Shown in pieces: positions 1 through 64,000 of a stretch of DNA of 64,000 bases; within the stretch, counting starts at the first letter, position 1, and every line of letters begins with the position of its first letter. A program made the translations under genes and the position numbers. The DNA lies in the NCBI GenBank assembly GCA_017880865.1, contig JADGRL010000001.1, positions 1 through 64,000 on the forward strand, in the 5' to 3' direction. Below the pieces are notes generated by a model. It did not search any database, was not told the DNA's origin, and worked only from the letters and a program-made list of their open reading frames with translations. Source of the stretch: Gallionella sp. GTDB taxonomy: Bacteria > Pseudomonadota > Gammaproteobacteria > Burkholderiales > Gallionellaceae.

Positions 1-73
1 CAGCTAACTCTTCCCCTTGCAGGGCGAGTAGAGGACTTTCACCTCCAAGTAAGTGCGCCCTGCCGGGCGCACC

Positions 74-99
74 AAAAAAAGCGGCCCGAAGGCCGCTTT
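74..99 (-). terminator. Rho-independent terminator of the poly-Gly lipoprotein gene
   Basis: A perfect 9-bp stem (AAAGCGGCC / GGCCGCTTT) closes on a four-base loop that reads TTCG on the minus strand, and is followed on that strand by a run of seven T. It lies about 25 bases past the stop codon of the minus-strand lipoprotein gene. Confidence 0.9.
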
Positions 100-123
100 A
101 ATAAATTATATTACTGTTTCAGC

Positions 124-1941
124 TTAATAGTAATTGGCCAAGACTTTACCTCCATACTGATCGAACGTATTTATCCAGTAACTCCCGCTCGTCCAGACAA
201 CGCCTTGTAGAGGTGCGGTGATGACTATTGTGGCAGTTCCCGAGGTAGCGGTCTTTCCTGTCAAGTCAGCCTGAACGTTTAGACTCGCGTTTATCCCCGC
301 CGTCAACGTCTGATTCATGTTCACGCTGATGAGATCCCCAGTTAGCCCTGCTGGTATGCTCCATGAAGGTGTCAATGTAATAGCACCTACCCCAGCCAGA
401 TTGACCATGCCGGTGATCGAGGGGTAGGCCAAAGTAGCCATAGCCGTATTGAGTGCTGGCTTGACTAGAACCACCTCGGTATAAGTAGCGCCGGGAATAG
501 CCGCTCCCGCAAGGTCATTCAGCGTCACAGTGTAGACGCTATTAGGCAGCACCAAATTGATATCCGCATCCGCCATGTACCAAGTATTGCCCGTGCATCC
601 TGCACACGAATTAGGATTAGTGGTGGTGATGTTGAACCAGGTTTGGTTAAGCTGCGCTGCCAGAGTCACACCACCTTGAGGAAGCCCTGGGCCTGTCACG
701 ATTACCGACCCGATAGGTTTCGCCCCTTGATTGTTAATATCGATCGAGAGACCAGTTCTATAAGTGAGAGGCGTCAGACAAGTGGCGCAGGTATCTTTTT
801 CAGCTGAGGTTCTAACGCTCACAGAAGCAAGACGCTGATCCCCGTTCATCTGCCATGCGCCAGTAACCGCATCTTTCGTCATTTGCCAATTGACCACACC
901 GCCGACACTACCGGTCGCTAAATTAGTTCCAGCCGCATCCAACGGAGTGAAATGCACCTGAGCCACACCCGATGCCGCATTCACCGATTCAACCACGAAA
1001 TTGGTCAATTTCAGACCAACATTCGTTGGTTGTGTGGTCATTTGGGTCAGAAAAGCTGAACTGCTCTGCCCACCGTCCATGAAAGTGCGGCTGAACAAAG
1101 CAAGCAAGTTCGGGTCAGTTGGACTGGGCAAAGCAGTTGCAAAGAAGGCGGAGAAGGCATTGGCTGTCGCCATCATGCCATCGAACGGCGTCGCTGAAGG
1201 TGCTAGGCCAACTATGCTGACTGTGCCGGTGGCAGTACCCGTAGTCGTATCGATGACCAGCGTATTGGCCGCATCCAGTATGTTGGTAATGGTTGCGGTC
1301 GTAGCCGTCGTGCTGACTTTAACCACGTCCATGAATCGGTCCAAGCCGGTGCTATCGGCGTTGAAAGTGGCGCGCAACAAATCAATGCTGCCGGAGACCC
1401 CCATCGCAGTAAGAGCCGGTGTCAACAGCGTAGTCAAAGCAACACGCTTCGCATCCAACTGTGCGGTGGTCAGGTTGGCCATGTTGGCCGGATTAGCCAG
1501 ATACGCGTCGACCGCTGACGCGGCAATATTTCTGATGATCAGATCGGTGAACGGGGTGATGTTGATCGTTCCGCCCACATCTGCCGAAGTGGCCGCAGAA
1601 TAAAGCGAAACGGTTTTCCCTCCCACTGTGCCGCTGGCAAGGAAGGCATAAGGCGCCTTCAGGCCAGTCACATCAATCGAATAATTACCATTCGCCGCAA
1701 TAGGAATATTTGTCTTCACCGGCTGAGCATTGGTGGAGCTGTCTCTAACCGATACATAACCGATCACAGGCGCACCCGCAGCAGCCGTGCCGTTAATGTG
1801 TACAGCCTGCACTGGTGGAGTAGAACCTCCCCCGCCTCCCCCGCCGCCTCCCCCGCCACCGCCACACCCGACAAGAAACACTGCAACAAAAATCGGAAAA
1901 ACTGTCAGGACTGTCTGCATGTGTCTAAAAAAGGTTTTCAT
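124..1941 (-). CDS. Large secreted lipoprotein with a poly-glycine linker
   Basis: 605 residues. The N-terminus is a lipoprotein signal: a basic start (MKTFFRHMQ), a hydrophobic core, and a lipobox ending LVGC at residue 26, so the mature protein should be lipid-anchored. The Cys is followed directly by thirteen glycines and then STPP, a flexible spacer that lifts the globular part off the membrane. Residues about 45-110 look like a carboxypeptidase-regulatory-like beta-sandwich ([12 protein letters not shown]..., then a run ending [10 protein letters not shown]). The rest is Ser/Thr/Ala-rich with two cysteine pairs (CATC near 388, CAGC near 449) that may form disulfides. The gene stands alone, with a strong terminator after it. 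Function unknown; a surface or adhesion role is only a guess. The poly-Gly tract (about 1825-1867) is a low-complexity DNA repeat that could change length. Confidence 0.8.
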
Positions 1942-2049
1942 TTCTTCGCTCCTTGTTTATGCATTCATGAAACAAATGTTGCCGTCCGTCTGGCAACATC
2001 ACTGTGCCGCATTCACCTTGAATTAATATGCAATGCCTTTAATAAATGC

Positions 2050-2064
2050 TGAAAATAATTGTTA
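2050..2064. promoter_or_regulatory. Candidate Fur box upstream of feoAB
   Basis: TGAAAAT-A-ATTGTTA matches the 7-1-7 inverted Fur consensus (TGATAAT-N-ATTATCA) at 11 of 14 positions and lies about 115 bases before feoA, where iron-dependent repression of ferrous iron uptake is expected. It also lies upstream of the divergent lipoprotein gene. Found by eye; a match of this quality can occur by chance in AT-rich spacers. Confidence 0.45.
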
Positions 2065-2178
2065 AACATGCTACGCCAAAACATTGACCTGTCAAGACCA
2101 TTACCCTGCAGATCAGGCTGCGCGACAAATGCCACGCGAATGTGAAATAATGCAAGCACTCTTGAAACAGCCATCACC

Positions 2179-2424
2179 ATGCCCGCAACAACCCTTGCCG
2201 CGCTGCATCCCGGCGATATCGCCACTATCGTCGCTATCCATGCCGAAGAAGCGCTGCACCTGCGCCTGCTCGCGCTGGGTTTTCGCACCGGAAAACAGAT
2301 CGAGCTGATACGCAAAGCCAGCTTCGAAGGCCCGTTGCAAGTGCGCATCGGCACCACCGATATTCTGCTGCGGCGTAGCGAGGCAGCCAAAATAACGGTG
2401 TGCAAAGGAGCCGCTGGGACATGA
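2179..2424 (+). CDS. feoA: FeoA, ferrous iron uptake SH3-like protein
   Basis: 81 residues, the usual size for FeoA. It has the SH3-like beta-barrel pattern: LHPGDIATIVAI, then LRLLALGFRTGKQIELI and a C-terminal LLRRSEAAKITV strand. FeoA is a small cytoplasmic partner of FeoB and is thought to modulate its GTPase or transport activity. The stop codon overlaps the feoB start in an ATGA, so the two are translationally coupled. No FeoC follows feoB. Confidence 0.95.
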   Translation: MPATTLAALHPGDIATIVAIHAEEALHLRLLALGFRTGKQIELIRKASFEGPLQVRIGTTDILLRRSEAAKITVCKGAAGT

Positions 2425-4208
2425 AACGTATCGCCCTGCTCGGCATGCCCAACACCGGCAAGTCCACACTGTTCAACCGGATGACCGGTGGTGCTGCGCG
2501 CGTCGGCAACTGGCCGGGCATCACCGTCGAGCTGCTCAGCGGAAAAATTTTGCTCGGATCGGACATGGTCGAGATCATCGACCTACCCGGCATCTACGAT
2601 CTGCACGGCTTTTCCGACGATGAACAAGTGGTGCGCCACTTCCTGCACGACAACGTCCCCGACCTGGCACTGGTGATACTCAACACCACGCAGATCGAAC
2701 GCCAGATGAGCCTGCTGTTGCAACTCAAGCAACTCAACATGAACATCGTCGTGGTGCTCAACATGGCGGACGAGGCAAAGAAATTCGGCATCAGCGTCGA
2801 TGTGGCGAAAATGTCCGCGCTGCTGGAGATGCCGATTTTCCTGCTTAGCGCGAAATATGGCGGCGGCTATCCGGAAGCGCTGCTGGCCATCACCAAAGCC
2901 TTGCGCTACCCCACGCCCGGCATGGCGGAACAATTGCGCAGCCAGCTGGAGCAGGACGAACATATCGAAGCGGAAATGGCGCGCGTGTTGAAGCACACCG
3001 TGCAAATTCCGGCGCGGCTGTCGGATAACCTCACCGATAAACTGGATCGCGTGATGCTGCATCCGTGGCTGGGACTGCCGATTTTCTTCGCGGTGATGTA
3101 CCTGCTGTTTCAGGGCATTTTCATGTTCGGTCAGCCGCTGCAAACCGGCATCGCCGCAGCCTTCACCTGGCTGCGCGAGACCGCGCTGGTGCCGCTGCTG
3201 GGCGGCCTGCCGCACGCGGTGCAAGGTTTGCTACTGGACGGAATTTATAACGGCGTGGCCACGGTCGCCGCTTTCGTGCCGATCATCGTGCTGTTCTTTT
3301 TGTTCATGGCGATGGTGGAAGACAGCGGCTATCTGTCGCGCGCGGCATTTTTGATGGACGCACTGATGGCGCGATTGGGCCTAGACGGACGCGGCTTCGT
3401 GATGCTGCTGATGGGCTTCGGCTGCAACGTGCCCGCGCTGATGGGCACGCGTGTGATGCGCTCGCGCGCGATGCGCCTGCTCACGATGCTGGTGATCCCG
3501 TTTTCGCTGTGCTCGGCGCGCCTGCAGGTTTTCATCTTCTTCACCGCCGCGCTGTTCTCGCCGAAAGCAGCGCCGTTAGTGCTGTTCAGCCTGTACCTGT
3601 TCAGCTTCGTCACCGCGATACTCACCGCGCTGATATTCAAACACCAGTTCAAAAACAACGAACCGTTCGTGCTGGAACTGCCGCCCTACCGTTTCCCGAC
3701 GCTGCGCCAGATGATGCTGCGCGGCTGGCTGGAAGTGCGCCACTTCCTGAGTCGCGCCAGCAAATTCATCGTCGCCGGCGTGGTGCTGGTCTGGCTGCTC
3801 ACCCACCTACCATTACATGCCGTCCCCGCCAGCGCCGACACCTTGGCTGGCATGATAGGCGGCGCGCTGCACCCGTTGTTCGCCCCGATCGGCATCAACG
3901 AACAACTCACGATCGCGCTGATCTTCGGCTTCATCGCCAAGGAAATCGTGATCGGCGCGCTCGCGGTGATCTATGGCCTTTCCGGCGCTGCGCTGGGCAG
4001 TACGATCGGACAACAGCTGGACTGGGTACAAGCCTACAGCTTCATGCTGTTCACGCTGCTCTACACCCCTTGCCTCGCCACCGTCGCCACGCTGCAAAGC
4101 GAATCCAAGCAAGCCAGTTTCACTGCGCTGTCGCTCGTATGGTCGCTGGGGCTGGCGTGGCTGGTGAGCTTTGCGTTTTATCAGGGTGCGAGGGCGCTGG
4201 GATATTAA
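2421..4208 (+). CDS. feoB: FeoB, ferrous iron transporter with GTPase domain
   Basis: 595 residues. The N-terminal G domain shows G1 (GMPNTGKST), G3 (DLPGIYD), G4 (NMAD) and a G5-like LSAK, followed by a helical linker and a membrane domain with the FeoB core motif GFGCNVPALMGTR and a second gate-type repeat near LVIPFSLCSAR. It is clearly shorter than the roughly 770-residue E. coli protein, so it belongs to a compact form. The start at 2421 is chosen because the protein then begins MKRIALLGMPNTGKS as family members do, AAGGAG lies upstream, and the ATG overlaps the feoA stop. It imports Fe(II) across the inner membrane. Confidence 0.95.
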   Translation: MKRIALLGMPNTGKSTLFNRMTGGAARVGNWPGITVELLSGKILLGSDMVEIIDLPGIYDLHGFSDDEQVVRHFLHDNVPDLALVILNTTQIERQMSLLLQLKQLNMNIVVVLNMADEAKKFGISVDVAKMSALLEMPIFLLSAKYGGGYPEALLAITKALRYPTPGMAEQLRSQLEQDEHIEAEMARVLKHTVQIPARLSDNLTDKLDRVMLHPWLGLPIFFAVMYLLFQGIFMFGQPLQTGIAAAFTWLRETALVPLLGGLPHAVQGLLLDGIYNGVATVAAFVPIIVLFFLFMAMVEDSGYLSRAAFLMDALMARLGLDGRGFVMLLMGFGCNVPALMGTRVMRSRAMRLLTMLVIPFSLCSARLQVFIFFTAALFSPKAAPLVLFSLYLFSFVTAILTALIFKHQFKNNEPFVLELPPYRFPTLRQMMLRGWLEVRHFLSRASKFIVAGVVLVWLLTHLPLHAVPASADTLAGMIGGALHPLFAPIGINEQLTIALIFGFIAKEIVIGALAVIYGLSGAALGSTIGQQLDWVQAYSFMLFTLLYTPCLATVATLQSESKQASFTALSLVWSLGLAWLVSFAFYQGARALGY

Positions 4209-4244
4209 GCAAGAAGATCGAAGCGTCCTTGCAGTCCCGGTGCA

Positions 4245-5528
4245 TCAGTGTTTGATCAGTGCCAGAGACAGTTCCGGCCAATAGGTGATGATCAGCACGG
4301 CGACCAGCAAAATCGCGACGAAGGGCAACACGGCGCGAAAAATTTCCAGCATAGGCCGGTCGAAGCGATACATCGCGATGAACAGATTCATGCCCATCGG
4401 CGGCATCAGGTAGGCGATCTCCATGTTGGCCAAAAAGATGATGCCCAGATGAACCGGATGGATACCATAGCCCACCGCGATGGGCAGGATCAGCGGCACC
4501 ATGATCACCAGCGCGGAAAAAATATCCAGCATCATGCCCAGCGCGAGCAGGAACACATTCAGCAGCAGCAAAAATGTGAATGCATTGTCCACATGGGTAC
4601 GAATGAAGCTGAACAGCTTGGATGGAATCTCGGCATCGAGCAAATAGTTGGTCGAGGCCAGCGACATGCCCAGCACGATCAGAATCGCGCCGACCAGCAC
4701 CATGGATTCGCGCATGATCTTGGGCAGATTGGTAAAACTGATCTCGCGATGAATGAGCACTTCGACGATGAACACGTAGATCGCGGTTACTGCGGCCGCC
4801 TCGGACACGGCGAAGTAGCCGCTGTAGATGCCGCCGAGCACGATGAAGGGCAACGGCAATTCCCACGCCGCTTCGCGCACCGATGCCAGCGCTTCACGAG
4901 CACTGAACGAAGAGAGAGCGACTGGCGAACCGCGTCTTTGCCACAAGCCATAAAGCGACAGCATAACGATGATCAGCAAACCGGGCAGAATACCGGCCAG
5001 AAAAAGATCGCTGATCGAAACAGGTGTGCCGATGTTGAGTTGCTGCGCCACCACGCCATACAGGATGAGCGGCAGCGAGGGCGCAAACAGCAGACCGATG
5101 CTGCCCGAGGTGGTGACCAGCCCCAGGCTGTAGCGTTCCGAATAGCCCGCTTCCTTGAGCGCCGGATACAGCATGCCGCCGAGCGCCACGATGGTCACAC
5201 CCGAGGCGCCGGTGAAAGCGGTGAACATCGCGCAAATGACCAGCGCCACCGCCGCCAGCCCGCCCGGCATCCAGCCGAAGAAGACATTAGTGATGCGCAC
5301 CAGACGATGCGGTGCATTCGATTCGGCCAGCAGATAACCGGCGAACGTGAACAGCGGGATCGCGAGCAAGACCGGCATTTCTGCCAGCCGGTAGACCTCG
5401 ATGATGACGACGGTCAGATCCACACCGTCCAGCGCAAAATTCAGCATCACGCTCGCCGCGATGACCGCGAACAGCGGCGCACCGAGCAGCACCATGGTGA
5501 TGAGCGCGATGCCGATCAAGATCATCAT
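4245..5528 (-). CDS. dctM: TRAP transporter large permease (DctM family)
   Basis: 427 residues, the normal DctM length, with about 11-12 hydrophobic helices and the family signatures ASGVTIVALGGMLYPALKEAGY and GSIGLLFAPSLPLILYGV. It forms the sodium-coupled membrane channel that takes substrate from the DctP binding protein. It is the last gene of the tatT-dctP-dctQ-dctM operon and is separated from dctQ by a MITE-like element. The Shine-Dalgarno sequence (AGAGGTGG, 5540-5533) lies inside the terminal repeat of that element, so the insertion appears to provide the ribosome binding site. Confidence 0.92.
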   Translation of the reverse strand: MMILIGIALITMVLLGAPLFAVIAASVMLNFALDGVDLTVVIIEVYRLAEMPVLLAIPLFTFAGYLLAESNAPHRLVRITNVFFGWMPGGLAAVALVICAMFTAFTGASGVTIVALGGMLYPALKEAGYSERYSLGLVTTSGSIGLLFAPSLPLILYGVVAQQLNIGTPVSISDLFLAGILPGLLIIVMLSLYGLWQRRGSPVALSSFSAREALASVREAAWELPLPFIVLGGIYSGYFAVSEAAAVTAIYVFIVEVLIHREISFTNLPKIMRESMVLVGAILIVLGMSLASTNYLLDAEIPSKLFSFIRTHVDNAFTFLLLLNVFLLALGMMLDIFSALVIMVPLILPIAVGYGIHPVHLGIIFLANMEIAYLMPPMGMNLFIAMYRFDRPMLEIFRAVLPFVAILLVAVLIITYWPELSLALIKH

Positions 5529-5529
5529 A

Positions 5530-5671
5530 TGGCCACCTCTATATATCCAAATTTCGTCACAATACTGCGTTGCTCACAAAAAATCACTCCTTACATATTA
5601 GGCATATGCTGCGTCGCAATTTTTTGCTCGCGCCTTGTCTTGCTTAGAACTTTGAATTTCTAGAGGTAGCC
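5530..5671. repeat. MITE-like palindromic element between dctQ and dctM
   Basis: About 142 bases with imperfect terminal inverted repeats: GGCCACCTCTATATATCC at the left, and a right end whose reverse complement begins GGCTACCTCTAGAAATTC. The interior is also palindromic (GTGATTTTTTGTGAGC against GCAATTTTTTGCTCGC). It fills the space between the dctQ stop and the dctM start exactly, carries no open frame of note, and encodes no transposase, all typical of a non-autonomous miniature element. The right end abuts the dctQ stop codon. Confidence 0.75.
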
Positions 5672-5672
5672 A

Positions 5673-6188
5673 TCATTCTGCTTTCTCGCGACCGCGAGCC
5701 TGCCGCACATGATGCATGAAACGCAAACCGTAACGCAGGCCGATCAGCGTAAAGCCCAGCGGTAAAATGATTGCGGCAACCCACACCGGGAACGAGCCAA
5801 AAGCCATCTCGCCGGATTCGCGTGCGCTGTGCATGAAACGCAGCGCCTGCCATGCCAGCACCAGGCACACGCTAAGTGTGAAAAGATCGGTCACCGCCAC
5901 GACGCCCGACTTGATCCGATTTGGCAACCAGCGCGCAATCGCATCCACATGGATGTGCTTGCCGTCGCGGCTGGCGGCGACAGCCCCAAGAAACGCCACC
6001 CACAACACCAGCAGGCGCAGCATCTGATCGGCACCGAAAATGCTCATATCGAATAAATTACGGAACAGGATCTGCGCCGCAGCCAGCACCACCATCAGCG
6101 CCAGCATGCCGATGAGCAGCGCGTTCTCCGACCAGGTGACGATCCTGATCAGACGGTCAAGTGCAGGGGGCAGGTTGCGAGTCGGCAT
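5673..6188 (-). CDS. dctQ: TRAP transporter small permease (DctQ family)
   Basis: 171 residues with four predicted membrane helices (ENALLIGMLALMVVLAAAQI; MLRLLVLWVAFLGAV; TDLFTLSVCLVLAWQ; WVAAIILPLGFTLIGL) and the DctQ signature ASRDGKHIHVDAI between the second and third. It partners DctM in the membrane. The start lies 3 bases beyond the dctP stop, so the pair is co-translated. The stop is followed at once by the MITE-like repeat. Confidence 0.92.
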   Translation of the reverse strand: MPTRNLPPALDRLIRIVTWSENALLIGMLALMVVLAAAQILFRNLFDMSIFGADQMLRLLVLWVAFLGAVAASRDGKHIHVDAIARWLPNRIKSGVVAVTDLFTLSVCLVLAWQALRFMHSARESGEMAFGSFPVWVAAIILPLGFTLIGLRYGLRFMHHVRQARGREKAE

Positions 6189-6191
6189 GAA

Positions 6192-7202
6192 TTAATGCGA
6201 TGAAGGTTTGCGACTGCGGTACGCATCAAGATGGCTGCGCAGCTCCTTGATCAAGGCCGGTGAGAACACGCCCTTTTCGCTCAAGCGCTGTATGGTCTGG
6301 TCGGCAGCGCTGCGCAACTTTGCGATCTCTTCCGGCGGCATGGTGACGAACACGATGCCCTGTTTGCGCAGCGCATCGCGTGCAGCGTTATCGTCGATGC
6401 GGGTTTGCTTGTTCATCGCCGCATACACGCGCTCCATCACCTCGCGTACCACGGCCTGGTCGGCCGCGCTCATGCTGGCAAAAACTTTCTTGTCCACGGC
6501 CAGCGCACCGAAGATGGACATCGTGGGCATATCGGTCAGGTATTTCACTTTGGTATGCCACTGCAAGGCGATGGCACCTGTTGCGGTGGCGCCAATGGTG
6601 GTGATGAGTCCAGTCTGAAGCCCGGTGAGCACATCGGTGAGCGGCAGGGGAAGCGATGGCGCACCCAGCGTCTCGAACATCGAGCGGCTGATGTCGTCGC
6701 CTTCCGGCACCCAAATCTTCTGGTTCTTCAAGTCATCGACACGCTGCAACTGCGAACTCGACAACAAATAGGCAAAGCCGCCATCGGTGATACCAAAGGT
6801 CACGAAACCGTGATCTTCGATGCCCTGCGCGATCTTCTTGTCCATGCGCAAGCGCACGTAATCCAGTTCATCGTAGGAACGGAACAGCATCGGCAAACTA
6901 TAGATCTGCGCATCCGGGTAGATCTCGGCCAACGCACCGCCAGTGAGCGCACCGCCCTGCAACTGGCCGGCGCGTATCTTGCGCAGCACCACGCGGTCGC
7001 TCCCCATGCTGCCGCCCGGATACAACTTGAGGGTGACTCGCCCCGCCGTGCGCTTCTCGATCTCCTCGCCGCCACGGCGCAGCTCCTGCATCCACAGCGT
7101 GCCATCCGGCGCGAACGTGGCGATCTTCAGACTCAACGCATGGGCCGAAACACATGGTGCGGCCAGCAGCGCAGCAAACATCAGCGATAACAGTGAACGC
7201 AT
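6192..7202 (-). CDS. dctP: TRAP transporter periplasmic binding protein (DctP family)
   Basis: 336 residues. A signal peptide ([22 protein letters not shown]) precedes the mature start [18 protein letters not shown]. DctP signatures include [17 protein letters not shown] and [18 protein letters not shown]. It captures the substrate in the periplasm for DctQM. A GGGGGAAG ribosome site lies just before the ATG. A TatT gene directly upstream places it in the TatPT subgroup of TRAP systems, known from Treponema Tp0956-Tp0958, for which hydrophobic ligands have been proposed; the substrate here cannot be read from sequence. Confidence 0.93.
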
Positions 7203-7245
7203 TTCTTCCCCCTAATGATTGTCGACGGAGTGATTCCCCACAGAA

Positions 7246-7270
7246 CCTCTAAAAATTTAATTTTTAGAGG
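7246..7270. repeat. Perfect hairpin between tatT and dctP
   Basis: CCTCTAAAAA and TTTTTAGAGG flank a 5-base spacer, giving a 10-bp perfect stem in the 85-base gap of the TRAP operon. The sequence resembles the two outer ends of the 5530-5671 element joined together, so it may be an internal deletion derivative. As RNA it could affect the relative expression of tatT and dctP. Confidence 0.6.
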
Positions 7271-7287
7271 CCCCTTCCGTTCTGTTT

Positions 7288-8157
7288 TTAAAAATAGTTA
7301 TCGGCGCTTGCCAGCAGCTCGCGCGCCTGGCGCTTGGCCAGCACGTTGCTCAGTGTCAGACCGGGTGCGACTGCATCGGCATCGAGCACCTCCTGCAGCA
7401 AACGGTCATGCAGCGGCCGGTCATAAGTGATGCGTGCATAACGGCGCGCGTATTCTACCTTCGCCATCAAATCACGTCCGGCCGAAATTTGTATCGCGCG
7501 CTCGAAATGCGCGCGACCCTCTTCCGGCTTGCCGCCCAGCGCCGACGGCAGCAATGTGGCGAACACGCCCAGATACAAATGGCCTTCGCCGTTACTATAA
7601 GTCTCATCCAGCTCGACTACCCGCGTCATCATGGCCTTGACCTTGGGCAAACTGGCGATCGCATTCCAATCGCTGCTGTTGGCCTGTATCCAGCCGGCCC
7701 AAGCCGTGGCGCTGGCATACAGCAGCGGCACATCATCTATTTTCAACATGGCGATGGCGGCGGAAAATTCGTCATAGGGACGCTCCAGCACATTGCATAG
7801 CCGCTTGTCGTGGACGCAAAGCGCGCGATCGCTGTAGTCGCGCGCACGGCGCGCAAGCCGTTTGGCACGTTCAGGCTCACTGACAAAGGCCGCTGCATAA
7901 GCGCCGTACAACTTGCTGCCTGACAGCAAAAAGCTCTCACTCTTGGGATCGCCCTCGATCAGGCTGTCGACGAGCAACAGATAGGAGGGCATACCGGCTT
8001 CCACCGTCTCCGGGTCGTCCTGATTGAGGATCGCGCCGGACAAATTGTTGGCAAGTTTGCTGGTAGCCGACGTGGCAAGGCTGGCGCAACCGGCCAGCAC
8101 GGACAAGGTCAGCAGGACAGGTAGCATCCGGAACAGGCGCATCGTTGAGAATCGCAT
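7288..8157 (-). CDS. tatT: TatT-type lipoprotein, T component of a TRAP transporter
   Basis: 289 residues from the chosen start (MRFSTMRLFRML...). A lipobox ending LAGC shows an outer-membrane or periplasmic lipoprotein. The body matches the TRAP transporter T-component family, made of TPR-like helical repeats: SESFLLSGSKLYGAYAAAFV, RAKRLARRARDYSDRALC, LYASATAWAGWI and a region with YLGVFATLLPSALGG. Structures of the Treponema homologue show a ring of TPR-like units that binds the DctP-type partner. It is the first gene of the TRAP operon. A start at 8142 is equally possible; no clear Shine-Dalgarno sequence decides. Confidence 0.88.
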   Translation of the reverse strand: MRFSTMRLFRMLPVLLTLSVLAGCASLATSATSKLANNLSGAILNQDDPETVEAGMPSYLLLVDSLIEGDPKSESFLLSGSKLYGAYAAAFVSEPERAKRLARRARDYSDRALCVHDKRLCNVLERPYDEFSAAIAMLKIDDVPLLYASATAWAGWIQANSSDWNAIASLPKVKAMMTRVVELDETYSNGEGHLYLGVFATLLPSALGGKPEEGRAHFERAIQISAGRDLMAKVEYARRYARITYDRPLHDRLLQEVLDADAVAPGLTLSNVLAKRQARELLASADNYF

Positions 8158-8330
8158 CATCGGGAAGAAGTTAATTTTATTTGATATTTTGCGCACGCTA
8201 ATCCATTTTCCGGTCATGCGCAACCCGGATCGATATGCCTCTGCGTCCAGCGCATGGAACTCAAATGATTCTTGATGCCGGAGCGGCGCTGGTCGCGTAA
8301 GATATTGCCATATCCACTTTATAACAACTG

Positions 8331-9236
8331 ATGCCCTCTGCCCTATCTCGTGAACGCTGGCTCTTACCGCTCGGCCTGCTCATCCTCTCGGTCACCTGGG
8401 GCTACACTTGGGTCTTGGCCAAGCAGGCGCTGAATTTTGCGCCGCCCTTCGCTTTCGCGGCGGAGCGTGCTGTCGGCGGTGCGCTGGCTTTGTTTGTCGC
8501 ACTCAAACTCATGGGCAGGCCGCTCAAGCTAATCGCCCCCGGCCCCACGCTCGCGATCGGCTTGGCGCAAATCACCGGCTTCATGTTGTTCTCGACCTGG
8601 GCACTGGTGGAAGGCGGCCCCGGCAAGACGGCGGTGCTGATCTTTACCATGCCCATCTGGACGCTGCTGCTCGGCTGGCCGATTCTGGGCGAGCGCGTCC
8701 GGGGCAAGCAGTGGCTGGCCGCTATCAGCACACTCACCGGCCTGCTGTTGATCATCGAACCCTGGAACATGCATACCAGCCTGCTCAGCAAATTTCTGGG
8801 CGTCATGGCCGCATTGTGCTGGGCCATCGGCACCGTGCTGATCAAGCGCCTGCGTGCCAAACAGCAGGTTGACCTGCTCTCGCTGACCGCCTGGCAGATG
8901 ATAATTGGCACCGTGCCGCTGGTGCTGCTGGCAGTCGTGATCCCCGAACGTCCCACTGACTGGGCCGTGTCTTACATCGGCATCCTTGCATTCATTTCGG
9001 TGATCAGCACGGCGCTGTGCTGGTGGTTGTGGATCACATTGTTAGACCGTGTGCCCGCATGGGAAGCCAGCCTTTCCGTGCTCGGCACGCCGGTGGTGGC
9101 GATCGTCTCCGCGCGCCTGACGCTGGGAGAGGATTTCAGTCTCGGCGAGGTGGCGGGCATACTGCTCATCGGCACAGGGCTGGCGCTGTTGTCGCTGTTC
9201 GGATGGGCCGCCAGCCGGCGCAGCCCGGTAAAGTGA
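8331..9236 (+). CDS. EamA-family (DMT) membrane transporter
   Basis: 301 residues, ten predicted membrane helices in two EamA repeats (about 15-145 and 160-290). Typical features are SVTWGYTWVLAKQAL at the start, AVLIFTMPIWTLLLGWPILGE closing repeat one, and the parallel LSVLGTPVVAIVSARLTLGE in repeat two. Members export metabolites such as amino acids or purines; the substrate is not evident. Monocistronic and divergent from the TRAP operon. Confidence 0.9.
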   Translation: MPSALSRERWLLPLGLLILSVTWGYTWVLAKQALNFAPPFAFAAERAVGGALALFVALKLMGRPLKLIAPGPTLAIGLAQITGFMLFSTWALVEGGPGKTAVLIFTMPIWTLLLGWPILGERVRGKQWLAAISTLTGLLLIIEPWNMHTSLLSKFLGVMAALCWAIGTVLIKRLRAKQQVDLLSLTAWQMIIGTVPLVLLAVVIPERPTDWAVSYIGILAFISVISTALCWWLWITLLDRVPAWEASLSVLGTPVVAIVSARLTLGEDFSLGEVAGILLIGTGLALLSLFGWAASRRSPVK

Positions 9237-9349
9237 AACGGCTCAGCAAGAATGAAGGTCGTGTTGTTTATATATCCGTAGTTTGTCACCCGTTGTTCCC
9301 GTTATAATTATTCTGGCTAAGTTGGCGCGCAAGCCATACAAAAGGAAAC

Positions 9350-9574
9350 ATGATGAACAGAATCGACGTTCCCATTGCACAGCTTTCATTCACCCAAAAA
9401 TTGGATTTAATGGAGATGCTTTGGGCTGACATGGCTGGCAACGAAAAAGATCTGGAATCTCCGGCTTGGCATGAAGCCGTTCTCAATGATCGTGAAGACG
9501 CACTGAATGCAGGCAAGGTAACCGTTTCAAACTGGGAAGAAGCCAAAGAAAGAATCAAGAAGAACGTCTCATGA
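9350..9574 (+). CDS. Addiction module antitoxin component (ParE/RelE partner)
   Basis: 74 residues beginning MMNRIDVPIAQLSFTQKLDLME. It matches the family of small acidic addiction-module components with the pattern L-ME-LW-DM and a central PAWH-AVL-DRE segment. The start could also be the second ATG at 9353; AAGGA lies just upstream. The stop overlaps, in an ATGA, the start of a toxin frame that is cut short, so the antitoxin now stands without a working partner. Confidence 0.85.
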   Translation: MMNRIDVPIAQLSFTQKLDLMEMLWADMAGNEKDLESPAWHEAVLNDREDALNAGKVTVSNWEEAKERIKKNVS

Positions 9575-9675
9575 GGATAAAAATCCTCAGCGCCGCAGAG
9601 GACGATCTCGTAGAAGGATACCCCGGCACATGCAAGATTTCACCAAGGCAGCTTAATTTTGATGGTTTGCTATAA
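9571..9675 (+). pseudogene. Truncated RelE/ParE toxin
   Basis: The frame starts at the ATGA overlap and reads MRIKILSAAEDDLVEGY, the usual N-terminus of RelE/ParE toxins paired with this antitoxin family (normally about 95 residues). After about 17 residues the family pattern is lost and the frame closes at 34 codons. The core strands and catalytic C-terminus are missing, so it should be inactive; the break looks like a deletion or rearrangement joining unrelated sequence. Confidence 0.8.
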
Positions 9676-9726
9676 TCCACAGCAACGATACTCGCCACAC
9701 TAACGAGTCACTTTGGGGAGAGAACG

Positions 9727-9885
9727 ATGCAAGTCAGTACCAGTCTGAACCAGAAAATCGCCCAAGCTGTCCAGACCTCGATGCGGATCGAAGGCTGCAA
9801 ACCGGTGCAGTCCACCGCGATCAAGAAGCAGGCACTAGCCCTGATGGAACAGCATCGTGTCCAAGTATCAGTTCACAGAAAGTAA
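9727..9885 (+). CDS. Fic antitoxin (VbhA-like)
   Basis: 52 residues. SMRIEG (residues 18-23) fits the inhibitory motif (S/T)xxxE(G/N) of class I Fic antitoxins, whose Glu blocks ATP in the Fic active site. A strong ribosome site (GGGGAGAG) precedes the ATG. The gene overlaps the following fic gene by 29 bases, as in vbhA-vbhT-type pairs. High confidence because motif, size and position all agree. Confidence 0.9.
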   Translation: MQVSTSLNQKIAQAVQTSMRIEGCKPVQSTAIKKQALALMEQHRVQVSVHRK

Positions 9886-10495
9886 CATTTACCTTCCTGG
9901 TACCGACATTCCCAGAAACCGCTTGGGTATAGACACGCCGGACTTGTTGCACGAAGTAGAAGCAACGCTGCTGCAACAAGCCTACACCCGATTTATCACC
10001 GAACTCGCCCCATCCGTCTGCTTCGACGAAAATTATTTCATATCGCTGCACCGCGACACCTACGAAACCCTGTACGAATGGGCTGGCCTGTACCGCACTG
10101 CGGACATGAGCAAAGGCGGCTCGTTATTCTGTCGCACAGCCTACCTTGAGCAGGAAGCCCGCCGCATCTTCCGCGAATTGGAACAAGAGCAATATCTGCA
10201 ACAGGCCGCAGACTGGCCAACAGAAAAGTTTGCTGAACGCCTCGCTCATTACCAGTCTGAACTCATCGCACTGCATCCGTTTTACGAACTCAACGGACGC
10301 ATCACCCGGCTGTTCTTCGACCTCATCGCCGTGTGCAACGGCTACGAGCCCATCGACTACAGTCAGGCGCTGGCAGAAGGCCCATCCGGCCTGAACGCCT
10401 ACATCGAAGCCTCCATCCTGTGCGTGCAGCGCGCCGACAGCAGCAGCTTGCAGCAGATCATCCTGCAAGGGTTGCAGCGAACCGGTACGGATTAA
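9857..10495 (+). CDS. Fic-domain AMP-transferase toxin
   Basis: 212 residues, GTG start inside the antitoxin gene. The Fic core is HPFYELNGRITR (His140 to about residue 151), close to the consensus HxFx(D/E)GNGRxxR but with Leu where Gly is usual in GNGR; His, Asn, Gly and Arg are kept. The N-terminus (YLPGTDIPRNRLGI) and the segment YETLYEWAGLYR are standard in cell-filamentation-type Fic proteins. Fic enzymes transfer AMP from ATP to target proteins such as gyrase or topoisomerase IV. Held in check by the upstream antitoxin. Confidence 0.92.
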   Translation: MSKYQFTESNIYLPGTDIPRNRLGIDTPDLLHEVEATLLQQAYTRFITELAPSVCFDENYFISLHRDTYETLYEWAGLYRTADMSKGGSLFCRTAYLEQEARRIFRELEQEQYLQQAADWPTEKFAERLAHYQSELIALHPFYELNGRITRLFFDLIAVCNGYEPIDYSQALAEGPSGLNAYIEASILCVQRADSSSLQQIILQGLQRTGTD

Positions 10496-10551
10496 AACAA
10501 TTCGAAGCTGACCCGTTTCATTACACCCACTCATTCATTTGGACATCACTC

Positions 10552-10923
10552 ATGAAACAATTCCTGCAGACTCTGGCAACCGCGCCCGACAGCGTCACGT
10601 TCAACGCCACCATCGCGGTGATCGATGCGCATTACGACTTCACCCCCACCGCATTCTGCAACGGCGAATTGCAAAACGAAGCCGGGCAGAACAACGGCTC
10701 CTGCAAAGTCTTCTCCTTCGCAAAGCTGCACAACCTGACAGCGCAGCAGACCCTGCATTGCTTCGGTACCTATTATCGCGACGACGTGCTCAAACATCCG
10801 CAAGGCACCGACCACCAGAACATCCGCAATTTCATCAGGACCGGCTGGACAGGGATCGTCTTGAAAGGCAATGCGTTGACGTCGAAGCCATTAGGGGGAA
10901 ATAAAGCGAAGCTGACCCATTAA
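10552..10923 (+). CDS. HopJ-family protein
   Basis: 123 residues matching the HopJ type III effector family: IDAHYDFTPTAFCNGELQNE, NNGSCKVFSFAKLHNL, LHCFGTYYRDDVL and HQNIRNFI. The family name comes from a Pseudomonas effector, but most members are in free-living bacteria without type III secretion, so an effector role should not be assumed. The last dozen residues (SKPLGGNKAKLTH) are unlike the family and end in the right copy of a 12-base repeat (CGAAGCTGACCC) that also lies just before the gene at 10503-10514. Confidence 0.85.
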   Translation: MKQFLQTLATAPDSVTFNATIAVIDAHYDFTPTAFCNGELQNEAGQNNGSCKVFSFAKLHNLTAQQTLHCFGTYYRDDVLKHPQGTDHQNIRNFIRTGWTGIVLKGNALTSKPLGGNKAKLTH

Positions 10924-10967
10924 TTCGTTTTAGTTGCCCCCTATAACGATATTCGTTATGCTGGCAC

Positions 10968-11249
10968 ATGATAATCGGGTTTGCATCCAGAGAAACTGAA
11001 AAAATTTGGCGGGCCGAAGTGTCGCGCAAATTGCCGCGCGAGATTCAGCAAGTCGCCTTGCGCAAACTGTTCATGCTGGACAAGGCGCAAACGCTCAATG
11101 ATTTGAGGATACCCCCGGCCAACCGGCTCAAAGCATTGAAAGATGATCGGAAAGGCCAGCACAGCATCCGCATCAACGATCAGTGGCGTATCTGTTTTGT
11201 GTGGACAGGCAACGGCCCCGATGCGGTCGAGATCGTCGATTATCATTAA
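10968..11249 (+). CDS. higB: HigB toxin (RelE superfamily)
   Basis: 93 residues, the usual HigB length. Family features: an N-terminal MIIGFASRETEKIW, a central LRIPPANRLKALKDDRKGQHS, and a C-terminal IRINDQWRICFVW followed by DAVEIVDYH. HigB is a ribosome-dependent mRNA endonuclease. It precedes its antitoxin gene, the order normal for higBA and opposite to most other modules here. The two are 17 bases apart. Confidence 0.93.
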   Translation: MIIGFASRETEKIWRAEVSRKLPREIQQVALRKLFMLDKAQTLNDLRIPPANRLKALKDDRKGQHSIRINDQWRICFVWTGNGPDAVEIVDYH

Positions 11250-11266
11250 GCATTAAGGAGATGAAT

Positions 11267-11557
11267 ATGGGCAAATTAAACAACATACACCCCGGCGAAA
11301 TACTCCTCGAAGAATTTTTGCGCCCGATGGAAATCAGCCAAACCAGACTGGCGAATTCGATAGGCGTACCGCCGCGCCGCATCAACGAAATCGTGCTGGG
11401 CAAACGCGGCATCACGGCGGACACCGCACTGCGCCTCGCCAAGGTGTTTGGCACATCCGTGCAATTCTGGATGGGCTTGCAGGACGAATACGAATTGCGC
11501 GAAGCACGCAGCGCGATCGAAGATCAACTGGATCGCATGATGCCGATTGCGGCATAG
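11267..11557 (+). CDS. higA: HigA antitoxin (HTH XRE type)
   Basis: 96 residues: HPGEILLEEFLRPMEIS, then a helix-turn-helix (QTRLANSIGVPPRRINEIV) and the HigA signature TADTALRLAKVFGTS-QFW. It neutralises HigB and should repress the operon. An ATG at 11261 directly abuts the AAGGAG ribosome site, so the ATG at 11267, with proper spacing, is preferred. Confidence 0.94.
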   Translation: MGKLNNIHPGEILLEEFLRPMEISQTRLANSIGVPPRRINEIVLGKRGITADTALRLAKVFGTSVQFWMGLQDEYELREARSAIEDQLDRMMPIAA

Positions 11558-11627
11558 GCATTTTGCCGCGCGCAGGAATTAATAAGCTACAAAGCTAGAC
11601 CTGACCCCGAGGTTTGCTTGGACCCTG

Positions 11628-11882
11628 TCACTTTGCATTCCATTCGTAAACCGTCACTACCGAAGAATTACTGGTATGCACTGGATCACTGAAAGCCAAG
11701 GCTCTAGCCTCTTCCAGATTGGCGGCCTTGATTAGGTAAGCCCCACCAGACTTGTCAGTAAATGGGCCCGCCAGTTCGAGCTTCCCCTGCTGCCTCAAAC
11801 AATCCAGGAATGCATAGTGCTCGTCAATGACGGACGATTGAAACTGCGGTGTTCGCATTGTCGTAACTAAATATCGATACAT
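11628..11882 (-). CDS. YciI-like protein
   Basis: 84 residues from the start preceded by AGAGG. The YciI fold pattern is present: a first strand YRYLVTTM, the helix segment HYAFLDCLRQQGKLELAGPF, and SGGAYLIKAANLEEARALAFSDPVH. Family members are small ferredoxin-like dimers, some with dehalogenase-like or muconolactone-isomerase-like activity; most are uncharacterised. No operon partner. Confidence 0.85.
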   Translation of the reverse strand: MYRYLVTTMRTPQFQSSVIDEHYAFLDCLRQQGKLELAGPFTDKSGGAYLIKAANLEEARALAFSDPVHTSNSSVVTVYEWNAK

Positions 11883-11951
11883 CGATTTTCCTCTATACGT
11901 ATAACGTTTGAACAAAGCGCGCTTCGGCGCGTACTGCTTGAATAGAGCGGC

Positions 11952-12071
11952 TTATTGCACGCCACGCTCCAGCTCTTTATCTTTTAGGTAGATAAAGTTG
12001 GGCGCTTTTACACCGGCTTTTCTCTTTGCTTCTACCAGCTCCGGGGACTCGAAGAAGCTGTATGGGATGAA
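11952..12071 (-). pseudogene. Out-of-frame coding-like tail beside the VOC gene
   Basis: In the frame next to the VOC gene's own, the minus strand reads FIPYSFFESPELVEAKRKAG and on to DKELERGVQ before a TAA at 11954-11952. The composition is protein-like (balanced charge, no rare runs), while the annotated VOC tail in this stretch (SSHTASSSPRSW) looks like read-through. Either the VOC gene carries a frameshift near 12071, or this is the end of another, lost gene. No start codon of its own was found. Confidence 0.35.
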
Positions 12072-12553
12072 AGTATTTCATACTCTCCCGGCAACAATCC
12101 CATCCTGGGTAGTTGTCTTGAGAAACGTTTGGTCGCCAATAAATACTGGTCCGCCATGTCAGGGGTTAGCAGCTCTATCATCACGCTGTTTTCGATCCAG
12201 AACTCGATGACATTAAATCCTCCTCGCGAAAGCTCCAGGGCTCTCCACCCCAACTCTTCCGCAATGCCCAACATTTCCTCTCTCGATTGCTTGATCGAGA
12301 TTGCGGCATGCGTCGCAGAAAATTCAGAGTGACTTTGATTATGGATAAAATTTGCCTGCCCCATTCTCTGGTCGGGGATCATTTCTGTCCCGTTCGGAAA
12401 GAGTTCTATGGCGGTTCCATACTCATCGCCAAACCAAACAATATATGAATTTTCGTAAGGACCGAAGCCGGTAATTGTTCCATTAAATAGCTTGGCCAGT
12501 GCGATCGAAACGTGTCTGGTGTTTTGCACGGGTATCGAGAAGTGATGGATCAT
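12032..12553 (-). CDS. VOC (glyoxalase/bleomycin resistance) family protein
   Basis: 173 residues from the ATG preceded by AAAGGA. It starts MIHHFSIPVQNTRHVSIALA and has VOC beta-alpha-beta modules with SYIVWFGDEYGTAIELFP, HAAISIKQSREEMLGIAEEL and FNVIEFWIENSVMIELLTPD. VOC proteins are metal-dependent isomerases, dioxygenases or binding proteins; the activity here is unknown. The last 15 or so residues may result from a frameshift, since a better-looking tail continues in another frame to 11952. Confidence 0.75.
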   Translation of the reverse strand: MIHHFSIPVQNTRHVSIALAKLFNGTITGFGPYENSYIVWFGDEYGTAIELFPNGTEMIPDQRMGQANFIHNQSHSEFSATHAAISIKQSREEMLGIAEELGWRALELSRGGFNVIEFWIENSVMIELLTPDMADQYLLATKRFSRQLPRMGLLPGEYEILSSHTASSSPRSW

Positions 12554-12584
12554 GTTTTCCTTTCTGCGTCCTAAACAAGACGCT

Positions 12585-13667
12585 TCAATTCGCCGAGGGA
12601 TAGTCTGTGTAGCCTTCTTTGCCCGGCGTGTAGAAAGTATTCGCATCAGGCTGGGCAAGAGGTGTTCCATCCTGAAGCCGCAGTACAAAATCGGGGTTGG
12701 CAATGAAAGGTCGCCCGAAAGCGATGAGATCGCTTTTGCCAGCACTTATATCTGCTGCGGCCCGCGCGGCGTCATAGCCACCCGACAGGATGATTGTTCC
12801 ATGGAAGTTGCTGCGCATCTTGGTTTTGACTGTCGCGGGTACTTCGGGCGCGCCCATGGCGCTATGATCGACGATATGGATGTAGGCGAGGCCGATTTTG
12901 GAAAATTCGCCTGCGAGGTATTCGTACAGTGGCTCTATGTTTTCGTCCTTGACCATGTCATTGAATACGCCGTAGGGCGACAGCCGTATGCCGGTGCGCG
13001 AAACGCCGATGCGGCTTGAGACTGCCCTTGCAACCTCAATGGCGAAGCGCGCCCGATTTTCGACCGAACCTCCCCACCGGTCGGAGCGCTGGTTGCTCGC
13101 GGTATTGAGAAACTGTTCAATCAGGTAGCCGTTCGCTCCGTGCAGCTCCACGCCGTCGAAACCTGACTCTATCGCCAGCGCGGCACTTGCCGTGAATTTT
13201 TCAATGGCTTGCTTGATGTCATCCTCAGTCATCGCAGCGGGTATGGGGTGTGGTTGCATACTTTGCTGATCCGTCCACATCGTGCCAGACAGGCCGATTG
13301 CGGAGGGTGCGAGTACACGCGCTCCTGACGGCATATTCAACGGGTGCGCAACCCTCCCCGCGTGCATGAGTTGCGCGAAGATGCAGCCGCCCTGTTTATG
13401 CACGGCCTTAGTGACATTGCGCCATGCGGCGACATGATTCTGTGTATACATACCGGGAATGCGCGCATAACCCAACCCGTCTGGTGACGGCGATGTACCC
13501 TCCGTTATGATGAGGCCTGCAGTCGAACGCTGTTCGTAATAAGTGGCCATCAGTTCCGTGGGAATGTGATCGGCAGTGGCGCGGCTGCGTGTCATCGGCG
13601 CCATGACTATCCGGTTGCGCAGATGTAGCGTGCCGAGATCAAACGGTTCGAATAAGGTATTGCTCAT
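12585..13667 (-). CDS. nemA: Old Yellow Enzyme family ene-reductase (NemA-like)
   Basis: 360 residues, full length. FMN-binding TIM barrel with the OYE landmarks: IVMAPMTRSRA, ATYYEQRSTAGLIITEG, CIFAQLMHAGRVAHP, the DGVELHGANGYLIEQFL motif carrying the His-Gly-Ala-Asn substrate-binding pair, RWGGSVENRARF and GRPFIANPD. Members use NAD(P)H to reduce activated alkenes, nitroesters or N-ethylmaleimide. It is divergent from an HxlR regulator that probably responds to reactive electrophiles and controls it. AGGAGA lies upstream. Confidence 0.94.
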   Translation of the reverse strand: MSNTLFEPFDLGTLHLRNRIVMAPMTRSRATADHIPTELMATYYEQRSTAGLIITEGTSPSPDGLGYARIPGMYTQNHVAAWRNVTKAVHKQGGCIFAQLMHAGRVAHPLNMPSGARVLAPSAIGLSGTMWTDQQSMQPHPIPAAMTEDDIKQAIEKFTASAALAIESGFDGVELHGANGYLIEQFLNTASNQRSDRWGGSVENRARFAIEVARAVSSRIGVSRTGIRLSPYGVFNDMVKDENIEPLYEYLAGEFSKIGLAYIHIVDHSAMGAPEVPATVKTKMRSNFHGTIILSGGYDAARAAADISAGKSDLIAFGRPFIANPDFVLRLQDGTPLAQPDANTFYTPGKEGYTDYPSAN

Positions 13668-13745
13668 CGTGATGTCTCCTGTTGTGAGTTTTAATATGGC
13701 TGAACTGAATGCGAGAAATTTATCGACATAGGAAGCAAGCTCGGA

Positions 13746-13760
13746 TGCGATACTATCGCA
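13746..13760. promoter_or_regulatory. Candidate HxlR operator
   Basis: TGCGATA-C-TATCGCA is a perfect 15-base palindrome in the 163-base divergent spacer between nemA and the hxlR-type gene. HxlR regulators bind such short dyads in shared promoters. Position and symmetry support it; binding is inferred. Confidence 0.6.
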
Positions 13761-13830
13761 ACAGGAAATAAAGCATAAGTACGCACATAATTAGCACATA
13801 ATGACAATTTGTATACCTAGGAAAATGTCC

Positions 13831-14184
13831 ATGAAATTGAAAACTCAAGCCTGCAGCTTTGGTTGCCCTGTTGAAGCCACATTGGATGTGATCGGAGGTA
13901 AGTGGAAAGGCGTAATTGTTTTCCATCTGCTCGGCGGCACGAAACGATTCAATGAACTGCGCCGCTTAATGCCCGATGTAACTCAACGAATGTTGACCCG
14001 ACAGCTGCGAGAACTGGAGACAGATCAAATCGTGGCTCGCGTTGTATTTCCAGAAGTACCTCCAAAAGTCGAGTATTCCTTGACGGCATACGGTAAAACA
14101 CTGATGCCAGTTTTGGAAATGATGCAAAAATGGGGCTCGAAATACATCGATAAAATTACCAAGTTGCGCATCGAGCAGGTCTGA
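13831..14184 (+). CDS. HxlR-family winged-helix regulator
   Basis: 117 residues from the ATG best spaced from AGGA; ATGs at 13801 and 13825 are also in frame. HxlR signatures: [23 protein letters not shown] near the start, [25 protein letters not shown] (recognition region), and [23 protein letters not shown]. Two cysteines (residues 8 and 12, ACSFGCP) lie where redox or electrophile-sensing members such as QorR and YodB carry a sensor Cys. It is likely the local regulator of nemA. Confidence 0.9.
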
Positions 14185-14242
14185 CATCACTCGCTCGAGG
14201 TCTAGCTTTACATGGCAACCTGCGTGAACCGCAGCATGAATG

Positions 14243-14342
14243 CTACACACCCAGCATCCTGCGCGTCAGCAGTGTCTGCATGTCGCGCCGACCATCTGCA
14301 ATGAGGTAAACCATCACTTGTTTGCCGCTGACCCGATAGATT
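14243..14342 (-). pseudogene. 3' fragment of a parE toxin gene
   Basis: On the minus strand these 100 bases encode a YRVSG...RRMLGV-stop tail nearly identical to the C-terminal 33 residues of the intact ParE at 15269-15595, with scattered base changes and a different stop codon (TAG). Beyond 14342 the similarity stops, and no ribosome site, start codon or antitoxin accompanies it. It is a remnant of a second, related ParE module. Confidence 0.85.
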
Positions 14343-14452
14343 AAAACAATCTGGGGCCACGGTTTCAAGAGGTCTGCGCCCTTCCCAAACAAGGGACTAA
14401 AGGGAACGCTACCCTTTATTTCCCCGGAGGCTGAAAAACAAGCCCGCAGAAA

Positions 14453-14875
14453 TTAAGCCGTAAACCAGTTCTGGATAATCAATTCCCGGTAAATTGCAAA
14501 ATCAACTGTATTGCGCGTGACCAAGGTGAGTTGGTTGGTGCGCGCGATTGCTGCAATTTCGCCATCCGCATAAGGGATAGTGACGCCCCGTTTCGATAGT
14601 CTGCCGCGCTCTTTTGCCAGCCATTGCCCGGCCATTTTTTCGTAAGGCAAGACAATCAAACCGCCCTGCTCAAGCGTATCGAGATAAGCGAACAAACTTT
14701 TTTTGCGCTTCGAGTCCGTCATGCGTTCAACGCCGTAATGCAATTCATGCCAGACAGTCACGGATGTGCAGTATTGCCCGCTGTATTGGTTTAGCTTGTG
14801 CAGTACGTGTTCGTTGGGGTGTGGCTTGACAGGTTCGGACAGGATGTTGGTGTCGAGCAAATATTTCAGTCCCAC
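14453..14875 (-). CDS. VapC-like PIN-domain toxin
   Basis: 140 residues. PIN-domain acidic residues are in place: Asp in LLDTNILSEP, Glu in VTVWHELHYG, Asp in IPYADGEIAAIA, and the C-terminal NTVDF. The fold is a Mg-dependent RNase, often acting on tRNA or rRNA. The start overlaps the end of the upstream antitoxin gene by 10 bases. The partner is Phd/YefM-like rather than VapB. Confidence 0.93.
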   Translation of the reverse strand: MGLKYLLDTNILSEPVKPHPNEHVLHKLNQYSGQYCTSVTVWHELHYGVERMTDSKRKKSLFAYLDTLEQGGLIVLPYEKMAGQWLAKERGRLSKRGVTIPYADGEIAAIARTNQLTLVTRNTVDFAIYRELIIQNWFTA

Positions 14876-15138
14876 GAGGACTCCTTGGCGGGCGTGCGGT
14901 CGCGCCAGCTATCCACTTCGGCATCGCTCAGTTCAAACCCCGGCTGTTTATCTCGCCACCGCATAATGGCTTGAAATACGCCTTCCCCCGGATTGAACCG
15001 CTGTTGGTAGCGATCCGCCGAAACCAGCACCGCCACCAGTTTGCCATGTCGATGTATGCGGATGTCATCCCCGGCTTCAGCTGCATGTATCAGCTTGGGC
15101 AAGTTATTTTTTGCATGAGCAACTGTGCTGATTTCCAT
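14866..15138 (-). CDS. Phd/YefM-family antitoxin of the PIN toxin
   Basis: 90 residues from the ATG preceded by GAGGGG. N-terminal Phd/YefM DNA-binding fold: MEISTVAHAKNNLPKLIHAAEAGDDIRIHRHGKLVAVLV split by a short turn, then a C-terminal toxin-binding tail rich in Trp, Asp and Glu (FELSDAEVDSWRDRTP). A 12-bp inverted repeat directly upstream (15158-15184) is the obvious autorepression site. Confidence 0.92.
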   Translation of the reverse strand: MEISTVAHAKNNLPKLIHAAEAGDDIRIHRHGKLVAVLVSADRYQQRFNPGEGVFQAIMRWRDKQPGFELSDAEVDSWRDRTPAKESSWD

Positions 15139-15157
15139 GCCTACCCCTCGTCCGTTC

Positions 15158-15184
15158 AATTATGGCTATATGATAGCCATAATT
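15158..15184. promoter_or_regulatory. 12-bp perfect inverted repeat, likely antitoxin operator
   Basis: AATTATGGCTAT, spacer ATG, then ATAGCCATAATT. It lies 19 bases before the antitoxin start codon, where Phd/YefM proteins bind their own promoter. The perfection of the dyad makes it the clearest operator in the island. Confidence 0.75.
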
Positions 15185-15268
15185 TGCAATGATGTAAAGC
15201 TGCTGGCTTCTTCCGGTGAACATTCACTCGCCAGCCAAAATTAGCTAGAGATTAAAGCAGCATAGGTG

Positions 15269-15595
15269 TTATACGCCAAGCATTCTGCGCGTCAGCAGGG
15301 TTTGCATGTCGCGCCGACCATCGGCAATGAGGTAGACCATCACTTGTTTGCCGCTGACCCGATAGATGAGCCGGTAGGGTTTGAAATGCGCCTGACGATA
15401 TTCGCGGATGCCAAGGGCGAGCAGTTCTTTTGGATAGGGGCTGCGTTCAGGGGAGGCCGCCAGTGACTCTGCCACTTCCATCAGCTTGTCCAGCACGTAA
15501 TTGGCGTTGGCCTGTGTGTCGTTTTCGGCGATGTAGTCATAGATCGCTTCAAGGTCGCGCTCGGCACCGTGCGTGAGCAATACCTTGTAGCTCAC
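15269..15595 (-). CDS. ParE/RelE-family toxin
   Basis: 108 residues: MSYKVLLTHGAERDLEAIYDYI at the start, the conserved GIREYRQAHFKPYRLIYRVSG strand pair in the middle and VYLIADGRRDMQTLL near the end, all standard for ParE. ParE toxins poison gyrase; related RelE toxins cleave mRNA, and sequence alone cannot separate the two. The start overlaps its antitoxin stop by 4 bases. A 100-base fragment of a sister gene lies 0.9 kb away. Confidence 0.92.
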   Translation of the reverse strand: MSYKVLLTHGAERDLEAIYDYIAENDTQANANYVLDKLMEVAESLAASPERSPYPKELLALGIREYRQAHFKPYRLIYRVSGKQVMVYLIADGRRDMQTLLTRRMLGV

Positions 15596-15867
15596 TTTTC
15601 CGCGATCTTTTTGGAGCGCAGGCGGCGAACCGCAGCTGCGATGGGTGTAGTCTTGCCTTCTGCGATTTCCTGATTACCCAGTGCCAGTATCTTCAGCAGC
15701 GCCAAGGATTCCTGCGTGCTCTCATAGGTGGCAATGTCTTGCATGACCGCCCTGGCTTCCCCGTTTTGGGTGATCAGAAAGGGTTCGCGGTTTTCCGCCA
15801 GGTTTTGGAGTACTTCGGCGGCATTGGCCTTGAGATAGCTGATGGGTTTGATATTCGCTGCGCGCAT
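15592..15867 (-). CDS. Phd/YefM-family antitoxin of ParE
   Basis: 91 residues with the YefM-type fold: IKPISYLKANAAEVLQNLAE, then PFLITQNGEARAVMQDIATYE, and a basic C-terminal tail (VRRLRSKKIAEK). First gene of the pair and overlapping the toxin by 4 bases. A 6-bp dyad about 25 bases upstream may be its operator. Confidence 0.92.
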   Translation of the reverse strand: MRAANIKPISYLKANAAEVLQNLAENREPFLITQNGEARAVMQDIATYESTQESLALLKILALGNQEIAEGKTTPIAAAVRRLRSKKIAEK

Positions 15868-15889
15868 GATTTGTTCCTTGAGATAATTC

Positions 15890-15916
15890 AGACCAAATAT
15901 AGTCTTTTAATGGTCT
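15890..15916. promoter_or_regulatory. Possible operator of the phd-parE pair
   Basis: AGACCA and TGGTCT form an inverted repeat with a 15-base AT-rich spacer, 23 bases upstream of the antitoxin start. Short arms, so only moderate support. Confidence 0.4.
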
Positions 15917-16008
15917 CTGTGCAAATTATCAATATGAACCAAGGGAGCGAAGTGGCGGGGGATTTTATGATGCAGATTTCCTGATTCGAATTGACCACCT
16001 CTCGCAAT

Positions 16009-16032
16009 ATGTATAGACTCGCGTTTATACAT
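16009..16032. promoter_or_regulatory. Possible mazEF operator
   Basis: ATGTATA and TATACAT flank a 10-base spacer and end 20 bases before the mazE start. MazE binds repeats of this kind in its own promoter. The AAGGAG ribosome site follows at once. Confidence 0.5.
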
Positions 16033-16051
16033 TTTATGCAAGGAGATCGTC

Positions 16052-16306
16052 ATGGCCGAAGCGGTGCTTGATATCAAACAGTGGGGCAACAATCTGGGCG
16101 TGCGTTTGCCCGCAGCGGTGGCGCGTGAAGCTCACCTGCATGTTCACCAGCGTGTGCGCGTGTCGGTCGAGGGCTATCAGGTCATCATCACGCCGGTCGA
16201 GGCGACCAAGCTCACTCTGGAGCAGCGTCTTGCGGCTTACGACCCCGCGCGTCATGGCGGCGAGCAGATGACTACAGGCGATGCACTGGGGGCCGAGCGT
16301 TGGTAG
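16052..16306 (+). CDS. mazE: MazE antitoxin (AbrB/SpoVT type)
   Basis: 84 residues. The swapped-hairpin DNA-binding domain reads VLDIKQWGNNLGVRLPAAVA, a near-textbook MazE N-terminus, followed by HQRVRVSVEGYQVIITPV and an acidic C-terminal tail (LEQRLAAYDPARHGGE) that blocks the toxin. AAGGAG lies upstream. Overlaps mazF by 7 bases. Confidence 0.93.
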   Translation: MAEAVLDIKQWGNNLGVRLPAAVAREAHLHVHQRVRVSVEGYQVIITPVEATKLTLEQRLAAYDPARHGGEQMTTGDALGAERW

Positions 16307-16704
16307 CGGCCAATAAAACAGCGACGCCCAAACGCAAACCGACATCCTGGGTGCCGGATCGGCAGGAGATCATCTGGATAGACTGTAACCCGCAGGTCGG
16401 TCGCGAGATGCGCGACGTGCATCCCTTTCTCGTGCTTTCGCCACGCATCTTTAATGAAAAGACTTCGCTGGTCATCGGTTTGCCGATGACCACGGCGGAA
16501 TACAATGCGGACAATCCGTTTGCGGTTGCCGTGGGTTTAGCAAAAGGACGCAAGATCGGGCAAACCAGCTACGTGCTTTGCCACCAGCCCAAATCGTTCG
16601 ACTGGCGCTTGCGCAAAGCCAAGGCGCATCCGCTGGGTGTTTTATCCGGTGATTTATTCGCGCAGGTGTGTGAGCGGCTGAATCAAATTATTCAAGTAGG
16701 CTGA
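16300..16704 (+). CDS. mazF: MazF/PemK-family endoribonuclease toxin
   Basis: 134 residues with a TTG start inside the end of mazE; a GTG at 16351 is a possible alternative. MazF core: DRQEIIWIDCNPQVGREMRD with the Arg of the active-site loop, HPFLVLSPRIFNEKT, VIGLPMTT, SYVLCHQPKSFDWR. Members cut mRNA at short sequence motifs. The roughly 17 residues before the core (KTATPKRKPTSWVP) are an unusual N-terminal extension if the TTG is used. Confidence 0.9.
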   Translation: MVAANKTATPKRKPTSWVPDRQEIIWIDCNPQVGREMRDVHPFLVLSPRIFNEKTSLVIGLPMTTAEYNADNPFAVAVGLAKGRKIGQTSYVLCHQPKSFDWRLRKAKAHPLGVLSGDLFAQVCERLNQIIQVG

Positions 16705-16736
16705 TCCCCGAAAGGGGCCAGGCTCAATCCCTTCGA

Positions 16737-16914
16737 TGCGCATCTCTCATCTCCGCCAACGCCTGCGTGATCTCGGTGCCAAGCCGTGCCACGAAGATCG
16801 TCTGCTGCGCGGCTGGAGTCGGGTCGGCTCGTAAGATAGAGTTCACAGTCCCGCAGAAACTTTCTTTCCGCTGGCGCTGCGCAATGATTTGTCTGCCATT
16901 GAAGCGGAATTGAA
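16737..16914 (+). pseudogene. Broken 5' copy of the rlmN-like gene
   Basis: These 178 bases match the first 60 codons of the intact gene at 20527 (ATGCGCATCTC..., then GCCAAGCCGTGCCACGAAGA and TTCACAGTCCCGCAGAAA are shared). Codon 33, Tyr in the intact gene, is a stop here (TAA), and similarity ends near 16914, long before the radical-SAM cysteines. The duplication lies 3.8 kb from its source in the same orientation, with the acyl-CoA dehydrogenase-like operon between the two copies. Confidence 0.88.
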
Positions 16915-16949
16915 TTTCGGATGGTGTAGCCAACCCAAACAATTTCCTC

Positions 16950-18161
16950 TCACATGAAATTCCGCGTGTGTAGCGCAGCCAAGCGTTGCGCGGTTTTTCC
17001 TTCAAAGCCGAGCCGCAGCAGCCGTGCGAGTCGGCCTTCCGCCATATCGGTCATCAGCGTCTGCACGCGGGCATAGCCTGTGGCGATAGCGGCTGGCGTG
17101 AACTCTCCGGCAGCCAGCAGGATCAAGGCATCGAACACTTCTTCGTTGAGCCCCGAGGTGCCGGATAGCGCGTCGTTGCGCGTCTCCACGGCATGGGTGA
17201 GGCGGGTGCGAAATTCCGGCTCGAGCTTCAGTCGCCGCAGCAGGTGCGCCATGCCGAAGGCTACATGGCGGCCTTCGTCGATTGCTGCCAGGCGGGCGAT
17301 CTGGCGGGTGACCGGGTCAGGGGCGTGGGCGTGGAGAAAGTTGAGCAAGCTGACGAAGGTGCCTTCGCCGAGCACCGACAGCAGGAATCCGGCGATGGAA
17401 AAATCCGTTTCGTCGAGCAGGGTTTTGAGCGAGGCTTGTCCGCCCGCCGTGGACAGCGCCGGTTCACGCCCCCGCAGGCGCAGGCGGCGGGTGAACACGT
17501 CGATGTGGCGTGCCTCGTCGGCCACTTGTATCGCCAGCACCGCTTGCACTTCGCGAAAATGAGGATGCATCTGGCCGAGAAAGCGCGCGGGTACGACCAG
17601 CGCGGCGTTTTCATTTTCGATCATGTAGGTCATGACTTGCGCCACGGCATTTTCCACTTCGTCCGGGAGCTCAAAAGCGGCGTTCCAATCTATTGCCTGA
17701 TCCGGGTTCCATTGTGCGGCAACGGCCTGGGCATAAAGTTCGGCGGCATTGTCCGCCCACACCTCATGTTTCTGATTCAGGCGAAAAGCGTATTCCGGTG
17801 CGCCCGCTTCCACTGTCGCTCCACGCGCAGCCAGTCCATAACAAGGCCATGCATGTTCATGCACTGCACCGTTTTGTTTTGGATCGGCAGATCCGGTTTG
17901 AGTCGCGCCGCGACAGCGTCCGGCATGAATGTCGCTGCGAGTGATCTGCGCTTTGCCCTCAATAAAGGTGAGCGGATGACCCTGTGCGCGACACCATGCG
18001 GAAAGCTGCGCTTGCCATCCGGGCGCGTTGCCGGTGACGAGCAGCTCGCCGCCGACCGGAATTTTGTTCAGCCCATGCTTGATGAGTAGATGCGCTCCGG
18101 CATCCAGCCCCAGATTTTCAATATCTATAATCGGTGACAAGAATATTTCCTTTGCTGTCAT
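16950..18161 (-). CDS. TusA-like domain fused to a ferritin-like diiron domain
   Basis: 403 residues. Residues about 9-75 resemble TusA/SirA (IIDIENLGLDAGAHLLIKHG, then LLVTGNAPGWQAQLSAWCRAQGH), but the catalytic Cys-Pro is replaced (GLDAGAH where TusA has GLxCPxP), so sulfur transfer by that Cys is not possible. After a linker comes a four-helix diiron domain: first Glu in MIENENAAL, ExxH in VADEARHIDVF, Glu in LGEGTFVSLL, second ExxH in AAIDEGRHVAFG. This ligand set is typical of ferritin-like oxygenases and oxidases. It overlaps the upstream PhnD-like gene by 44 bases if the ATG at 18161 is used; its ribosome site is weak. Last gene of a three-gene operon. Substrate unknown. Confidence 0.8.
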   Translation of the reverse strand: MTAKEIFLSPIIDIENLGLDAGAHLLIKHGLNKIPVGGELLVTGNAPGWQAQLSAWCRAQGHPLTFIEGKAQITRSDIHAGRCRGATQTGSADPKQNGAVHEHAWPCYGLAARGATVEAGAPEYAFRLNQKHEVWADNAAELYAQAVAAQWNPDQAIDWNAAFELPDEVENAVAQVMTYMIENENAALVVPARFLGQMHPHFREVQAVLAIQVADEARHIDVFTRRLRLRGREPALSTAGGQASLKTLLDETDFSIAGFLLSVLGEGTFVSLLNFLHAHAPDPVTRQIARLAAIDEGRHVAFGMAHLLRRLKLEPEFRTRLTHAVETRNDALSGTSGLNEEVFDALILLAAGEFTPAAIATGYARVQTLMTDMAEGRLARLLRLGFEGKTAQRLAALHTRNFM

Positions 18162-18975
18162 AGAATCTTTCGTCGTCCACTGCGCGTGCAAGCTGCGCAT
18201 AGCCGCTGGTGCGCCCAATGCGCCATGCTTTGAGTCCTTCCAGTTCAAGCAACGGTCTCACTTCAGGGTCGTCCCATGCCATGCCCATCAGCAACTCGAC
18301 AAAACGCGCCACTTGTTCTTCTGATGCGCCGGGGCTGGTGGTGAAGTTGCAATGGTCATAGGCTCCGGTGCGCGCCACGATGCGGGTCGCACCCGCTGGC
18401 AGCACGCCTTCGCGCGAGAAGGCGAGGTGGTTGCCGTCTATCATCCATGCCGCGTCGATCTCGCCCGCCATCAGCGACAGCGCCGCGTCGCGTTCGCCGC
18501 CGATGTGGTCGCCGTGTTTGCCGCCCAACACATCGAAGCGCCGCGCGGTGTAATCGCGTCCTGCGACCAAACCTTGTGTACGCAAATGATCGAGAGGGAT
18601 CAGGTTGGCCTGCGGCGAATCGATTGCGCCGAAGCCGACGATTTTTCCGCGCAGGGCGGACACCTCGGAGATCGCGGAATCGCCGCGCACCACCAGCACC
18701 GATGCAAGATCGCAATCGGTATCGCGCATCGCCACGGCGCGCACGCTCTGACCACGGGTGCGGGCCATGCGCTCCGCCCTCACCCATGCCAGCGGCGAGT
18801 TCCACGCAATGTCAATTGCACCCTCGAATTGCGCTTCAACCTGGCGTTCGTAGTTTGAATAAAGAATGAAATCGAACTCGAAATCGCGGGCGCGGAAATA
18901 TTCCTTGAAGCCTTCCCAGATTGTCACCACTTTGGGCGCATAGGCTACCGCGCCCATCACAAACGGACGTGTCAT
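18118..18975 (-). CDS. PhnD-like binding-fold protein without a signal peptide
   Basis: 285 residues from the ATG preceded by GAGGGGG. It has the two-lobed type II periplasmic-binding fold of the PhnD/SsuA/TauA group: FEGAIDIAWNSPLAWV, LRGKIVGFGAIDSPQANLIP, LMAGEIDAAWMIDGN. The N-terminus (MTRPFVMGAVAYAPKVV) is not a signal peptide or lipobox, and no ABC permease or ATPase is near. A cytoplasmic binding-fold protein beside redox enzymes recalls enzymes built on this fold, such as MqnA/MqnD and THI5/NMT1, so it may be an enzyme or a carrier. Tightly linked to the ACAD-like gene (10-base gap) and the diiron gene (overlap). Confidence 0.82.
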   Translation of the reverse strand: MTRPFVMGAVAYAPKVVTIWEGFKEYFRARDFEFDFILYSNYERQVEAQFEGAIDIAWNSPLAWVRAERMARTRGQSVRAVAMRDTDCDLASVLVVRGDSAISEVSALRGKIVGFGAIDSPQANLIPLDHLRTQGLVAGRDYTARRFDVLGGKHGDHIGGERDAALSLMAGEIDAAWMIDGNHLAFSREGVLPAGATRIVARTGAYDHCNFTTSPGASEEQVARFVELLMGMAWDDPEVRPLLELEGLKAWRIGRTSGYAQLARAVDDERFYDSKGNILVTDYRY

Positions 18976-18985
18976 CTGCGCCCCC

Positions 18986-20104
18986 TCAACCGAACACAGG
19001 CAGGCCGCAAACAGCCTTGCCGATGAAATCGTAGAGTACATCCGAAGTCGGTGACATCACCGATGCAGCCCGTGCATCGCGGAAGCAGCGTTCAACGCCC
19101 ACATCCTTGCGGAACGCAGCACCTCCGCAGACGCGCATGGCGATGTCGGTCACTTCCAGTGCCGCTTCGGCGGCCCCCGCTTTGACCTGCATGACGCGCA
19201 ACATCGCGTCGGGGCGACCTGCAGCCAATGCTGCCAGCGTGTCGTCGCGCAGAGTGCGCGCCATGTCGGCGCGGATTTTTGCGCGGGCGATGTAGGCGCG
19301 GATGGTCGGCAAGTCGGCCAGCGAGCTGCCCAGATGCTCGAACTTGTTGCCGCTCACATGCGCGATGGAACGGCTGATCGCAGTCTCCATGAGGCCGATT
19401 GAATTGGAGGCGATCAGTGTGGAAAACACCGGCAGCACTACGCCGATCATGATGTCGAAACCGCCGCCGTCCGCGCCCAGCATGGCTGACTGTGGCAGAC
19501 GCATGGATTTGCACACCAGCGGAGCAGAACAGTTGCCGCGCAGCCCCATGCCGTCAAAGGGATTTGGCTGGGTAAGGCCCACCGTCTTGCTGCCGACCAG
19601 CCACAAGGTGCTTGCGCCTTCTGCTTGCGCGGGGCGCGACGACCAAATGTAGGAGTCGGCCTCGTTCGCCGAAGTCACCATCGTCTTTGCGCCATCGAGA
19701 AGATATCCATCACCCTCACGCACAGCGGTACCGACCGGTGCCCAGAAGTGGCTGCGGGAACCCGCTTCGGACCAGGCCAGCGTGGAGAGATGCCGACCGG
19801 CAGCAACCTCGCGGCGCAGCGCTTCAGCGCCGAATTTTTCGATCACGGCTGTAGCGCTGAAATGCATGGTCACCACCATCGCGGTGGAAGGACAAGCTTG
19901 CGCAATGCACTCGACCACGTGCGAAGCTTCCGCCAGTCCCAGCCCCATGCCGCCCACTTCGGTGGCGCAGGTGAGACCGAGCAACCCCGCTTCGCCGAGC
20001 GCGCGTATGGCCGTGCGCGGAAATGCGCCATCGCGGTCAACAGTAATGGCTGAAGGTTCGATGATGTCGCGGATGATGATGTCGAGTTTTGCTAGATGTG
20101 TCAT
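18986..20104 (-). CDS. Acyl-CoA-dehydrogenase-fold flavoprotein, non-canonical
   Basis: 372 residues. ACAD fold with the N-terminal helical domain (LGEAGLLGLTCATEVGGMGL), a middle beta domain (LAWSEAGSRSHFWAP; GYLLDGAKTMVTSANEAD) and a C-terminal helical domain. Near the end, where normal acyl-CoA dehydrogenases carry the catalytic Glu in a YEGT-type segment, this one reads RDARAASVMSPTSDVLYDFI, so the usual base is absent. That pattern occurs in group D flavin monooxygenase-like relatives, so oxygenation or another redox step is as likely as dehydrogenation. First gene of the operon, with a strong dyad about 100 bases upstream. Confidence 0.85.
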   Translation of the reverse strand: MTHLAKLDIIIRDIIEPSAITVDRDGAFPRTAIRALGEAGLLGLTCATEVGGMGLGLAEASHVVECIAQACPSTAMVVTMHFSATAVIEKFGAEALRREVAAGRHLSTLAWSEAGSRSHFWAPVGTAVREGDGYLLDGAKTMVTSANEADSYIWSSRPAQAEGASTLWLVGSKTVGLTQPNPFDGMGLRGNCSAPLVCKSMRLPQSAMLGADGGGFDIMIGVVLPVFSTLIASNSIGLMETAISRSIAHVSGNKFEHLGSSLADLPTIRAYIARAKIRADMARTLRDDTLAALAAGRPDAMLRVMQVKAGAAEAALEVTDIAMRVCGGAAFRKDVGVERCFRDARAASVMSPTSDVLYDFIGKAVCGLPVFG

Positions 20105-20202
20105 GACGGCCCTTTATAAAAAAATTGGGCGCGGCCAGAATGTGTAAAAGAAAAACAGATATGACGATACTCCGCACGATTTTCACGAGCGGAAAAATCC
20201 AA

Positions 20203-20220
20203 CACTCGAATGTTCGAGTG
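20203..20220. promoter_or_regulatory. Palindrome upstream of the ACAD-PhnD-diiron operon
   Basis: CACTCGAA, TG, TTCGAGTG: an 8-bp perfect inverted repeat with a 2-base centre, 99 bases upstream of the flavoprotein start, in the 422-base divergent region 20105-20526. It is the only strong dyad seen there and is a likely repressor or activator site. The rest of the region (remnant-like, with no open frame of coding quality) holds the promoters of both directions. Confidence 0.55.
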
Positions 20221-20526
20221 GGACGCACCTCATAGGATCTGCTGACCTGCACACTGGCAGCGCGTTGATACGGCACTTTCCATCGCACCCGATTTCGGGT
20301 CGGCTACACGCGGGCCGTCAGACCTGATGCACATTAAAGTGAATCAGCGTTACGGCGAACCAACGGGAGACAGGTGCGACAGCGGCGCACATTTTAGCAG
20401 AAGAGATGCCGCCGAATGAAATTCCACAATTGGGGCTTTTACGCACCGCATACCGTAGCCACGCCTGGGTTAAAATAACGCCCCCGTATTTGCGAATTAA
20501 CCTTGATTCCCGCTCCTCATACCCCG

Positions 20527-21528
20527 ATGCGCATCTCACAGCTTCGCCGACGTCTGCGCGATCTCGGCGCCAAGCCGTGCCACGAAGATCGCCTGCTGCG
20601 CGGCTGGAGTCAGGTCGGCTCGTACGACAGAGTTCACAGTCCCGCAGAAAATTTCTTTCCGCTTGCCCTACGCCGCGAGTTGCCCGCCATCGAAGCTGAG
20701 TTGCATAAACTTGCGAAACTGAGCGGTGAATATCAAGCCTGCGAGGGCGTCGCGCGGCTGCTGGTCGAGCTGGCCGATGGACAGATGGTGGAGAGCGTGC
20801 TGCTGCCGCGTGGCGGCTTGTGCGTATCGACGCAGGTGGGTTGTGCCGTGGGCTGTGTGTTCTGCATGAGTGGCCGCAACGGCTTGCTGCGCCAGCTCGG
20901 CAGCGCCGAGATTGTCGCCCAGGTGGTGCTCGCGCGCCAACGCCGCGCCGTGAGCAAGGTGGTGTTCATGGGCATGGGCGAGCCGGCCCACAATCTCGAC
21001 AACGTGTGTGATGCGATTGATCTGCTCGGCACACAAGGCAACATCGGCCACAAGAATCTGGTGCTCTCCACGGTCGGCGACCTGCGCGTTTTCGAGCGGC
21101 TGGCTCAGGACAAGATCAAACCGGCGCTCGCCTTGTCCTTGCACACCACCGATTCGGAACTGCGCGCCAAATTATTACCTCATGCGCCGCAGATCGCCAT
21201 CGAAGAACTGGTGGAACGCAGTGAGGCGTATGCGCGCGCTACCGCCTATCCGGTTCAATATCAATGGACGTTAATCGAGGGCGTCAACGACAGCGATGCA
21301 GAGGTGGAAATGATCGCCCGGCTCCTCCGTGGGAAATACGCCATCATGAACTTCATCCCCTTCAACGAGGTCGACGGACTAACCTATCGCCGCCCCTCAG
21401 CCGAACGAACTGCGTTCATGGTGCACACCCTCAAAGGGCATGGCATTCTAGCCCGAACACGCGATTCGGCAGGGCAGGAGATCGAAGGCGCGTGCGGACA
21501 GTTGCGCGCGCGGGCAGTGAAAGCATGA
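20527..21528 (+). CDS. RlmN/Cfr-family radical SAM RNA methyltransferase
   Basis: 333 residues. The radical SAM cluster is Cys106-x3-Cys110-x2-Cys113 (GCAVGCVFCMSGRNGL). Other RlmN/Cfr landmarks: VVFMGMGEPAHNLDNV, LVLSTVGDL, ALSLHTTDSELRAKLLPHAP, YQWTLIEGVNDS and the C-terminal GIEGACGQL-like segment (EIEGACGQLRARA) with the second catalytic Cys. It is shorter and more divergent than housekeeping RlmN, so it is a paralogue; methylation of 23S rRNA or tRNA adenine is expected from the family. No clear ribosome site; a TTG at 20503 is also possible. Coupled to the exonuclease gene by an ATGA overlap. Confidence 0.88.
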   Translation: MRISQLRRRLRDLGAKPCHEDRLLRGWSQVGSYDRVHSPAENFFPLALRRELPAIEAELHKLAKLSGEYQACEGVARLLVELADGQMVESVLLPRGGLCVSTQVGCAVGCVFCMSGRNGLLRQLGSAEIVAQVVLARQRRAVSKVVFMGMGEPAHNLDNVCDAIDLLGTQGNIGHKNLVLSTVGDLRVFERLAQDKIKPALALSLHTTDSELRAKLLPHAPQIAIEELVERSEAYARATAYPVQYQWTLIEGVNDSDAEVEMIARLLRGKYAIMNFIPFNEVDGLTYRRPSAERTAFMVHTLKGHGILARTRDSAGQEIEGACGQLRARAVKA

Positions 21529-22220
21529 GCCTACTCAATTCTAAAACCCTATCTGACTATATGAAAAAAATCGCCCCGACCAAGCCTGAGATCGCCCTTC
21601 TGCAACCCTTCATAGGCCTTGCGCTGGAAAACATCCATGTGCCGAACAACAAGGAGGAGTTTGCGTCTGCCACGACCAAGATCAAGGCGGCAGGCATCGT
21701 GGGCTTCGATACCGAATCCAAGCCGACATTTGTTGTGGGCGATGTCAGCGAGGGGCCGCACGTCGTACAGTTTGCGCTGCACGACAAGGCCTACCTGTTT
21801 CAACTGCATCGGGCGGAAGGGATGCCGTTCCTGATCGAGCTGCTGCAATCCGAACAACTTATCAAGGCAGGCTTCGGGCTCAAGTCGGATCGTGGGCATA
21901 TCCTCGCGAAACTGGGCGTGCATTTCAACGCGGTGGTCGATCTCAATACGGTGTTCAGCATGGACGGTTACCACAAGGAAATGGGCGTCCGCGCAGCGGT
22001 GGGACAGGTGTTGAAGCAGCGCTTCGCCAAGGCCCGGCATGTAACCACTTCCAACTGGTCGCAGCCCCAACTCACGTCGCAGCAAATGCTCTACGCGGCC
22101 AACGATGCCTACGCGGCGCTCAAAGTTCTGGAGGCCTTGAACTTGCGCCGCGAGGATTTGCCTATCATGGGCTTGGGCCAGCCCAAACAAAATTCACACA
22201 AAGCCAATGCACTGGAGTAG
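21525..22220 (+). CDS. RNase D-like 3'-5' exonuclease
   Basis: 231 residues with the DEDDy exonuclease motifs: Exo I GFDTES, Exo II around AGFGLKSDRGHI, and Exo III YAANDAYAAL (Tyr-x3-Asp). It lacks the HRDC domains of full RNase D, so it is a stand-alone exonuclease domain of the kind seen near tRNA or rRNA processing genes. The start overlaps the methyltransferase stop (ATGA), suggesting a joint role in RNA maturation or quality control. Confidence 0.88.
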   Translation: MSLLNSKTLSDYMKKIAPTKPEIALLQPFIGLALENIHVPNNKEEFASATTKIKAAGIVGFDTESKPTFVVGDVSEGPHVVQFALHDKAYLFQLHRAEGMPFLIELLQSEQLIKAGFGLKSDRGHILAKLGVHFNAVVDLNTVFSMDGYHKEMGVRAAVGQVLKQRFAKARHVTTSNWSQPQLTSQQMLYAANDAYAALKVLEALNLRREDLPIMGLGQPKQNSHKANALE

Positions 22221-22264
22221 CATGAAACCGTAATTCTTCCCTTAATCACTATAAGGAGTCGAAC

Positions 22265-22411
22265 ATGCCCAAGTCACATAATGCACATAGAGACACCAAG
22301 AAGAAACCTCTGATGACGCCGAAGGAAAAGAGGATGGCCAAACACGAGAAGAAGCATAGTCACGATGCCCAGCCATTTATTACTCCCGATACTCCTGTTA
22401 CCACTCATTGA
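22265..22411 (+). CDS. Small basic His/Lys-rich protein
   Basis: 48 residues (MPKSHNAHRDTKKKPLMTPK and on), with seven His and ten Lys, and a neutral tail ending TPDTPVTTH. An AAGGAG lies 7 bases before the ATG and a perfect hairpin follows about 100 bases later, so it looks like a real transcription unit. The composition suggests RNA, DNA or metal binding; no family recognised. Confidence 0.65.
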   Translation: MPKSHNAHRDTKKKPLMTPKEKRMAKHEKKHSHDAQPFITPDTPVTTH

Positions 22412-22510
22412 GCGCCCGGGTTTGGTCGTTATCGAACGATTATTCAGGTGAAAGAAACCATCGAGAATGAATCACGGTTTTCTTCATAGAGTCACAATAG
22501 AAATCATTAG

Positions 22511-22536
22511 GGAAAGCCCGGCATGCCGGGCTTTCC
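22511..22536. terminator. Perfect 26-base palindrome, probable terminator
   Basis: GGAAAGCCCGGCATGCCGGGCTTTCC is fully self-complementary and can form a tight GC-rich stem in RNA from either strand. The following T-run is weak. It separates the small basic gene from the DUF6279 gene. Confidence 0.6.
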
Positions 22537-22653
22537 TCATTAACGCCTGCCGTTTGTCGAACCGCATCACTCGTGCAGTCTAGCTTGATCAATAATGCCG
22601 GGGCCATCCCTGTATGGCATGCGCTGGTTGCAGCCGTCAAACTAGAATAAAAA

Positions 22654-23541
22654 ATGAATATCCATAAATCATTATTCGTTATTCTCGCCCTGCTCTGCTG
22701 CAGCGGCTGCAGCACGGTCAGTCTTGGTTACAATTACGCCGACTGGCTGCTGCGCTACTGGATCAATGGCTACACCTCGTTCAGCTCCCAGCAGAAAGAT
22801 GAAATCCATCTCGAGGTCGCCGACTATATGCGCTGGCATCGCCGTCAGGCGCTGCCAGAGTACAACGCATTTTTGCAGGATTTAAATGGATTGGTTAATC
22901 AGGACGGTGTATTGACGGCGGGGGATATCACGCATTTAAGGACTGAAAGCGCCCGGCTGTATCAATTGACCTTGGCGCCGATGATCCTGCCCGCCGCACA
23001 CTTGATGAGCACATTGGACAGCCGGCAGATCGCCGAGCTGGCCGACACGCTAGCCTACAGGAACAGCAAACAAAGAAAACATATACTGCAGGGCAGCGAG
23101 CAGGAATTGCTCGAGATGCGCGCGGTGCGACACGTCGATCTGGTGGAAAAACTGGTGGGCAGGTTGAGCGCCGAACAGGAAGAAAAGATCAAGGCGATGA
23201 GCCTGCGCATTCCGTTTGCCACCCGCTATTACATCGAACAGCGGGAAGCCAAACAGGCCCGTTTGATTGCGTTGTTAAACAACCATGCGGGCGAAAATAA
23301 AATCGCCGCGTTGCTACGGCAATGGATAGACACGCCGGAAGCGGATCGATCAGCGCAACAGCAGCTGGCGATCATAGCCTATGAGAGCACGATGAACGAC
23401 ATGACGGTGCGGATATTCGAACTGCTGACAACACGCCAGAAACAACATCTGAGCAAAATAATCGTGTCCTATATCGACGATTTTCAGAAACTCAATCCGG
23501 CAACTTCAAGCGCGTTCTACGAACAGACTTCGGAGAAATGA
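22654..23541 (+). CDS. DUF6279-type lipoprotein
   Basis: 295 residues. A lipobox (LLCCSGCSTV) gives a lipid anchor at Cys19. The next segment, YNYADWLLRYWINGYTSFSS, is the signature of the DUF6279 family: outer-membrane lipoproteins with a helical body of about 270 residues. The remainder is strongly helical and charged (KLVGRLSAEQEEKIKAMSLR). Function unknown in the family. Convergent with the cyclase gene, 13 bases away. Confidence 0.8.
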   Translation: MNIHKSLFVILALLCCSGCSTVSLGYNYADWLLRYWINGYTSFSSQQKDEIHLEVADYMRWHRRQALPEYNAFLQDLNGLVNQDGVLTAGDITHLRTESARLYQLTLAPMILPAAHLMSTLDSRQIAELADTLAYRNSKQRKHILQGSEQELLEMRAVRHVDLVEKLVGRLSAEQEEKIKAMSLRIPFATRYYIEQREAKQARLIALLNNHAGENKIAALLRQWIDTPEADRSAQQQLAIIAYESTMNDMTVRIFELLTTRQKQHLSKIIVSYIDDFQKLNPATSSAFYEQTSEK

Positions 23542-23554
23542 TCCAGCGGCGAGC

Positions 23555-25228
23555 TCATAATTTGGTCTTGCTCCGGACGGTGCTTACCTTGACACTGGTG
23601 TTGGCACTCGTAATTTCATCCTTGTCAATTTGCACAATGCTGGCTGGATAGGTTAAATATTTCGGTGGGAAGGAAGGCGGGTCTTTCTGAAAATAAGTAC
23701 GATAGCGGCGCAAGAATGCCGCAGGAGGAATTTGTTTGGAATCGTCGGTCAAGCTTGCCAGGAATCCGTTCACAAAATACAAGTCCATCTCATGCGATAC
23801 TTTCGAATGTGTTTTGCTGTGTTTTTCGCATTCGAAGAAATCTTTAATGCGTGTATAGGTTTGCGCGGACAGTGCGATGCGGTTGGGTTCGCTGCTGGAT
23901 TCCACGCGTGATGCGTAATTGACGGACTCACCCCAGATGTCGTATGCGAATTTTTGTTTCCCGACCATGCCGGCAATCAGGTGCCCCGTGTGTATTCCAA
24001 CCCGGATAGCCCAGTTATGCCGACTGTCGGTGCCGCTGCGTTCGGTTACGGCGCGAACCATTTCCATCGCCGCCATGACGGCATCTACCGGATGAGATGG
24101 ATTGCGTTCCGGCAATCCTCCCGCGCACATATAGCTGTCGCCGATGGTTTTTAATTTTTCCAGGCCATAACGCGCCACGATTTCATCGAAGGCACTGAAA
24201 TATTCATGCAACATCTGAACGAGTTCGTCAGCGGCCAGTTTTTCGGCGGAAGAAGAAAAACCTACGAAGTCAGTAAAAATAATGGTGACATCTTCCAAAT
24301 ATTTTGGTTCGACCGTTCCATTCCTACGGAATTCCTCGGCTACCGTGGCAGGCAAAATATTGAGCAAGAGCGATTCGGAAACCTTGCGCTGATTTTCAAC
24401 TTCTATGCATCGTTGTGCCAGTTCCTGCTCAAGGCCGGTTCGCTGATTCTGGGTGATATGCAGGTCGTCAGAAAGATTGTCGAAGCCGTTGGCTATTTCG
24501 CCAAGCTCATCACCGGATTTCAGTTCGATCTGATGTTCGGCGTCGCCAGTTTGGATTGATTCAACGCGCAGCTTTAGGGTATTCAACCCTCTGGCAATAC
24601 GGCGAAACACAAGCACGGCCATGCCGATCGCGGCGCATAGGGACAAGATAAAAGCAATCAGCGCCGTTCTGTCGGTCCACCATTGCGCAACCATGAGCTC
24701 CTGACGTGCCATTTCAAACTGCTGCCGCTCGAGTTTTTCAAGCGCGGGCAATGCCTCATACAACACATGCTGTCCAAGTGGTTCGGTGTGCAGTGCCAGT
24801 TCGGTCAGCGCCTGAACATGGTTGCTCCCGAAATTCTCGTAAAATATATGCCATGACGCCGCCAATTCTGTGTAGTTTTGTTGCAAGGCCTGCACCCTGG
24901 TACGCATGTCACCGTCCGAAAGTTTATAGAGCGTCGCAATCTGCGCCGCAGTCTCTGCTGACTGCACATTCAACTTTTCTATCTCGCTCGAGACCAACTG
25001 GGTTGTCGAGCCCTCCAGGTGTATCTGCCCCAGACGGGAGACCTGATTCTGTATGTCACTTGCACCCTGTTTAATAGTCGTCGTTATAGATTGAAACTCG
25101 GTTTCCTTCTGCAGCAACAAGATCGCAGCATCCTTTTGCTGGGCACTCCAGAAATTGATCGAAAAATTCAGCGCGAAGAGAAGCAGGATGGCGAAGAGGG
25201 AAAATTGAATGTGGCTTTTTAGTTTCAT
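23555..25228 (-). CDS. Membrane-bound class III adenylate cyclase with HAMP domain
   Basis: 557 residues. TM1 (about 8-26), a periplasmic helical sensor of about 150 residues, TM2 (AFILSLCAAIGMAVLVF), HAMP (IARGLNTLKLRVESIQTGD), a short coiled coil, then the cyclase domain. Both metal aspartates are visible (IIFTDFVGFS and KTIGDSYMC), with the adenine-selecting Lys in LEKLKTIGD and Asp in YDIWGESVN, and the transition-state Asn-x3-Arg in NYASR. These favour cAMP as product. It is a likely source of signal for the cyclic-nucleotide-binding protein at 34290, but the genes are 9 kb apart. Confidence 0.92.
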   Translation of the reverse strand: MKLKSHIQFSLFAILLLFALNFSINFWSAQQKDAAILLLQKETEFQSITTTIKQGASDIQNQVSRLGQIHLEGSTTQLVSSEIEKLNVQSAETAAQIATLYKLSDGDMRTRVQALQQNYTELAASWHIFYENFGSNHVQALTELALHTEPLGQHVLYEALPALEKLERQQFEMARQELMVAQWWTDRTALIAFILSLCAAIGMAVLVFRRIARGLNTLKLRVESIQTGDAEHQIELKSGDELGEIANGFDNLSDDLHITQNQRTGLEQELAQRCIEVENQRKVSESLLLNILPATVAEEFRRNGTVEPKYLEDVTIIFTDFVGFSSSAEKLAADELVQMLHEYFSAFDEIVARYGLEKLKTIGDSYMCAGGLPERNPSHPVDAVMAAMEMVRAVTERSGTDSRHNWAIRVGIHTGHLIAGMVGKQKFAYDIWGESVNYASRVESSSEPNRIALSAQTYTRIKDFFECEKHSKTHSKVSHEMDLYFVNGFLASLTDDSKQIPPAAFLRRYRTYFQKDPPSFPPKYLTYPASIVQIDKDEITSANTSVKVSTVRSKTKL

Positions 25229-25408
25229 TGTTCAAACTTTTCATGGATAGGAAATTCAACCGTGCAGTTCCAAATATCCATCCCCACAACACACCAGTCA
25301 ATGCCCGTTTTCACCGTCTAATCTCCGAGCAAATTTGCCGGTCATGGAATTTAGCACGCGTTCCGCATGAAATGGGAATGTGACAGGGCCCGCGCCTGAT
25401 TAATGCCA

Positions 25409-25440
25409 TAAAAAAAGCCCGGCATCACCGGGCTTTTTTT
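25409..25440. terminator. Bidirectional Rho-independent terminator
   Basis: AAAAAAGCCCGG, loop CATCA, CCGGGCTTTTTT. A 12-bp stem with A and T runs on both sides, able to stop transcription on either strand. It lies downstream of the minus-strand lipoprotein gene (stop at 25524). Confidence 0.92.
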
Positions 25441-25523
25441 ATGCAGCAACTTCTTAACCTTCCTCGAACCGCCTCTCACACTGCAGCGGGCGAAGCCTGC
25501 GGTGACGATCTCAACGGCTTGGG

Positions 25524-26006
25524 CTAGCTCTTCCTGCTTTTCATCCACACCACAGCAATCACGACTATAACTGCGCCTAGCACCCATAGCCAGTATTTTT
25601 CCAGAAAACCCGGTTCGGAAACTTTTGTAACGGGCTCGGCGATCACCGGGGGCGGCGTAGGTTCTATCGGCGCAGCTGCCGGTGCTGCTTGTTGCACGAC
25701 TGGGGCTGGTGCTGCTACGGGCTTTGGTTCCGCAACTTTGGTTACAATTTGTGCTTTGGCCGCTTTTTTCTTGGCCTTTTTGACTACCGGCTTGCGGGCC
25801 GGCTGCTCGGCCATCACCACAGGAACCGCAGCCGTCTGTGCGGCAACGGCAGGGGCAGGCTCGGGCGGGGTTTCCTTTTCGGCAACCTTGGTGATCGGAG
25901 CCGGTTCAATGACAACAGCCTCTTTCGGTTTTGTCGCGCAAGCCGACAAGACCAATACCGAAGAAAGCAGAACTACAGCTAAAATAAAATTATTCTTTTT
26001 GGTCAT
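25524..26006 (-). CDS. Pro/Ala/Lys-rich lipoprotein with a C-terminal membrane helix
   Basis: 160 residues. N-terminal lipobox ending LSAC (Cys23). The middle 100 residues are a low-complexity linker of Ala, Pro, Val and Lys with repeated TKVAEKE/TKVAEPK/TKVSEPG units and a basic patch (VVKKAKKKAAKAQ). The last 30 residues hold one membrane helix (YWLWVLGAVIVVIAVVWM) ending MKSRKS, with the basic tail on the cytoplasmic side. A lipid anchor and a membrane helix at opposite ends would let it tether two membranes or span the periplasm. Unrecognised family; function inferred only. Confidence 0.75.
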   Translation of the reverse strand: MTKKNNFILAVVLLSSVLVLSACATKPKEAVVIEPAPITKVAEKETPPEPAPAVAAQTAAVPVVMAEQPARKPVVKKAKKKAAKAQIVTKVAEPKPVAAPAPVVQQAAPAAAPIEPTPPPVIAEPVTKVSEPGFLEKYWLWVLGAVIVVIAVVWMKSRKS

Positions 26007-26098
26007 GGTGTTCTCCCAAGAGACGATTGATGAAATGCGATACAGGATGCATCCTCACACAGTTAGCCATGCCACGCAAACTTTCGGCTTCGCATTAC

Positions 26099-26136
26099 CT
26101 TAAGAGCAAGCCTTGTGCGCAGGGCTTGCTCTTAAG
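26099..26136. terminator. 14-bp perfect stem-loop in the clpB 3' region
   Basis: CTTAAGAGCAAGCC and GGCTTGCTCTTAAG with a 10-base loop. No U-run follows on either strand, so it may be an mRNA-stabilising or attenuating hairpin rather than a classical terminator. It lies between clpB and the lipoprotein gene, in the 467-base gap 26007-26473, which also holds two repeat units, a clpB tail copy and a long inverted repeat. Confidence 0.6.
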
Positions 26137-26157
26137 CGCTTAGCCTGATGGAACAAC

Positions 26158-26263
26158 TGATGGAACTACTAGCCATCTCACTAAGCTGCACAAACCGCAG
26201 CAAGTGATTAGTTATAGCCATTCGACTAGGCGAGCAAAAAACGCTCGCCACGTCGATGGTTAT
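26158..26263 (+). repeat. Dispersed hairpin repeat, locus A (two tandem units)
   Basis: Begins with the conserved lead TGATGGAACTACT, then unit A1 (26171-26215: AGCCATCTCACTAAG, stem GCTGC/GCAGC, arm CAAGTGATTAGTTAT) and unit A2 (26216-26263: AGCCATTCGACTAGG, stem GGCGAGC/GCTCGCC around AAAAAAC, arm ACGTCGATGGTTAT). The outer pairs are T-A, CAC/GTG in A1 and C-G, GAC/GTC in A2. The right end overlaps the stop codon of a duplicated clpB tail. Confidence 0.85.
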
Positions 26264-26321
26264 TTATCGAACTTCATCACGCCGCCCATGCAATCCACCT
26301 TGATCGTATCTTTCGCGGCGG
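26260..26321 (-). pseudogene. Duplicate of the clpB 3' end
   Basis: The minus strand encodes AAKDTIKVDCMGGVMKFDK-stop, matching the true ClpB C-terminus [19 protein letters not shown] with three changes. Similarity ends upstream of AAKD. It lies 150 bases beyond the current clpB stop, and its TAA is embedded in the end of repeat unit A2. It looks like a leftover of an older or duplicated clpB end. Confidence 0.85.
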
Positions 26322-26396
26322 TGCGTGGTTGTTGCCACTGTGTCAATTCCGTCCAGCTTTTGGCTGGTAACGGGTTGCCTGACTTTGTTATTAGTG

Positions 26397-26462
26397 GCTT
26401 TACCCCGCAAGGGGGCAAGAACCTCTTCGAGGCAACCACGGCCTACCCCTTGCGGGTAAAGC
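26397..26462. repeat. Long inverted repeat just after clpB
   Basis: GCTTTACCCCGCAAGGGG and CCCCTTGCGGGTAAAGC pair over 17 bases with one bulged C, enclosing about 31 bases with a small CCTC-TTC-GAGG hairpin inside. It ends 11 bases from the clpB stop. It could act as the clpB 3' terminus, or be a REP-like element. Confidence 0.65.
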
Positions 26463-26473
26463 GTGCATACTGT

Positions 26474-29053
26474 TTACGACTTATCAAACCGCATGACACC
26501 TCCCACGCAATCCACTTTCACCGTATCTTTGGCCGCGAAACGCCCTTCCAGTATCAGCTTGGCGAGCGGGTTCTCCAGTTGCGCCTGGATCGCGCGTTTC
26601 AGCGGACGTGCTCCATACACCGGATCGAAGCCCGCGTTAGCGATTTCGGCCAGTGCGGCATCGCTGATGTCCAGCTTCATTTCCATCGCATTCAGACGTG
26701 CTTCCAGATATTTCAACTGGATGCGCGCGATGGATTTGATGTTCTTCTCATCCAGCGCATGGAACACCACCACCTCGTCGATGCGGTTGATGAACTCGGG
26801 GCGAAAATAACTTTTCACCTCGCCCATCACCGCCAGCTTGATCACCTGATAATCGTCGCCTGCCATGGTCTGGATCATCTGGCTGCCCAGATTCGATGTC
26901 ATCACGATCACGGTGTTCTTGAAGTCCACGGTGCGCCCCTGTCCGTCGGTCATGCGTCCGTCGTCCAGCGCCTGCAACAATACGTTAAACACATCCGGGT
27001 GCGCCTTCTCCACTTCATCGAGCAAAATAACTGAATAAGGTTTGCGCCGCACCGCCTCGGTGAGTCCGCCGCCTTCCTCATAGCCGACATAGCCGGGCGG
27101 CGCGCCGATCAGACGCGCGACGGAATGCTTCTCCATGTACTCGCTCATGTCGATGCGTATCAGGTGATCTTCTGAATCAAACATGAAACCGGCCAGCGCC
27201 TTGCACAGCTCGGTCTTGCCGACGCCGGTAGGACCTAAGAACAGGAACGAACCATAGGGGCGGTTCGGGTCGGACAGGCCGGAGCGTGAGCGGCGGATCG
27301 CATCGGACACCAGCCTCACCGCCTCGTCCTGCCCCACCACGCGTTCATGCAACTTGTCTTCCATCTTGAGCAACTTGTCACGCTCGCCCTGCATCATTTT
27401 GGACACCGGAATGCCGGTCGCGCGGCTCACCACTTCGGCGATTTCTTCCACGCCGACCTGAGTGCGCAGCAGACGGTTCTTCGGCTTGCTCTCTTCGGCA
27501 TGCACGGCTTCTTTCAGTTTGGCTTCGAGCTGAGGCAGCTTGCCGTATTGCAGCTCGGCCACTTCCTGCAACTTGCCTTCGCGTTGCAGGCTCACCATCT
27601 CGGCGCGCACTTTTTCCATCTCTTCCTTGAGCAATGCGGTGCCTTGTGCCGCGCCCTTCTCCGCCTTCCAGATTTCGTCGAGATCGGCGTACTCGCGTTG
27701 CAGTTTGGCGATTTCGGTTTCGATCAGCGCGAAGCGCTTCTTCGAGGCTTCGTCTTTTTCCTTCTTCACCGCTTCGCGTTCGATCTTGAGCTGGATCAGG
27801 CGGCGATCCAGCTTGTCCATCACCTCAGGCTTGGAATCGATTTCCATTCTGACGCGCGCGGCAGCCTCGTCGATCAGGTCGATCGCCTTGTCAGGCAGGA
27901 AGCGGTCGGTGATGTAGCGGTGCGACAGTTCCGCCGCCGCGATGATGGCCGGGTCGGTAATGTCCACGCCGTGATGCAATTCGTATCTTTCCTGCAAACC
28001 GCGCAGAATCGCGATGGTCGCCTCCACGCTCGGCTCTTCCACCAGCACCTTCTGAAAGCGGCGTTCCAGCGCGGCATCCTTCTCGATGTATTTGCGATAT
28101 TCGTCCAGCGTAGTCGCACCGACGCAATGCAACTCGCCGCGCGCCAATGCGGGTTTGAGCATGTTGCCCGCATCCATCGCACCCTCGGCTTTTCCCGCGC
28201 CGACCATCGTGTGCAGCTCGTCGATGAACACGATGGTCTGGCCTTCATCCTGCGCCAGCTCCTTCAATACATTTTTCAGGCGTTCCTCGAACTCGCCGCG
28301 ATATTTCGCCCCGGCCAGCAGCGCTGCCATGTCCAGGCTCAGCACCTTCTTGCCTTTCAGCGATTCTGGCACCTCGCCGTTGACGATGCGCTGCGCCAGA
28401 CCTTCGACGATGGCGGTCTTGCCCACGCCCGGCTCACCGATCAGCACCGGATTATTTTTGGTGCGGCGTTGCAGCACCTGAATCGCACGGCGGATTTCGT
28501 CATCGCGCCCGATCACAGGATCAAGCTTGCCCTGACGGGCGCGTTCGGTCAGATCGATCGTGTATTTTTTCAGCGATTCGCGCTGACCCTCGGACTCGGC
28601 GCTGCCGACCGACTCGCCACCGCGCACCGCGTTGATCGCCTGCTCCAGCGGTGCACGCGCCACACCATGTGTTTTTAGCAAGCGTCCGGTCTCACCCTTG
28701 TCATCGCAAGCCGCGAGCAGGAACATTTCCGAGGCGATGAACTGATCGCCTCGCTTTTGCGCCGCCTTGTCGGTCAAGTTAAGCAGATTGGACAAGTCGC
28801 GCCCGACCTGAACTTCTCCGCCATGACCTTCCACCTTGGGCAGTCGCTCCATCGCATCTTCCAGGGCGGGTTTCAACCCGCCGACACTCGCACCGGCGCG
28901 CGCCAGCAGCGAAGCCGCGCCGCTATCGGCATCGTTGAGCAGCGCCAGCATCAGATGCTGCGGCTCGATGAACTGGTTGTCATTGCCGACAGCGAGACTT
29001 TGCGCATCGGATAGAGCTTGTTGCAGCTTGGTAGTGAATTTATCGAAACGCAT
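26474..29053 (-). CDS. clpB: ClpB disaggregase (AAA+ chaperone)
   Basis: 859 residues, the standard ClpB length. N-domain ([18 protein letters not shown]), first AAA+ module with Walker [14 protein letters not shown] and Walker [14 protein letters not shown], the coiled-coil M domain (about 400-530), and a second AAA+ module with Walker [14 protein letters not shown] and Walker [11 protein letters not shown]. Works with DnaK to rescue aggregated proteins. The start is set by AAGGAG seven bases before the ATG. A heat-shock sigma-32 type promoter lies upstream. A degenerate copy of the last 19 codons sits downstream. Confidence 0.97.
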
Positions 29054-29081
29054 GGTGCTCTCCTTCATAAGTGTGCGGTTG

Positions 29082-29110
29082 AAATGGAGGGAGTTGCGGC
29101 CGATTTCAAG
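29082..29110 (-). promoter_or_regulatory. Sigma-32 heat-shock promoter of clpB
   Basis: Minus strand: CTTGAAA (29110-29104), a 14-base spacer, then CTCCATTT (29089-29082), against the sigma-32 consensus CTTGAAA-N11-16-CCCCATNT. It lies 29-57 bases before the clpB start. One mismatch in each half at most, and a heat-shock gene downstream. Confidence 0.85.
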
Positions 29111-29262
29111 TGACCATATAGAATTCGCTTGATGTATACGACCCAGGGCAATAATCGTCTATCTGTCGTACAATAACACTTAATTGAATTAATCATTCCC
29201 CTTGCCTTGGACAATTGATCAGTATGCTGGAATCAATCAGGGCGCGTGAAGGAAAACATCAC

Positions 29263-29985
29263 ATGAAAAGCAAAATTATAACGAGCTTAGTGACGGGCAC
29301 TCTGTGTGTTGCGACGATATTTTCCGTTTCTGCGGCAAGTGCTGGCAACGAAAAATTCAGTCTCTCCAGCGGATTTGACTCCAGTTCCAATAACTACGAA
29401 GCCGGCCCTTGGGTATTCAAATTGGCTGTGCCTGCCGACATGTCCGGTACTGTAGTTCCCGTGATCGGTCGTATTAGAACAGACGGTGCTGCCAGCAACA
29501 CGCAACAGGGCTTGAGTAACTCTGAAGCTGCAGCTACCTATAACATCTATGCGGGCAGCGCATCCGCACCGGGGATCAATTTAACCGGCAAAGTTAAAGT
29601 CAATATCGCGGATAAAAGCAGCACTTTCAGCCTAAATCAAAACGACTACGCGGCGCAGATGGAGGTTTATCAAAGTCTGGACAAATTTACCGCAAAGGGG
29701 TCGCTGGGTTCCAAGTTTCTGGGCAACCCGACGGGAATGACGCTGGACCCGGTGCTCTATGGATCGTTCGGGGGCATCTACCAATTCACCGAAAAAACCA
29801 GCACGGGGGTCGATATGAGCTTAACCCAAGACCCGAACGCTACGGGTGTAAGACAGCCTGAGTTGAGCGCTTACGTAAATTACAAGCTCGACAAGAACCT
29901 CAAAGCTCGTGGCTACGTGCTCAGAGGATTCACCAACGGCAATCCGAATAACGCCTTGGGCGGACAAGTTTATTACGGGTTCTGA
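29263..29985 (+). CDS. Outer-membrane beta-barrel protein
   Basis: 240 residues. A signal peptide (MKSKIITSLVTGTLCVATIF, cleavage near SAASAG) is followed by alternating amphipathic strands (VFKLAVPADM, GVDMSLTQDP, LSAYVNYKLDKNLKARGYVL) and a C-terminal GGQVYYGF; the terminal Phe is the signal for BAM-mediated insertion. Size suits an 8-12 stranded barrel. No family recognised. The stop codon is shared with the lead of repeat locus B. Confidence 0.75.
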   Translation: MKSKIITSLVTGTLCVATIFSVSAASAGNEKFSLSSGFDSSSNNYEAGPWVFKLAVPADMSGTVVPVIGRIRTDGAASNTQQGLSNSEAAATYNIYAGSASAPGINLTGKVKVNIADKSSTFSLNQNDYAAQMEVYQSLDKFTAKGSLGSKFLGNPTGMTLDPVLYGSFGGIYQFTEKTSTGVDMSLTQDPNATGVRQPELSAYVNYKLDKNLKARGYVLRGFTNGNPNNALGGQVYYGF

Positions 29986-30046
29986 TGAGACTACTAGCCA
30001 CCTGACTAAGTTGGCAAGCTACGCCAGCCAAGTCATTGGATATAGC
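29983..30046 (+). repeat. Dispersed hairpin repeat, locus B (one unit)
   Basis: The lead TGATGAGACTACT starts at the stop codon of the barrel gene, then unit B1 (29996-30043): AGCCACCTGACTAAG, stem TTGGC/GCCAG around AAGCTAC, arm CCAAGTCATTGGATAT. Outer pairs are T-A, GAC/GTC. It fills the gap between the barrel gene and nadC. Confidence 0.85.
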
Positions 30047-30077
30047 GCAATCTAGCTTCACGATCAGAGGAATTCCC

Positions 30078-30920
30078 ATGCCAGAATCCGAGCTCGCCTC
30101 ACACATCCGCCGCAATGTCACCCACTCGCTCGATGAAGACATAGCCACCGGCGACTTGAGCGCGCAACTGTTATCTGCGACACAAATATCAACCGCACAA
30201 ATCATCACGCGACAATCAGCGGTACTGTGCGGCACGCAGTGGTTCGATGCCTGCTTCCTCATGCAAGACCCTAACTGCGTGATCAACTGGCAGGCAGCGG
30301 ACGGCGACAAGATCAGCGCAGGCCAAACGCTGTGCGAGATTCAAGGTCACACGCGCGCGCTGCTCAGCGCCGAACGCAGCGCCTTGAACTTGCTGCAAAC
30401 CCTGTCCGGCACCGCCACGCGTACCCGGCTCTATGTGGATGAAGTGGCTGGCATCAACGTCAAAATCATGGATACGCGCAAGACTTTGCCAGGGCTTCGG
30501 CAGGCGCAAAAATATGCGGTTCGAACAGGAGGCGGACATAACCAGCGTGTCGGTTTATTCGACGGGATATTGATCAAGGAAAACCACATCGCCGCAGCAG
30601 GAGGCATCAAACTCGTGCTGGAGCAGGCACATCGCCTCGCCCAGCCGGGCATCGGCGTCCAAATCGAAGTGGAAAATATGGCGCAACTGGATGAAGCTTT
30701 GAATGCCGGAGCAAAACTGATCCTGCTCGACAACTTCGATCAGGATGGTTTGAGCGCAGCAGTAAAGCACACCGGCAATCGCGCCGAACTGGAAGCATCC
30801 GGCGGCATCACGCTTGCGACTTTGCGCAAAGTCGCGCTGACCGGCGTAGATCGCATCTCGATCGGCGCACTAACCAAAGATGTCGAATCGCTCGATCTGT
30901 CCATGCGCTTCAGAACATAA
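30078..30920 (+). CDS. nadC: Quinolinate phosphoribosyltransferase
   Basis: 280 residues. NadC landmarks: LDEDIATGDLSAQLL at the start, LLSAERSALNLLQTLSGTAT, IMDTRKTLPGLR, and RTGGGHNQRVGLFDGILIK split over the active site, then IQIEVEN-type VQIEVENMAQLDEAL and LEASGGITL. It makes nicotinate mononucleotide from quinolinate and PRPP in NAD biosynthesis. The start is set by AGAGGAA eight bases upstream. Confidence 0.97.
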   Translation: MPESELASHIRRNVTHSLDEDIATGDLSAQLLSATQISTAQIITRQSAVLCGTQWFDACFLMQDPNCVINWQAADGDKISAGQTLCEIQGHTRALLSAERSALNLLQTLSGTATRTRLYVDEVAGINVKIMDTRKTLPGLRQAQKYAVRTGGGHNQRVGLFDGILIKENHIAAAGGIKLVLEQAHRLAQPGIGVQIEVENMAQLDEALNAGAKLILLDNFDQDGLSAAVKHTGNRAELEASGGITLATLRKVALTGVDRISIGALTKDVESLDLSMRFRT

Positions 30921-31108
30921 CATGGCTACGCGATGTGCCCGCTATCAGGCATGAACTGAAACTCCCCCACCGACATCAATTTCCTTCACCTGGTTCCAGA
31001 AGCTCTAGCACCCGTACCGACAACTCGCCGGGCTAAATTTAATTTAAATGAAGCAGCGCAAATAAACCGGCAGGCTGTGTTACGGGCCGCTCGCGCAACC
31101 GCTTTTAT

Positions 31109-32455
31109 TCATGAAAGGTTTGTTGCCTGCAACGCGTGTGTGCCGTCTTCTTCAGCTTCAACATTCTGAATGCTGCACGAGAGCGGTGTGTAGAAACTGA
31201 CTTGATTGCGCCCGTTCTCTTTTGCGCGATACATCGCAATATCCGCCCATTTGAGAATATCGTCATGACTCCCCTGATGATTGACGAACAGGGTCACGCC
31301 GACACTGGAGGTGCAGCGATGCTCCACGGTCATGGATTTTGCCTTCTCGTCTTTCTGGATATTCAGCAAATACGGTTCGGATAAGGCGGCGCGTATTTTT
31401 TCGGCAATGATGCTCGCCCGCGCCATGGAAGCGTTTTCATCGCTATCCAGTTCGCCCAGAATCACCACGAACTCATCGCCACCGAAACGCGCAACCGTAT
31501 CCACCTCGCGCACACACTGGCTGATGCGCTGCGCGGCCTCGATCAGCAGCAAGTCGCCTGCATTGTGGCCGTAAAGGTCGTTGAGCGGCTTGAAGTTATC
31601 CATGTCGATAAACATCACCGCGCCATAACGACCGCTACGCCGACTGGTCGCCATCGTTTGTATCAGCCTGTCATTCAACAAACGGCGATTGGGCAGATGG
31701 GTCAGCGGATCATAAAAGGCCAGATTGTGTATCTCGGCTTCAGCCGCTTTGCGCCGGGTGATGTCGGTAAAAATACCGACATAGTTGATGACTTCACCAT
31801 TTTCGCCATACACGGCAGTGATGGTCAGCCACTCAGGGTAAGTCCTGCCGTTTTTGCGCCGGTTCCAGATTTCTCCGCTCCAGCATTTTTCGCGTTCTAT
31901 CGTAGCCCACATACGGCGGTAGAACTCAGGGTCTTGCCGTCCAGAGGTCAGCAGTGCCGGTGTTTTACCCACGGCCTCCGCGCTGGTGTAACCGGATATC
32001 CGGGTGAAGGAATGATTGACCCTAAGAATATTTTTGTCTGCATCGGTAATCAGCACCCCCTCCTGGCACTCGAACGTGGCGGCGGCAACGCGCAGCTCGT
32101 TAAATTGCAGCTGGAGTGTGGTCTGTTGCTCCTGCATCGGGCGCAAGATCAGGATATTCAGCGCCGGCGTACAGATGAGGGTCAGCAAAATGGCATCGGC
32201 TATCTCCCAGTAGATTCCCGAAACATTCTGGTTGAGGATCAGCTTAAATATTCCCTCCATGTTCAACAACAACACCAGATTCGCGATCAGAATGATATAG
32301 GCCATCATGCCCACCGCACCTACCGGAGAGTGGCAAAATTTCAAAAAGCTTTGGATCAGTTTGTCCATCGACCCGACCCAAGAACAGTCGGGTAGGCCTT
32401 CTCGAAGCGGGGCAACGCTGTCTTGCCGCACGTTGCCAGAGGGTGCGTTATACAT
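31109..32455 (-). CDS. PAS-GGDEF diguanylate cyclase, membrane-bound
   Basis: 448 residues. Two membrane helices (VGAVGMMAYIILIANLVLLL and IADAILLTLICTPALNILIL), a PAS domain (about 125-240; GVLITDADKNILRVNHSFTR, ending with a PAC motif YVGIFTDITRRKAAE), then a GGDEF domain (about 250-425) with intact ARFGGDEFVVIL and a DPLTHLPNRR start. It should make cyclic di-GMP. A likely inhibitory RxxD site is not seen before GGDEF. The start at 32455 overlaps the IHF-like gene by 8 bases; a start at 32368 (MDKLIQSF) is a reasonable alternative. Confidence 0.92.
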   Translation of the reverse strand: MYNAPSGNVRQDSVAPLREGLPDCSWVGSMDKLIQSFLKFCHSPVGAVGMMAYIILIANLVLLLNMEGIFKLILNQNVSGIYWEIADAILLTLICTPALNILILRPMQEQQTTLQLQFNELRVAAATFECQEGVLITDADKNILRVNHSFTRISGYTSAEAVGKTPALLTSGRQDPEFYRRMWATIEREKCWSGEIWNRRKNGRTYPEWLTITAVYGENGEVINYVGIFTDITRRKAAEAEIHNLAFYDPLTHLPNRRLLNDRLIQTMATSRRSGRYGAVMFIDMDNFKPLNDLYGHNAGDLLLIEAAQRISQCVREVDTVARFGGDEFVVILGELDSDENASMARASIIAEKIRAALSEPYLLNIQKDEKAKSMTVEHRCTSSVGVTLFVNHQGSHDDILKWADIAMYRAKENGRNQVSFYTPLSCSIQNVEAEEDGTHALQATNLS

Positions 32456-32870
32456 GGTTTACCGTGGCTTCCATGTTGCGCATCACCACCGGATTCAGCG
32501 GGCTCTGCATAATCGGCAACGGTGAGTGAATTTCGGCTGTCTGAATACCTGCATCCCTTTGAGCTTCGGCACTATCGCCCACCCGCTCCCGCAACTCCTT
32601 GGCGGGTTTGAACTGCGGCACGTATTTCACCGGTACTTTTATTTTGTTGCCCGCTTTGGGACTCTTGCCGCCGACTTTGAGATCGCGTTTCTGCCGTGGC
32701 TGAACCAGGCTCAAAGAAAAACTGCCGAAGCCGCGAATTTCTACCCGGCCGCCCTTTAAGAGATTGCCGCACAGCGCATCCAGCATCACCTTGACCGCCA
32801 ATTCGGCATCTTTGGTTTTGAGTTGAGGATTCAATGCGGCAAGGCGCGAGATAAGTTCAGATCTATCCAT
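32448..32870 (-). CDS. HU/IHF-family DNA-binding protein with a long C-terminal tail
   Basis: 140 residues. The first 98 match IHF-beta (MDRSELISRLAALNPQLKTKDAELAVKVML split by helices, GRVEIRGFGSFSL, then the DNA-bending arm with the intercalating Pro in GGKSPKAGNKIKVP, and FKPAKELRERV). The arm core RNPKTG of classical IHF is KSPKAG here. About 42 extra residues, Glu/Pro/Asn-rich, follow and are not seen in normal IHF. Overlaps the GGDEF gene. Likely a specialised paralogue rather than the housekeeping subunit. Confidence 0.85.
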   Translation of the reverse strand: MDRSELISRLAALNPQLKTKDAELAVKVMLDALCGNLLKGGRVEIRGFGSFSLSLVQPRQKRDLKVGGKSPKAGNKIKVPVKYVPQFKPAKELRERVGDSAEAQRDAGIQTAEIHSPLPIMQSPLNPVVMRNMEATVNHV

Positions 32871-32885
32871 ATTAATAATTCCGGT

Positions 32886-33827
32886 TCATTTAAACCCAAG
32901 CCGCTCGAAGTGCGATTCGGATTTCATCAATGCATCGTGCAAAGATTGGGGAAGCAGGTCACGCGCCTCCATATGCGCGAGGGACTCCTCGCCCAGCAGC
33001 AGATTTTCCAGATAGGAAATCTGTATTCCGTTTTGCAGCTCGGTATCGGCGCGTTCGAACAATTTTCCGATAAAAACAAAATGCGACAGCGCGGTATAAA
33101 AATCCATACGTTGGATGGCCTCTCTGGTCGCCACGGTCAGGGCGCCGATTTCCAGGTGCAGGATGCCGAAATCACTCTCGTCAATGAGTGCAGCAACTTC
33201 CGGAAAATACGATGTAAGCTGGAAGATAAAGTCGGTGCGCCAATTGTTTGTCTTGGCCAGGCCGCGCAGGGAAGAAAATTCCCTGAAGTCTGCCCCGTAA
33301 GTGAGAAGCGGGCAGGCTGCGTCCCGCTTGCTGTTAGTCTCTGGTGTGGGCTGTATTTGCTGAACCGAAGCCTGCCTCCTTTTTGAACAGTAGCGGGTTG
33401 TGTGGCTCACCTGCTCCGCTCCCATCCGAAACCACTTTTCGGCCTCTCGTTCATTGCGAGAGACGCCATGCCCATATCGGTACATCAACCCAAGGTGATA
33501 TTGGGCATCCGCATTACCTTGCTCTGCTGCCAGCAGACACCACTTTGCGGCTTCAGTGGCATCTTGAAAAACACCTAGCCCGGCTCTATACATCGACCCG
33601 ATGCGGAATTGGGCATCGGCATTGCCGTGTTCCGCCGCCAGTCGGTACCACTTTGCGGCTTCGGTGGCATCCTGGGGAACCCCTTTCCCCTGGTCATACA
33701 CAACTCCCATATTGAATTGGGCAAGGGCGTGGCGTTGCTCGACATGCAGGCGATACTCCCGCAAAGCTTTTGTTTGATCGCTCGTAGAGATTGCATGTTG
33801 CGCATTCATGAGTAACTGATTTAACAA
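32886..33827 (-). CDS. Sel1-repeat protein with a DUF7674-like C-terminus
   Basis: 313 residues without a signal peptide. Residues about 20-145 hold three Sel1 repeats of 36 residues (ALAQFNMGVVYDQGKGVPQD, ADAQFRIGSMYRAGLGVFQD, ADAQYHLGLMYRYGHGVSRN, each followed by a AAKW or AEKW helix). After a linker, residues about 205-313 form a second domain (LTSYFPEVAALIDESDFGIL, LFERADTELQNGIQISYLEN) resembling DUF7674. Sel1 repeats mediate protein contacts, so this is probably a cytoplasmic adaptor. Close to the IHF-like gene (15 bases). Confidence 0.8.
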   Translation of the reverse strand: MLNQLLMNAQHAISTSDQTKALREYRLHVEQRHALAQFNMGVVYDQGKGVPQDATEAAKWYRLAAEHGNADAQFRIGSMYRAGLGVFQDATEAAKWCLLAAEQGNADAQYHLGLMYRYGHGVSRNEREAEKWFRMGAEQVSHTTRYCSKRRQASVQQIQPTPETNSKRDAACPLLTYGADFREFSSLRGLAKTNNWRTDFIFQLTSYFPEVAALIDESDFGILHLEIGALTVATREAIQRMDFYTALSHFVFIGKLFERADTELQNGIQISYLENLLLGEESLAHMEARDLLPQSLHDALMKSESHFERLGFK

Positions 33828-33897
33828 TTTAGCTCTCCTCTTAAAATCAAAACGTCGGGTTAAAAATGCCCTTCCGCCCCTAAGTGATGCTTCAACT

Positions 33898-34260
33898 TTA
33901 ATTAGTATTCAAACTTTGCACGAACTTTACCAATTCGGTAATTTCTGCCTGCCTGATGCCCGTTGCGTCGTTGGCCGGCATTGGTGTCGTACCCCATTCC
34001 CCCGAACCGCCCTTGGATACCTTCCTCACCAGACCTTCGGTCAAAGGATATTCCTTGTCGTTGTAGGTGTACTTGTTAACGCCGCCGCCGATGTACTTTT
34101 TGGCCACGTCTCGCCAGGCCGGGCCGACCACCTTCTTGTCAATCGCGTGACAACCGGTGCAATTGAGCTTCTTGGCCAGTGCCGGCATTTCTTCTGCCAT
34201 TACGCTACCTGCGACCATCAAACTGGCTATTGCAATCAGGCTTCCAATAATAGATTTCAT
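33898..34260 (-). CDS. Periplasmic class I cytochrome c (c-551/c-552 like)
   Basis: 120 residues. Signal peptide MKSIIGSLIAIASLMVAGSV-MA, then a mature chain of about 98 residues with the haem site CTGCHAIDKK, GPAWRDVAKKY and a Met ligand in GTTPMPAND. This is the small soluble electron carrier type that feeds or drains terminal oxidases, nitrite reductases or peroxidases. The start is set by AAGGAAAAG. It follows the cyclic-nucleotide-binding gene by 30 bases, so the two are probably co-transcribed. Confidence 0.93.
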   Translation of the reverse strand: MKSIIGSLIAIASLMVAGSVMAEEMPALAKKLNCTGCHAIDKKVVGPAWRDVAKKYIGGGVNKYTYNDKEYPLTEGLVRKVSKGGSGEWGTTPMPANDATGIRQAEITELVKFVQSLNTN

Positions 34261-34289
34261 ATGCTTTTCCTTTTTTTTCTGTCGCAATA

Positions 34290-34775
34290 TCAATAGCGAC
34301 CATTGACGTTGTAGATATAGTTGCTCAGTGCTGCGGACTGGCTATTCCCGCGCCGCACGATGCCATGCATGCTGCGAGCCAAACCGCGCATGACTCGATA
34401 CACCAGCTTGGGATGGGAATTGATCAGGCTTTCAAACTTCTCTCGCTCCATACACAACACTCGTGTATCACCTACGGCGTAAAGCGTTGCACTGATCTGC
34501 TCTGCGGCACCGCCGACAAAGGTGATCATGCCGGCAAGATCTCCGGGCTTGAGCACATGAATAGAAAAATCTCCTTCTCCGCTTTCGATTTTCACATCGA
34601 TACCACCATGCGCGAGAATGTAAAGATTGTCTGGTCGCTCGTCACCGGGCTTGACGATAATCTCGCCAGATTTGTAATTTTTAACATCAAACATGCCTGC
34701 GACAATCCCCACCTCGAAATCACCTAGTTCATCGGTCACAGTCGAGATGCGCAACGTATCAACCACTAACGACAT
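34290..34775 (-). CDS. Cyclic-nucleotide-binding (CRP-like) domain protein
   Basis: 161 residues from the ATG preceded by AAGGAGAA. One cNMP-binding beta-roll (about 15-130): YKSGEIIVKPGDERPDNLYI, VLKPGDLAGMITFVGG, and ATLYAVGDTRVLCMERE. The phosphate-cassette Arg normally following the short helix (RxA) is not obvious (GAAEQISATLY), so ligand binding is uncertain. There is no HTH after the domain, so it is not a CRP-type regulator but a small sensor or adaptor. Upstream of cytochrome c. Confidence 0.85.
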   Translation of the reverse strand: MSLVVDTLRISTVTDELGDFEVGIVAGMFDVKNYKSGEIIVKPGDERPDNLYILAHGGIDVKIESGEGDFSIHVLKPGDLAGMITFVGGAAEQISATLYAVGDTRVLCMEREKFESLINSHPKLVYRVMRGLARSMHGIVRRGNSQSAALSNYIYNVNGRY

Positions 34776-34861
34776 TTCATTCTCCTTATCCGTTTTACAC
34801 ATTGCTCTTTACGAAGCTGTGATGATGAGACGACTTGCTGATTTACCGATTTACCAAAAAG

Positions 34862-35293
34862 CTAATCGTTGACATGCTGGTTCAATTCGGTCAGCGCCTG
34901 CACCACCTTGCGCGAAGCCAGATTGTATTCACTGTCCATCAACGCCTCTGCCGTTGCGCGCTCATTTATTTGCACATGCTTGACCACGTTGCCAGCTACG
35001 AAATGGAACTGCGCATGATCTGAACGCAACTGATGGAAGGTCGGAACATCATGAAAATGCTGAAGTGCCGGGCCGTGTATCCATTTGCCCAGCGCGCATT
35101 GGTCGTCGCGGCAGATGACCATCGGATCCAGTTTCTCTTGCGACGTGCCATTGAGATAATCCTGCAAGCGCACCTTCCATTTGACGTGCGCATTGATCGC
35201 ATCCATCAAGCTGATCTCCTCGCGGATCTTGGCCTTCTGATTTAAGCCCAGAGACAAACCAAAAAAACCTGCCACCCCATTTATAAAAGCCAT
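34862..35293 (-). CDS. Stand-alone CZB (chemoreceptor zinc-binding) domain protein
   Basis: 143 residues from the ATG with AAGGGAA upstream. The CZB 3-His/1-Cys zinc set is visible: His in INAHVKWKVRL, Cys in the CALGKWIHG box (preceded by CRDDQ), His in LRSDHAQFHFVAG. In other bacteria CZB sits at the C-terminus of chemoreceptors or diguanylate cyclases and senses zinc or hypochlorite; here it is free. An N-terminal hydrophobic stretch (AFINGVAGFFGLSLGL) may be a membrane-proximal helix. Its upstream region shares a 61-base element with that of the chemoreceptor-like gene at 35874. Confidence 0.85.
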   Translation of the reverse strand: MAFINGVAGFFGLSLGLNQKAKIREEISLMDAINAHVKWKVRLQDYLNGTSQEKLDPMVICRDDQCALGKWIHGPALQHFHDVPTFHQLRSDHAQFHFVAGNVVKHVQINERATAEALMDSEYNLASRKVVQALTELNQHVND

Positions 35294-35448
35294 GCTACGT
35301 TCCCTTAAAGTTGAAATTATTGTTTTGCTTTTTGCTCTCGCCAATTACCAGGCGTAGCTCATTACCCATGACACGGTTCTAATTTTTATCCGACTTCAGT
35401 AGTCGGCACCCTATAACAACAGATCATGGCCCACACGTGAGCTCAGAC

Positions 35449-35510
35449 GAATTATCCGTTGCAACCGGCTTGCGCAACATTGCCAAACCTTGCATTTTCT
35501 TGCATTGCTA
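35449..35510 (-). repeat. Shared upstream element, copy 1
   Basis: About 61 bases from GAATTATCC to CTTGCATTGCT that recur at 36868-36928 with about 85% identity. On the minus strand both carry ATGCAAG-AAA-ATGCAAGG, a direct repeat with 3-base spacing. Copy 1 lies 156 bases upstream of the CZB gene. The gap 35294-35650 also holds an inverted repeat and a terminator. Confidence 0.7.
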
Positions 35511-35538
35511 AATTATTTTTCGCCAGTCCATATTCACG

Positions 35539-35563
35539 CATGAAATCACGTTGCAATTTCATG
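35539..35563. promoter_or_regulatory. 8-bp inverted repeat upstream of the CZB gene
   Basis: CATGAAAT, nine bases, ATTTCATG. Symmetric and AT-rich, just upstream of the shared element; a possible regulator site. Confidence 0.35.
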
Positions 35564-35591
35564 AGTGCACATCAGCGCCGTCACAGGGTAC

Positions 35592-35631
35592 AAAAAAATC
35601 GCCAAGGCCAGCATTACTGCTGACCTTGGCG
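35592..35631 (-). terminator. Rho-independent terminator after the chemoreceptor-like operon
   Basis: CGCCAAGG (35600-35607) pairs with CCTTGGCG (35624-35631), with an inner CAGC/GCTG pair, and on the minus strand seven T follow. It lies 20 bases past the stop of the 73-residue gene. Confidence 0.88.
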
Positions 35632-35650
35632 TTGATGCGGCGCTAATGAC

Positions 35651-35872
35651 TTAATCTTCCCCAAGGGAATGCCAGGCCGTCAGGAGCTGATTCGCTTTTT
35701 CAGCGTCGTTAATACGGCGGGCTCCACCGATGATAGTGAATACGACTTGTCGAAGCTCGAACATGGTTTTGCATGCTTCCAGCGTTGAAATAAACGGTGC
35801 GGAGCGAAGCTTGAATATCTCGATCAGCTCACCCGATATTTCCCGCTTGGCTGTTTCAATGGAAACCGCCAT
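35651..35872 (-). CDS. Small helical protein of the chemoreceptor-like operon
   Basis: 73 residues (MAVSIETAKREISGELIEIF, then SAPFISTLEACKTMFELRQV and INDAEKANQLLTAWHSLGED). All-helical by pattern, no signal or membrane segment. It starts one base after the stop of the upstream sensor gene and is followed by a terminator, so the pair forms a two-gene operon. No family recognised; a partner of the sensor is the natural guess. Confidence 0.7.
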   Translation of the reverse strand: MAVSIETAKREISGELIEIFKLRSAPFISTLEACKTMFELRQVVFTIIGGARRINDAEKANQLLTAWHSLGED

Positions 35873-35873
35873 A

Positions 35874-36842
35874 TCACAGGGTCTGCTCGCCAGCGCCGGT
35901 CTTGAACTTGCGCATTGATTTGCTCAACGCTCGCACGTCATTGATCATTTCCTCCATGCTTCCTCCGTTCCTTGCGCGCTCAAGCGCGCCTTTTGCTTCA
36001 TCATGAATTCCAATTACTAGGCTGCGCACCTTCATCTGCATCAGCAAAAGATGTGAAGCAAGAGAGGATTCATTATCCAAATCGTGCGAAGGTATATTTG
36101 TGGTGAGGTCGCCATCGGAAATCTTCTCCGCAACGTTCCTTAACACGACAGGCTCGGCACCAAGTACTGACATCACTTTTTGAATCACAAATAGGCCAGC
36201 GATAAGCACGAACGCGATAAGCGCTACGGAAACCATATACAATTTTGACGATAATTCCTTACGCATCTGAGCTGCCGCTTGTGACGCCGCCACAGAATTG
36301 ATTTCATTCTGTTTGCGAACAAAGCCCGCGATGCTGTCAATTTCGGCGGTCAGCTGGCGATCAATCCCTCTCACTGCCACGTCGGCGGCCAAGCCATTGC
36401 CGCCCGCATTGCCGTTGATTATCTGCGTGTATAAGACGATCGCATCGCTATATTTAGAGCTGACTAATTTATGCTCTTCAAAAAGCTGCTTTAGTGTTTC
36501 TGCAACCGGCGCATATTCTGCAGACTGCATTTGATTAGTCACATTTTCGATCGCGGCTTTCACCCTGCCATCATTGGCATCGAATTCACTTTTATAGCGA
36601 AATAACAGATCGGGATCTTTGCCGCGCAATACGACATCTTTGAAGGCCTGCACTTGCCACTTGAAAGCAATCTGCAACAAGCGTAAGTCATCTACCAGAG
36701 CACCGGTCTTGATGAAAGCGGACTGAGTAACTGCGGCTTGATCAACGAAGCCCTTTGAAAGCCGATCCTGTAGAAAGGCTGACAGTCCGATGAATATCAC
36801 CATGGACAGGATGAGTACAAGCAAGATGGATTTAATTTTCAT
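35874..36842 (-). CDS. Chemoreceptor-like membrane sensor lacking the signalling domain
   Basis: 322 residues from the ATG with AAGGGGG upstream. TM1 (MKIKSILLVLILSMVIFIGL), a periplasmic four-helix-bundle type sensor (about 30-190), TM2 (LYMVSVALIAFVLIAGLFVI), then a HAMP-like segment (VAEKISDGDLTTNI). A full chemoreceptor would continue for some 250 residues with a methylation and CheA-binding hairpin; here the chain ends about 70 residues after HAMP (ALSKSMRKFKTGAGEQTL). A TGA is followed after one base by the next gene, with no sign of an eroded hairpin. It may be a sensor that acts through separate partners such as the 73-residue protein or the CZB protein. Confidence 0.82.
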   Translation of the reverse strand: MKIKSILLVLILSMVIFIGLSAFLQDRLSKGFVDQAAVTQSAFIKTGALVDDLRLLQIAFKWQVQAFKDVVLRGKDPDLLFRYKSEFDANDGRVKAAIENVTNQMQSAEYAPVAETLKQLFEEHKLVSSKYSDAIVLYTQIINGNAGGNGLAADVAVRGIDRQLTAEIDSIAGFVRKQNEINSVAASQAAAQMRKELSSKLYMVSVALIAFVLIAGLFVIQKVMSVLGAEPVVLRNVAEKISDGDLTTNIPSHDLDNESSLASHLLLMQMKVRSLVIGIHDEAKGALERARNGGSMEEMINDVRALSKSMRKFKTGAGEQTL

Positions 36843-36867
36843 ATTTAGCGCCCCCTTTGTAAGACAT

Positions 36868-36928
36868 GAATTATCCATTTGAAACGGCTTGCACAACATT
36901 GCGATACCTTGCATTTTCTTGCATTGCT
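36868..36928 (-). repeat. Shared upstream element, copy 2
   Basis: Second copy of the 61-base element of 35449-35510, beginning 26 bases upstream of the chemoreceptor-like gene. It keeps the ATGCAAG direct repeat and the CTTGC-CAACATTGC core. Position just before a start codon suggests a promoter or binding site. Confidence 0.7.
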
Positions 36929-37119
36929 TTACAAAATCTTGCGGAAAATATTGATGGAATATGTATGCTAGTTCATACTGGATATTCGAAAGCGCGGGTT
37001 ACCAGGTCGCACGACAGCAAGCGGATTCCGCCAGCCATGCACGATGGCTGGGATGCATTTAAACCCGTGATGCAGATGAAGCGAGAAGTATTGCGAGGGG
37101 AGTTTGGTTCTTTGTAGCC

Positions 37120-37860
37120 TTATTCGAGCACCACAGGGGCGGTAAAGGCATAACCGACCTGATGCACGGTTTTGATCGGCAGGGGTTGCCCAAAGGTCGT
37201 CGCACATTTTTTGCGCAAACGGGCGAGCAGGACATCCAGTCTTTCACTGCCGGTCAAAACCCGTGCACCGAAAATTTTATTGGCTATCAAAATTCTTGAT
37301 ACGGCTTCACCTCGGGCTTCGAACAGGTAATCCAGCAGGTAAAACTCCCGCGCAGTCAGGTCAAGAGTTTTACCATCCGGACTGGTCAGACGCCAATCCT
37401 GCCTGGCAAGAAGCCAGGGGCCGGACGTTGACTTTTCTGCTTTAATCGGCTCCGCTGCGGGGTTGGAAACAGGTTGCGCTGACCGTCTGCCGATGGTTTC
37501 GATGTTGGCGATCAGCTCGGTCAAATTGATCGGCTTGACCAGATAACGGTCGGCCCCGGCTTTCAAGCCGGCCAGCCGGTCGTCCAACGCGCTGCGAGCG
37601 CTGGTGATGATGACCGTCAGGTAGGGCAGCTCGCTCAAGTGGCGTGCGACACTGATCCCGTCTTCGCCCGGCAAACCGATATCGAGCACGACCACATCGA
37701 TCGCATCGACCGCAAGCCGCTTGTAAAAATCTTCTGCGCTGCCGACGCCCCAGACCGGATAGCCATGAGCCCGGAGATATTCCAAGGTGATGTCCCGCAA
37801 GTCGTGGTCATCTTCGACGACAGCGATGCGAGGCAAAGTTACGTGCAGGTGTGAAGTCAT
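37120..37860 (-). CDS. OmpR-type response regulator
   Basis: 246 residues. Receiver domain (about 10-125) with acidic pair VVEDDHDL, phosphoacceptor Asp in VVVLDIGLPGEDG, and Lys in YLVKPINLTEL. A Pro/Ser-rich linker, then a winged-helix output domain (LTAREFYLLDYLFEARGEAVSR; LRKKCATTFGQPLPIKTVHQ, GYAF). Lies 48 bases after the kinase gene, so this is the cognate pair. Confidence 0.93.
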   Translation of the reverse strand: MTSHLHVTLPRIAVVEDDHDLRDITLEYLRAHGYPVWGVGSAEDFYKRLAVDAIDVVVLDIGLPGEDGISVARHLSELPYLTVIITSARSALDDRLAGLKAGADRYLVKPINLTELIANIETIGRRSAQPVSNPAAEPIKAEKSTSGPWLLARQDWRLTSPDGKTLDLTAREFYLLDYLFEARGEAVSRILIANKIFGARVLTGSERLDVLLARLRKKCATTFGQPLPIKTVHQVGYAFTAPVVLE

Positions 37861-37908
37861 GATTGAAGCTGTTTCTCGCAGTTAGTTTCCATGTTTTTTT
37901 AGCTTTGC

Positions 37909-40170
37909 TTAGCCATTGACAGCAGGGGCTCCGGTGAGCGGAATCGTCACGATAACACGCGTACCCTCTCCTTCGCGACTTTCTATCTCAACACTGCCGC
38001 CATGCAGCGCGACAATGCGGGAAACCAGCGACAAGCCCAGCCCGGCACCTGGAATGGATGTGACAGCACGGCCGCGCACGTACTTTTTGAAGATAAAAGG
38101 AAGTTCGTCCGCAGGGATGCCGCGCCCACGATCGATGACCTCGAAGCTGCAAGCCTGCTCGGTATGCCGGATACGCAACCTGATTTCACTCGCAGATGGC
38201 GAGTATTTAATCGCGTTGCCGAGCAGATTGAGCAGCATGATGCGCAACAGTTGCGGGTCGAAATTGAATAACGGCAGATCCGGGTCGAGTTCGACGATGA
38301 TCTGGTGACTATCGTAAATGAGTTGAGCGCTTTCTTTTACCGATACCGCCAGTGCGTCAAGGTCGATGAAGGAAGAATGCATGGCCAGGCCATCGCTATC
38401 GATACGGTCATCCGTCAGGCAGTTGTCGAGGAAATTAATGAGGCGGGATACAGCGCGCCGGATGTGGGCGATGATGGGCAGCTTGTCGGCCTCGCCCGAC
38501 AGTTTGATGCCAAGCAACTGGGCGGCTGAATCGATGACAGCAAGAGGCGAGCGATACTCATGCGAGATCATCGCGGTGAATTGGCGCTGTTCGGCCAAAG
38601 CCTGTTCGGCAACTTCCTTGGCCTGCCGCAATTCGATCTCCGCCATTTTTCGTTCGGTGATGTCGCGAAAACTCCATACCCGGCCTGCTACTTTGCCGTC
38701 AATACGTTGAGGTATGGAAGATCGTTCGATGATTCTCCCATCCTTGAATTGAATAATATCGAAAGAGTTGGCTTCCGGGGCGGCGTATAGCTCACGCACC
38801 TTATTCAAAAAGCCCTCACCATCTTCCAACTGATCCAGCACATAGGCTAATGCCGCTTCATCATCATTGGCTGCGATGATTTCATCCGGGATACGCCATA
38901 AGTCGATAAACCGCTGGTTGTGCAAAACCCAGATATTGCTCAGGTCAACAGCCAGAATGGCATCATTGGTGGATTCCAGCGTGGCATGCAGCAACGACAA
39001 GGATTTTGCTATTTTTGCTTCCGCCCGTTTGCGTTCAGCCACCTCGGAGGATAATTGCGCAAACTGGATCGCCAGCACCAACGCCAGCAGCAAGGCTTCC
39101 ACGGCAACTGCGAGCAGGCCGAGATGCTCGACATAGAACGCATAGACGCCCTCCAATCCGCTCAGGGAAATTGACAGCGCCCCCAGCACAAAGAATGTGA
39201 TCACGGCGGCCAGATACATCTTCGCTATCGCATGACCCTGCCTTGCGCGCACGATACCGGCTACCAAGCCATAACTCATGAACAGCGCCACCCCTGTGCG
39301 ATCCAGCTCCAGCGACCAGTTGGGCTTGAGCAGCGCCAGCAGGAAGAAGGCCGCGAACAGTCCGAGCAGCGCCATGCCCGCACGGTGCAGACGTGAGTGA
39401 GTTGCACTGCTGATTTCCAGCAAGCGAAACACAAACAAGACATAGGCGCAGTTGGAAAACAGGATGGGCAGGCTGATGAAATAGAACCAGTGCAGCCCGA
39501 GCAACTCTGGATACACCAGTAATGCGGTCCCGTTGTAGAGCAGGTTACCCAGAATGAACAGCGCATACAGCGCATCCGTCACGTTACGCCTGATCATCGC
39601 CAGCACGGCATAATAAAACGCAAGGCCGAGCAACAGGCCCACGCAAAGCAGCGTCAGGGCATTGCCCGGTTTGATCGCCTGCCGGTAATGCTCCAGCGTA
39701 TCCAGATAAGGCACCGGTTGCGCCAGCAGAAACGGTGAGGATACTTCGGTGATGAGCCGGTAATGCCCCATGGGCAGTTTGAGTTCGCGACCATGGCGCA
39801 GGAAGAAGGGATTGGACGCCTCGCTTTGAATGCCGCCTTCCGCCTCGTCAACCCGATGCCCCATGCTATCGAACACCCAGTGATGAAAGCGGCCTATCAC
39901 GCTGGAATTTTTAAAATCCAGAACCCGTGTTTCTTCTTGCCCGACCTCGAAATCCGCCTGATAGAAAAAGTGTCCGCCAGTTTTATTCGGCTGACTGACT
40001 GCGGTCAGCCCGGCACCAATCAGTGTGGCTTGCCCGGCATAGTCCCAAGTTGGTGGCGCTTCAAACCATTGCCCCTCCAGCGCCAGCGGCTGCGCCTGGC
40101 ACGGCTGCCCGATGAGCAGCATGAGCAACAGTAAAGGCCACAGAAAAAGTCGGAACGATAAGATCAACAT
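37909..40170 (-). CDS. 7TMR-DISM / PAS hybrid-type sensor histidine kinase
   Basis: 753 residues. Signal peptide (ending GQPCQAQP), an extracellular 7TMR-DISM ligand domain (about 30-165), seven membrane helices (about 178-375), a PAS domain (about 395-510, DAILAVDLSNIWVLHNQRF), then the kinase core: H box MISHEYRSPLAVI (phosphoacceptor His), N box LLNLLGNAIKYSP, G1 DRGRGIP, G2 GAGLGLSLV. No receiver domain. Signals of this class often come from carbohydrates or cell-envelope fragments, but the ligand here is unknown. Partner of the OmpR-type regulator downstream. Confidence 0.93.
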   Translation of the reverse strand: MLILSFRLFLWPLLLLMLLIGQPCQAQPLALEGQWFEAPPTWDYAGQATLIGAGLTAVSQPNKTGGHFFYQADFEVGQEETRVLDFKNSSVIGRFHHWVFDSMGHRVDEAEGGIQSEASNPFFLRHGRELKLPMGHYRLITEVSSPFLLAQPVPYLDTLEHYRQAIKPGNALTLLCVGLLLGLAFYYAVLAMIRRNVTDALYALFILGNLLYNGTALLVYPELLGLHWFYFISLPILFSNCAYVLFVFRLLEISSATHSRLHRAGMALLGLFAAFFLLALLKPNWSLELDRTGVALFMSYGLVAGIVRARQGHAIAKMYLAAVITFFVLGALSISLSGLEGVYAFYVEHLGLLAVAVEALLLALVLAIQFAQLSSEVAERKRAEAKIAKSLSLLHATLESTNDAILAVDLSNIWVLHNQRFIDLWRIPDEIIAANDDEAALAYVLDQLEDGEGFLNKVRELYAAPEANSFDIIQFKDGRIIERSSIPQRIDGKVAGRVWSFRDITERKMAEIELRQAKEVAEQALAEQRQFTAMISHEYRSPLAVIDSAAQLLGIKLSGEADKLPIIAHIRRAVSRLINFLDNCLTDDRIDSDGLAMHSSFIDLDALAVSVKESAQLIYDSHQIIVELDPDLPLFNFDPQLLRIMLLNLLGNAIKYSPSASEIRLRIRHTEQACSFEVIDRGRGIPADELPFIFKKYVRGRAVTSIPGAGLGLSLVSRIVALHGGSVEIESREGEGTRVIVTIPLTGAPAVNG

Positions 40171-40202
40171 GAACGATTATTCACAGGATGTTTTGACGGA
40201 TT

Positions 40203-41378
40203 TTATTCAGCGTTCAAATCGGAATCGAAGCCCAACACCTTGCCCGCCCAGATGAAAAACACCCACACCAGAATACCAAATGGCAGGTAACCGAAATAGC
40301 CCAGAAGCGGCATTTCGGAAAATAGGTGAATGACGTTGACGTAAGGAATGTCGTATATCCAGTAGTTGGGATTGGTTGGAGCGAGAGGAGAAAAAGGCGA
40401 TATCTGATTGATATGTTCACTGCCATGATTCCACATTTCCCAGAAGAAACCGGTGAACAGCGAGCTGAGCGCCACCAGCATCACGGGGCTCCAGTTGCCC
40501 TGAGCCATCGCGGTGAACGGCGTCCATATCTTATTGCAAATGAGCAGGCCGGACAGTACGCTCAACGGGCCGACCCACATCGCCCAAAACATGGGATAAG
40601 GAAAAAACACCATCAGCACGATCAGCGCAAGCCCAACCCAGATCAGCAGATTTCCGGGCAGCGCCAGCTTGGGGCCATTGCTGTAGCGCACAGCCAGAGC
40701 AGGAAAGGTTGCCAGCAGCGTATACCACTCGAAGACGACCGGCCAAACCGTGGTGTAGGCGAGCAAAAACAGGAACACGATCGTCGCATGCGAAAGTGCC
40801 GCCATGTGGCCGTTGGGGTAATACCAGTTGGAAAGCACGAAGTAATCGAAGTATTCGAAAAACCCCCAGCCCGCCACCGACACCAGCGCACTAATGAAAA
40901 GCATTTTAGGTTTATTCACCAGCAAGGATTTCCCGCCACTGCGGCGATAAGTCAGCCCGTCCAGCAGCAGAATGAATCCCCACCACATCGGCGTGAAAGC
41001 GACATAGACCAAGTCGCCGAAGATGGTTGTGCGTGCCCACATCAGCCACCAGAAAAACAAGGTCAGCGCTGCACCGAGCCAGAACCAGATCGGGAATTTC
41101 GCCGATGGCCCATGCACAAAAGACACGGGCGGTTGGGATTGCACCGGTTTGAATCCGAACAGTCCGGGGAAGAGCAGCAACGCGGTTATCGCCACACACA
41201 CCAACAAGACTGCGCAGAACACGAGCAGATTGAAAGCAGGCGCAGCCTGTACGAACTCGGGCGGAAAGATGCCGAACTTGGGCGGCAGGTGAGTAACGGG
41301 ATAGGCGAACCAGGCCGCAAGCAAAGGTAATAACAAGCTAGCCAGAACCGGCCAGATCAAACGCCAGAGTGCTTCCAT
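40203..41378 (-). CDS. Polytopic membrane protein of unknown function
   Basis: 391 residues with about ten membrane helices, rich in Trp, Phe and Tyr (for example FWLGAALTLFFWWLMWA and FWAMWVGPLSVLSGLLI). Polar loops carry conserved-looking FEYFDYFVLSNWYYPNG and FFWEMWNHGSEHINQI. No family recognised. It lies 32 bases upstream of the kinase gene on the same strand, so it may be a membrane partner or a target of the same control. Confidence 0.7.
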   Translation of the reverse strand: MEALWRLIWPVLASLLLPLLAAWFAYPVTHLPPKFGIFPPEFVQAAPAFNLLVFCAVLLVCVAITALLLFPGLFGFKPVQSQPPVSFVHGPSAKFPIWFWLGAALTLFFWWLMWARTTIFGDLVYVAFTPMWWGFILLLDGLTYRRSGGKSLLVNKPKMLFISALVSVAGWGFFEYFDYFVLSNWYYPNGHMAALSHATIVFLFLLAYTTVWPVVFEWYTLLATFPALAVRYSNGPKLALPGNLLIWVGLALIVLMVFFPYPMFWAMWVGPLSVLSGLLICNKIWTPFTAMAQGNWSPVMLVALSSLFTGFFWEMWNHGSEHINQISPFSPLAPTNPNYWIYDIPYVNVIHLFSEMPLLGYFGYLPFGILVWVFFIWAGKVLGFDSDLNAE

Positions 41379-41506
41379 GATTGATGTTTCTCCCCTTTTA
41401 AATTACAACCTCATTTGAACGCGCTCGCTGCACCCAGTTTTTTTCTTCCGTTTTTTTCTTCTTCCGATAATTTTATATGCTGCTAGCAGCTTTCATCACT
41501 TAACCA

Positions 41507-42172
41507 TCAGGCCTTTTTGCGTGCTGCCAAGTCGATCAATGCGGACATGCCGCTGTGCGCCGTACCTTCGCCGATATGATCATCATGCTCGCGCAGATGA
41601 AAAATCTCCATGTCGCCAAACGCCTTGCTCAACAGCGCTTCGGTGTACATGTTTTCCGCTACCTGCGGACCACCGGTTTTATATTCGAGCTGGCGCGGCG
41701 TGTAGCCTTGCAGCAATAACAGCCCGCCCGGTTTCAGGCTGCGCTTGATATTGGCGAACATCTGCTCGCGCAAAGCGGGCGGCGCAAACTGGATGAAGAT
41801 CGCCGCCACCACATCGAAACGGTTCTCGCCCCATTGCCAATGCGCGAGATCGGCCTGCTCGAACGCAACCATCACACCGCGCTGATACGCCAGCTTCTTT
41901 GCCTTCTCCAGCGCCACCGCCGATGCTTCCACCGACAGCACCTGCAAGCCCTGCTCGGCCAGCCACACGCCGTTGCGCCCTTCGCCATCGGCGACGGCGA
42001 GCACGCTGGCACCCGGCTTGAGCAAATCGCGTTGAGTCACCAGAAAAGCATTCGGCTCGGTGCCGAACAAATAGCCGTCTTGCGCGTAGCGCTCGTCCCA
42101 GATGTTATGACCAGCGACTTGGCGAGCGTCGTTTGCTCGCTTAGTCGAATGGCCAGTAGTTTCATCAGACAT
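41507..42172 (-). CDS. TehB-like SAM-dependent methyltransferase with a repeat-encoded N-terminus
   Basis: 221 residues. Class I methyltransferase: WDERYAQDGYLFGTEPNAFL (family N-terminus), the SAM motif VLAVADGEGRNGVWLAEQG, the acidic VEASAVALEKAK, and FDVVAAIFIQFAP. Related to TehB and thiopurine-type enzymes, detoxification being the usual role. The first about 23 residues (MSDETTGHSTKRANDARQVA and on) are an extension made entirely by dispersed repeat unit C. The start is firm: AGGAGG lies seven bases upstream inside the RND gene, and the ATG overlaps its stop by 8 bases. Confidence 0.88.
   Translation of the reverse strand: MSDETTGHSTKRANDARQVAGHNIWDERYAQDGYLFGTEPNAFLVTQRDLLKPGASVLAVADGEGRNGVWLAEQGLQVLSVEASAVALEKAKKLAYQRGVMVAFEQADLAHWQWGENRFDVVAAIFIQFAPPALREQMFANIKRSLKPGGLLLLQGYTPRQLEYKTGGPQVAENMYTEALLSKAFGDMEIFHLREHDDHIGEGTAHSGMSALIDLAARKKA
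42104..42167 (-). repeat. Dispersed hairpin repeat, locus C (one unit, in a coding region)
   Basis: Minus strand: lead TGATGAAACTACT, then GGCCATTCGACTAAG, stem CGAGC/GCTCG around AAACGAC, arm CCAAGTCGCTGGTCAT. Outer pairs are C-G, GAC/GTC. The lead TGA is the stop codon of the RND gene, and the unit continues in frame as the start of the methyltransferase. Confidence 0.88.
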
Positions 42173-45100
42173 GAACAGTCCTCCTGTATTTTTTAAGCTG
42201 TGTCTTGAACAACTCGATCACATCGTCCACATAAGTGAACACCACCGGGATCACCAGCAGGCTCAGGAAAGTCGAGGTGATCAGTCCGCCGATCACGACA
42301 ATCGACATCGGCGAGCGGAAGCTGCCATCGCCCATGCCCAAATCCAGCGCCACCGGCAGCATGCCGGCGCCCATCGCTAGGGTCGTCATCACAATGGGCC
42401 GCACGCGTTTCCTGCACGCATCGAGCAACGCCTCGGTGCGATTCATGCCGCGCTCGCGGCGCGAGGTGATCGCATATTCCACCAGCAAAATCGAGTTCTT
42501 CGTGGCGATCCCCATCAGCATGATGATGCCGATCATCGAAGGCATAGAGATCGCGGTGCGGGTCAAAAACAGCGCCAGGAACGCGCCGGGTATGGACAGA
42601 ATCAGCGCCCACAAGATCGTGGCCGGTTGCATGAAGTCCTTGAACAGCAGCACCAGCACGATATAGATGCACAATACGCCGGTGAACATCGCAAGGCCAA
42701 AGCTCGCGAACAACTCCTTCATCATCTCGGCATCGCCTATCGGCGCCATCTCGACACCGGCAGGCATATTCTTGATCGAAGGCAATGCAAGAACTGCCGC
42801 CTGCACTTTGCCCAAGGGCTGGCCCGCCAGTTCAATTTCAAACGAGATGTTGCGCTGACGATCATAGCGGTCGATCTGGGCCGGGCCGCTTTCCAGAGCC
42901 ACCGTCGCCACATTGCCCAGCATCACCGGCCCGTGCGAGCCGGGCACCACCAGACGCGACAACAATTCCATATCCTGCCGCGCCTCATCGCGCAACTTCA
43001 CGATGATGGGCAACTGCCTATCGGGCAGATTGAGCTTGGCCAGCTCCTGGTCGTAATCCCCGGCCGTGGCCACACGCAAGGTGTCTGCAATCGCGCTCGA
43101 GGTCACGCCCAAATCCGCCGCGCGTCCAAAATCGGGACGCACCACCACTTCCGGGCGTAACACGCTGGAGTTCGACACCACGTTGCCGATACCCGGTATC
43201 GTGCGCAACTCCTGCCCCACCTTCAGCGCCTGCTCGTTCAATAAATTCGTGTTTTCGCTGGTCAGCACCAGCTGGTATTTATCTGATGACGAACCCATTC
43301 CGACCTTGACGCGCACGCCGGGCAATACCATCAGGGCGTCGCGTAACTGGTCCTCGATTTGCTGCTTCTTGAGCTTGCGCACAGAACGATGCCTCAGCTG
43401 GATAGAGAGCGTGGCCTTGCGCACTTCCGCAGCCCCGGTCGCCTCGAACGCATTGCCGCCCGAGGCTCCGCCGCCGATCGCCGTATACACCAGCGTCACT
43501 TCCGGATTCAGCTTGATGATGTTGCGCGCCTGCTCGGCCAAATCATAACTCTGCTCGAGCCGGCTTCCGGGTGCCAGGGTCAAGGTTATCTGGGTCTGCG
43601 AGTCGTTATCCTTGGGCTGGAATGCCGTCGGCAAGGTACTCGCCAACACAAACGAACCGAAGAAAAATACTGCGGTGGCCAGCAGGGTGGTCTTGCGGTG
43701 ATTCAGGCACCACTGCGCCCACTTGAGGTAGACATCAATCCACTTAGGGGTCGGATGAGCGACCCTCGGTTGCAGAAAATAAGCGGACATCATCGGCGTC
43801 AACAGCCTGGCCACCACCAGCGAGAACATCACCGCCACCGCCGCCGTCCAGCCGAACTGCACGAAGAACCGCCCCGGTATGCCGCTCATGAACGCCGTCG
43901 GCAGGAATACCGCCACCAGCGTGAACGTGGTCGCGATCACCGCCATGCCGATCTCGTCGGCGGCCTCCATCGCCGCCTGGTAGGGCGTCTTGCCCATCTC
44001 CAGATGGCGCATGATGTTTTCGATCTCGACGATCGCATCGTCCACCAGCACGCCGACCACCAGCGACAACGCCAGCAGCGTCACCATGCTGATACTGAAG
44101 CCGAACAGATACATCAGCGTAAAGGTGGGAATCACCGCCAGCGGCAGAGCCGTCGCGGCAACGATCGTGGCGCGTGTATTGCGCAGGAAGAAAATCACCA
44201 CGATCACCGCGAGCAGCGCGCCCTCGAAGATCATCTCCATCGAACCTTTGTAAGTCTCGTACACCCGGTCCACGGTATTGAACACGCGCTCGGTTGCAAT
44301 CTCAGGGTGCGATTCCTTGAGTTTGGCGAGCGCCTCAATCACGCCTTCGGCCACCTCGACGTCGCTGGCACCCAGCGAACGGTTGATCTCGAAGCCCACC
44401 ACCGGACGCCCGTCCAGCAGCGCCGCCGAGCGCCGCTCGGCGATCGTGTCGGCCACACTCGCCACCTGGTTCAGGCGCACGTGCCGGCCATCTCGCAATG
44501 AGACCTCCATTTGCGCCAGTTGCTCTGCAGTTTGCACCGTCGCCACCGTGCGCACGGATTGTTCCATGCCGCCCAGATCGGTGCGCCCGCCCGGCGCTTC
44601 CTGCTGGATCTGGCGCAACTGGCTGGAAATTTCGGAGGCCGTGAGATTCAAAGCTAGCAGCTTGGCCGGATCGAGTTCCACGCGCACCTGCCGCGTCACG
44701 CCGCCGACGCGGGCGACTGCCCCCACACCCTTCACGCCCAGCAGCAGCTTGGTGATGTTGTTGTCCACAAACCAGGACAACTCTTCCTCGCTCATCGTGG
44801 GTGCAGTAATCGTGTAAGTCAGTATCGGCTTGCCGCTCATCTCCACCTTGTTGACCACGGGGTCCAGCATCTCGCGCGGCAAGTCGCCGCGTATGCGCGA
44901 TACGGCCGAACGCACATCCTCCAGCGCCAGACGCGAATCCCGCTCCAGTCTGAACTCGGCAGATATGGTTGCGGTGCCGTCCTTGATCTGGGCATACAGA
45001 TGCTTGAGCCCTTGAGCGCCGGCGAGCGCATTCTCGATCTTGCGCGCCACTTCGGCTTCCATCTGATCGGGCGAGGCACCGGGTATCGTGGCCGTCACGG

Positions 45101-45236
45101 TGATCATCGGCAGGTCGATATCCGGGAACAGCTGGATCTTCATCGCGTGGAATGACATCACCCCCAGGAAAGTGAGCAATGCAAAACCTAACAGCGCCGG
45201 GATCGGGTTGCGTATAGACCAGGCTGATACATTCAT
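42165..45236 (-). CDS. RND multidrug efflux permease (AcrB/MdtB family)
   Basis: 1023 residues, twelve membrane helices in two repeats with two large periplasmic domains. Landmarks: N-terminal PIPALLGFALLTFLGVMSF, the substrate-path segment PDIDLPMITVTATIPGASPD, the proton-relay Asp pair in VVGVLVDDAIVEIEN, and GIATKNSILLVEYA in the second half. It pumps drugs or organic toxicants with proton influx. Operon with its adaptor (upstream, 7 bases) and the methyltransferase (downstream overlap). No outer-membrane factor gene is near. Confidence 0.95.
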   Translation of the reverse strand: MNVSAWSIRNPIPALLGFALLTFLGVMSFHAMKIQLFPDIDLPMITVTATIPGASPDQMEAEVARKIENALAGAQGLKHLYAQIKDGTATISAEFRLERDSRLALEDVRSAVSRIRGDLPREMLDPVVNKVEMSGKPILTYTITAPTMSEEELSWFVDNNITKLLLGVKGVGAVARVGGVTRQVRVELDPAKLLALNLTASEISSQLRQIQQEAPGGRTDLGGMEQSVRTVATVQTAEQLAQMEVSLRDGRHVRLNQVASVADTIAERRSAALLDGRPVVGFEINRSLGASDVEVAEGVIEALAKLKESHPEIATERVFNTVDRVYETYKGSMEMIFEGALLAVIVVIFFLRNTRATIVAATALPLAVIPTFTLMYLFGFSISMVTLLALSLVVGVLVDDAIVEIENIMRHLEMGKTPYQAAMEAADEIGMAVIATTFTLVAVFLPTAFMSGIPGRFFVQFGWTAAVAVMFSLVVARLLTPMMSAYFLQPRVAHPTPKWIDVYLKWAQWCLNHRKTTLLATAVFFFGSFVLASTLPTAFQPKDNDSQTQITLTLAPGSRLEQSYDLAEQARNIIKLNPEVTLVYTAIGGGASGGNAFEATGAAEVRKATLSIQLRHRSVRKLKKQQIEDQLRDALMVLPGVRVKVGMGSSSDKYQLVLTSENTNLLNEQALKVGQELRTIPGIGNVVSNSSVLRPEVVVRPDFGRAADLGVTSSAIADTLRVATAGDYDQELAKLNLPDRQLPIIVKLRDEARQDMELLSRLVVPGSHGPVMLGNVATVALESGPAQIDRYDRQRNISFEIELAGQPLGKVQAAVLALPSIKNMPAGVEMAPIGDAEMMKELFASFGLAMFTGVLCIYIVLVLLFKDFMQPATILWALILSIPGAFLALFLTRTAISMPSMIGIIMLMGIATKNSILLVEYAITSRRERGMNRTEALLDACRKRVRPIVMTTLAMGAGMLPVALDLGMGDGSFRSPMSIVVIGGLITSTFLSLLVIPVVFTYVDDVIELFKTQLKKYRRTVHV

Positions 45237-45243
45237 TATTCTG

Positions 45244-46170
45244 TTACCCCTTCACGACTTGAACGACATCGCCTTCGGTGAGAAATGCTCCGCCGACTTC
45301 CACGACCGGCTCACCTATTTTCAATCCCTGTTTGATCTGCACGCGATCACCCTGGCGCTGCCCGACCGTCACCGCGCGCTCATGCACACGGTTGTCCGGC
45401 CCCACGATCAGTACGAAAGTCTTGCTGCCGCGCTGCATCACGGCAGACTGCGGCAATGACAGCAAAGTTTTATTGCCGCCGCTGACATCGAAGGTGCCGC
45501 GCGCAAAAGCTCCGGCCACGATCCCCCGGCTTTCAGGCAGCGTGACCAGCGCATAGCCATAGCGCGTCTGCGGATTCACCGACGGCGAAATCGCGCGCAC
45601 CGTACCCTTGATGGTGCGCCCCTCACCCACCGAAATTTCAGCAGCCATTCCCTTGCGGATTAGCATCAGCTCATCTGCGGTCAGATCGGCGTGCCACTCC
45701 AGACGTCCTTTGCGAATCAACCGGAACAGCTCTACACCCGGTTGCAACATCGAACCCACGTTGGCATTCGCCGCCGAGATGATGCCGGAATCGGGCGCCA
45801 CGATGCGCCCCTCTGACGAGTGCGCAGAACCAGGCTCGCCGTTGATGCGCGACATATTGTCCAGCGTTACCAGCACATCGCCTTGCTGCACATAGTCGCC
45901 GATGCTGACCTTTACATCCGCAATCCGCAAACCCTGGACTTGCGCGCTGATGATGGCTTCCTGCCAGGGAGTGATGCTGCCGTTCGCCCCCAAAGAGCGC
46001 GCCCATTTATCCTCATGCAGTGTCGTGAGGCGCACCGTCAGCGCAGGCCTGTTGACCGCAGGCACCGCTTGTTCGGCATGGCTGCTGACGGCCAAACTGA
46101 GTATTCCGCCCGCGAACATCAGCCCGGACAAAACGATTTTTAGGATCAAGCGATCGTGTTTAATGTTCAT
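45244..46170 (-). CDS. Membrane fusion protein of the RND pump, apparently without an alpha-hairpin
   Basis: 308 residues. Signal-like N-terminus (IVLSGLMFAGGILSLAVSSH). The lipoyl half-motifs are VSIGDYVQQGDVLVTLDN and GRIVAPDSGIISAANANVGS, with about 16 residues between them instead of the usual 50-70 that form the coiled-coil hairpin. Beta-barrel (TADELMLIRKGMAAEISV) and membrane-proximal domain (LLSLPQSAVMQRGSKTFVLI) follow. Adaptors join the pump to TolC; a missing hairpin would change how it docks. Hairpin-less adaptors are known in a few bacteria. Confidence 0.85.
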   Translation of the reverse strand: MNIKHDRLILKIVLSGLMFAGGILSLAVSSHAEQAVPAVNRPALTVRLTTLHEDKWARSLGANGSITPWQEAIISAQVQGLRIADVKVSIGDYVQQGDVLVTLDNMSRINGEPGSAHSSEGRIVAPDSGIISAANANVGSMLQPGVELFRLIRKGRLEWHADLTADELMLIRKGMAAEISVGEGRTIKGTVRAISPSVNPQTRYGYALVTLPESRGIVAGAFARGTFDVSGGNKTLLSLPQSAVMQRGSKTFVLIVGPDNRVHERAVTVGQRQGDRVQIKQGLKIGEPVVEVGGAFLTEGDVVQVVKG

Positions 46171-46191
46171 GATTCTCTTTCTTGTAATAGC

Positions 46192-47097
46192 TCAAACGTG
46201 AGCCAATAATAGCCACCATCCACCCAACGTGGCAAATGACACCAACAAACCCACCGCCACCATCAGGTTCGCCAGCATTGGATCGAGGTCGTGCTCGCTC
46301 GCGACAATCGCGGCGGTAATCATCGGCGGCATCGCCGCTTCAAACAGCGTCACCTGTATCGCCTGTCCCTGCGCGCCCAGCAATTGCACATAGAGCATAT
46401 AGATCGCCAGTGGAGCGAGCACCAGCTTGAACAACAGGCCTAGCGCCAGATTGCGGCCATTGCCCGCAATGTGTCCGAAACGCAGTTGCAGGCCGACCGA
46501 CAGCAAAGCCAATGGCGCCAGCGTATCGCCCAGGCGTTTGAGCAATACCGTGAACCAGTCGGCATAGTCGACCGGGATCAACAACAACGCGATCAGCAGC
46601 GCGATGAACGGCGGAAACAGCGCGATGCGTTTTAAAATTTCCGCAGTGCTCGGGCGGCCCGATGAATAAATGCCCGCGACGGTGATGCCCAATATCGACA
46701 GCGCGAAAAACGAACCGAGCTGGTCGGCGATGATGGCCGTGGTCAGCGCTTCCTTGCCGTAAAACGCCTCGACCATAGGCAGGCCGAAGAACGAGGTGTT
46801 GCCCAATCCGCCCACCAGTATCAGCGCGCCCACCGTCGCACGCGGCAGCTTCAGCCAGCGCCCGATCAGCCAGAAAAATCCCGCCGACAACCCGAACACC
46901 AGCCACGCCATCAGCCCGACCAGCAGCACATCATTGGATAATTTGAGCGGATGAATATACAGCAGCGTCAGCGCGGGCAGCGAGACGTGGATGATGAAGC
47001 TGTTGAGCGTCGCGGGCGCGTTGTCCGGCATGCGCTTCAAGCGGTGCAGCAGCATACCGGCGATGAAACACAGGATCAGCAGGATGAGGTTGTTCAT
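46192..47097 (-). CDS. AEC (auxin efflux carrier) family transporter
   Basis: 301 residues, ten membrane helices in two inverted repeats. N-terminal LILLILCFIAGMLLHRLKRMP and PLALLSVGLQLRF, plus GNTSFFGLPMVEAFYG in the first half, are typical. Bacterial members carry malonate, malate or similar small acids; the substrate is not evident. Convergent neighbour to none; same strand as the genes on both sides. Confidence 0.9.
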   Translation of the reverse strand: MNNLILLILCFIAGMLLHRLKRMPDNAPATLNSFIIHVSLPALTLLYIHPLKLSNDVLLVGLMAWLVFGLSAGFFWLIGRWLKLPRATVGALILVGGLGNTSFFGLPMVEAFYGKEALTTAIIADQLGSFFALSILGITVAGIYSSGRPSTAEILKRIALFPPFIALLIALLLIPVDYADWFTVLLKRLGDTLAPLALLSVGLQLRFGHIAGNGRNLALGLLFKLVLAPLAIYMLYVQLLGAQGQAIQVTLFEAAMPPMITAAIVASEHDLDPMLANLMVAVGLLVSFATLGGWWLLLAHV

Positions 47098-47121
47098 GCC
47101 GCTACTCCACGCGATCGGAAA

Positions 47122-48555
47122 TTAATCAGGAACGTTCGCGGCGATGTACGCCTTCAGTTTACCCACATCCGCATCCATCAGCTCGCAGCGTTGTGGCAGC
47201 TTCTCGATGCCGACCAATCCGGCGGGGCGTTCCGGTTCGCGGCCCAACGCTTCCTGTATCGTCTCGGCGAACTTCGCGGGCAGCGCGGTCTCCAGGCAGA
47301 TCAGCGGCAGATTGGGACGGCGCTGCTCCAGGCCGACTTTGATGCCGTCGGCGGTGTGCGTGTCGACCATCACGCCGTATTCCTCCCACAGTTCGCGTAT
47401 GGTCTTCAGACGATCCATATGCGTGCTCTTGCCGGAGACAAAGTTAAACTTTGAAAGAGAGTGCCAGTATTCCGTGCCTTTAATATCGAACGCGCCGCCG
47501 GCATCAACACGGCTCCAGAACTCGCGCACCTTCGCGCCATCGCGTCCGACCAGATCGAACATGAAGCGCTCGAAGTTGCTGGCCTTGGAAATATCCATCG
47601 AAGGGCTGCTGGTCTGATAGGTGTGATCGGTTCCGCGCGGGCGGTACACGCCGGTGCGGAAAAATTCGTCCAGCACGTCGTTCTCGTTGGTGGCCAGAAT
47701 CAGCTGGCCGATCGGCAGACCCATCATGCGCGCGATGTGGCCTGCGCAGATGTTGCCGAAATTGCCGGAGGGCACCGAAAACGCGACCTGCTCGTCGTTT
47801 GATTTGGTCGCGGCAAAGTAGCCCTTGAAGTAGTAAACGACCTGCGCCGACACGCGCGCCCAGTTAATCGAGTTCACCGTGCCGATCTTGTATTTGGCCT
47901 TGAACGCATGGTCGTTGGACACGGCTTTGACCATGTCCTGCGCGTCGTCGAACATGCCCTCGATCGCGATGTTGTAGATGTTCGCATCTTGCAGCGAATA
48001 CATCTGCGCGCGCTGGAAGCTGCTCATCTTGCCATTGGGTGAAAGCATGAACACGCGGATGCCGCGCTTGCCGCGCATCGCGTATTCGGCGGCGGAGCCG
48101 GTGTCCCCCGAAGTCGCACCGAGGATATTCAGCTCGTCATGCTGTTTCGCCAGCGCGTACTCGAACAGGTTACCGAGCAGCTGCATCGCCATGTCCTTGA
48201 ACGCCAGCGTCGGGCCATTGGAGAGTTCGAGTATGTGCACACCGGGCGATAGTGTGCGCAGCGGCGTGATCTGGCTCGCATCGGAGTCGCTGCGACCGTT
48301 GCTGTACACGGCGGTGGTGTAGGTCTTGTCGATGATGGCTTTCAGATCGCTCGCAGGAATGTCGGTGATGAATTTCGACAGCACCGCGAACGCGAGATCG
48401 GCATACGACAGCTTGCGCCATGCATCCAGTTCTGCGCGACTCACCTGCGGATATTGCTCCGGCAGATACAAGCCGCCATCGGGAGCGAGGCCGCCCAGCA
48501 GGATTTCGGTAAAGTTTTTCGCGGGCGCGTTGCCACGTGTGGAGATGTAACGCAT
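47122..48555 (-). CDS. thrC: Threonine synthase
   Basis: 477 residues, the long form of ThrC. PLP lysine in GPTLAFKDMAMQLLG, the phosphate cradle GATSGDTGSAAEYA, NSINWARVSAQVVYYF and SGNFGNICAG. Converts O-phosphohomoserine to threonine. It starts one base after the hom stop, so the two are translationally coupled in the hom-thrC operon. Confidence 0.97.
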   Translation of the reverse strand: MRYISTRGNAPAKNFTEILLGGLAPDGGLYLPEQYPQVSRAELDAWRKLSYADLAFAVLSKFITDIPASDLKAIIDKTYTTAVYSNGRSDSDASQITPLRTLSPGVHILELSNGPTLAFKDMAMQLLGNLFEYALAKQHDELNILGATSGDTGSAAEYAMRGKRGIRVFMLSPNGKMSSFQRAQMYSLQDANIYNIAIEGMFDDAQDMVKAVSNDHAFKAKYKIGTVNSINWARVSAQVVYYFKGYFAATKSNDEQVAFSVPSGNFGNICAGHIARMMGLPIGQLILATNENDVLDEFFRTGVYRPRGTDHTYQTSSPSMDISKASNFERFMFDLVGRDGAKVREFWSRVDAGGAFDIKGTEYWHSLSKFNFVSGKSTHMDRLKTIRELWEEYGVMVDTHTADGIKVGLEQRRPNLPLICLETALPAKFAETIQEALGREPERPAGLVGIEKLPQRCELMDADVGKLKAYIAANVPD

Positions 48556-48556
48556 G

Positions 48557-49876
48557 TTATTTACCCAACTCTTCCAGACGCAACTTGGTCACTTTGCCTG
48601 CCACCACAGTCAATTTTTCGATCTTCGCAATCGCCGCATTGATGCGCTTCTCGCGCGTGTGGTGGGTGAGCAAAATAAGGTCGGTTTGATCTTCGCCTTC
48701 ACCGGGTTCCTTCTGGATCACCGCATCGATCGAAATCTGTTCATCCGCCAAGATGCGCGTGATGTCGGCCAGCACGCCGGGTTTGTCCTGCACGCGCAAG
48801 CGCAGGTAGTAGCTGGTAATGACTTCATCCATCGGCAATATCGGCAAATCGGACATCGCATCGGGCTGGAACGCCAGATGCGGCACGCGGTGTTCCGGGT
48901 CGGAGGTCGCCATGCGCGTGACATCCACCAGATCGGCGATCACCGCGCTGGCGGTGGGTTCCGCGCCCGCGCCTTTGCCGTAATACAGCGTCGCACCGAC
49001 CGCATCGCCCTGCACGACGACCGCGTTCATCGCACCTTCGACGTTCGCGATCAGACGCTTGGTCGGGATCAACGTCGGATGAACGCGCAGCTCGATGCCT
49101 TCATCTGTGCGCTTGGTGATGCCCAGCAACTTGATGCGATAGCCGAGCTGTTCGGCGTATTTGATGTCGATCGCATCCAGCTTGGAAATGCCTTCGATGT
49201 ACGCCTTGTCGAACTGCATCGGGATGCCGAACGCGAGCGCGGACAAAATCGTGATCTTGTGCGCGGCATCCACGCCTTCGATGTCGAAAGTCGGATCGGC
49301 TTCGGCGTAACCCAAACGCTGCGCCTCTTTGAGCACGGTGTCGAAGCTCGATCCCTTGTCGCGCATCTCGGACAGAATAAAGTTGGTTGTGCCATTGATA
49401 ATCCCGGCGATCCATTCGATGCGGTTCGCGCTCAAGCCTTCGCGCACCGCCTTGATGATCGGGATGCCGCCCGCCACCGCCGCCTCGAACGCGACCATCA
49501 CGCCCTGCTTCTGCGCCGCCGCAAAAATCTCGTTGCCGTGCACAGCCAGCAGCGCCTTGTTCGCGGTGACGACATGCTTGCCGTTGGCAATCGCTTTGAG
49601 CACCAGCTCTTTCGCGACGCCATAGCCGCCGATCAGCTCGACGACGATGTCCACTTCGGGATCACTTACAACTGCAAATGCATCGTCGGTCACGCGACAT
49701 GCGCCGCCTGTGACTTTCTTCGCCAGTTCAACATTCTTGTCCGCCACCACAACAATGCGTATCGGACGCCCAGCGCGGCGAGTGATTTCTTCGGCGTTGC
49801 GTTGCAGTACGGTGAAAGTGCCGCCACCGACCGTGCCGATACCGAGAAGTCCTACGTTGATTGGTTTAATGCTCAT
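48557..49876 (-). CDS. hom: Homoserine dehydrogenase with C-terminal ACT domain
   Basis: 439 residues. N-terminal NAD(P)-binding GLLGIGTVGGGTF, catalytic region with GTTNFILSEM and AEADPTFDIEGVDAAHK, then a C-terminal ACT domain (YYLRLRVQDKPGVLADITRI) for threonine feedback. No aspartokinase domain, so it is the monofunctional form. Converts aspartate semialdehyde to homoserine. Followed by thrC. Confidence 0.97.
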   Translation of the reverse strand: MSIKPINVGLLGIGTVGGGTFTVLQRNAEEITRRAGRPIRIVVVADKNVELAKKVTGGACRVTDDAFAVVSDPEVDIVVELIGGYGVAKELVLKAIANGKHVVTANKALLAVHGNEIFAAAQKQGVMVAFEAAVAGGIPIIKAVREGLSANRIEWIAGIINGTTNFILSEMRDKGSSFDTVLKEAQRLGYAEADPTFDIEGVDAAHKITILSALAFGIPMQFDKAYIEGISKLDAIDIKYAEQLGYRIKLLGITKRTDEGIELRVHPTLIPTKRLIANVEGAMNAVVVQGDAVGATLYYGKGAGAEPTASAVIADLVDVTRMATSDPEHRVPHLAFQPDAMSDLPILPMDEVITSYYLRLRVQDKPGVLADITRILADEQISIDAVIQKEPGEGEDQTDLILLTHHTREKRINAAIAKIEKLTVVAGKVTKLRLEELGK

Positions 49877-49908
49877 AATTTATATATCCGTTATTCTTAA
49901 TTTTATTT

Positions 49909-50002
49909 GTAGGAGCACAATTTACCTCGGAGAGGTTCTTGTACCCTGCGGGTATTGCGCGATAGCTTGCTCACAGAATCGCCCGATGAATCGGGCTCCT
50001 AC
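49909..50002. repeat. REP/BIME-like element between alaA and hom
   Basis: GTAGGAGC at the left and GCTCCTAC at the right enclose about 78 bases; the right part contains the hairpin GCCCGA-TGAA-TCGGGC. GTAGGAGCCCGATTCATCGGGC-type elements recur in many proteobacterial genomes. It fills most of the 133-base gap between the genes. Confidence 0.7.
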
Positions 50003-50009
50003 CGTGCTG

Positions 50010-51239
50010 TTAATTCGTGCCGTATTTCTTGCGGTAACTTTCCAGGAATCTGGCGATGCGGCCTATCGCCTCGGTCAGGTCATCGGCATTGGGCAGGAAC
50101 ACCACGCGGATGTGGTCGGGGTGTATCCAGTTGAAACCGGTGCCCTGCACCACCAATACCTTCTCGGTTTCCAACAGTTCCAGAATAAATTGCTGATCAT
50201 TCTTGATCGGGTATATTTTCGGGTCGAAGCGCGGGAACAGATACAGCGCCGCCTTCGGTTTCACGCAGGTCACGCCGGGAATCTCGGTGAGCAGCTTGTA
50301 AGCCAGATCGCGCTGTTTGCACAAGCGCCCGGTCGGGGCGACCAGATCGTTGATGCTCTGATAACCGCCCAGCGCGGTCTGGATCGCGAACTGCCCGGGC
50401 ACGTTGGAGCACAGGCGCATCGAAGCCAGTATCGTCAGACCGTTGATGTAGTCCTGTGCGTGTTTTTTCTCGCCGGAGAGCACCATCCAGCCGGCGCGAT
50501 AGCCGCAGGCGCGATAGTTCTTCGACAGGCCGTTCATCGTCACGAACAGCACATCGTCTGCCATCGAAGCCATCGACGTGTGCGTCGCGCCGTCGTACAG
50601 CATCTTGTCGTAGATTTCGTCGGCGAAAATAATCAGTTCGTGTTCGCGCGCGAGCCCGATGATCTGTTTCAAAATCTCATCCGAATACAGCGCGCCGGTC
50701 GGATTGTTCGGGTTGATGACGACGATCGCGCGCGTGTTTTTGGTGATCTTGGCTTTCATGTCGGCCAAATCGGGGTTCCAGTCGTTGGCCTCATCGCAAA
50801 CGTAATGGCGCGGCGTTCCGCCCGCCAGCGTCACGGCCGCAGTCCACAGCGGATAGTCGGGTGCGGGCACCAGCACTTCGTCGCCGGTGTTCAACAAGCC
50901 CTGCATCGCCATCACGATTAACTCGGATGCGCCGTTGCCGATGTAAATATCGTCCAGGCCGACGCCCTTGATGTTCTTCGATTGGCAGTAATGCATGATC
51001 GCCTTGCGCGCCGCAAACAAGCCCTTGGAATCGGAATAGCCGGATGCATTCGGCAGATTCAGGATCACGTCCTGCTGGATTTCCTCGGGTACTTCGAAGC
51101 CGAACGGCGCGAGATTGCCGATGTTCAGCTTGATGATGCGCTGGCCTTCTTCCTCCATCTGCTTGGCGCGCTCCATCACCGGCCCGCGAATGTCGTAGCA
51201 CACGTTGGATAACTTGGTGGATTTTAAAATTGGTTTCAC
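50010..51239 (-). CDS. alaA: Alanine/other aminotransferase (AlaA-like, fold type I)
   Basis: 409 residues. Starts KSTKLSNVCYDIRGPVMERA as in AlaA, with INPNNPTGALYSDEIL, the PLP-binding Lys in GLSKNYRACGYRAGWM, and PKAALYLFPRF. Transfers an amino group between alanine or glutamate and pyruvate or 2-oxo acids. Upstream of hom and thrC, the alaA-hom-thrC order seen in many betaproteobacteria. Confidence 0.94.
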   Translation of the reverse strand: MKPILKSTKLSNVCYDIRGPVMERAKQMEEEGQRIIKLNIGNLAPFGFEVPEEIQQDVILNLPNASGYSDSKGLFAARKAIMHYCQSKNIKGVGLDDIYIGNGASELIVMAMQGLLNTGDEVLVPAPDYPLWTAAVTLAGGTPRHYVCDEANDWNPDLADMKAKITKNTRAIVVINPNNPTGALYSDEILKQIIGLAREHELIIFADEIYDKMLYDGATHTSMASMADDVLFVTMNGLSKNYRACGYRAGWMVLSGEKKHAQDYINGLTILASMRLCSNVPGQFAIQTALGGYQSINDLVAPTGRLCKQRDLAYKLLTEIPGVTCVKPKAALYLFPRFDPKIYPIKNDQQFILELLETEKVLVVQGTGFNWIHPDHIRVVFLPNADDLTEAIGRIARFLESYRKKYGTN

Positions 51240-51248
51240 GATTAATTT

Positions 51249-51276
51249 GTAAGGGCGCGATTAATCACGCCCCTAC
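51249..51276. repeat. REP-like hairpin in the alaA upstream region
   Basis: GTAAGGGCGCGATTAATCACGCCCCTAC pairs end to end over about 12 bases with two mismatches. GTAGGGGCG...GATTAATC-type REPs are widespread. It lies 10 bases before the alaA start, so it may affect its expression. Confidence 0.65.
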
Positions 51277-51323
51277 CTCCATTTGATTTAGCCTGCTGCT
51301 CGATAACTTGCATACTCTCCGCA

Positions 51324-52868
51324 ATGCTAGAATTCGCCGCGAAGCTGCAAAGGGCGCGATTTTACCCGCCCCGTCCCGGTACAGCAAATGCCACCGTGAA
51401 AGCTGTAGGGAGAAAACTGATTTTGATCTGGGAACGCAAAACACAAAAACCTAAAGCGAAGCTGGGCCTGTTTAATGCCACCTGCATGCTGGTATTGGTG
51501 CTACTGGGTTCGGGATGCAGCCAGAACAACCTGCTCACCCGGCAGGACTACCAGCAAAGCCAGCGGGATTTTTTGCGGGGCGATGCTAACGAGGCGCTGC
51601 TGGATTTCCCGCGCAAGACAGAGGGCGGCACTTTCATCACCACGATGGAGCAAGGCTACCTGTCACTAATTCAGGGCAAGCCGCAGATCAAGGAACTGCA
51701 GAAACAGGCGGATGTTCTGGAAAACCGGGTTCGCTACCACGTCTCACGCGAGGCGCGAACTTTTTTCTATGTGCAGACACCCGAGGATTATTACGCCTCG
51801 GAGCATGAGGTGATCTGGATGCACTTCCTGCTGAGCTGGGGATATTCACTGCAGGGGAAGCATGAAGATGCCTGCGTGGAGGCGCGCATCGCCGGCAGCC
51901 TGTTGCAGCTGCCATGGAGTCCTTCGGGGTATTTCGACGATCCTGCGATGCGCCTGTTTCTGGCCGGGTTGTGGACCATGTGCGGCGATTGGCATGAGGC
52001 ACAGGTGGATTTGCGTGCGGCATGGTTTCAGGACCACAGCCTCACATGGGCTCTGGAACTGTCTGAGCGCCGCCACCCGCCGGCGCATTTGTTCATCGTG
52101 CTGGGCGGGCCGGGACCGGAACCGGTATGGAACCCGGAATTGACGGCCAACCCGTTGCGCTCTGGGCGCCAGGTCAGCTTCATGCTGCGGGGGAACAAGG
52201 GTCCTCTGTCCATCACCGATCAGCGCGGCATCATTATCAAACCCTATCTCTCACCCGATGCCGGCAAGTGGTACGAGCGTCACTTGGCACGCGACAGCGA
52301 ACTGCACGAGATGATCCAGGATTCTGTATATGGCCAAAAAATGGCGGTCAGCGGTGCCATGGCTGGAGGCTGGATAGCCGCCACCACCGGCATGGGCCTG
52401 GCGGTAGGTATAGGCGGCACTGCGCTGGGCGCAGCCGTCATTTATTACGGTCAATCATTGGATGCACTGAAAATTGGGCTGGCAGTTGCGGCGGTCGGTA
52501 TAAAAATGGGGATCAATATTTCAAAAATAGGTTATGAAAAAAGTACCCGCATGCTGGAACAGGATCTCGATCCCACTCCCGGTTACCGTTTTGTCCGTTA
52601 TTTGCCTGAATACCTGTGGATGGGATGGAGCGATCAGACTATTACTTACCCGGTACAGCTGCGCACACCCACTGCAAATATCAAAATTCAGCACCCGAGC
52701 GTGATCAACCATACTGCCGTTACCATAGCCTATATGCCTGAAGGCCAAGTTATGCCGGAAGACCGATTTTCCTGCCGATACCCGTCCAACAACCCCTCCG
52801 TCGTCATCGTGCCCTTGCAGGACAAGTACGGAAACTGCCCACCAGCATCCTCCTCTGTGATCTGGTAA
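51324..52868 (+). CDS. Large lipoprotein with a glycine-rich membrane-like segment
   Basis: 514 residues if the first ATG is used. The true start is probably downstream: a TTG at 51423 with AGGGAG before it gives a normal lipoprotein signal (GLFNATCMLVLVLLGSGCSQ, lipobox LGSGC). Body: helical repeats (about 75-250) that look like TPR-type pairs, then a Gly/Ala-rich hydrophobic stretch (GWIAATTGMGLAVGIGGTAL, about 350-380) and a beta-rich C-terminus. It may belong to the uncharacterised COG3014 group, not confirmed. Monocistronic. Confidence 0.65.
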   Translation: MLEFAAKLQRARFYPPRPGTANATVKAVGRKLILIWERKTQKPKAKLGLFNATCMLVLVLLGSGCSQNNLLTRQDYQQSQRDFLRGDANEALLDFPRKTEGGTFITTMEQGYLSLIQGKPQIKELQKQADVLENRVRYHVSREARTFFYVQTPEDYYASEHEVIWMHFLLSWGYSLQGKHEDACVEARIAGSLLQLPWSPSGYFDDPAMRLFLAGLWTMCGDWHEAQVDLRAAWFQDHSLTWALELSERRHPPAHLFIVLGGPGPEPVWNPELTANPLRSGRQVSFMLRGNKGPLSITDQRGIIIKPYLSPDAGKWYERHLARDSELHEMIQDSVYGQKMAVSGAMAGGWIAATTGMGLAVGIGGTALGAAVIYYGQSLDALKIGLAVAAVGIKMGINISKIGYEKSTRMLEQDLDPTPGYRFVRYLPEYLWMGWSDQTITYPVQLRTPTANIKIQHPSVINHTAVTIAYMPEGQVMPEDRFSCRYPSNNPSVVIVPLQDKYGNCPPASSSVIW

Positions 52869-52935
52869 CGCGGCGTTGACGCCGCCTGCGTCCAAACCCT
52901 AAACTCCCAACATTAGATAATGCACGGAGGTCATT

Positions 52936-53304
52936 TTGAAACTTCATCTGGATCATCTCGGCGAGACCAAACTGTTCACCGCCCACGGCCCTGATCACGT
53001 GAGGGTCAACGGCGAACGCTTTGACCACAGCATCGTCGTGCTGGCCGAAGAGGTTCGCTGCGACTGGGTTGTCGCCAGCTTCGACGCATTGAACGAGGCG
53101 CACTTCAATTATTTTCTTGCGCTCAAACCTGACGTGCTGCTGCTCGGCACCGGGGCGACGCAGCGCTTTCCCCATCCGCGCCTGTATCGTGCATTGACCG
53201 ATGCGGGCATCGGCGTGGAGTGCATGGACACCCCCGCCGCATGTCGCACTTACAATATACTGGTGGCGGAAGATCGCCGAGTGATCGCCGCAATTCTGAT
53301 TTAA
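52936..53304 (+). CDS. Mth938-like protein (NDUFAF3 relative)
   Basis: 122 residues with a TTG start after GGAGGT. Mth938 family: VRVNGERFDHSIVVLAEEV, LKPDVLLLGTGATQRFP, and GIGVECMDTPAACRTYNILV. The mitochondrial relative helps assemble complex I; bacterial members are mostly uncharacterised. Ten bases before moxR. Confidence 0.88.
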   Translation: MKLHLDHLGETKLFTAHGPDHVRVNGERFDHSIVVLAEEVRCDWVVASFDALNEAHFNYFLALKPDVLLLGTGATQRFPHPRLYRALTDAGIGVECMDTPAACRTYNILVAEDRRVIAAILI

Positions 53305-53313
53305 GGGACGGAT

Positions 53314-54246
53314 ATGAGCCAAGCACTAAAAAACGTCATCTTGCAGGCCGAGCAGATCATACTCGGCAAGCCGCAGCAGATCCGGCTCGCACTGTGTTGC
53401 CTGCTGGCGCGCGGTCATTTGCTGATCGAGGATTTGCCGGGGGTCGGAAAAACCACGCTGGCGCAGGTACTCTCGCGCACACTGGGCTTGCAGTTTCAGC
53501 GCATCCAGTTCACCAGCGACCTGCTGCCCGCCGATATTCTGGGGGTGTCGGTGTACCAGCGCGCAAGCGATAATTCGATGTCCGGCGAATTCAAATTTCA
53601 TCCCGGTCCGATATTCGCGCAAATGATCCTGGCCGATGAAATCAACCGCGCCACGCCCAAGGCGCAGAGCGCGCTGCTGGAGGCGATGGACGAACATCAG
53701 GTCACGATCGAAGGCGTGACACGCCCGCTGCCCCCGCCGTTCTTCGTCATCGCCACGCAGAATCCGGCGCACCAGATCGGCACCTTTCCGCTGCCGGAAT
53801 CGCAGCTCGACCGCTTCCTGATGCGTATCCAGATGGGCTATCCCGATGCGCAGGCCGAACGCGGCTTGCTGTCCGGCGTGGACCGGCGCGAAATCATCGC
53901 CAAGCTCAACCCGCAGATGGAAAGGGTGGAACTGCTCGCGCTGCAAAAACGTGTCCGGACGGTGTTCGTCTCGCCCGCGCTGCTCGATTACGTACAAGCC
54001 ATATTGCGCCATACGCGCGAAGTTGCGCGCTACACGCACGGCCTCTCGCCGCGCGCCGGACTCGCGCTGCTCGCCGCCGCACGCGCGTGGGCGTTGTTGG
54101 ATGAACGCGACGCGGTGACTCCCGAAGATGTGCAAGCCGTATTGCCTGGGGTCACCAGCCACCGCCTGCAAGCGATCGGCGAATACTCGACGCAAAATAC
54201 CGATGTGCTGGCGCGCGAATTGATCGAAGCGGTCGCGATACCCTAA
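53314..54246 (+). CDS. MoxR-family AAA+ ATPase
   Basis: 310 residues. Walker A LPGVGKTTLAQVL, Walker B and the MoxR signature ADEINRATPKAQSALLEAMDEHQVT, sensor ATQNPAHQIGTFPLPESQLDRF. MoxR proteins act as chaperone-like activators with DUF58 partners. First of the moxR-DUF58-tgpA set. Confidence 0.94.
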   Translation: MSQALKNVILQAEQIILGKPQQIRLALCCLLARGHLLIEDLPGVGKTTLAQVLSRTLGLQFQRIQFTSDLLPADILGVSVYQRASDNSMSGEFKFHPGPIFAQMILADEINRATPKAQSALLEAMDEHQVTIEGVTRPLPPPFFVIATQNPAHQIGTFPLPESQLDRFLMRIQMGYPDAQAERGLLSGVDRREIIAKLNPQMERVELLALQKRVRTVFVSPALLDYVQAILRHTREVARYTHGLSPRAGLALLAAARAWALLDERDAVTPEDVQAVLPGVTSHRLQAIGEYSTQNTDVLARELIEAVAIP

Positions 54247-54258
54247 CGCTCCGAAGCT

Positions 54259-55233
54259 GTGCTCGCATCGATCAAACAGAAATTCCGAAACTGGGCGTTC
54301 AGCCGCACGGCCGAGACCGGCACGGTCATGCTGACGCAACGCCGCATTTTCATCATCCCGACCAAACAGGGTTTCACGCTTTGCTTCGTGCTGCTGCTGA
54401 TGCTGCTCGGCGACATCAACTACAACCTGAGCCTGGGGTATGTGCTGACGTTCCTGCTGACGATGATGGCGGTGATGTCGATGCTGCATGCTTTTCGCAA
54501 CCTGGCGCACCTTGAGATCCGCGCCGGACGTGCCGATGCGGTATTCAGCGGCGAGACCGCACAATTCATACTGCACTTCAATAATCGCAGCAAACTATTT
54601 CGCTACCAACTTTGCTTGTTGAAAACGGGCGATTCATTTTGGGCGAGCGGCGCCCCATCCATCTGCTTTGACGTTCCCGCGCAACAGGATTGCGAGGTCG
54701 CCTTTCCGCTGCCGACCACGCAGCGCGGCTGGCTGCAAACGGGGCGTCTGACGCTGTATACCGAATTCCCGCTAGGTCTGTTTTATTGCTGGTCATATTT
54801 GCATTTCGATACGCGCTGCCTGGTGTACCCCAAGCCCTTTAGCGACGCACCGCTGCCGGCAGTCCACGCACCGGACGGCACGGGCAAGCGCAACGTCGCA
54901 GGCGATGAAGACTTCGCAGGCTTACGTAATTACGTTCCGGGCGACGCGTTGCCGCGCATCGCATGGAAGGTGTTTGCGCGCGGGCAGGGTTTGCAGGTCA
55001 AGCAATTTTCCACGCCCGTCGGTGAAGAATTGTGGCTGGATATTGCCGATGCACCGGATCGCAACGAAGAAGAAAAATTGGCGCGCATGGCGCGCTGGGT
55101 GCTGGATGCCGAGGCGCAAGGTTTGCGCTACGGCCTGCGTTTGCCGGATGGAGACTTGCCATCCGGCAGCGGCACCGGGCAACGCGATGAATGTTTGCGC
55201 AGGATTGCGCTATTTAATTTGCCGCACCCATGA
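54259..55233 (+). CDS. DUF58-domain membrane protein
   Basis: 324 residues with a GTG start. Two membrane helices near the N-terminus (about 35-80), then a beta-rich region and the DUF58 motif LRNYVPGDALPRIAWKVFAR. DUF58 proteins are partners of MoxR ATPases. Its stop overlaps the tgpA start (ATGA). Confidence 0.88.
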   Translation: MLASIKQKFRNWAFSRTAETGTVMLTQRRIFIIPTKQGFTLCFVLLLMLLGDINYNLSLGYVLTFLLTMMAVMSMLHAFRNLAHLEIRAGRADAVFSGETAQFILHFNNRSKLFRYQLCLLKTGDSFWASGAPSICFDVPAQQDCEVAFPLPTTQRGWLQTGRLTLYTEFPLGLFYCWSYLHFDTRCLVYPKPFSDAPLPAVHAPDGTGKRNVAGDEDFAGLRNYVPGDALPRIAWKVFARGQGLQVKQFSTPVGEELWLDIADAPDRNEEEKLARMARWVLDAEAQGLRYGLRLPDGDLPSGSGTGQRDECLRRIALFNLPHP

Positions 55234-57158
55234 GCAAATCTCTGACCTACGGCCTGTTGCTGTGCATCCTGATGGTCACGGCACCCCATGCCGACCATCT
55301 GCCGCTGTGGCTCAGCAGCCTGTGCGCGGGCTTGCTGATATGGCGCGCCACTCTCGCTTACAGCGGCAAAGCGCTGCCGAAACGCTGGTTGCTGATGCTC
55401 ATCACCGTTGCCGGCACGGCCGGGATCGTGTTCGAATTTCACACGCTGTTTGGCCGCGAGGCGAGCGTCACGCTGCTGGTGTTGCTCGCCTCGCTCAAGC
55501 TGCTGGAACTGCGCGCGGCGCGCGATGCGATGGTGCTGATCTATCTGGCCTGCTTCATCATCATCACCAACTTCTTTTACTCGCAGAGCATCCCCACCGC
55601 GCTATACCTGCTCGCCACGCTGATGGTCATTTTGACCACCTGGGTACACCAGCAAGGTCAAAACATCGCAATCAAACCAAGGCTGCGCATCGCTGCGGTG
55701 TTACTGCTGCAAGCTATTCCGCTGACGCTGATCCTGTTCATCCTGTTCCCGCGTGTGCAAGGCCCTCTGTGGGGATTGCCGCAGGATGCTTATGCTAGCA
55801 GCGGGCTGGATGACAAAATGGCGCCGGGCAGTTTGAGCCGTTTGAGTTTGTCGGAAGCAGTTGCATTTCGCGTTAACTACAACGACAAACCGCCGCAGCG
55901 TAACCAGATGTACTGGCGCGGGCCGGTGCTGTGGAATTTCGACGGGCGCACCTGGACACCGGGCAAAACCGCGCTCACGTTCGCGCCGAAATTCACCGAG
56001 CTCGATCAGCAGATCGATTACGTCGTCACGCTGGAGCCGCACAACAAGCCCTGGCTGTTCGCGCTCGATGTCCCGAATAAAATCTCCGTGTCCGCCACCC
56101 TCACTTATGATTTTCAGTTGCTGAACAAAGAGCCGGTCAATGCACGGTTGCGCTATGCGGCGCGCTCGAATCTGGTCTATCACGCCAACTTGCAAGAATC
56201 GACTCGGCAGCTTCAGCGCGCCTTGCAGCTGCCCAAACAGTTCAATCCGCGCGCACAGCAACTAGCCTTAGAGTGGCGCGCCAGCAGCAAAGATGATGCC
56301 GACATCGTCAACACCGCGCTGACTTATTTCAACAAACAAGGCTTTATATACACGCTCGAACCGCCCTTGCTCGGCGTCAATACGGTCGATGATTTTATGT
56401 TCACCACCAAACAGGGATTCTGCGAACACTACGCATCAAGCTTCGTATTCCTGATGCGTGCCGCCAACATCCCGGCGCGCGTCGTGACCGGCTATCAGGG
56501 CGGCGAATTCAACGATGTCGGCAACTACTACATCGTGCGCCAATCCGATGCCCACGCCTGGGCGGAAGTGTGGCTGGCGGGACAAGGCTGGGTGCGCATC
56601 GATCCGACGGCGGCGATCGCCCCGGAACGTGTGCAGCGTAATCTGTCTGCCGCCGTGTCCAACAACGCCGCCCTGCCGTTCATGGCGCGCAATCCGCCGC
56701 AGTGGATGCGCGACTTGCGCTTCAATCTGGACTCGCTCGCCAACCAATGGAACCAGTGGGTGCTGGGCTACGACACCGAACGCCAATTCGCCTTCCTGAC
56801 GCGCTTGGGCATGGAAGATGTCACCTGGCAAAAAATGGCGCTCGACATGGCGGGCGGGATGGGGCTGGTGATCGCACTGTTCTCGCTGTTCATGCTGCGC
56901 CATCTGATCAAACGCCAGCCGGATAAGGTGCAGGCCGCATGGCTCAAGCTGTGCCGCAAACTGGCCAAAGCGGGCCTGCCGCGCGCCGCTCACGAAGGCG
57001 CACAAGACTACGCCGCCCGCATCACCGCGTCTCGCCCCGAGCTGACTGATTCGATGCGCGACGTAGCCATGCGCTACACTGCGCTGCGCTATGGTTCGGT
57101 TCAGGATGAACAGGCGCTGCGCGAATTTCTGCAACGCGCTGCGGCTTTGAAAATTTGA
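55230..57158 (+). CDS. tgpA: TgpA-like membrane transglutaminase
   Basis: 642 residues. N-terminal DUF3488 region with about six membrane helices (about 1-190), then a periplasmic transglutaminase core with Cys398 (QGFCEHYASS), His442 (DAHAWAEVWL) and Asp458 (RIDPTAA), and a last membrane helix near 550 followed by a C-terminal domain. The Pseudomonas homologue TgpA is essential in that species. Part of the moxR-DUF58-tgpA operon. Confidence 0.93.
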   Translation: MSKSLTYGLLLCILMVTAPHADHLPLWLSSLCAGLLIWRATLAYSGKALPKRWLLMLITVAGTAGIVFEFHTLFGREASVTLLVLLASLKLLELRAARDAMVLIYLACFIIITNFFYSQSIPTALYLLATLMVILTTWVHQQGQNIAIKPRLRIAAVLLLQAIPLTLILFILFPRVQGPLWGLPQDAYASSGLDDKMAPGSLSRLSLSEAVAFRVNYNDKPPQRNQMYWRGPVLWNFDGRTWTPGKTALTFAPKFTELDQQIDYVVTLEPHNKPWLFALDVPNKISVSATLTYDFQLLNKEPVNARLRYAARSNLVYHANLQESTRQLQRALQLPKQFNPRAQQLALEWRASSKDDADIVNTALTYFNKQGFIYTLEPPLLGVNTVDDFMFTTKQGFCEHYASSFVFLMRAANIPARVVTGYQGGEFNDVGNYYIVRQSDAHAWAEVWLAGQGWVRIDPTAAIAPERVQRNLSAAVSNNAALPFMARNPPQWMRDLRFNLDSLANQWNQWVLGYDTERQFAFLTRLGMEDVTWQKMALDMAGGMGLVIALFSLFMLRHLIKRQPDKVQAAWLKLCRKLAKAGLPRAAHEGAQDYAARITASRPELTDSMRDVAMRYTALRYGSVQDEQALREFLQRAAALKI

Positions 57159-57197
57159 CAAGGTATAATCCGCGCCACATCAACCCAACAAACCAAC

Positions 57198-57650
57198 ATG
57201 CTCATCACCCGCCGCCTGGAATTCGATGCCGGACATCGCATCCCCAACCACAACAGCCAGTGCAAACATCTGCACGGCCATCGCTACGCGATTGAGATCA
57301 CGCTATCCGGCGACATCATCACCAGCGAGGGGAAATCCGAACAAGGCATGGTGATGGATTTTTCCGATGTCAAACGCATCGCCAAGGAAAAGCTGGTGGA
57401 CATGTGGGATCATGCCTTTCTGGTATATCGCGGCGACAAGCCGGTGTGCGACTTTCTGGCCAGCCTGCCGAATCACAAGACCGTCATCCTCGATGTCGTG
57501 CCGACCGCAGAGAATCTCGCCCAGGCCGCTTTCGAGATTCTCGATCCGGCCTATCAGGACACCTACGGAAACCACCTGCGCCTGGAGCGGGTGCGGCTCT
57601 ACGAAACCCCCAACAACTGGGTGGATTGCGCCAGAAGCTATAACCAATGA
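57198..57650 (+). CDS. queD: 6-carboxytetrahydropterin synthase (QueD)
   Basis: 150 residues. Zinc-binding histidines in FDAGHRI and CKHLHGHRY with the catalytic Cys in SQCKHLHGH, then VMDFSDVKRIAKEKL, DHAFLVYRGD and NLAQAAFEIL. Makes the queuosine precursor from dihydroneopterin triphosphate. The last codons and the stop (SYNQ-stop) lie inside the end of repeat locus D, so the C-terminus was probably altered when the element arrived. Confidence 0.95.
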   Translation: MLITRRLEFDAGHRIPNHNSQCKHLHGHRYAIEITLSGDIITSEGKSEQGMVMDFSDVKRIAKEKLVDMWDHAFLVYRGDKPVCDFLASLPNHKTVILDVVPTAENLAQAAFEILDPAYQDTYGNHLRLERVRLYETPNNWVDCARSYNQ

Positions 57651-57745
57651 CTTACCCAGCGTTTTTTGCTGGGTTAGTCAGATGGCTATAACCAACCACT
57701 TGGCAACCGTCTTCTGGTTGCTTAGTGGGATGGCTAGTTGTTTCA
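57636..57745 (-). repeat. Dispersed hairpin repeat, locus D (two tandem units)
   Basis: Minus strand: lead TGAAACAACT, unit D1 (AGCCATCCCACTAAG, stem CAACC/GGTTG around AGAAGAC, arm CCAAGTGGTTGGTTAT) and unit D2 (AGCCATCTGACTAAC, stem CCCAGC/GCTGGG around AAAAAAC, arm TAAGTCATTGGTTATAGCT). Outer pairs are C-G, CAC/GTG in D1 and T-A, GAC/GTC in D2. Its far end includes the queD stop codon. Confidence 0.88.
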
Positions 57746-57837
57746 CCAGTGGTCTTACCAGATTATTTTCCGGACACCGCTGCATTTTTCTGGACAGAGA
57801 CAGCGGCTTAGTTCAAAATGCGCCGCCTCAAAGAACG

Positions 57838-57925
57838 GGAAGTTTGGGTGAGTGGTTTAAACCAGCAGTCTTGAAAACTGCCGAACAGAAATGTTCCGTG
57901 AGTTCGAATCTCACAGCTTCCGCCA
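57838..57925 (+). tRNA. tRNA-Ser (anticodon UGA)
   Basis: 88 bases including an encoded CCA. The acceptor stem GGAAGTT pairs with AGCTTCC (one G-T), the D arm starts GGGTGAGTGG, the anticodon stem GCAGT/ACTGC holds the loop CTTGAAA with TGA at 57872-57874, a long variable arm (typical of class II serine tRNAs) follows, and the T arm reads GTGAGTTCGAATCTCAC. Followed by a terminator. Confidence 0.96.
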
Positions 57926-57960
57926 GAACACGTTCTCAAGCAATCTCAAACAACCTCACA

Positions 57961-57994
57961 AACCCGCACTGCGTATCGCTTTAGCGGGTTTTTT
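57961..57994 (+). terminator. Terminator of the tRNA-Ser gene
   Basis: AACCCGC (57961-57967) pairs with GCGGGTT (57984-57990), followed by a run of T. It is 36 bases past the tRNA end. Confidence 0.85.
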
Positions 57995-58000
57995 GTTGCC

Positions 58001-58031
58001 CAAGCGGCTACAGCCAAGTGGCTGGTTATAG
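58001..58031 (+). repeat. Dispersed hairpin repeat, locus E (right half only)
   Basis: CAAGCGGCTACAGCCAAGTG followed by GCTGGTTATAG keeps the right arm (CCAAGTGGCTGGTTATAG) and a short GGCT/AGCC stem; the left arm and lead are gone. Its end GGTTATAGGAG supplies the ribosome binding site of the broken higA next to it. Confidence 0.7.
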
Positions 58032-58040
58032 GAGAAAATT

Positions 58041-58329
58041 ATGAGCCGCATGTTCCCCCCCCCCGCATCCAGGGGAAGTGCTAAAGGATGGCGTCATGGT
58101 CGAAGGCGTAACCGTAACCGGCTTGGCCGAGCAACTCGGTGTAACGCGCGTAGCGCTTTCCCGCATACTCAACTCGCGCGCCGGAATTTCTGCCGACATG
58201 GCAATCAAGCTCGCCCGTGTCTTCGGTGGATCGGCAGAGTCTTGGCTCTACATGCAAGCCAACTACGATTTATGGCAAGCAGAACGCCGCGCCGTGCAAC
58301 ATAAAAAGCCGCTCCACGTTAGTGCGTGA
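58041..58329 (+). pseudogene. higA-type antitoxin gene with a frameshift in a C run
   Basis: From the ATG at 58041 (GGAG ten bases before) the frame reads MSRMFPPP and is lost; the HigA frame continues from HPGEVLKD through a full HTH (LAEQLGVTRVALSRILNSRA) and the signature SADMAIKLARVFGGSAESW to 58329. The two parts would join in one frame if the run at 58055-58064 had nine C instead of ten. Either a real frameshift, a length-variable (phase-variable) tract, or a sequencing error. No higB is present on either side, so the antitoxin is an orphan. An alternative start at 58078 would express only the HTH part. Confidence 0.8.
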
Positions 58330-58546
58330 GATTTTTGCAACTTCGCAAGTCTGTGACTACGCATTGCACAAGAGCAGCGCTGTTGTGGCTGGGAGAATTG
58401 CTAAGATTTCCTCGCCCTAAATGGCGCGCCAGAAGCGATGAAGCTGGGAACTGGCAGTCAGTCATTTTATTGCTTTAACCTTCCGCAGGGAAAAGAAAAA
58501 GCAAGCACAATAGTTCCTATGATAAACGGTGAGAGATCATAAGCGC

Positions 58547-58939
58547 CTACTGCTTTTTACAGGCAAATTTCCACAAAGTTTCACTTATGGAATCAGGCAG
58601 AACCGGATTCCATTTATCAGCATCAGTGTTGCTAGATACAACCTCGCCATTACCCATATTTTCAGAGTAAAAATAGAAACCAAGCGTCCTAATTAGTATT
58701 TCCTTGCAGTCGAATTCTTCTTGTCCCTTATTCGACATATACGCCGATACACCAATGGCTTTCTGAGAAGAGTTAAAGTCAAATAATCTCCATATTTTTA
58801 CCTTGTTGCCAGCCTTGAGAATTCTGTTTGGATCAGCATAGACGGTCATGCCATCTTTACTGCTGCCAACAAACACCCACTCAGCTGCTGCATTACTGCT
58901 CACAATAGCAAGTATCATCATCAAAATAACTTTACGCAT
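58547..58939 (-). CDS. Surface-adhesin protein E-like secreted protein
   Basis: 130 residues from the ATG preceded by GGGGGG. A signal peptide (MRKVILMMILAIVSSNAAA) is followed by EWVFVGSSKDGMTVYADPNR and KIWRLFDFNSSQKA, the pattern of surface-adhesin protein E (named from Haemophilus). C-terminal WKFACKK with paired Cys. Adhesion is the family label only. AT-rich compared with neighbours, suggesting acquisition. Confidence 0.75.
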   Translation of the reverse strand: MRKVILMMILAIVSSNAAAEWVFVGSSKDGMTVYADPNRILKAGNKVKIWRLFDFNSSQKAIGVSAYMSNKGQEEFDCKEILIRTLGFYFYSENMGNGEVVSSNTDADKWNPVLPDSISETLWKFACKKQ

Positions 58940-59032
58940 TGCACCCCCCATATTTGTTACCGATATTTTGCCACCAACTCTTCGATTATTTTCCCGATTC
59001 ACGAGGCTATATATATGATTAAAATTTTTCCA

Positions 59033-59494
59033 TTATGCGGAAAGATCAAGGTATTCGTGAAACATTAGCACTATAGCTTCGACTTGAGAGCGTAGCCATG
59101 CTGCTTGGGCCAACGCTTGTCTTTCTGCTTCACTGCGCTCTGGGGAGTTAGCCCGCATAGACTCGGACTGTAGGTTTCTGTTTGCTGCTTGTAGCTCTGG
59201 AATGGCGTTATCTATTTTCTCAAGGTAATCATTTAACTTTTTGGGGAAAAGAAATTTGGCATCCATTCTCTTGCGTTTGAATTCCTGATATGTTTTTCGT
59301 TGTGCCTCATCATCACCGTTGACACAACAGACAATGGCATCGTTAGTTGCTGCATACACATTCCAACGCTTCTCGAACAAATCATGCTTCAGCTTGTAAG
59401 CACTAAGTTTCCATTGCTGGTATCCAATATAAACACTATAACCAGCAATTACGGGGGCGCATATCCCCAGAATAATCTGAAGCCATGACGGCAT
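59033..59494 (-). CDS. Membrane-anchored coiled-coil protein of unknown function
   Basis: 153 residues from the ATG after AGGAGAA. One N-terminal membrane helix (WLQIILGICAPVIAGYSVYI), then a charged helical cytoplasmic part (FEKRWNVYAATNDAIVCCVN, IDNAIPELQAANRNLQSESM). No recognised family. Like its neighbours 58547 and 59520 it is AT-rich, so the three may be a recently gained group. Confidence 0.65.
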   Translation of the reverse strand: MPSWLQIILGICAPVIAGYSVYIGYQQWKLSAYKLKHDLFEKRWNVYAATNDAIVCCVNGDDEAQRKTYQEFKRKRMDAKFLFPKKLNDYLEKIDNAIPELQAANRNLQSESMRANSPERSEAERQALAQAAWLRSQVEAIVLMFHEYLDLSA

Positions 59495-59519
59495 GTTGGT
59501 TTCTCCTAAGAGCATAAAT

Positions 59520-59708
59520 CTATGTTTGTTGTGCGCAAAGATCACCGACAACCATTCTTAAAGGGGCGCCTTTTATTTGCTCGACAAGCAGATGATGCTT
59601 CGTTTTGCATACATTACACAATACAAACGAATTTTTGGTGTGGATTTCGGCCAGCGAGTAATCAGAAGTTGCTTTGCATTTTACATTCTTACAGATGAAG
59701 GTGCCCAT
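59520..59708 (-). CDS. Small zinc-ribbon-like protein
   Basis: 62 residues from the ATG with AAGGGAG upstream. Four cysteines in two pairs: C-x4-C (ICKNVKCKA) and C-x2-C (LCNVCKTKHH), a likely treble-clef or ribbon zinc site. No partner gene. The gap 59709-60185 that follows has no gene; it holds the promoter of yccA. Confidence 0.6.
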   Translation of the reverse strand: MGTFICKNVKCKATSDYSLAEIHTKNSFVLCNVCKTKHHLLVEQIKGAPLRMVVGDLCAQQT

Positions 59709-60031
59709 TGTGACTCCCTTGGTTTGCATGAGTCCCCGTCCAAGTAACACAGGGTGCGATGAATACATGATTCTCAATCTAGCACAGAATATCCTTAATC
59801 TTGCAAGGAAATGATCCAGGCCGTCGAGCAGACCATCAAAGCAGTTGCATCGAATCCTAACCGGCACAGAGAATGCGAATTCAAAACAATCTTAACTTGC
59901 GGCGAATCCGCTATCGGAAGGCGTCGAACGATGGCAATGATGCCATCAACTTTACTCTCAAGCACACCCGCGCAAGACCTTTGAAAACAAGCCTATAGCA
60001 AATGAAAATCGTGGGCAATAAAATCGGATTT

Positions 60032-60040
60032 TGGTATAAT
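60032..60040 (+). promoter_or_regulatory. Extended -10 promoter of the yccA gene
   Basis: TGGTATAAT is an extended -10 box (TGnTATAAT), about 145 bases upstream of the yccA start. No good -35 at 17 bases, as is common with extended -10 promoters. The rest of the 477-base gap 59709-60185 shows no coding frame. Confidence 0.55.
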
Positions 60041-60185
60041 GCAAAGCTGAAAAACGGGAACATAGCAACGGCGCGGCTTGCCAGTTATTTTTTGACTGAC
60101 ACCGCACATGATTGAAACTTTCTTCACACTTCGCCAGTCTTAATCACCGCTATCAAGTTTACACGTCACACTCAGGAGGCTACAC

Positions 60186-60875
60186 ATGGAATACCAATCT
60201 CAACCCGCAACGCAATTCGGCACAGCCGTCACCGAACAGAACAAGGTTCTGCGCAACACTTACATGATGCTGGCACTCACGATGATCCCGACCGTGATCG
60301 GCGCATTCATCGGCATGTCCATCAACTTTTCGTTCATGGCGCTTCACCCGATCATCTTCTCGCTGCTGATGTTCGCCGTGATGATGGGCTTGATGTTTGC
60401 CGTGGGCGCGCTGCGCAACAGCGTGTGGGGCATCGTCGCTCTGCTGGGCTTCACCTTCGTAGCCGGTGTGTTGCTCGGCCCGATCCTGCAAGTCGCACTG
60501 CACCTGAAAAATGGCGCGCAACTGGTGGGCATGGCGGCTGGTGGAACCGGCATCATCTTCGGTAGTCTGGCCACCATCGCCACCGTTACCAAAAAAGATT
60601 TCAGCTTCATGGGCAAGTTCCTGTTCATCGGCGTGATCCTGCTGATCATCGCTTCGCTGGCCAACATGTTCTTCGCTATCCCCGCGCTGGCGCTGACCAT
60701 CTCCGCGATCGCCGTGCTGATCTTCTCGGCCTACATCCTGTATGACATCAGCCAGATCGTGCATGGCGGCGAAACCAACTACGTGATGGCGACGATGGGT
60801 TTGTATCTGGACATCTACAATATCTTCGTCAACCTGCTGAGCCTGCTGATGGCGTTTAGCGGCGAGAAAGAATAA
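60186..60875 (+). CDS. yccA: Bax inhibitor-1 (YccA) family membrane protein
   Basis: 229 residues with seven membrane helices and the UPF0005 signature at the end (YDISQIVHGGETNYVMATMG, then LYLDIYNIFVNLL). In E. coli YccA interacts with the FtsH protease. Starts after AGGAGG; a terminator follows. Confidence 0.93.
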   Translation: MEYQSQPATQFGTAVTEQNKVLRNTYMMLALTMIPTVIGAFIGMSINFSFMALHPIIFSLLMFAVMMGLMFAVGALRNSVWGIVALLGFTFVAGVLLGPILQVALHLKNGAQLVGMAAGGTGIIFGSLATIATVTKKDFSFMGKFLFIGVILLIIASLANMFFAIPALALTISAIAVLIFSAYILYDISQIVHGGETNYVMATMGLYLDIYNIFVNLLSLLMAFSGEKE

Positions 60876-60893
60876 CAAAACAAGGTTTATAAC

Positions 60894-60919
60894 AAAAGGC
60901 GGCCCGATGGTCGCCTTTT
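60894..60919 (+). terminator. Terminator after yccA
   Basis: AAAAGGCG pairs with CGCCTTTT around a 10-base loop, 19 bases past the stop. Confidence 0.85.
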
Positions 60920-60984
60920 CTTTGCTATCGATGTATGACTGGTTGGCGCGAACGAAGTAAAAATTTTATGGAAGAGATTTGTTG

Positions 60985-62271
60985 ATGGATCCGCAAGAAA
61001 AACTGCAGTACCAAGCCATGATGCACAAGATGCTGTTGGCGATGTTGGCGATGAAGGGGTCTGACCTGTTTCTCACGGCTGATTTTCCGCCATCGGTCAA
61101 GCTGAACGGCAAACTCAACAAGCTAAACGATACGCCGCTGACCGCCGAACAGACACGCAAGATGGCGCATTGCATCTCGTCTGAGAAGCAGTGGCATCAT
61201 TACAACGAGGTCAAGGGTTCCAACTTCGCGATCGCGCCGGAAGGTATCGGCCGTTTCCGGGTAAACGTGTTCACGCAGCAGCAGCGCACCGGCCTGGTGA
61301 TACGCGTGATCACCACCGAGATCCCGGATTTCGAAAAGATGCAACTGCCGCCTATCCTCAAAACGGTCGTGCTGGAAAAACGCGGGCTGGTGTTGCTGGT
61401 CGGCGGTACCGGATCGGGCAAGTCGACCACGCTGGCCGCGATGCTGGGCGTGCGTAACAAAGAAACGCACGGCCACATCATCAGCATCGAAGATCCGGTC
61501 GAATACGTGCACTCCCACATCAACTGCATCGTCACCCATCGCGAGGTGGGCATCGACACGGTAGGCTGGTTTGACGCGCTGAAAGACACGCTGCGCCAAG
61601 CACCGGACGTCATCCTGATCGGTGAGATTCGCGATCACGAGACGATGGAATACGCGCTGAATTTTGCCGAGACCGGACACCTGTGCATGGCGACATTGCA
61701 TGCGAACAGCGCCAATCAGGCGATCGACCGCATCGTAAACTTCTTCCCGATCGAAAAGCGCGAGCAAGTGCTCAACGACCTGTCGCTGAACATGCGCGCC
61801 ATCATCTCGCAACGGCTGGTGCGCAAGATCGCAGGCGGTCGCGCCGCCGCGATCGAAATCCTGTTGAGCACGGCCTCATCGAGAGATGCGATCGCCAAAG
61901 GCGAGGTCGGCGGATTGAAAGAAATCATGAAAAAGTCCGTCGAACAGGGAATGAGGACGTTCGATCAATGCCTGTATGACCTGTACAGCGTTGGCGACAT
62001 TTCGTTGCAGGAGCTTCAGGTCAATGCGGATGCAAAAGGCGACCTGATGCTGCGCCTGAAGCTGGAATGCCCGCGATTCAGGGCAGAAGAAATGGGCGGC
62101 GAGGCTGGCAACCAGACAGCGGGACTGTCTTTTGACGGGCAGGCTGAAATGGAAGCCGCCAAGAAAAAATCCGCTGAGGCCACAGGTGCCTTTAAGCCGG
62201 CGGCTCCCGCCGCACCTGCGGCACCGGTTGGAAGCGCCACCTCGACAAATCCTGCCTTGACCCTGGCTTAA
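60985..62271 (+). CDS. pilU: PilU-type twitching motility ATPase
   Basis: 428 residues. Walker A GGTGSGKSTTLAAML, the Asp and His boxes (IISIEDPVEYVH; TLRQAPDVILIGEIRDHETM), and TLHANSANQAIDRIVNFFP. Similar to PilT but with the PilU pattern and a long Ala/Pro-rich tail (GAFKPAAPAAPAAPVG) past residue 410. It works beside PilT in pilus retraction. No pilT gene is adjacent upstream in this window, which differs from the common pilTU pairing. An in-frame TTG at 60979 is less likely than this ATG. Confidence 0.92.
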   Translation: MDPQEKLQYQAMMHKMLLAMLAMKGSDLFLTADFPPSVKLNGKLNKLNDTPLTAEQTRKMAHCISSEKQWHHYNEVKGSNFAIAPEGIGRFRVNVFTQQQRTGLVIRVITTEIPDFEKMQLPPILKTVVLEKRGLVLLVGGTGSGKSTTLAAMLGVRNKETHGHIISIEDPVEYVHSHINCIVTHREVGIDTVGWFDALKDTLRQAPDVILIGEIRDHETMEYALNFAETGHLCMATLHANSANQAIDRIVNFFPIEKREQVLNDLSLNMRAIISQRLVRKIAGGRAAAIEILLSTASSRDAIAKGEVGGLKEIMKKSVEQGMRTFDQCLYDLYSVGDISLQELQVNADAKGDLMLRLKLECPRFRAEEMGGEAGNQTAGLSFDGQAEMEAAKKKSAEATGAFKPAAPAAPAAPVGSATSTNPALTLA

Positions 62272-62286
62272 CGCAACCACGAATGC

Positions 62287-62313
62287 CGTCCGCTTCACAT
62301 TCTGTGACGGACG
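62287..62313. terminator. Nested hairpin between convergent pilU and asmA genes
   Basis: CGTCCG/CGGACG outer and TCACA/TGTGA inner stems around TTC. It sits just past pilU, in the gap before the convergent AsmA-like gene, as a shared terminator would. No T run. Confidence 0.5.
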
Positions 62314-62427
62314 CTTTGGGCTGCGAATATTCCACGGGCCGATCCTGGTTGCGAAATCAGGATCAGGCGCACGTGGGATTTCAACACGCCATTCCGGATA
62401 GCATTTCTTTAGGCTGGAGCCATCCCG

Positions 62428-64000
62428 TTATTTTCTGATGGCTTTCGTCGTGCGCTTTTTAGGCGGGGCGGTTTGCGTGACGGCCGCGGCAGCGGCCTGA
62501 ACTGCCGCAGCCTTTGCTTCTGCCTTTGCAGCGGAGTCGGCCGCAACTTGCTCTGCTGCGGCTAATGCTGCGATCCGCCGGGTCACGATGTTGCCGCTGG
62601 CGGCCGCGAAATCCAACGCGATCGAAGACGTGGCATAAGGGCCGCTTACGCTAATCGGCACGGTGACGCCCTTCAACTCGGCCAGCTCCCCTGCACTGCG
62701 CCGGTTGAGCGCGGAAGCAACCAGCGCATTGAGGCGATAGCTGAGGTTGCCGGAATCAAAGGCAAGATCGCCTTCGCCGTATACTCTGAACAGCGGCGAT
62801 CTCATGTCGAAACTATTGCCCTGGCTGACCCCGTCCTTGATGTTGAACGCGGCTTTCAATTCTGCAAAGTCGGTTCTTTCGCTGAGCTTCGTTTCATGAA
62901 CTCGCGCCGCGCTCTTGATCCCCAAATCCTGCTTGCCCTCGATCAGCGCCGTGCGCAAATCGATACCCGCCAGCGAGCCGCGAACAAGCGCGAGCGAGGC
63001 GACACCGTTCAGCGAATGACGCAGCGCACCGATGCTGCCACCCACAGCGTCGATGTCCAGCGCAACATCGCCCTTACCGATGAGCCTGCCGGCACCAGAC
63101 GTTGCGGCAAGCAGCGCGTTCATCTGGAAGCCTCTGAGCTTCTGTTTGAGCGTGATCTGTGGCGTACCCTGCGCGGCCACGCCGATGCTGCCGGTCAACG
63201 TGCCACCGTAAAGTCTGGCTGACATCGGCGCGATCGTGAGCGCCGATTGCTCGATCTTGATATCCGCCGCCAGCTTGCGAGCTTCGAGCTTCGCCATCTT
63301 GATCTCGCCGACACGCACACTGCCGCGCAGATTCATATCCTTGAGGCCGGCCAGATCTACCAGCGTGGCATCGTCTTGATAGCGCTTGATCCAGTCAGCC
63401 GCGATATAGCGATCCAGATCAAGGCGGTTGATATCGAGATCGAAGGTGTAGGCGGGGTGATTGAAGTCCTGCAGCACCAGCGTGCCGGCAAGCTCGCTAT
63501 CGTCGACTTTCGCCTTGAAGTCGAGGTTCGCCTTCTGATCCGAGAGATCAGCCTGCATGCTGCCCGTCGCTGTTGCAGACAGTTCGCCAGACAGGATTGG
63601 ATAATGGGCGGAAAGATTCAGCGAGATCGCACCGAGCAGCAACTTGGGCGCGGTCTCGAAGTCCACACTGGCCGGGCTGGACAGCTTGCCTTGCAGCGTG
63701 CGCCCGTCGCCCTTGAAATCGAAATCGGCACTGAGCGCCTCCGTTTTGAAAATCTTGTTGGCGAACGCGAACGTCGGCACCTGCACCGCAGTCGTCCACT
63801 TCTCGTCGAACTGCGACAACGACGCATCGAGGCTCAGCTGGCTGCCGCTAAAACTACCTTTGGCAATTTGCAGCTTGGGAACACCGAGCCTGGCCTCGAT
63901 GTTGCGCTGCCCATAATTACCCGTCGCCGAAATGAGGACGTTCTCGACCAGCAGCAATTCCTGTGCGGGATGGCTGTCCAGACTGGCCTTGAAGTTCAGA
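62428..64000 (-). CDS. AsmA-family protein, C-terminal part (gene continues beyond the window)
   Basis: At least 523 codons; the frame is open to the window edge (LNFKASLDSHPAQ leads into the visible part), so the start is outside. Beta-strand repeats and the AsmA C-terminal domain are clear: GDVALDIDAVGGSIGALRHS, LNGVASLALVRGSLAGIDLR, and FDMRSPLFRVYGEGDLAFDS. The tail is Ala-rich and basic (KKRTTKAIRK). AsmA proteins sit in the envelope and are linked to outer-membrane lipid transport. Confidence 0.9.
   Translation of the reverse strand, partial: LNFKASLDSHPAQELLLVENVLISATGNYGQRNIEARLGVPKLQIAKGSFSGSQLSLDASLSQFDEKWTTAVQVPTFAFANKIFKTEALSADFDFKGDGRTLQGKLSSPASVDFETAPKLLLGAISLNLSAHYPILSGELSATATGSMQADLSDQKANLDFKAKVDDSELAGTLVLQDFNHPAYTFDLDINRLDLDRYIAADWIKRYQDDATLVDLAGLKDMNLRGSVRVGEIKMAKLEARKLAADIKIEQSALTIAPMSARLYGGTLTGSIGVAAQGTPQITLKQKLRGFQMNALLAATSGAGRLIGKGDVALDIDAVGGSIGALRHSLNGVASLALVRGSLAGIDLRTALIEGKQDLGIKSAARVHETKLSERTDFAELKAAFNIKDGVSQGNSFDMRSPLFRVYGEGDLAFDSGNLSYRLNALVASALNRRSAGELAELKGVTVPISVSGPYATSSIALDFAAASGNIVTRRIAALAAAEQVAADSAAKAEAKAAAVQAAAAAVTQTAPPKKRTTKAIRK

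Follow-up and report, generated by a model that had tools for sequence, protein, structure and literature searches.

The closest described systems to the repeats analysed here are the GTAG REP/RAYT systems (the REPtrons of E. coli and Stenotrophomonas), in which TnpA_REP cuts at CT and the GTAG at the hairpin foot has been proposed as the site selector (PMC8266576). According to the same account, E. coli REPs require a bulge in the stem, and no change of the GTAG is tolerated by E. coli TnpA_REP (PMC8266576). REPINs are inverted REP doublets, and the inverted pair has been proposed as the spreading unit (PMC3116915), while IS200/IS605 elements are described as inserting 3' of a short fixed sequence without target duplication (PMC7290912). 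The Rickettsia elements RPE-4/6, which belong to the CGTC REPs, are reported as palindromic, in frame within genes and with no known dedicated transposase, and some REPs are reported within palindromes (PMC3733652). In the part of the literature on Gallionella and on REPs that was covered, no description of the present element was found.

The element was studied in a window of 64,000 nucleotides, i.e., the whole stretch of Gallionella sp. DNA analysed. Its full form consists of GATGRAACTACT, AG, an imperfect hairpin and TTAT, and is mostly 60 nt long, or 54 nt when the stem is short (GATGRAACTACTAG-hairpin-GGTTAT). The hairpin has a conserved A-A mismatch, a 7-base loop (AAANNAC) and nearly invariant foot pairs AGCCA/TGGTT, one of them a conserved G-T. 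The foot reads CTAG in type A, with C at that position in 97%, and ATAG in tandem copies and in type B, a rarer form with the lead GCTTTGCAT.

All sequences of the six full units and the weak half unit in the original prediction were present at their sites, and the covariance model recovered the six full units at E<=1e-9, these same six being among the sequences used to build it. On the forward strand, unit a1 (26159..26215, 57 nt) reads GATGGAACTACTAGCC...TTAGTTAT behind CT, with an extra 12-nt lead ahead of it at 26147-26158, and is followed by unit a2 (26216..26263; AGCCAT...ATGGTTAT), a direct tandem copy without the lead. Unit b (29984..30043, forward, 60 nt) completes with its first two bases the TGA stop of the ORF at 29215-29985. 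On the reverse strand, unit c (42107..42166, 60 nt) lies in frame directly behind the second codon of an ORF for a class I methyltransferase (41507..42172, reverse strand, 221 aa), where it encodes DETTGHSTKRANDARQVAGH. Also on the reverse strand are unit d2 (57688..57747, 60 nt; GGTGAAACAACTAGCC...TTGGTTAT behind CT) and its direct tandem copy without lead, d1 (57640..57687), which gives a TGA stop (57648-57650) to the ORF at 57198-57650; two window ORFs thus end on stop codons supplied by units (b and d1). The decayed half unit at 58001-58031 was missed by the covariance model at E<=1, and only its 3' arm remains (58013..58029, forward strand; GCCAAGTGGCTGGTTAT).

The proposal of a dispersed hairpin family with compensating changes was borne out by both the model matches and the covariation. 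Among 29 hand-picked units, double-sided pair changes occurred in 65 cells, as compared to 22+-4.3 in 500 shuffles, and slid structures gave at most 13. One of the five measures applied to these 29 units, the number of further pair types, showed no excess (18 vs 16.7; 141 of 500 shuffles). With 195 distinct 60-nt units, we counted 336 double-sided changes against a mean of 100.5 and a maximum of 117 in 300 shuffles; since the search pattern for this set fixed the outer arms, only the freely varying pairs are informative. The stems therefore covary beyond shuffled units. The claim that structure and not sequence is kept holds for its first part but not for the exclusion, because the lead, the NTAG, the loop ends (AAA..AC) and the A-A mismatch keep their sequence alongside the structure. 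As DNA, the unit hairpins are strong (z -3.6 and -4.2), and the opposite strand folds at least equally well (z -5.3), so that folding is silent on which strand is read.

Comparison of filled and empty sites revealed exact gains of 60 or 54 nt, with neither loss nor duplication of the target. These empty sites show that the units are mobile DNA, a point that the original prediction did not make. For example, unit c is an in-frame insertion adding 20 codons to the methyltransferase, and the orthologous loci compared are without them. The inserted piece is one unit, and the tandem copies seen are direct. The boundary drawn earlier (TGATG...) is corrected, the inserted element being GATG...GGTTAT with one T ambiguous. 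A counterpart across the joint was found for 105 of the 276 type-A units with flanks, and 71 of these align cleanly; the two bases 5' of the joint are CT in 55, TT in 6 and other pairs in 10. In a strict recount, which required at least 80% identity and no unit-like sequence near the joint, CT was found in 24 of 25 units and TT in one, and after collapsing to 11 different targets in 10 and one, respectively. CT stands directly ahead of GATG in 218 of 276 units, as compared to 5% CT in the window. The target is a dinucleotide, mostly CT and sometimes TT, behind which the element is joined, and cutting at CT is predicted. The right end, GGTTAT, is no CT site. Repeated leads occur in 21 contexts and arm-lead joints in 5; as the search pattern itself demands ACT at the inner border, neither set is a test of the CT rule. 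Orientation relative to replication in three complete genomes showed no clear bias, at 51:42 (p 0.41); the origin of one of them (G178) is of uncertain placement, and counting both placements gave 49:44 and 51:42.

Type B inserts after A or G and not CT, and prefers the loops of other hairpins: its flank pairs are complementary at a score of at least 6 in 10 of 29 cases, against a mean of 1.1 and a maximum of 4 after re-pairing. Type-A flanks showed a weak excess of hairpins at a score of at least 7 (5/87 vs mean 1.0, maximum 4), three of the five being one target, and no excess at a score of at least 6 (5 vs shuffle mean 2.1, maximum 6).

The further copies expected in the genome and its relatives were found in large numbers by the covariance model, with 128 matches in the source genome. 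The element is present in 138 of the 158 genomes of the taxonomic family, in Gallionella/Ferrigenium-type MAGs. The pattern AACTACTRGCCATNNNACTAAG with at most 3 mismatches gave 80 genome matches and its reversed control 6; this excess is not chance. Within one genus, copies per genome range from 0 to at least 91. A search of plasmids and phages with one unit, and of viral contigs with one pattern, gave no match. Copies with identical model scores in genus g77 were considered as an active source and rejected; the copies inspected also share their flanks and are therefore part of a longer repeat. As raw counts without a random control, sense frame 0 is open in 248 of 276 units, frame 1 in 213 and one antisense frame in 202, and 65 of 272 lie in sense frame 0 with 99 nt open on both sides.

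The best explanation, which we consider probable, is that the units are copies of a non-autonomous mobile element whose moving form would be single-stranded DNA. A Y1-type HUH transposase (IS200/IS605/TnpA_REP superfamily) would bind the folded strand through its stem, mismatch and loop, the CTAG at the hairpin foot would guide the choice of a CT target, a role already suggested for GTAG in REPs, and the strand would be joined into the target at its GGTTAT end. The exact empty sites, the CT rule, the conserved mismatch, loop ends and NTAG, and the strong DNA hairpins count in favour of this reading. Several observations count against it: the unit has CTAG, while the E. coli enzyme rejects a changed GTAG, type B inserts after A or G rather than CT, and the right end is not a CT site. 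Single-strand transposition also predicts a replication-strand bias, and none was clear at 51:42; a published IS605 set is likewise described as without lagging-strand bias (PMC7290912). The enzyme searches of the genomes covered the Y1 class. Neither a transposase carrying the element nor an autonomous copy, i.e., half units around an ORF, turned up among pattern matches within the loci examined, and this missing enzyme counts against the reading as well; it would therefore be supplied in trans, lost or of another class. IS200-like ends were rejected as a source, as four IS200-like loci (L093-L096) read by eye contained no unit, a 21-bit model match in L093 being dropped as too weak.

The likenesses to known mobile DNA are partial. 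REPINs are also non-autonomous, dispersed hairpin DNA, whereas one hairpin is inserted here and tandems are direct. The target-site duplication of classical MITEs is absent; as with IS200/IS605 elements, the unit goes in 3' of a short fixed target and leaves no duplication. PATEs, which are small IS200/IS605-derived elements with a two-ended build, share the lack of duplication, the insertion 3' of a short target and the hairpin ends. Unlike them, our element is one hairpin, showed no lagging-strand bias, and no parental IS with such ends was found. RPE-4/6 of Rickettsia are similarly palindromic, with in-frame copies in genes and no known dedicated transposase, but the present element has a defined CT target, lives in another host group and lacks their tag, CGTC being absent from its ends (GATG... 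and ...GGTTAT). It is best filed as small palindromic mobile DNA, a variant with an unassigned enzyme that resembles Y1 (HUH) single-strand transposition.

A more specific reading, possible but doubtful, is that the element is retargeted: the long-lead CTAG form would go behind CT and the short-lead ATAG form into hairpin loops. This family-wide single-hairpin element would be moved by a Y1 or another enzyme new to palindromic repeats, and would live as a parasite in the loops of REPs belonging to resident RAYTs.

We consider it unlikely that the units are themselves the REPs of resident RAYTs, i.e., an ordinary REPtron with a drifted tag. The comparison used two family models, flank hairpins and distances. 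Of the 41 genus genomes, 37 gave RAYT matches, 28 of them above the cut-off, and one RAYT of the source genome (NF047646, 130 bits) has a unit 111 nt upstream. Copy numbers are high, as in REPs, and the imperfect hairpin, the TAG at its foot and the CT site are shared. In three genomes, units lay closer to RAYTs than to random places, which include coding DNA: 2 of 16 within 200 nt (random mean 0.23; 38 of 2000 trials) and 4 of 16 within 1500 nt (0.86; 14 of 2000). However, 28 of 38 RAYT loci are flanked by GTAG hairpins of different sequence, and among 59 + 20 RAYT/Y1 loci, some being the same gene, only 6 have a unit within about 300 nt, four of these units being nested in the GTAG REP that adjoins the RAYT (L032, L323, L324, L085). 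Copy and RAYT numbers are not correlated (rho 0.22, p 0.20, n=37); G022 (83% complete) has at least 91 copies but matched neither the RAYT nor the Y1 model, and G023 has three RAYT matches and zero copies, a contrast that also counts against the Y1 reading. Unlike GTAG REPs, the element has CTAG or ATAG, includes a conserved 12-nt lead, is single or in direct tandem, is not tied to RAYTs and lands inside GTAG REPs. The RAYT linkage suggested earlier is not supported as a REPtron, although units are mildly enriched around RAYTs in the three genomes compared.

That the mover is another duplication-free system (HUH Y2 of the IS91/Helitron-like type, IS110/IS1111 with a bridge RNA, an IS607-like serine recombinase, or the integrase of an integron working on an attC-like hairpin) appears rather improbable. 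Absent duplication and a one-sided target are compatible with these classes as well, and the preference of type B for hairpin loops would fit. Against the integron, attC sites carry a GTTRRRY core at the recombination end, and the element ends in GGTTAT, behind which stands AGCC or a variable flank, with no GTTRRRY.

Retention as structured RNA (3' ends, attenuators or small RNAs) is very improbable. The compensating changes and several copies at ORF ends or ahead of start codons would agree with an RNA function, but an Rfam scan of the window at the gathering cut-off gave tRNA only and no family for the units, copies occur on both strands, within a gene, within other hairpins and within each other, and the uneven copy numbers and exact empty sites are at odds with it. 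Spread by reverse transcription or hairpin template switching without a transposase would explain, through arm-templated copying, the joint changes observed on both sides of the inner stems, but is scarcely credible given the CT rule and the exact one-sided joints.

How small palindromic repeats spread without a linked transposase is stated to be an open question for CGTC REPs (PMC3733652). Here, empty sites reveal the borders, the target and the absent duplication, in the strict recount at 11 different targets, so that candidate enzymes are directly testable. At least one gene has gained 20 in-frame codons from the element, two ORFs of the window end on stops that it supplies, and the second form seemingly lands in the loops of other hairpins.

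All units of the original prediction were located in the window sequence, and a covariance model trained on 29 units, all from the same genome, matched the six full ones at E ≤ 1e-9; the predicted half unit at 58001-58031 consists of the 3' arm only and gave no match with this model. The further copies that the prediction called for exist in this Gallionella genome (GCA_017880865.1, G000; 2.85 Mb, 84 contigs, completeness 95.5%), with at least 128 model matches at E ≤ 0.01 when 150 of 823 candidates were scored. A simple sequence pattern gave 80 matches there versus 6 for the reversed control pattern. The sole Rfam match in the window was a tRNA (gene at 57838-57922, flanked by the tandem pair d1/d2 on one side and by the half unit on the other), and the units matched no family. 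Downstream of the half unit, a run of ten C (58055-58064) soon after an ATG is either phase-variable or a product of misassembly.

The proposed covariation held against shuffled units. For the 29 units, 94.6% of cells were paired (82.5 ± 1.0 in shuffles) and there were 65 double changes (22 ± 4.3 in shuffles; 13 or fewer for slid structures), while the 18 further pair types showed no excess over shuffles (16.7; 141/500). Among 195 distinct 60-nt units from the loci collected, 96.3% of cells were paired and 336 double changes were counted, versus shuffle maxima of 86.1% and 117; because the collecting pattern fixes the arms near AGCCAT, ACTA, AAGT and TGGTTAT, only the freely varying pairs of this set are informative. 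At pair 20-50, G-C occurs in 139 units and C-G in 49; pair 28-42 has T-A in 129, C-G in 27, G-C in 15 and A-T in 15. Sequence is constant in the lead GATGRAAC.ACT, in the foot TAG of the hairpin, in one G-T pair and in the loop (AAA..AC), and an A-A mismatch is conserved (98% and 97%). This pattern suggests that the folded strand is read by a protein. DNA folding gave z of -3.6 and -4.2 for two units and -5.3 for the complementary strand of one; folding is therefore no guide to the strand being read.

The unit was found in 35 of 37 genomes of the genus (this one counted), in 138 of 158 genomes and 14 of 15 genera of the whole family, and in none of 24 genomes from other families of the order; a sample of 300 genomes of the order had 22 carriers, 13 of them outside the family. 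Copies per genus genome ranged from 0 to at least 91. Named records among the matches listed are MAGs of Gallionella, Sideroxydans, Sideroxyarcus, Ferrigenium, Sulfuricella, Gallionellaceae, Nitrosomonadales and others. In g77, a genus of another family of the order, copies in genomes G283 and G243 have common flanks and are thus part of a longer repeat; loci L345-L359 (G283) and L360-L364 (G243) hold a divergent unit copy inside longer dispersed repeats. Viral contigs gave no match to one unit pattern, and plasmids and phages none to one unit as query. The repeat does not appear in the available parts of PMC2817692 or PMC12306157, and no report of it was found in the Gallionella literature covered, subscription papers being mostly outside it.

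The unit is mobile DNA, since the flanks of its copies in the Gallionella genome, used as queries, revealed exact empty sites in relatives. The site ...GGCGAGGACT/GTCTGAG... (slash, joint) is empty in loci L082, L187, L037 and L235 and has 60 nt inserted in contig C35 of G000; ...CATCCCAACT/GCGG... is empty in L195, and ...GTCGTTCGCT/GTGCGG... in L264, the filled form having 54 nt. The C35 site, near 12275, belongs to another dispersed repeat of about 130-150 bp, CCCCTGTGCGCCGCCGAGT...TCGGCGAGGACTGTCTGAGCGCG...CGCAGCCGCCTGACC (L082:1381-1513, L187:1589-1745, L037:2739-2880, L235:4671-4802), which several genomes of the group contain and in which the unit is recurrently inserted.

We collected 276 distinct type-A units (long lead, CTAG foot) with flanks: 205 of 60 nt, 46 of 54 nt and 25 other. 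A counterpart across the joint was available for 105, gap-free near the joint for 71. The bases directly 5' of the joint were CT in 55 of these 71, TT in 6 and other in 10. This count is loose: paralogous repeats make up many of the counterparts and other units (nested or tandem places) some of them, certain matches are poor on one side, and several units have a common target. A strict recount (identity at least 80%, flank and counterpart free of unit-like sequence, good match on both sides) gave CT for 24 of 25 units and TT for one, or CT for 10 and TT for one of 11 different targets. Ahead of the lead, CT stands in 218/276 and TT in 36/276. The base to the right of the joint is G in 119, C in 106, A in 42 and rarely T (9), a purine in 83% of 86 copies of the Gallionella genome, and no longer motif was seen there. 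One T is ambiguous, which makes the element GATG...TTAT behind CT or, alternatively, TGATG...TTA with C and T on either side; target bases are neither duplicated nor lost. The sequence CCGAARARCTTTT/GGCCGGGCACCCG was repeatedly targeted after TTTT, not CT (L227, L283, L152; G000 C49:32936, C24:33917, C21:1789, C74:56999).

Among the 128 model matches, 29 are type B (short lead, ATAG) and 6 direct tandem copies, about one quarter being without the long lead. Of the 34 type-B units in the loci collected, 16 had a near-empty site; judged by eye, most are consistent with GCTTTGCATAGCC...TGGTTA having been inserted behind A or G, frequently into a hairpin loop, several having small mismatches or overlaps that leave this border less certain. 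Type-B flanks were complementary (score ≥ 6) in 10 of 29, versus a mean of 1.1 and a maximum of 4 in 200 re-paired trials; type-A flanks showed no excess over shuffles at ≥ 6, and 5/87 at ≥ 7 (mean 1.0, maximum 4). Nested copies are found in the loops of other units at C8:27224 and C7:11341, and within GTAG REPs at L032, L323, L324 and L085.

The missing duplication, the one-sided target, the hairpin with a mismatch and the TAG at its foot fit single-strand transposition of the Y1 (HUH) class, by which the unit probably moves; this concerns the mechanism class and names no enzyme, and the strict recount left our confidence unchanged. IS200/IS605 elements likewise insert 3' of a short target without duplication (PMC7290912, available part). 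According to the accessible part of PMC8266576, TnpA_REP cuts at CT, and cross-pairing by the AG of GTAG has been proposed to select that site; CTAG and ATAG retain that AG, although the E. coli enzyme accepts no GTAG change. Against the Y1 class stand the absence of a clear replication-strand bias in three complete genomes (51:42 or 49:44), a right end that is not CT, the different behavior of type B, and the finding of no enzyme carrying the unit.

The original prediction had raised a link to a RAYT-type transposase. RAYT matches occur in 37 of 41 genus genomes (over the cut-off in 28), with up to ten in one genome (G013); the single RAYT of the Gallionella genome (NF047646, 130 bits) has 4er8, TnpA_REP, as closest solved chain. 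Units lie within about 300 nt of a RAYT/Y1 gene in 6 loci of 59 plus 20 (some the same gene), four being nested in a GTAG REP adjoining the RAYT. Units of three genomes lay closer to RAYTs than to random places: 2 of 16 cases within 200 nt (random mean 0.23; 38/2000 trials) and 4 of 16 within 1500 nt (0.86; 14/2000). This nearness somewhat favors the link, but is also expected because nearby REPs could be targets and the random places include coding DNA. Against the link, unit and RAYT numbers are not correlated (rho 0.22, p 0.20, n = 37), and hairpins around 38 RAYT loci are mostly GTAG (61 of 78 NTAG hairpins, loosely scored; at least one in 28 loci, no NTAG hairpin in six). Different GTAG REP families, each adjoining a RAYT, occur in the genus (L032:2729-2860, L323, L324, L325, L331, L333, L334). 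No autonomous element, with half units flanking an ORF, was among pattern matches in the loci collected. In their available parts, PMC3733652 places most REPs in GTAG and CGTC families, the latter seemingly without dedicated transposase, and some REPs inside palindromes and in genes, and PMC3116915 makes the case that inverted doublets are what spreads.

At least one unit lies within a gene; in-frame elements of Rickettsia are reviewed in PMC10969869 (available part). Window copy c is located behind the second codon of a methyltransferase ORF, for which 51 of 61 genus genomes had any match. Identities of the top 30 other matches are 63-85%, and in 23 of them the alignment begins at residue 20 or later. 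In 29 orthologous loci compared, the W(D/N)xR motif follows the start codon within a few codons at most, and the 60-nt unit is absent: L391 reads ATGTCT/AATAATATGTGG, the window ATGTCT, 60 nt, AACATCTGG. Length is divisible by three in 256 of 276 units, and sense frame 0 is open in 248 of 276, as a raw count. Pieces of the unit peptide occur in other long open frames, putative genes (G096:C68, G018:C58, G018:C69, G013:C53), and units b and d1 provide the stop codons of window ORFs 29215-29985 and 57198-57650.
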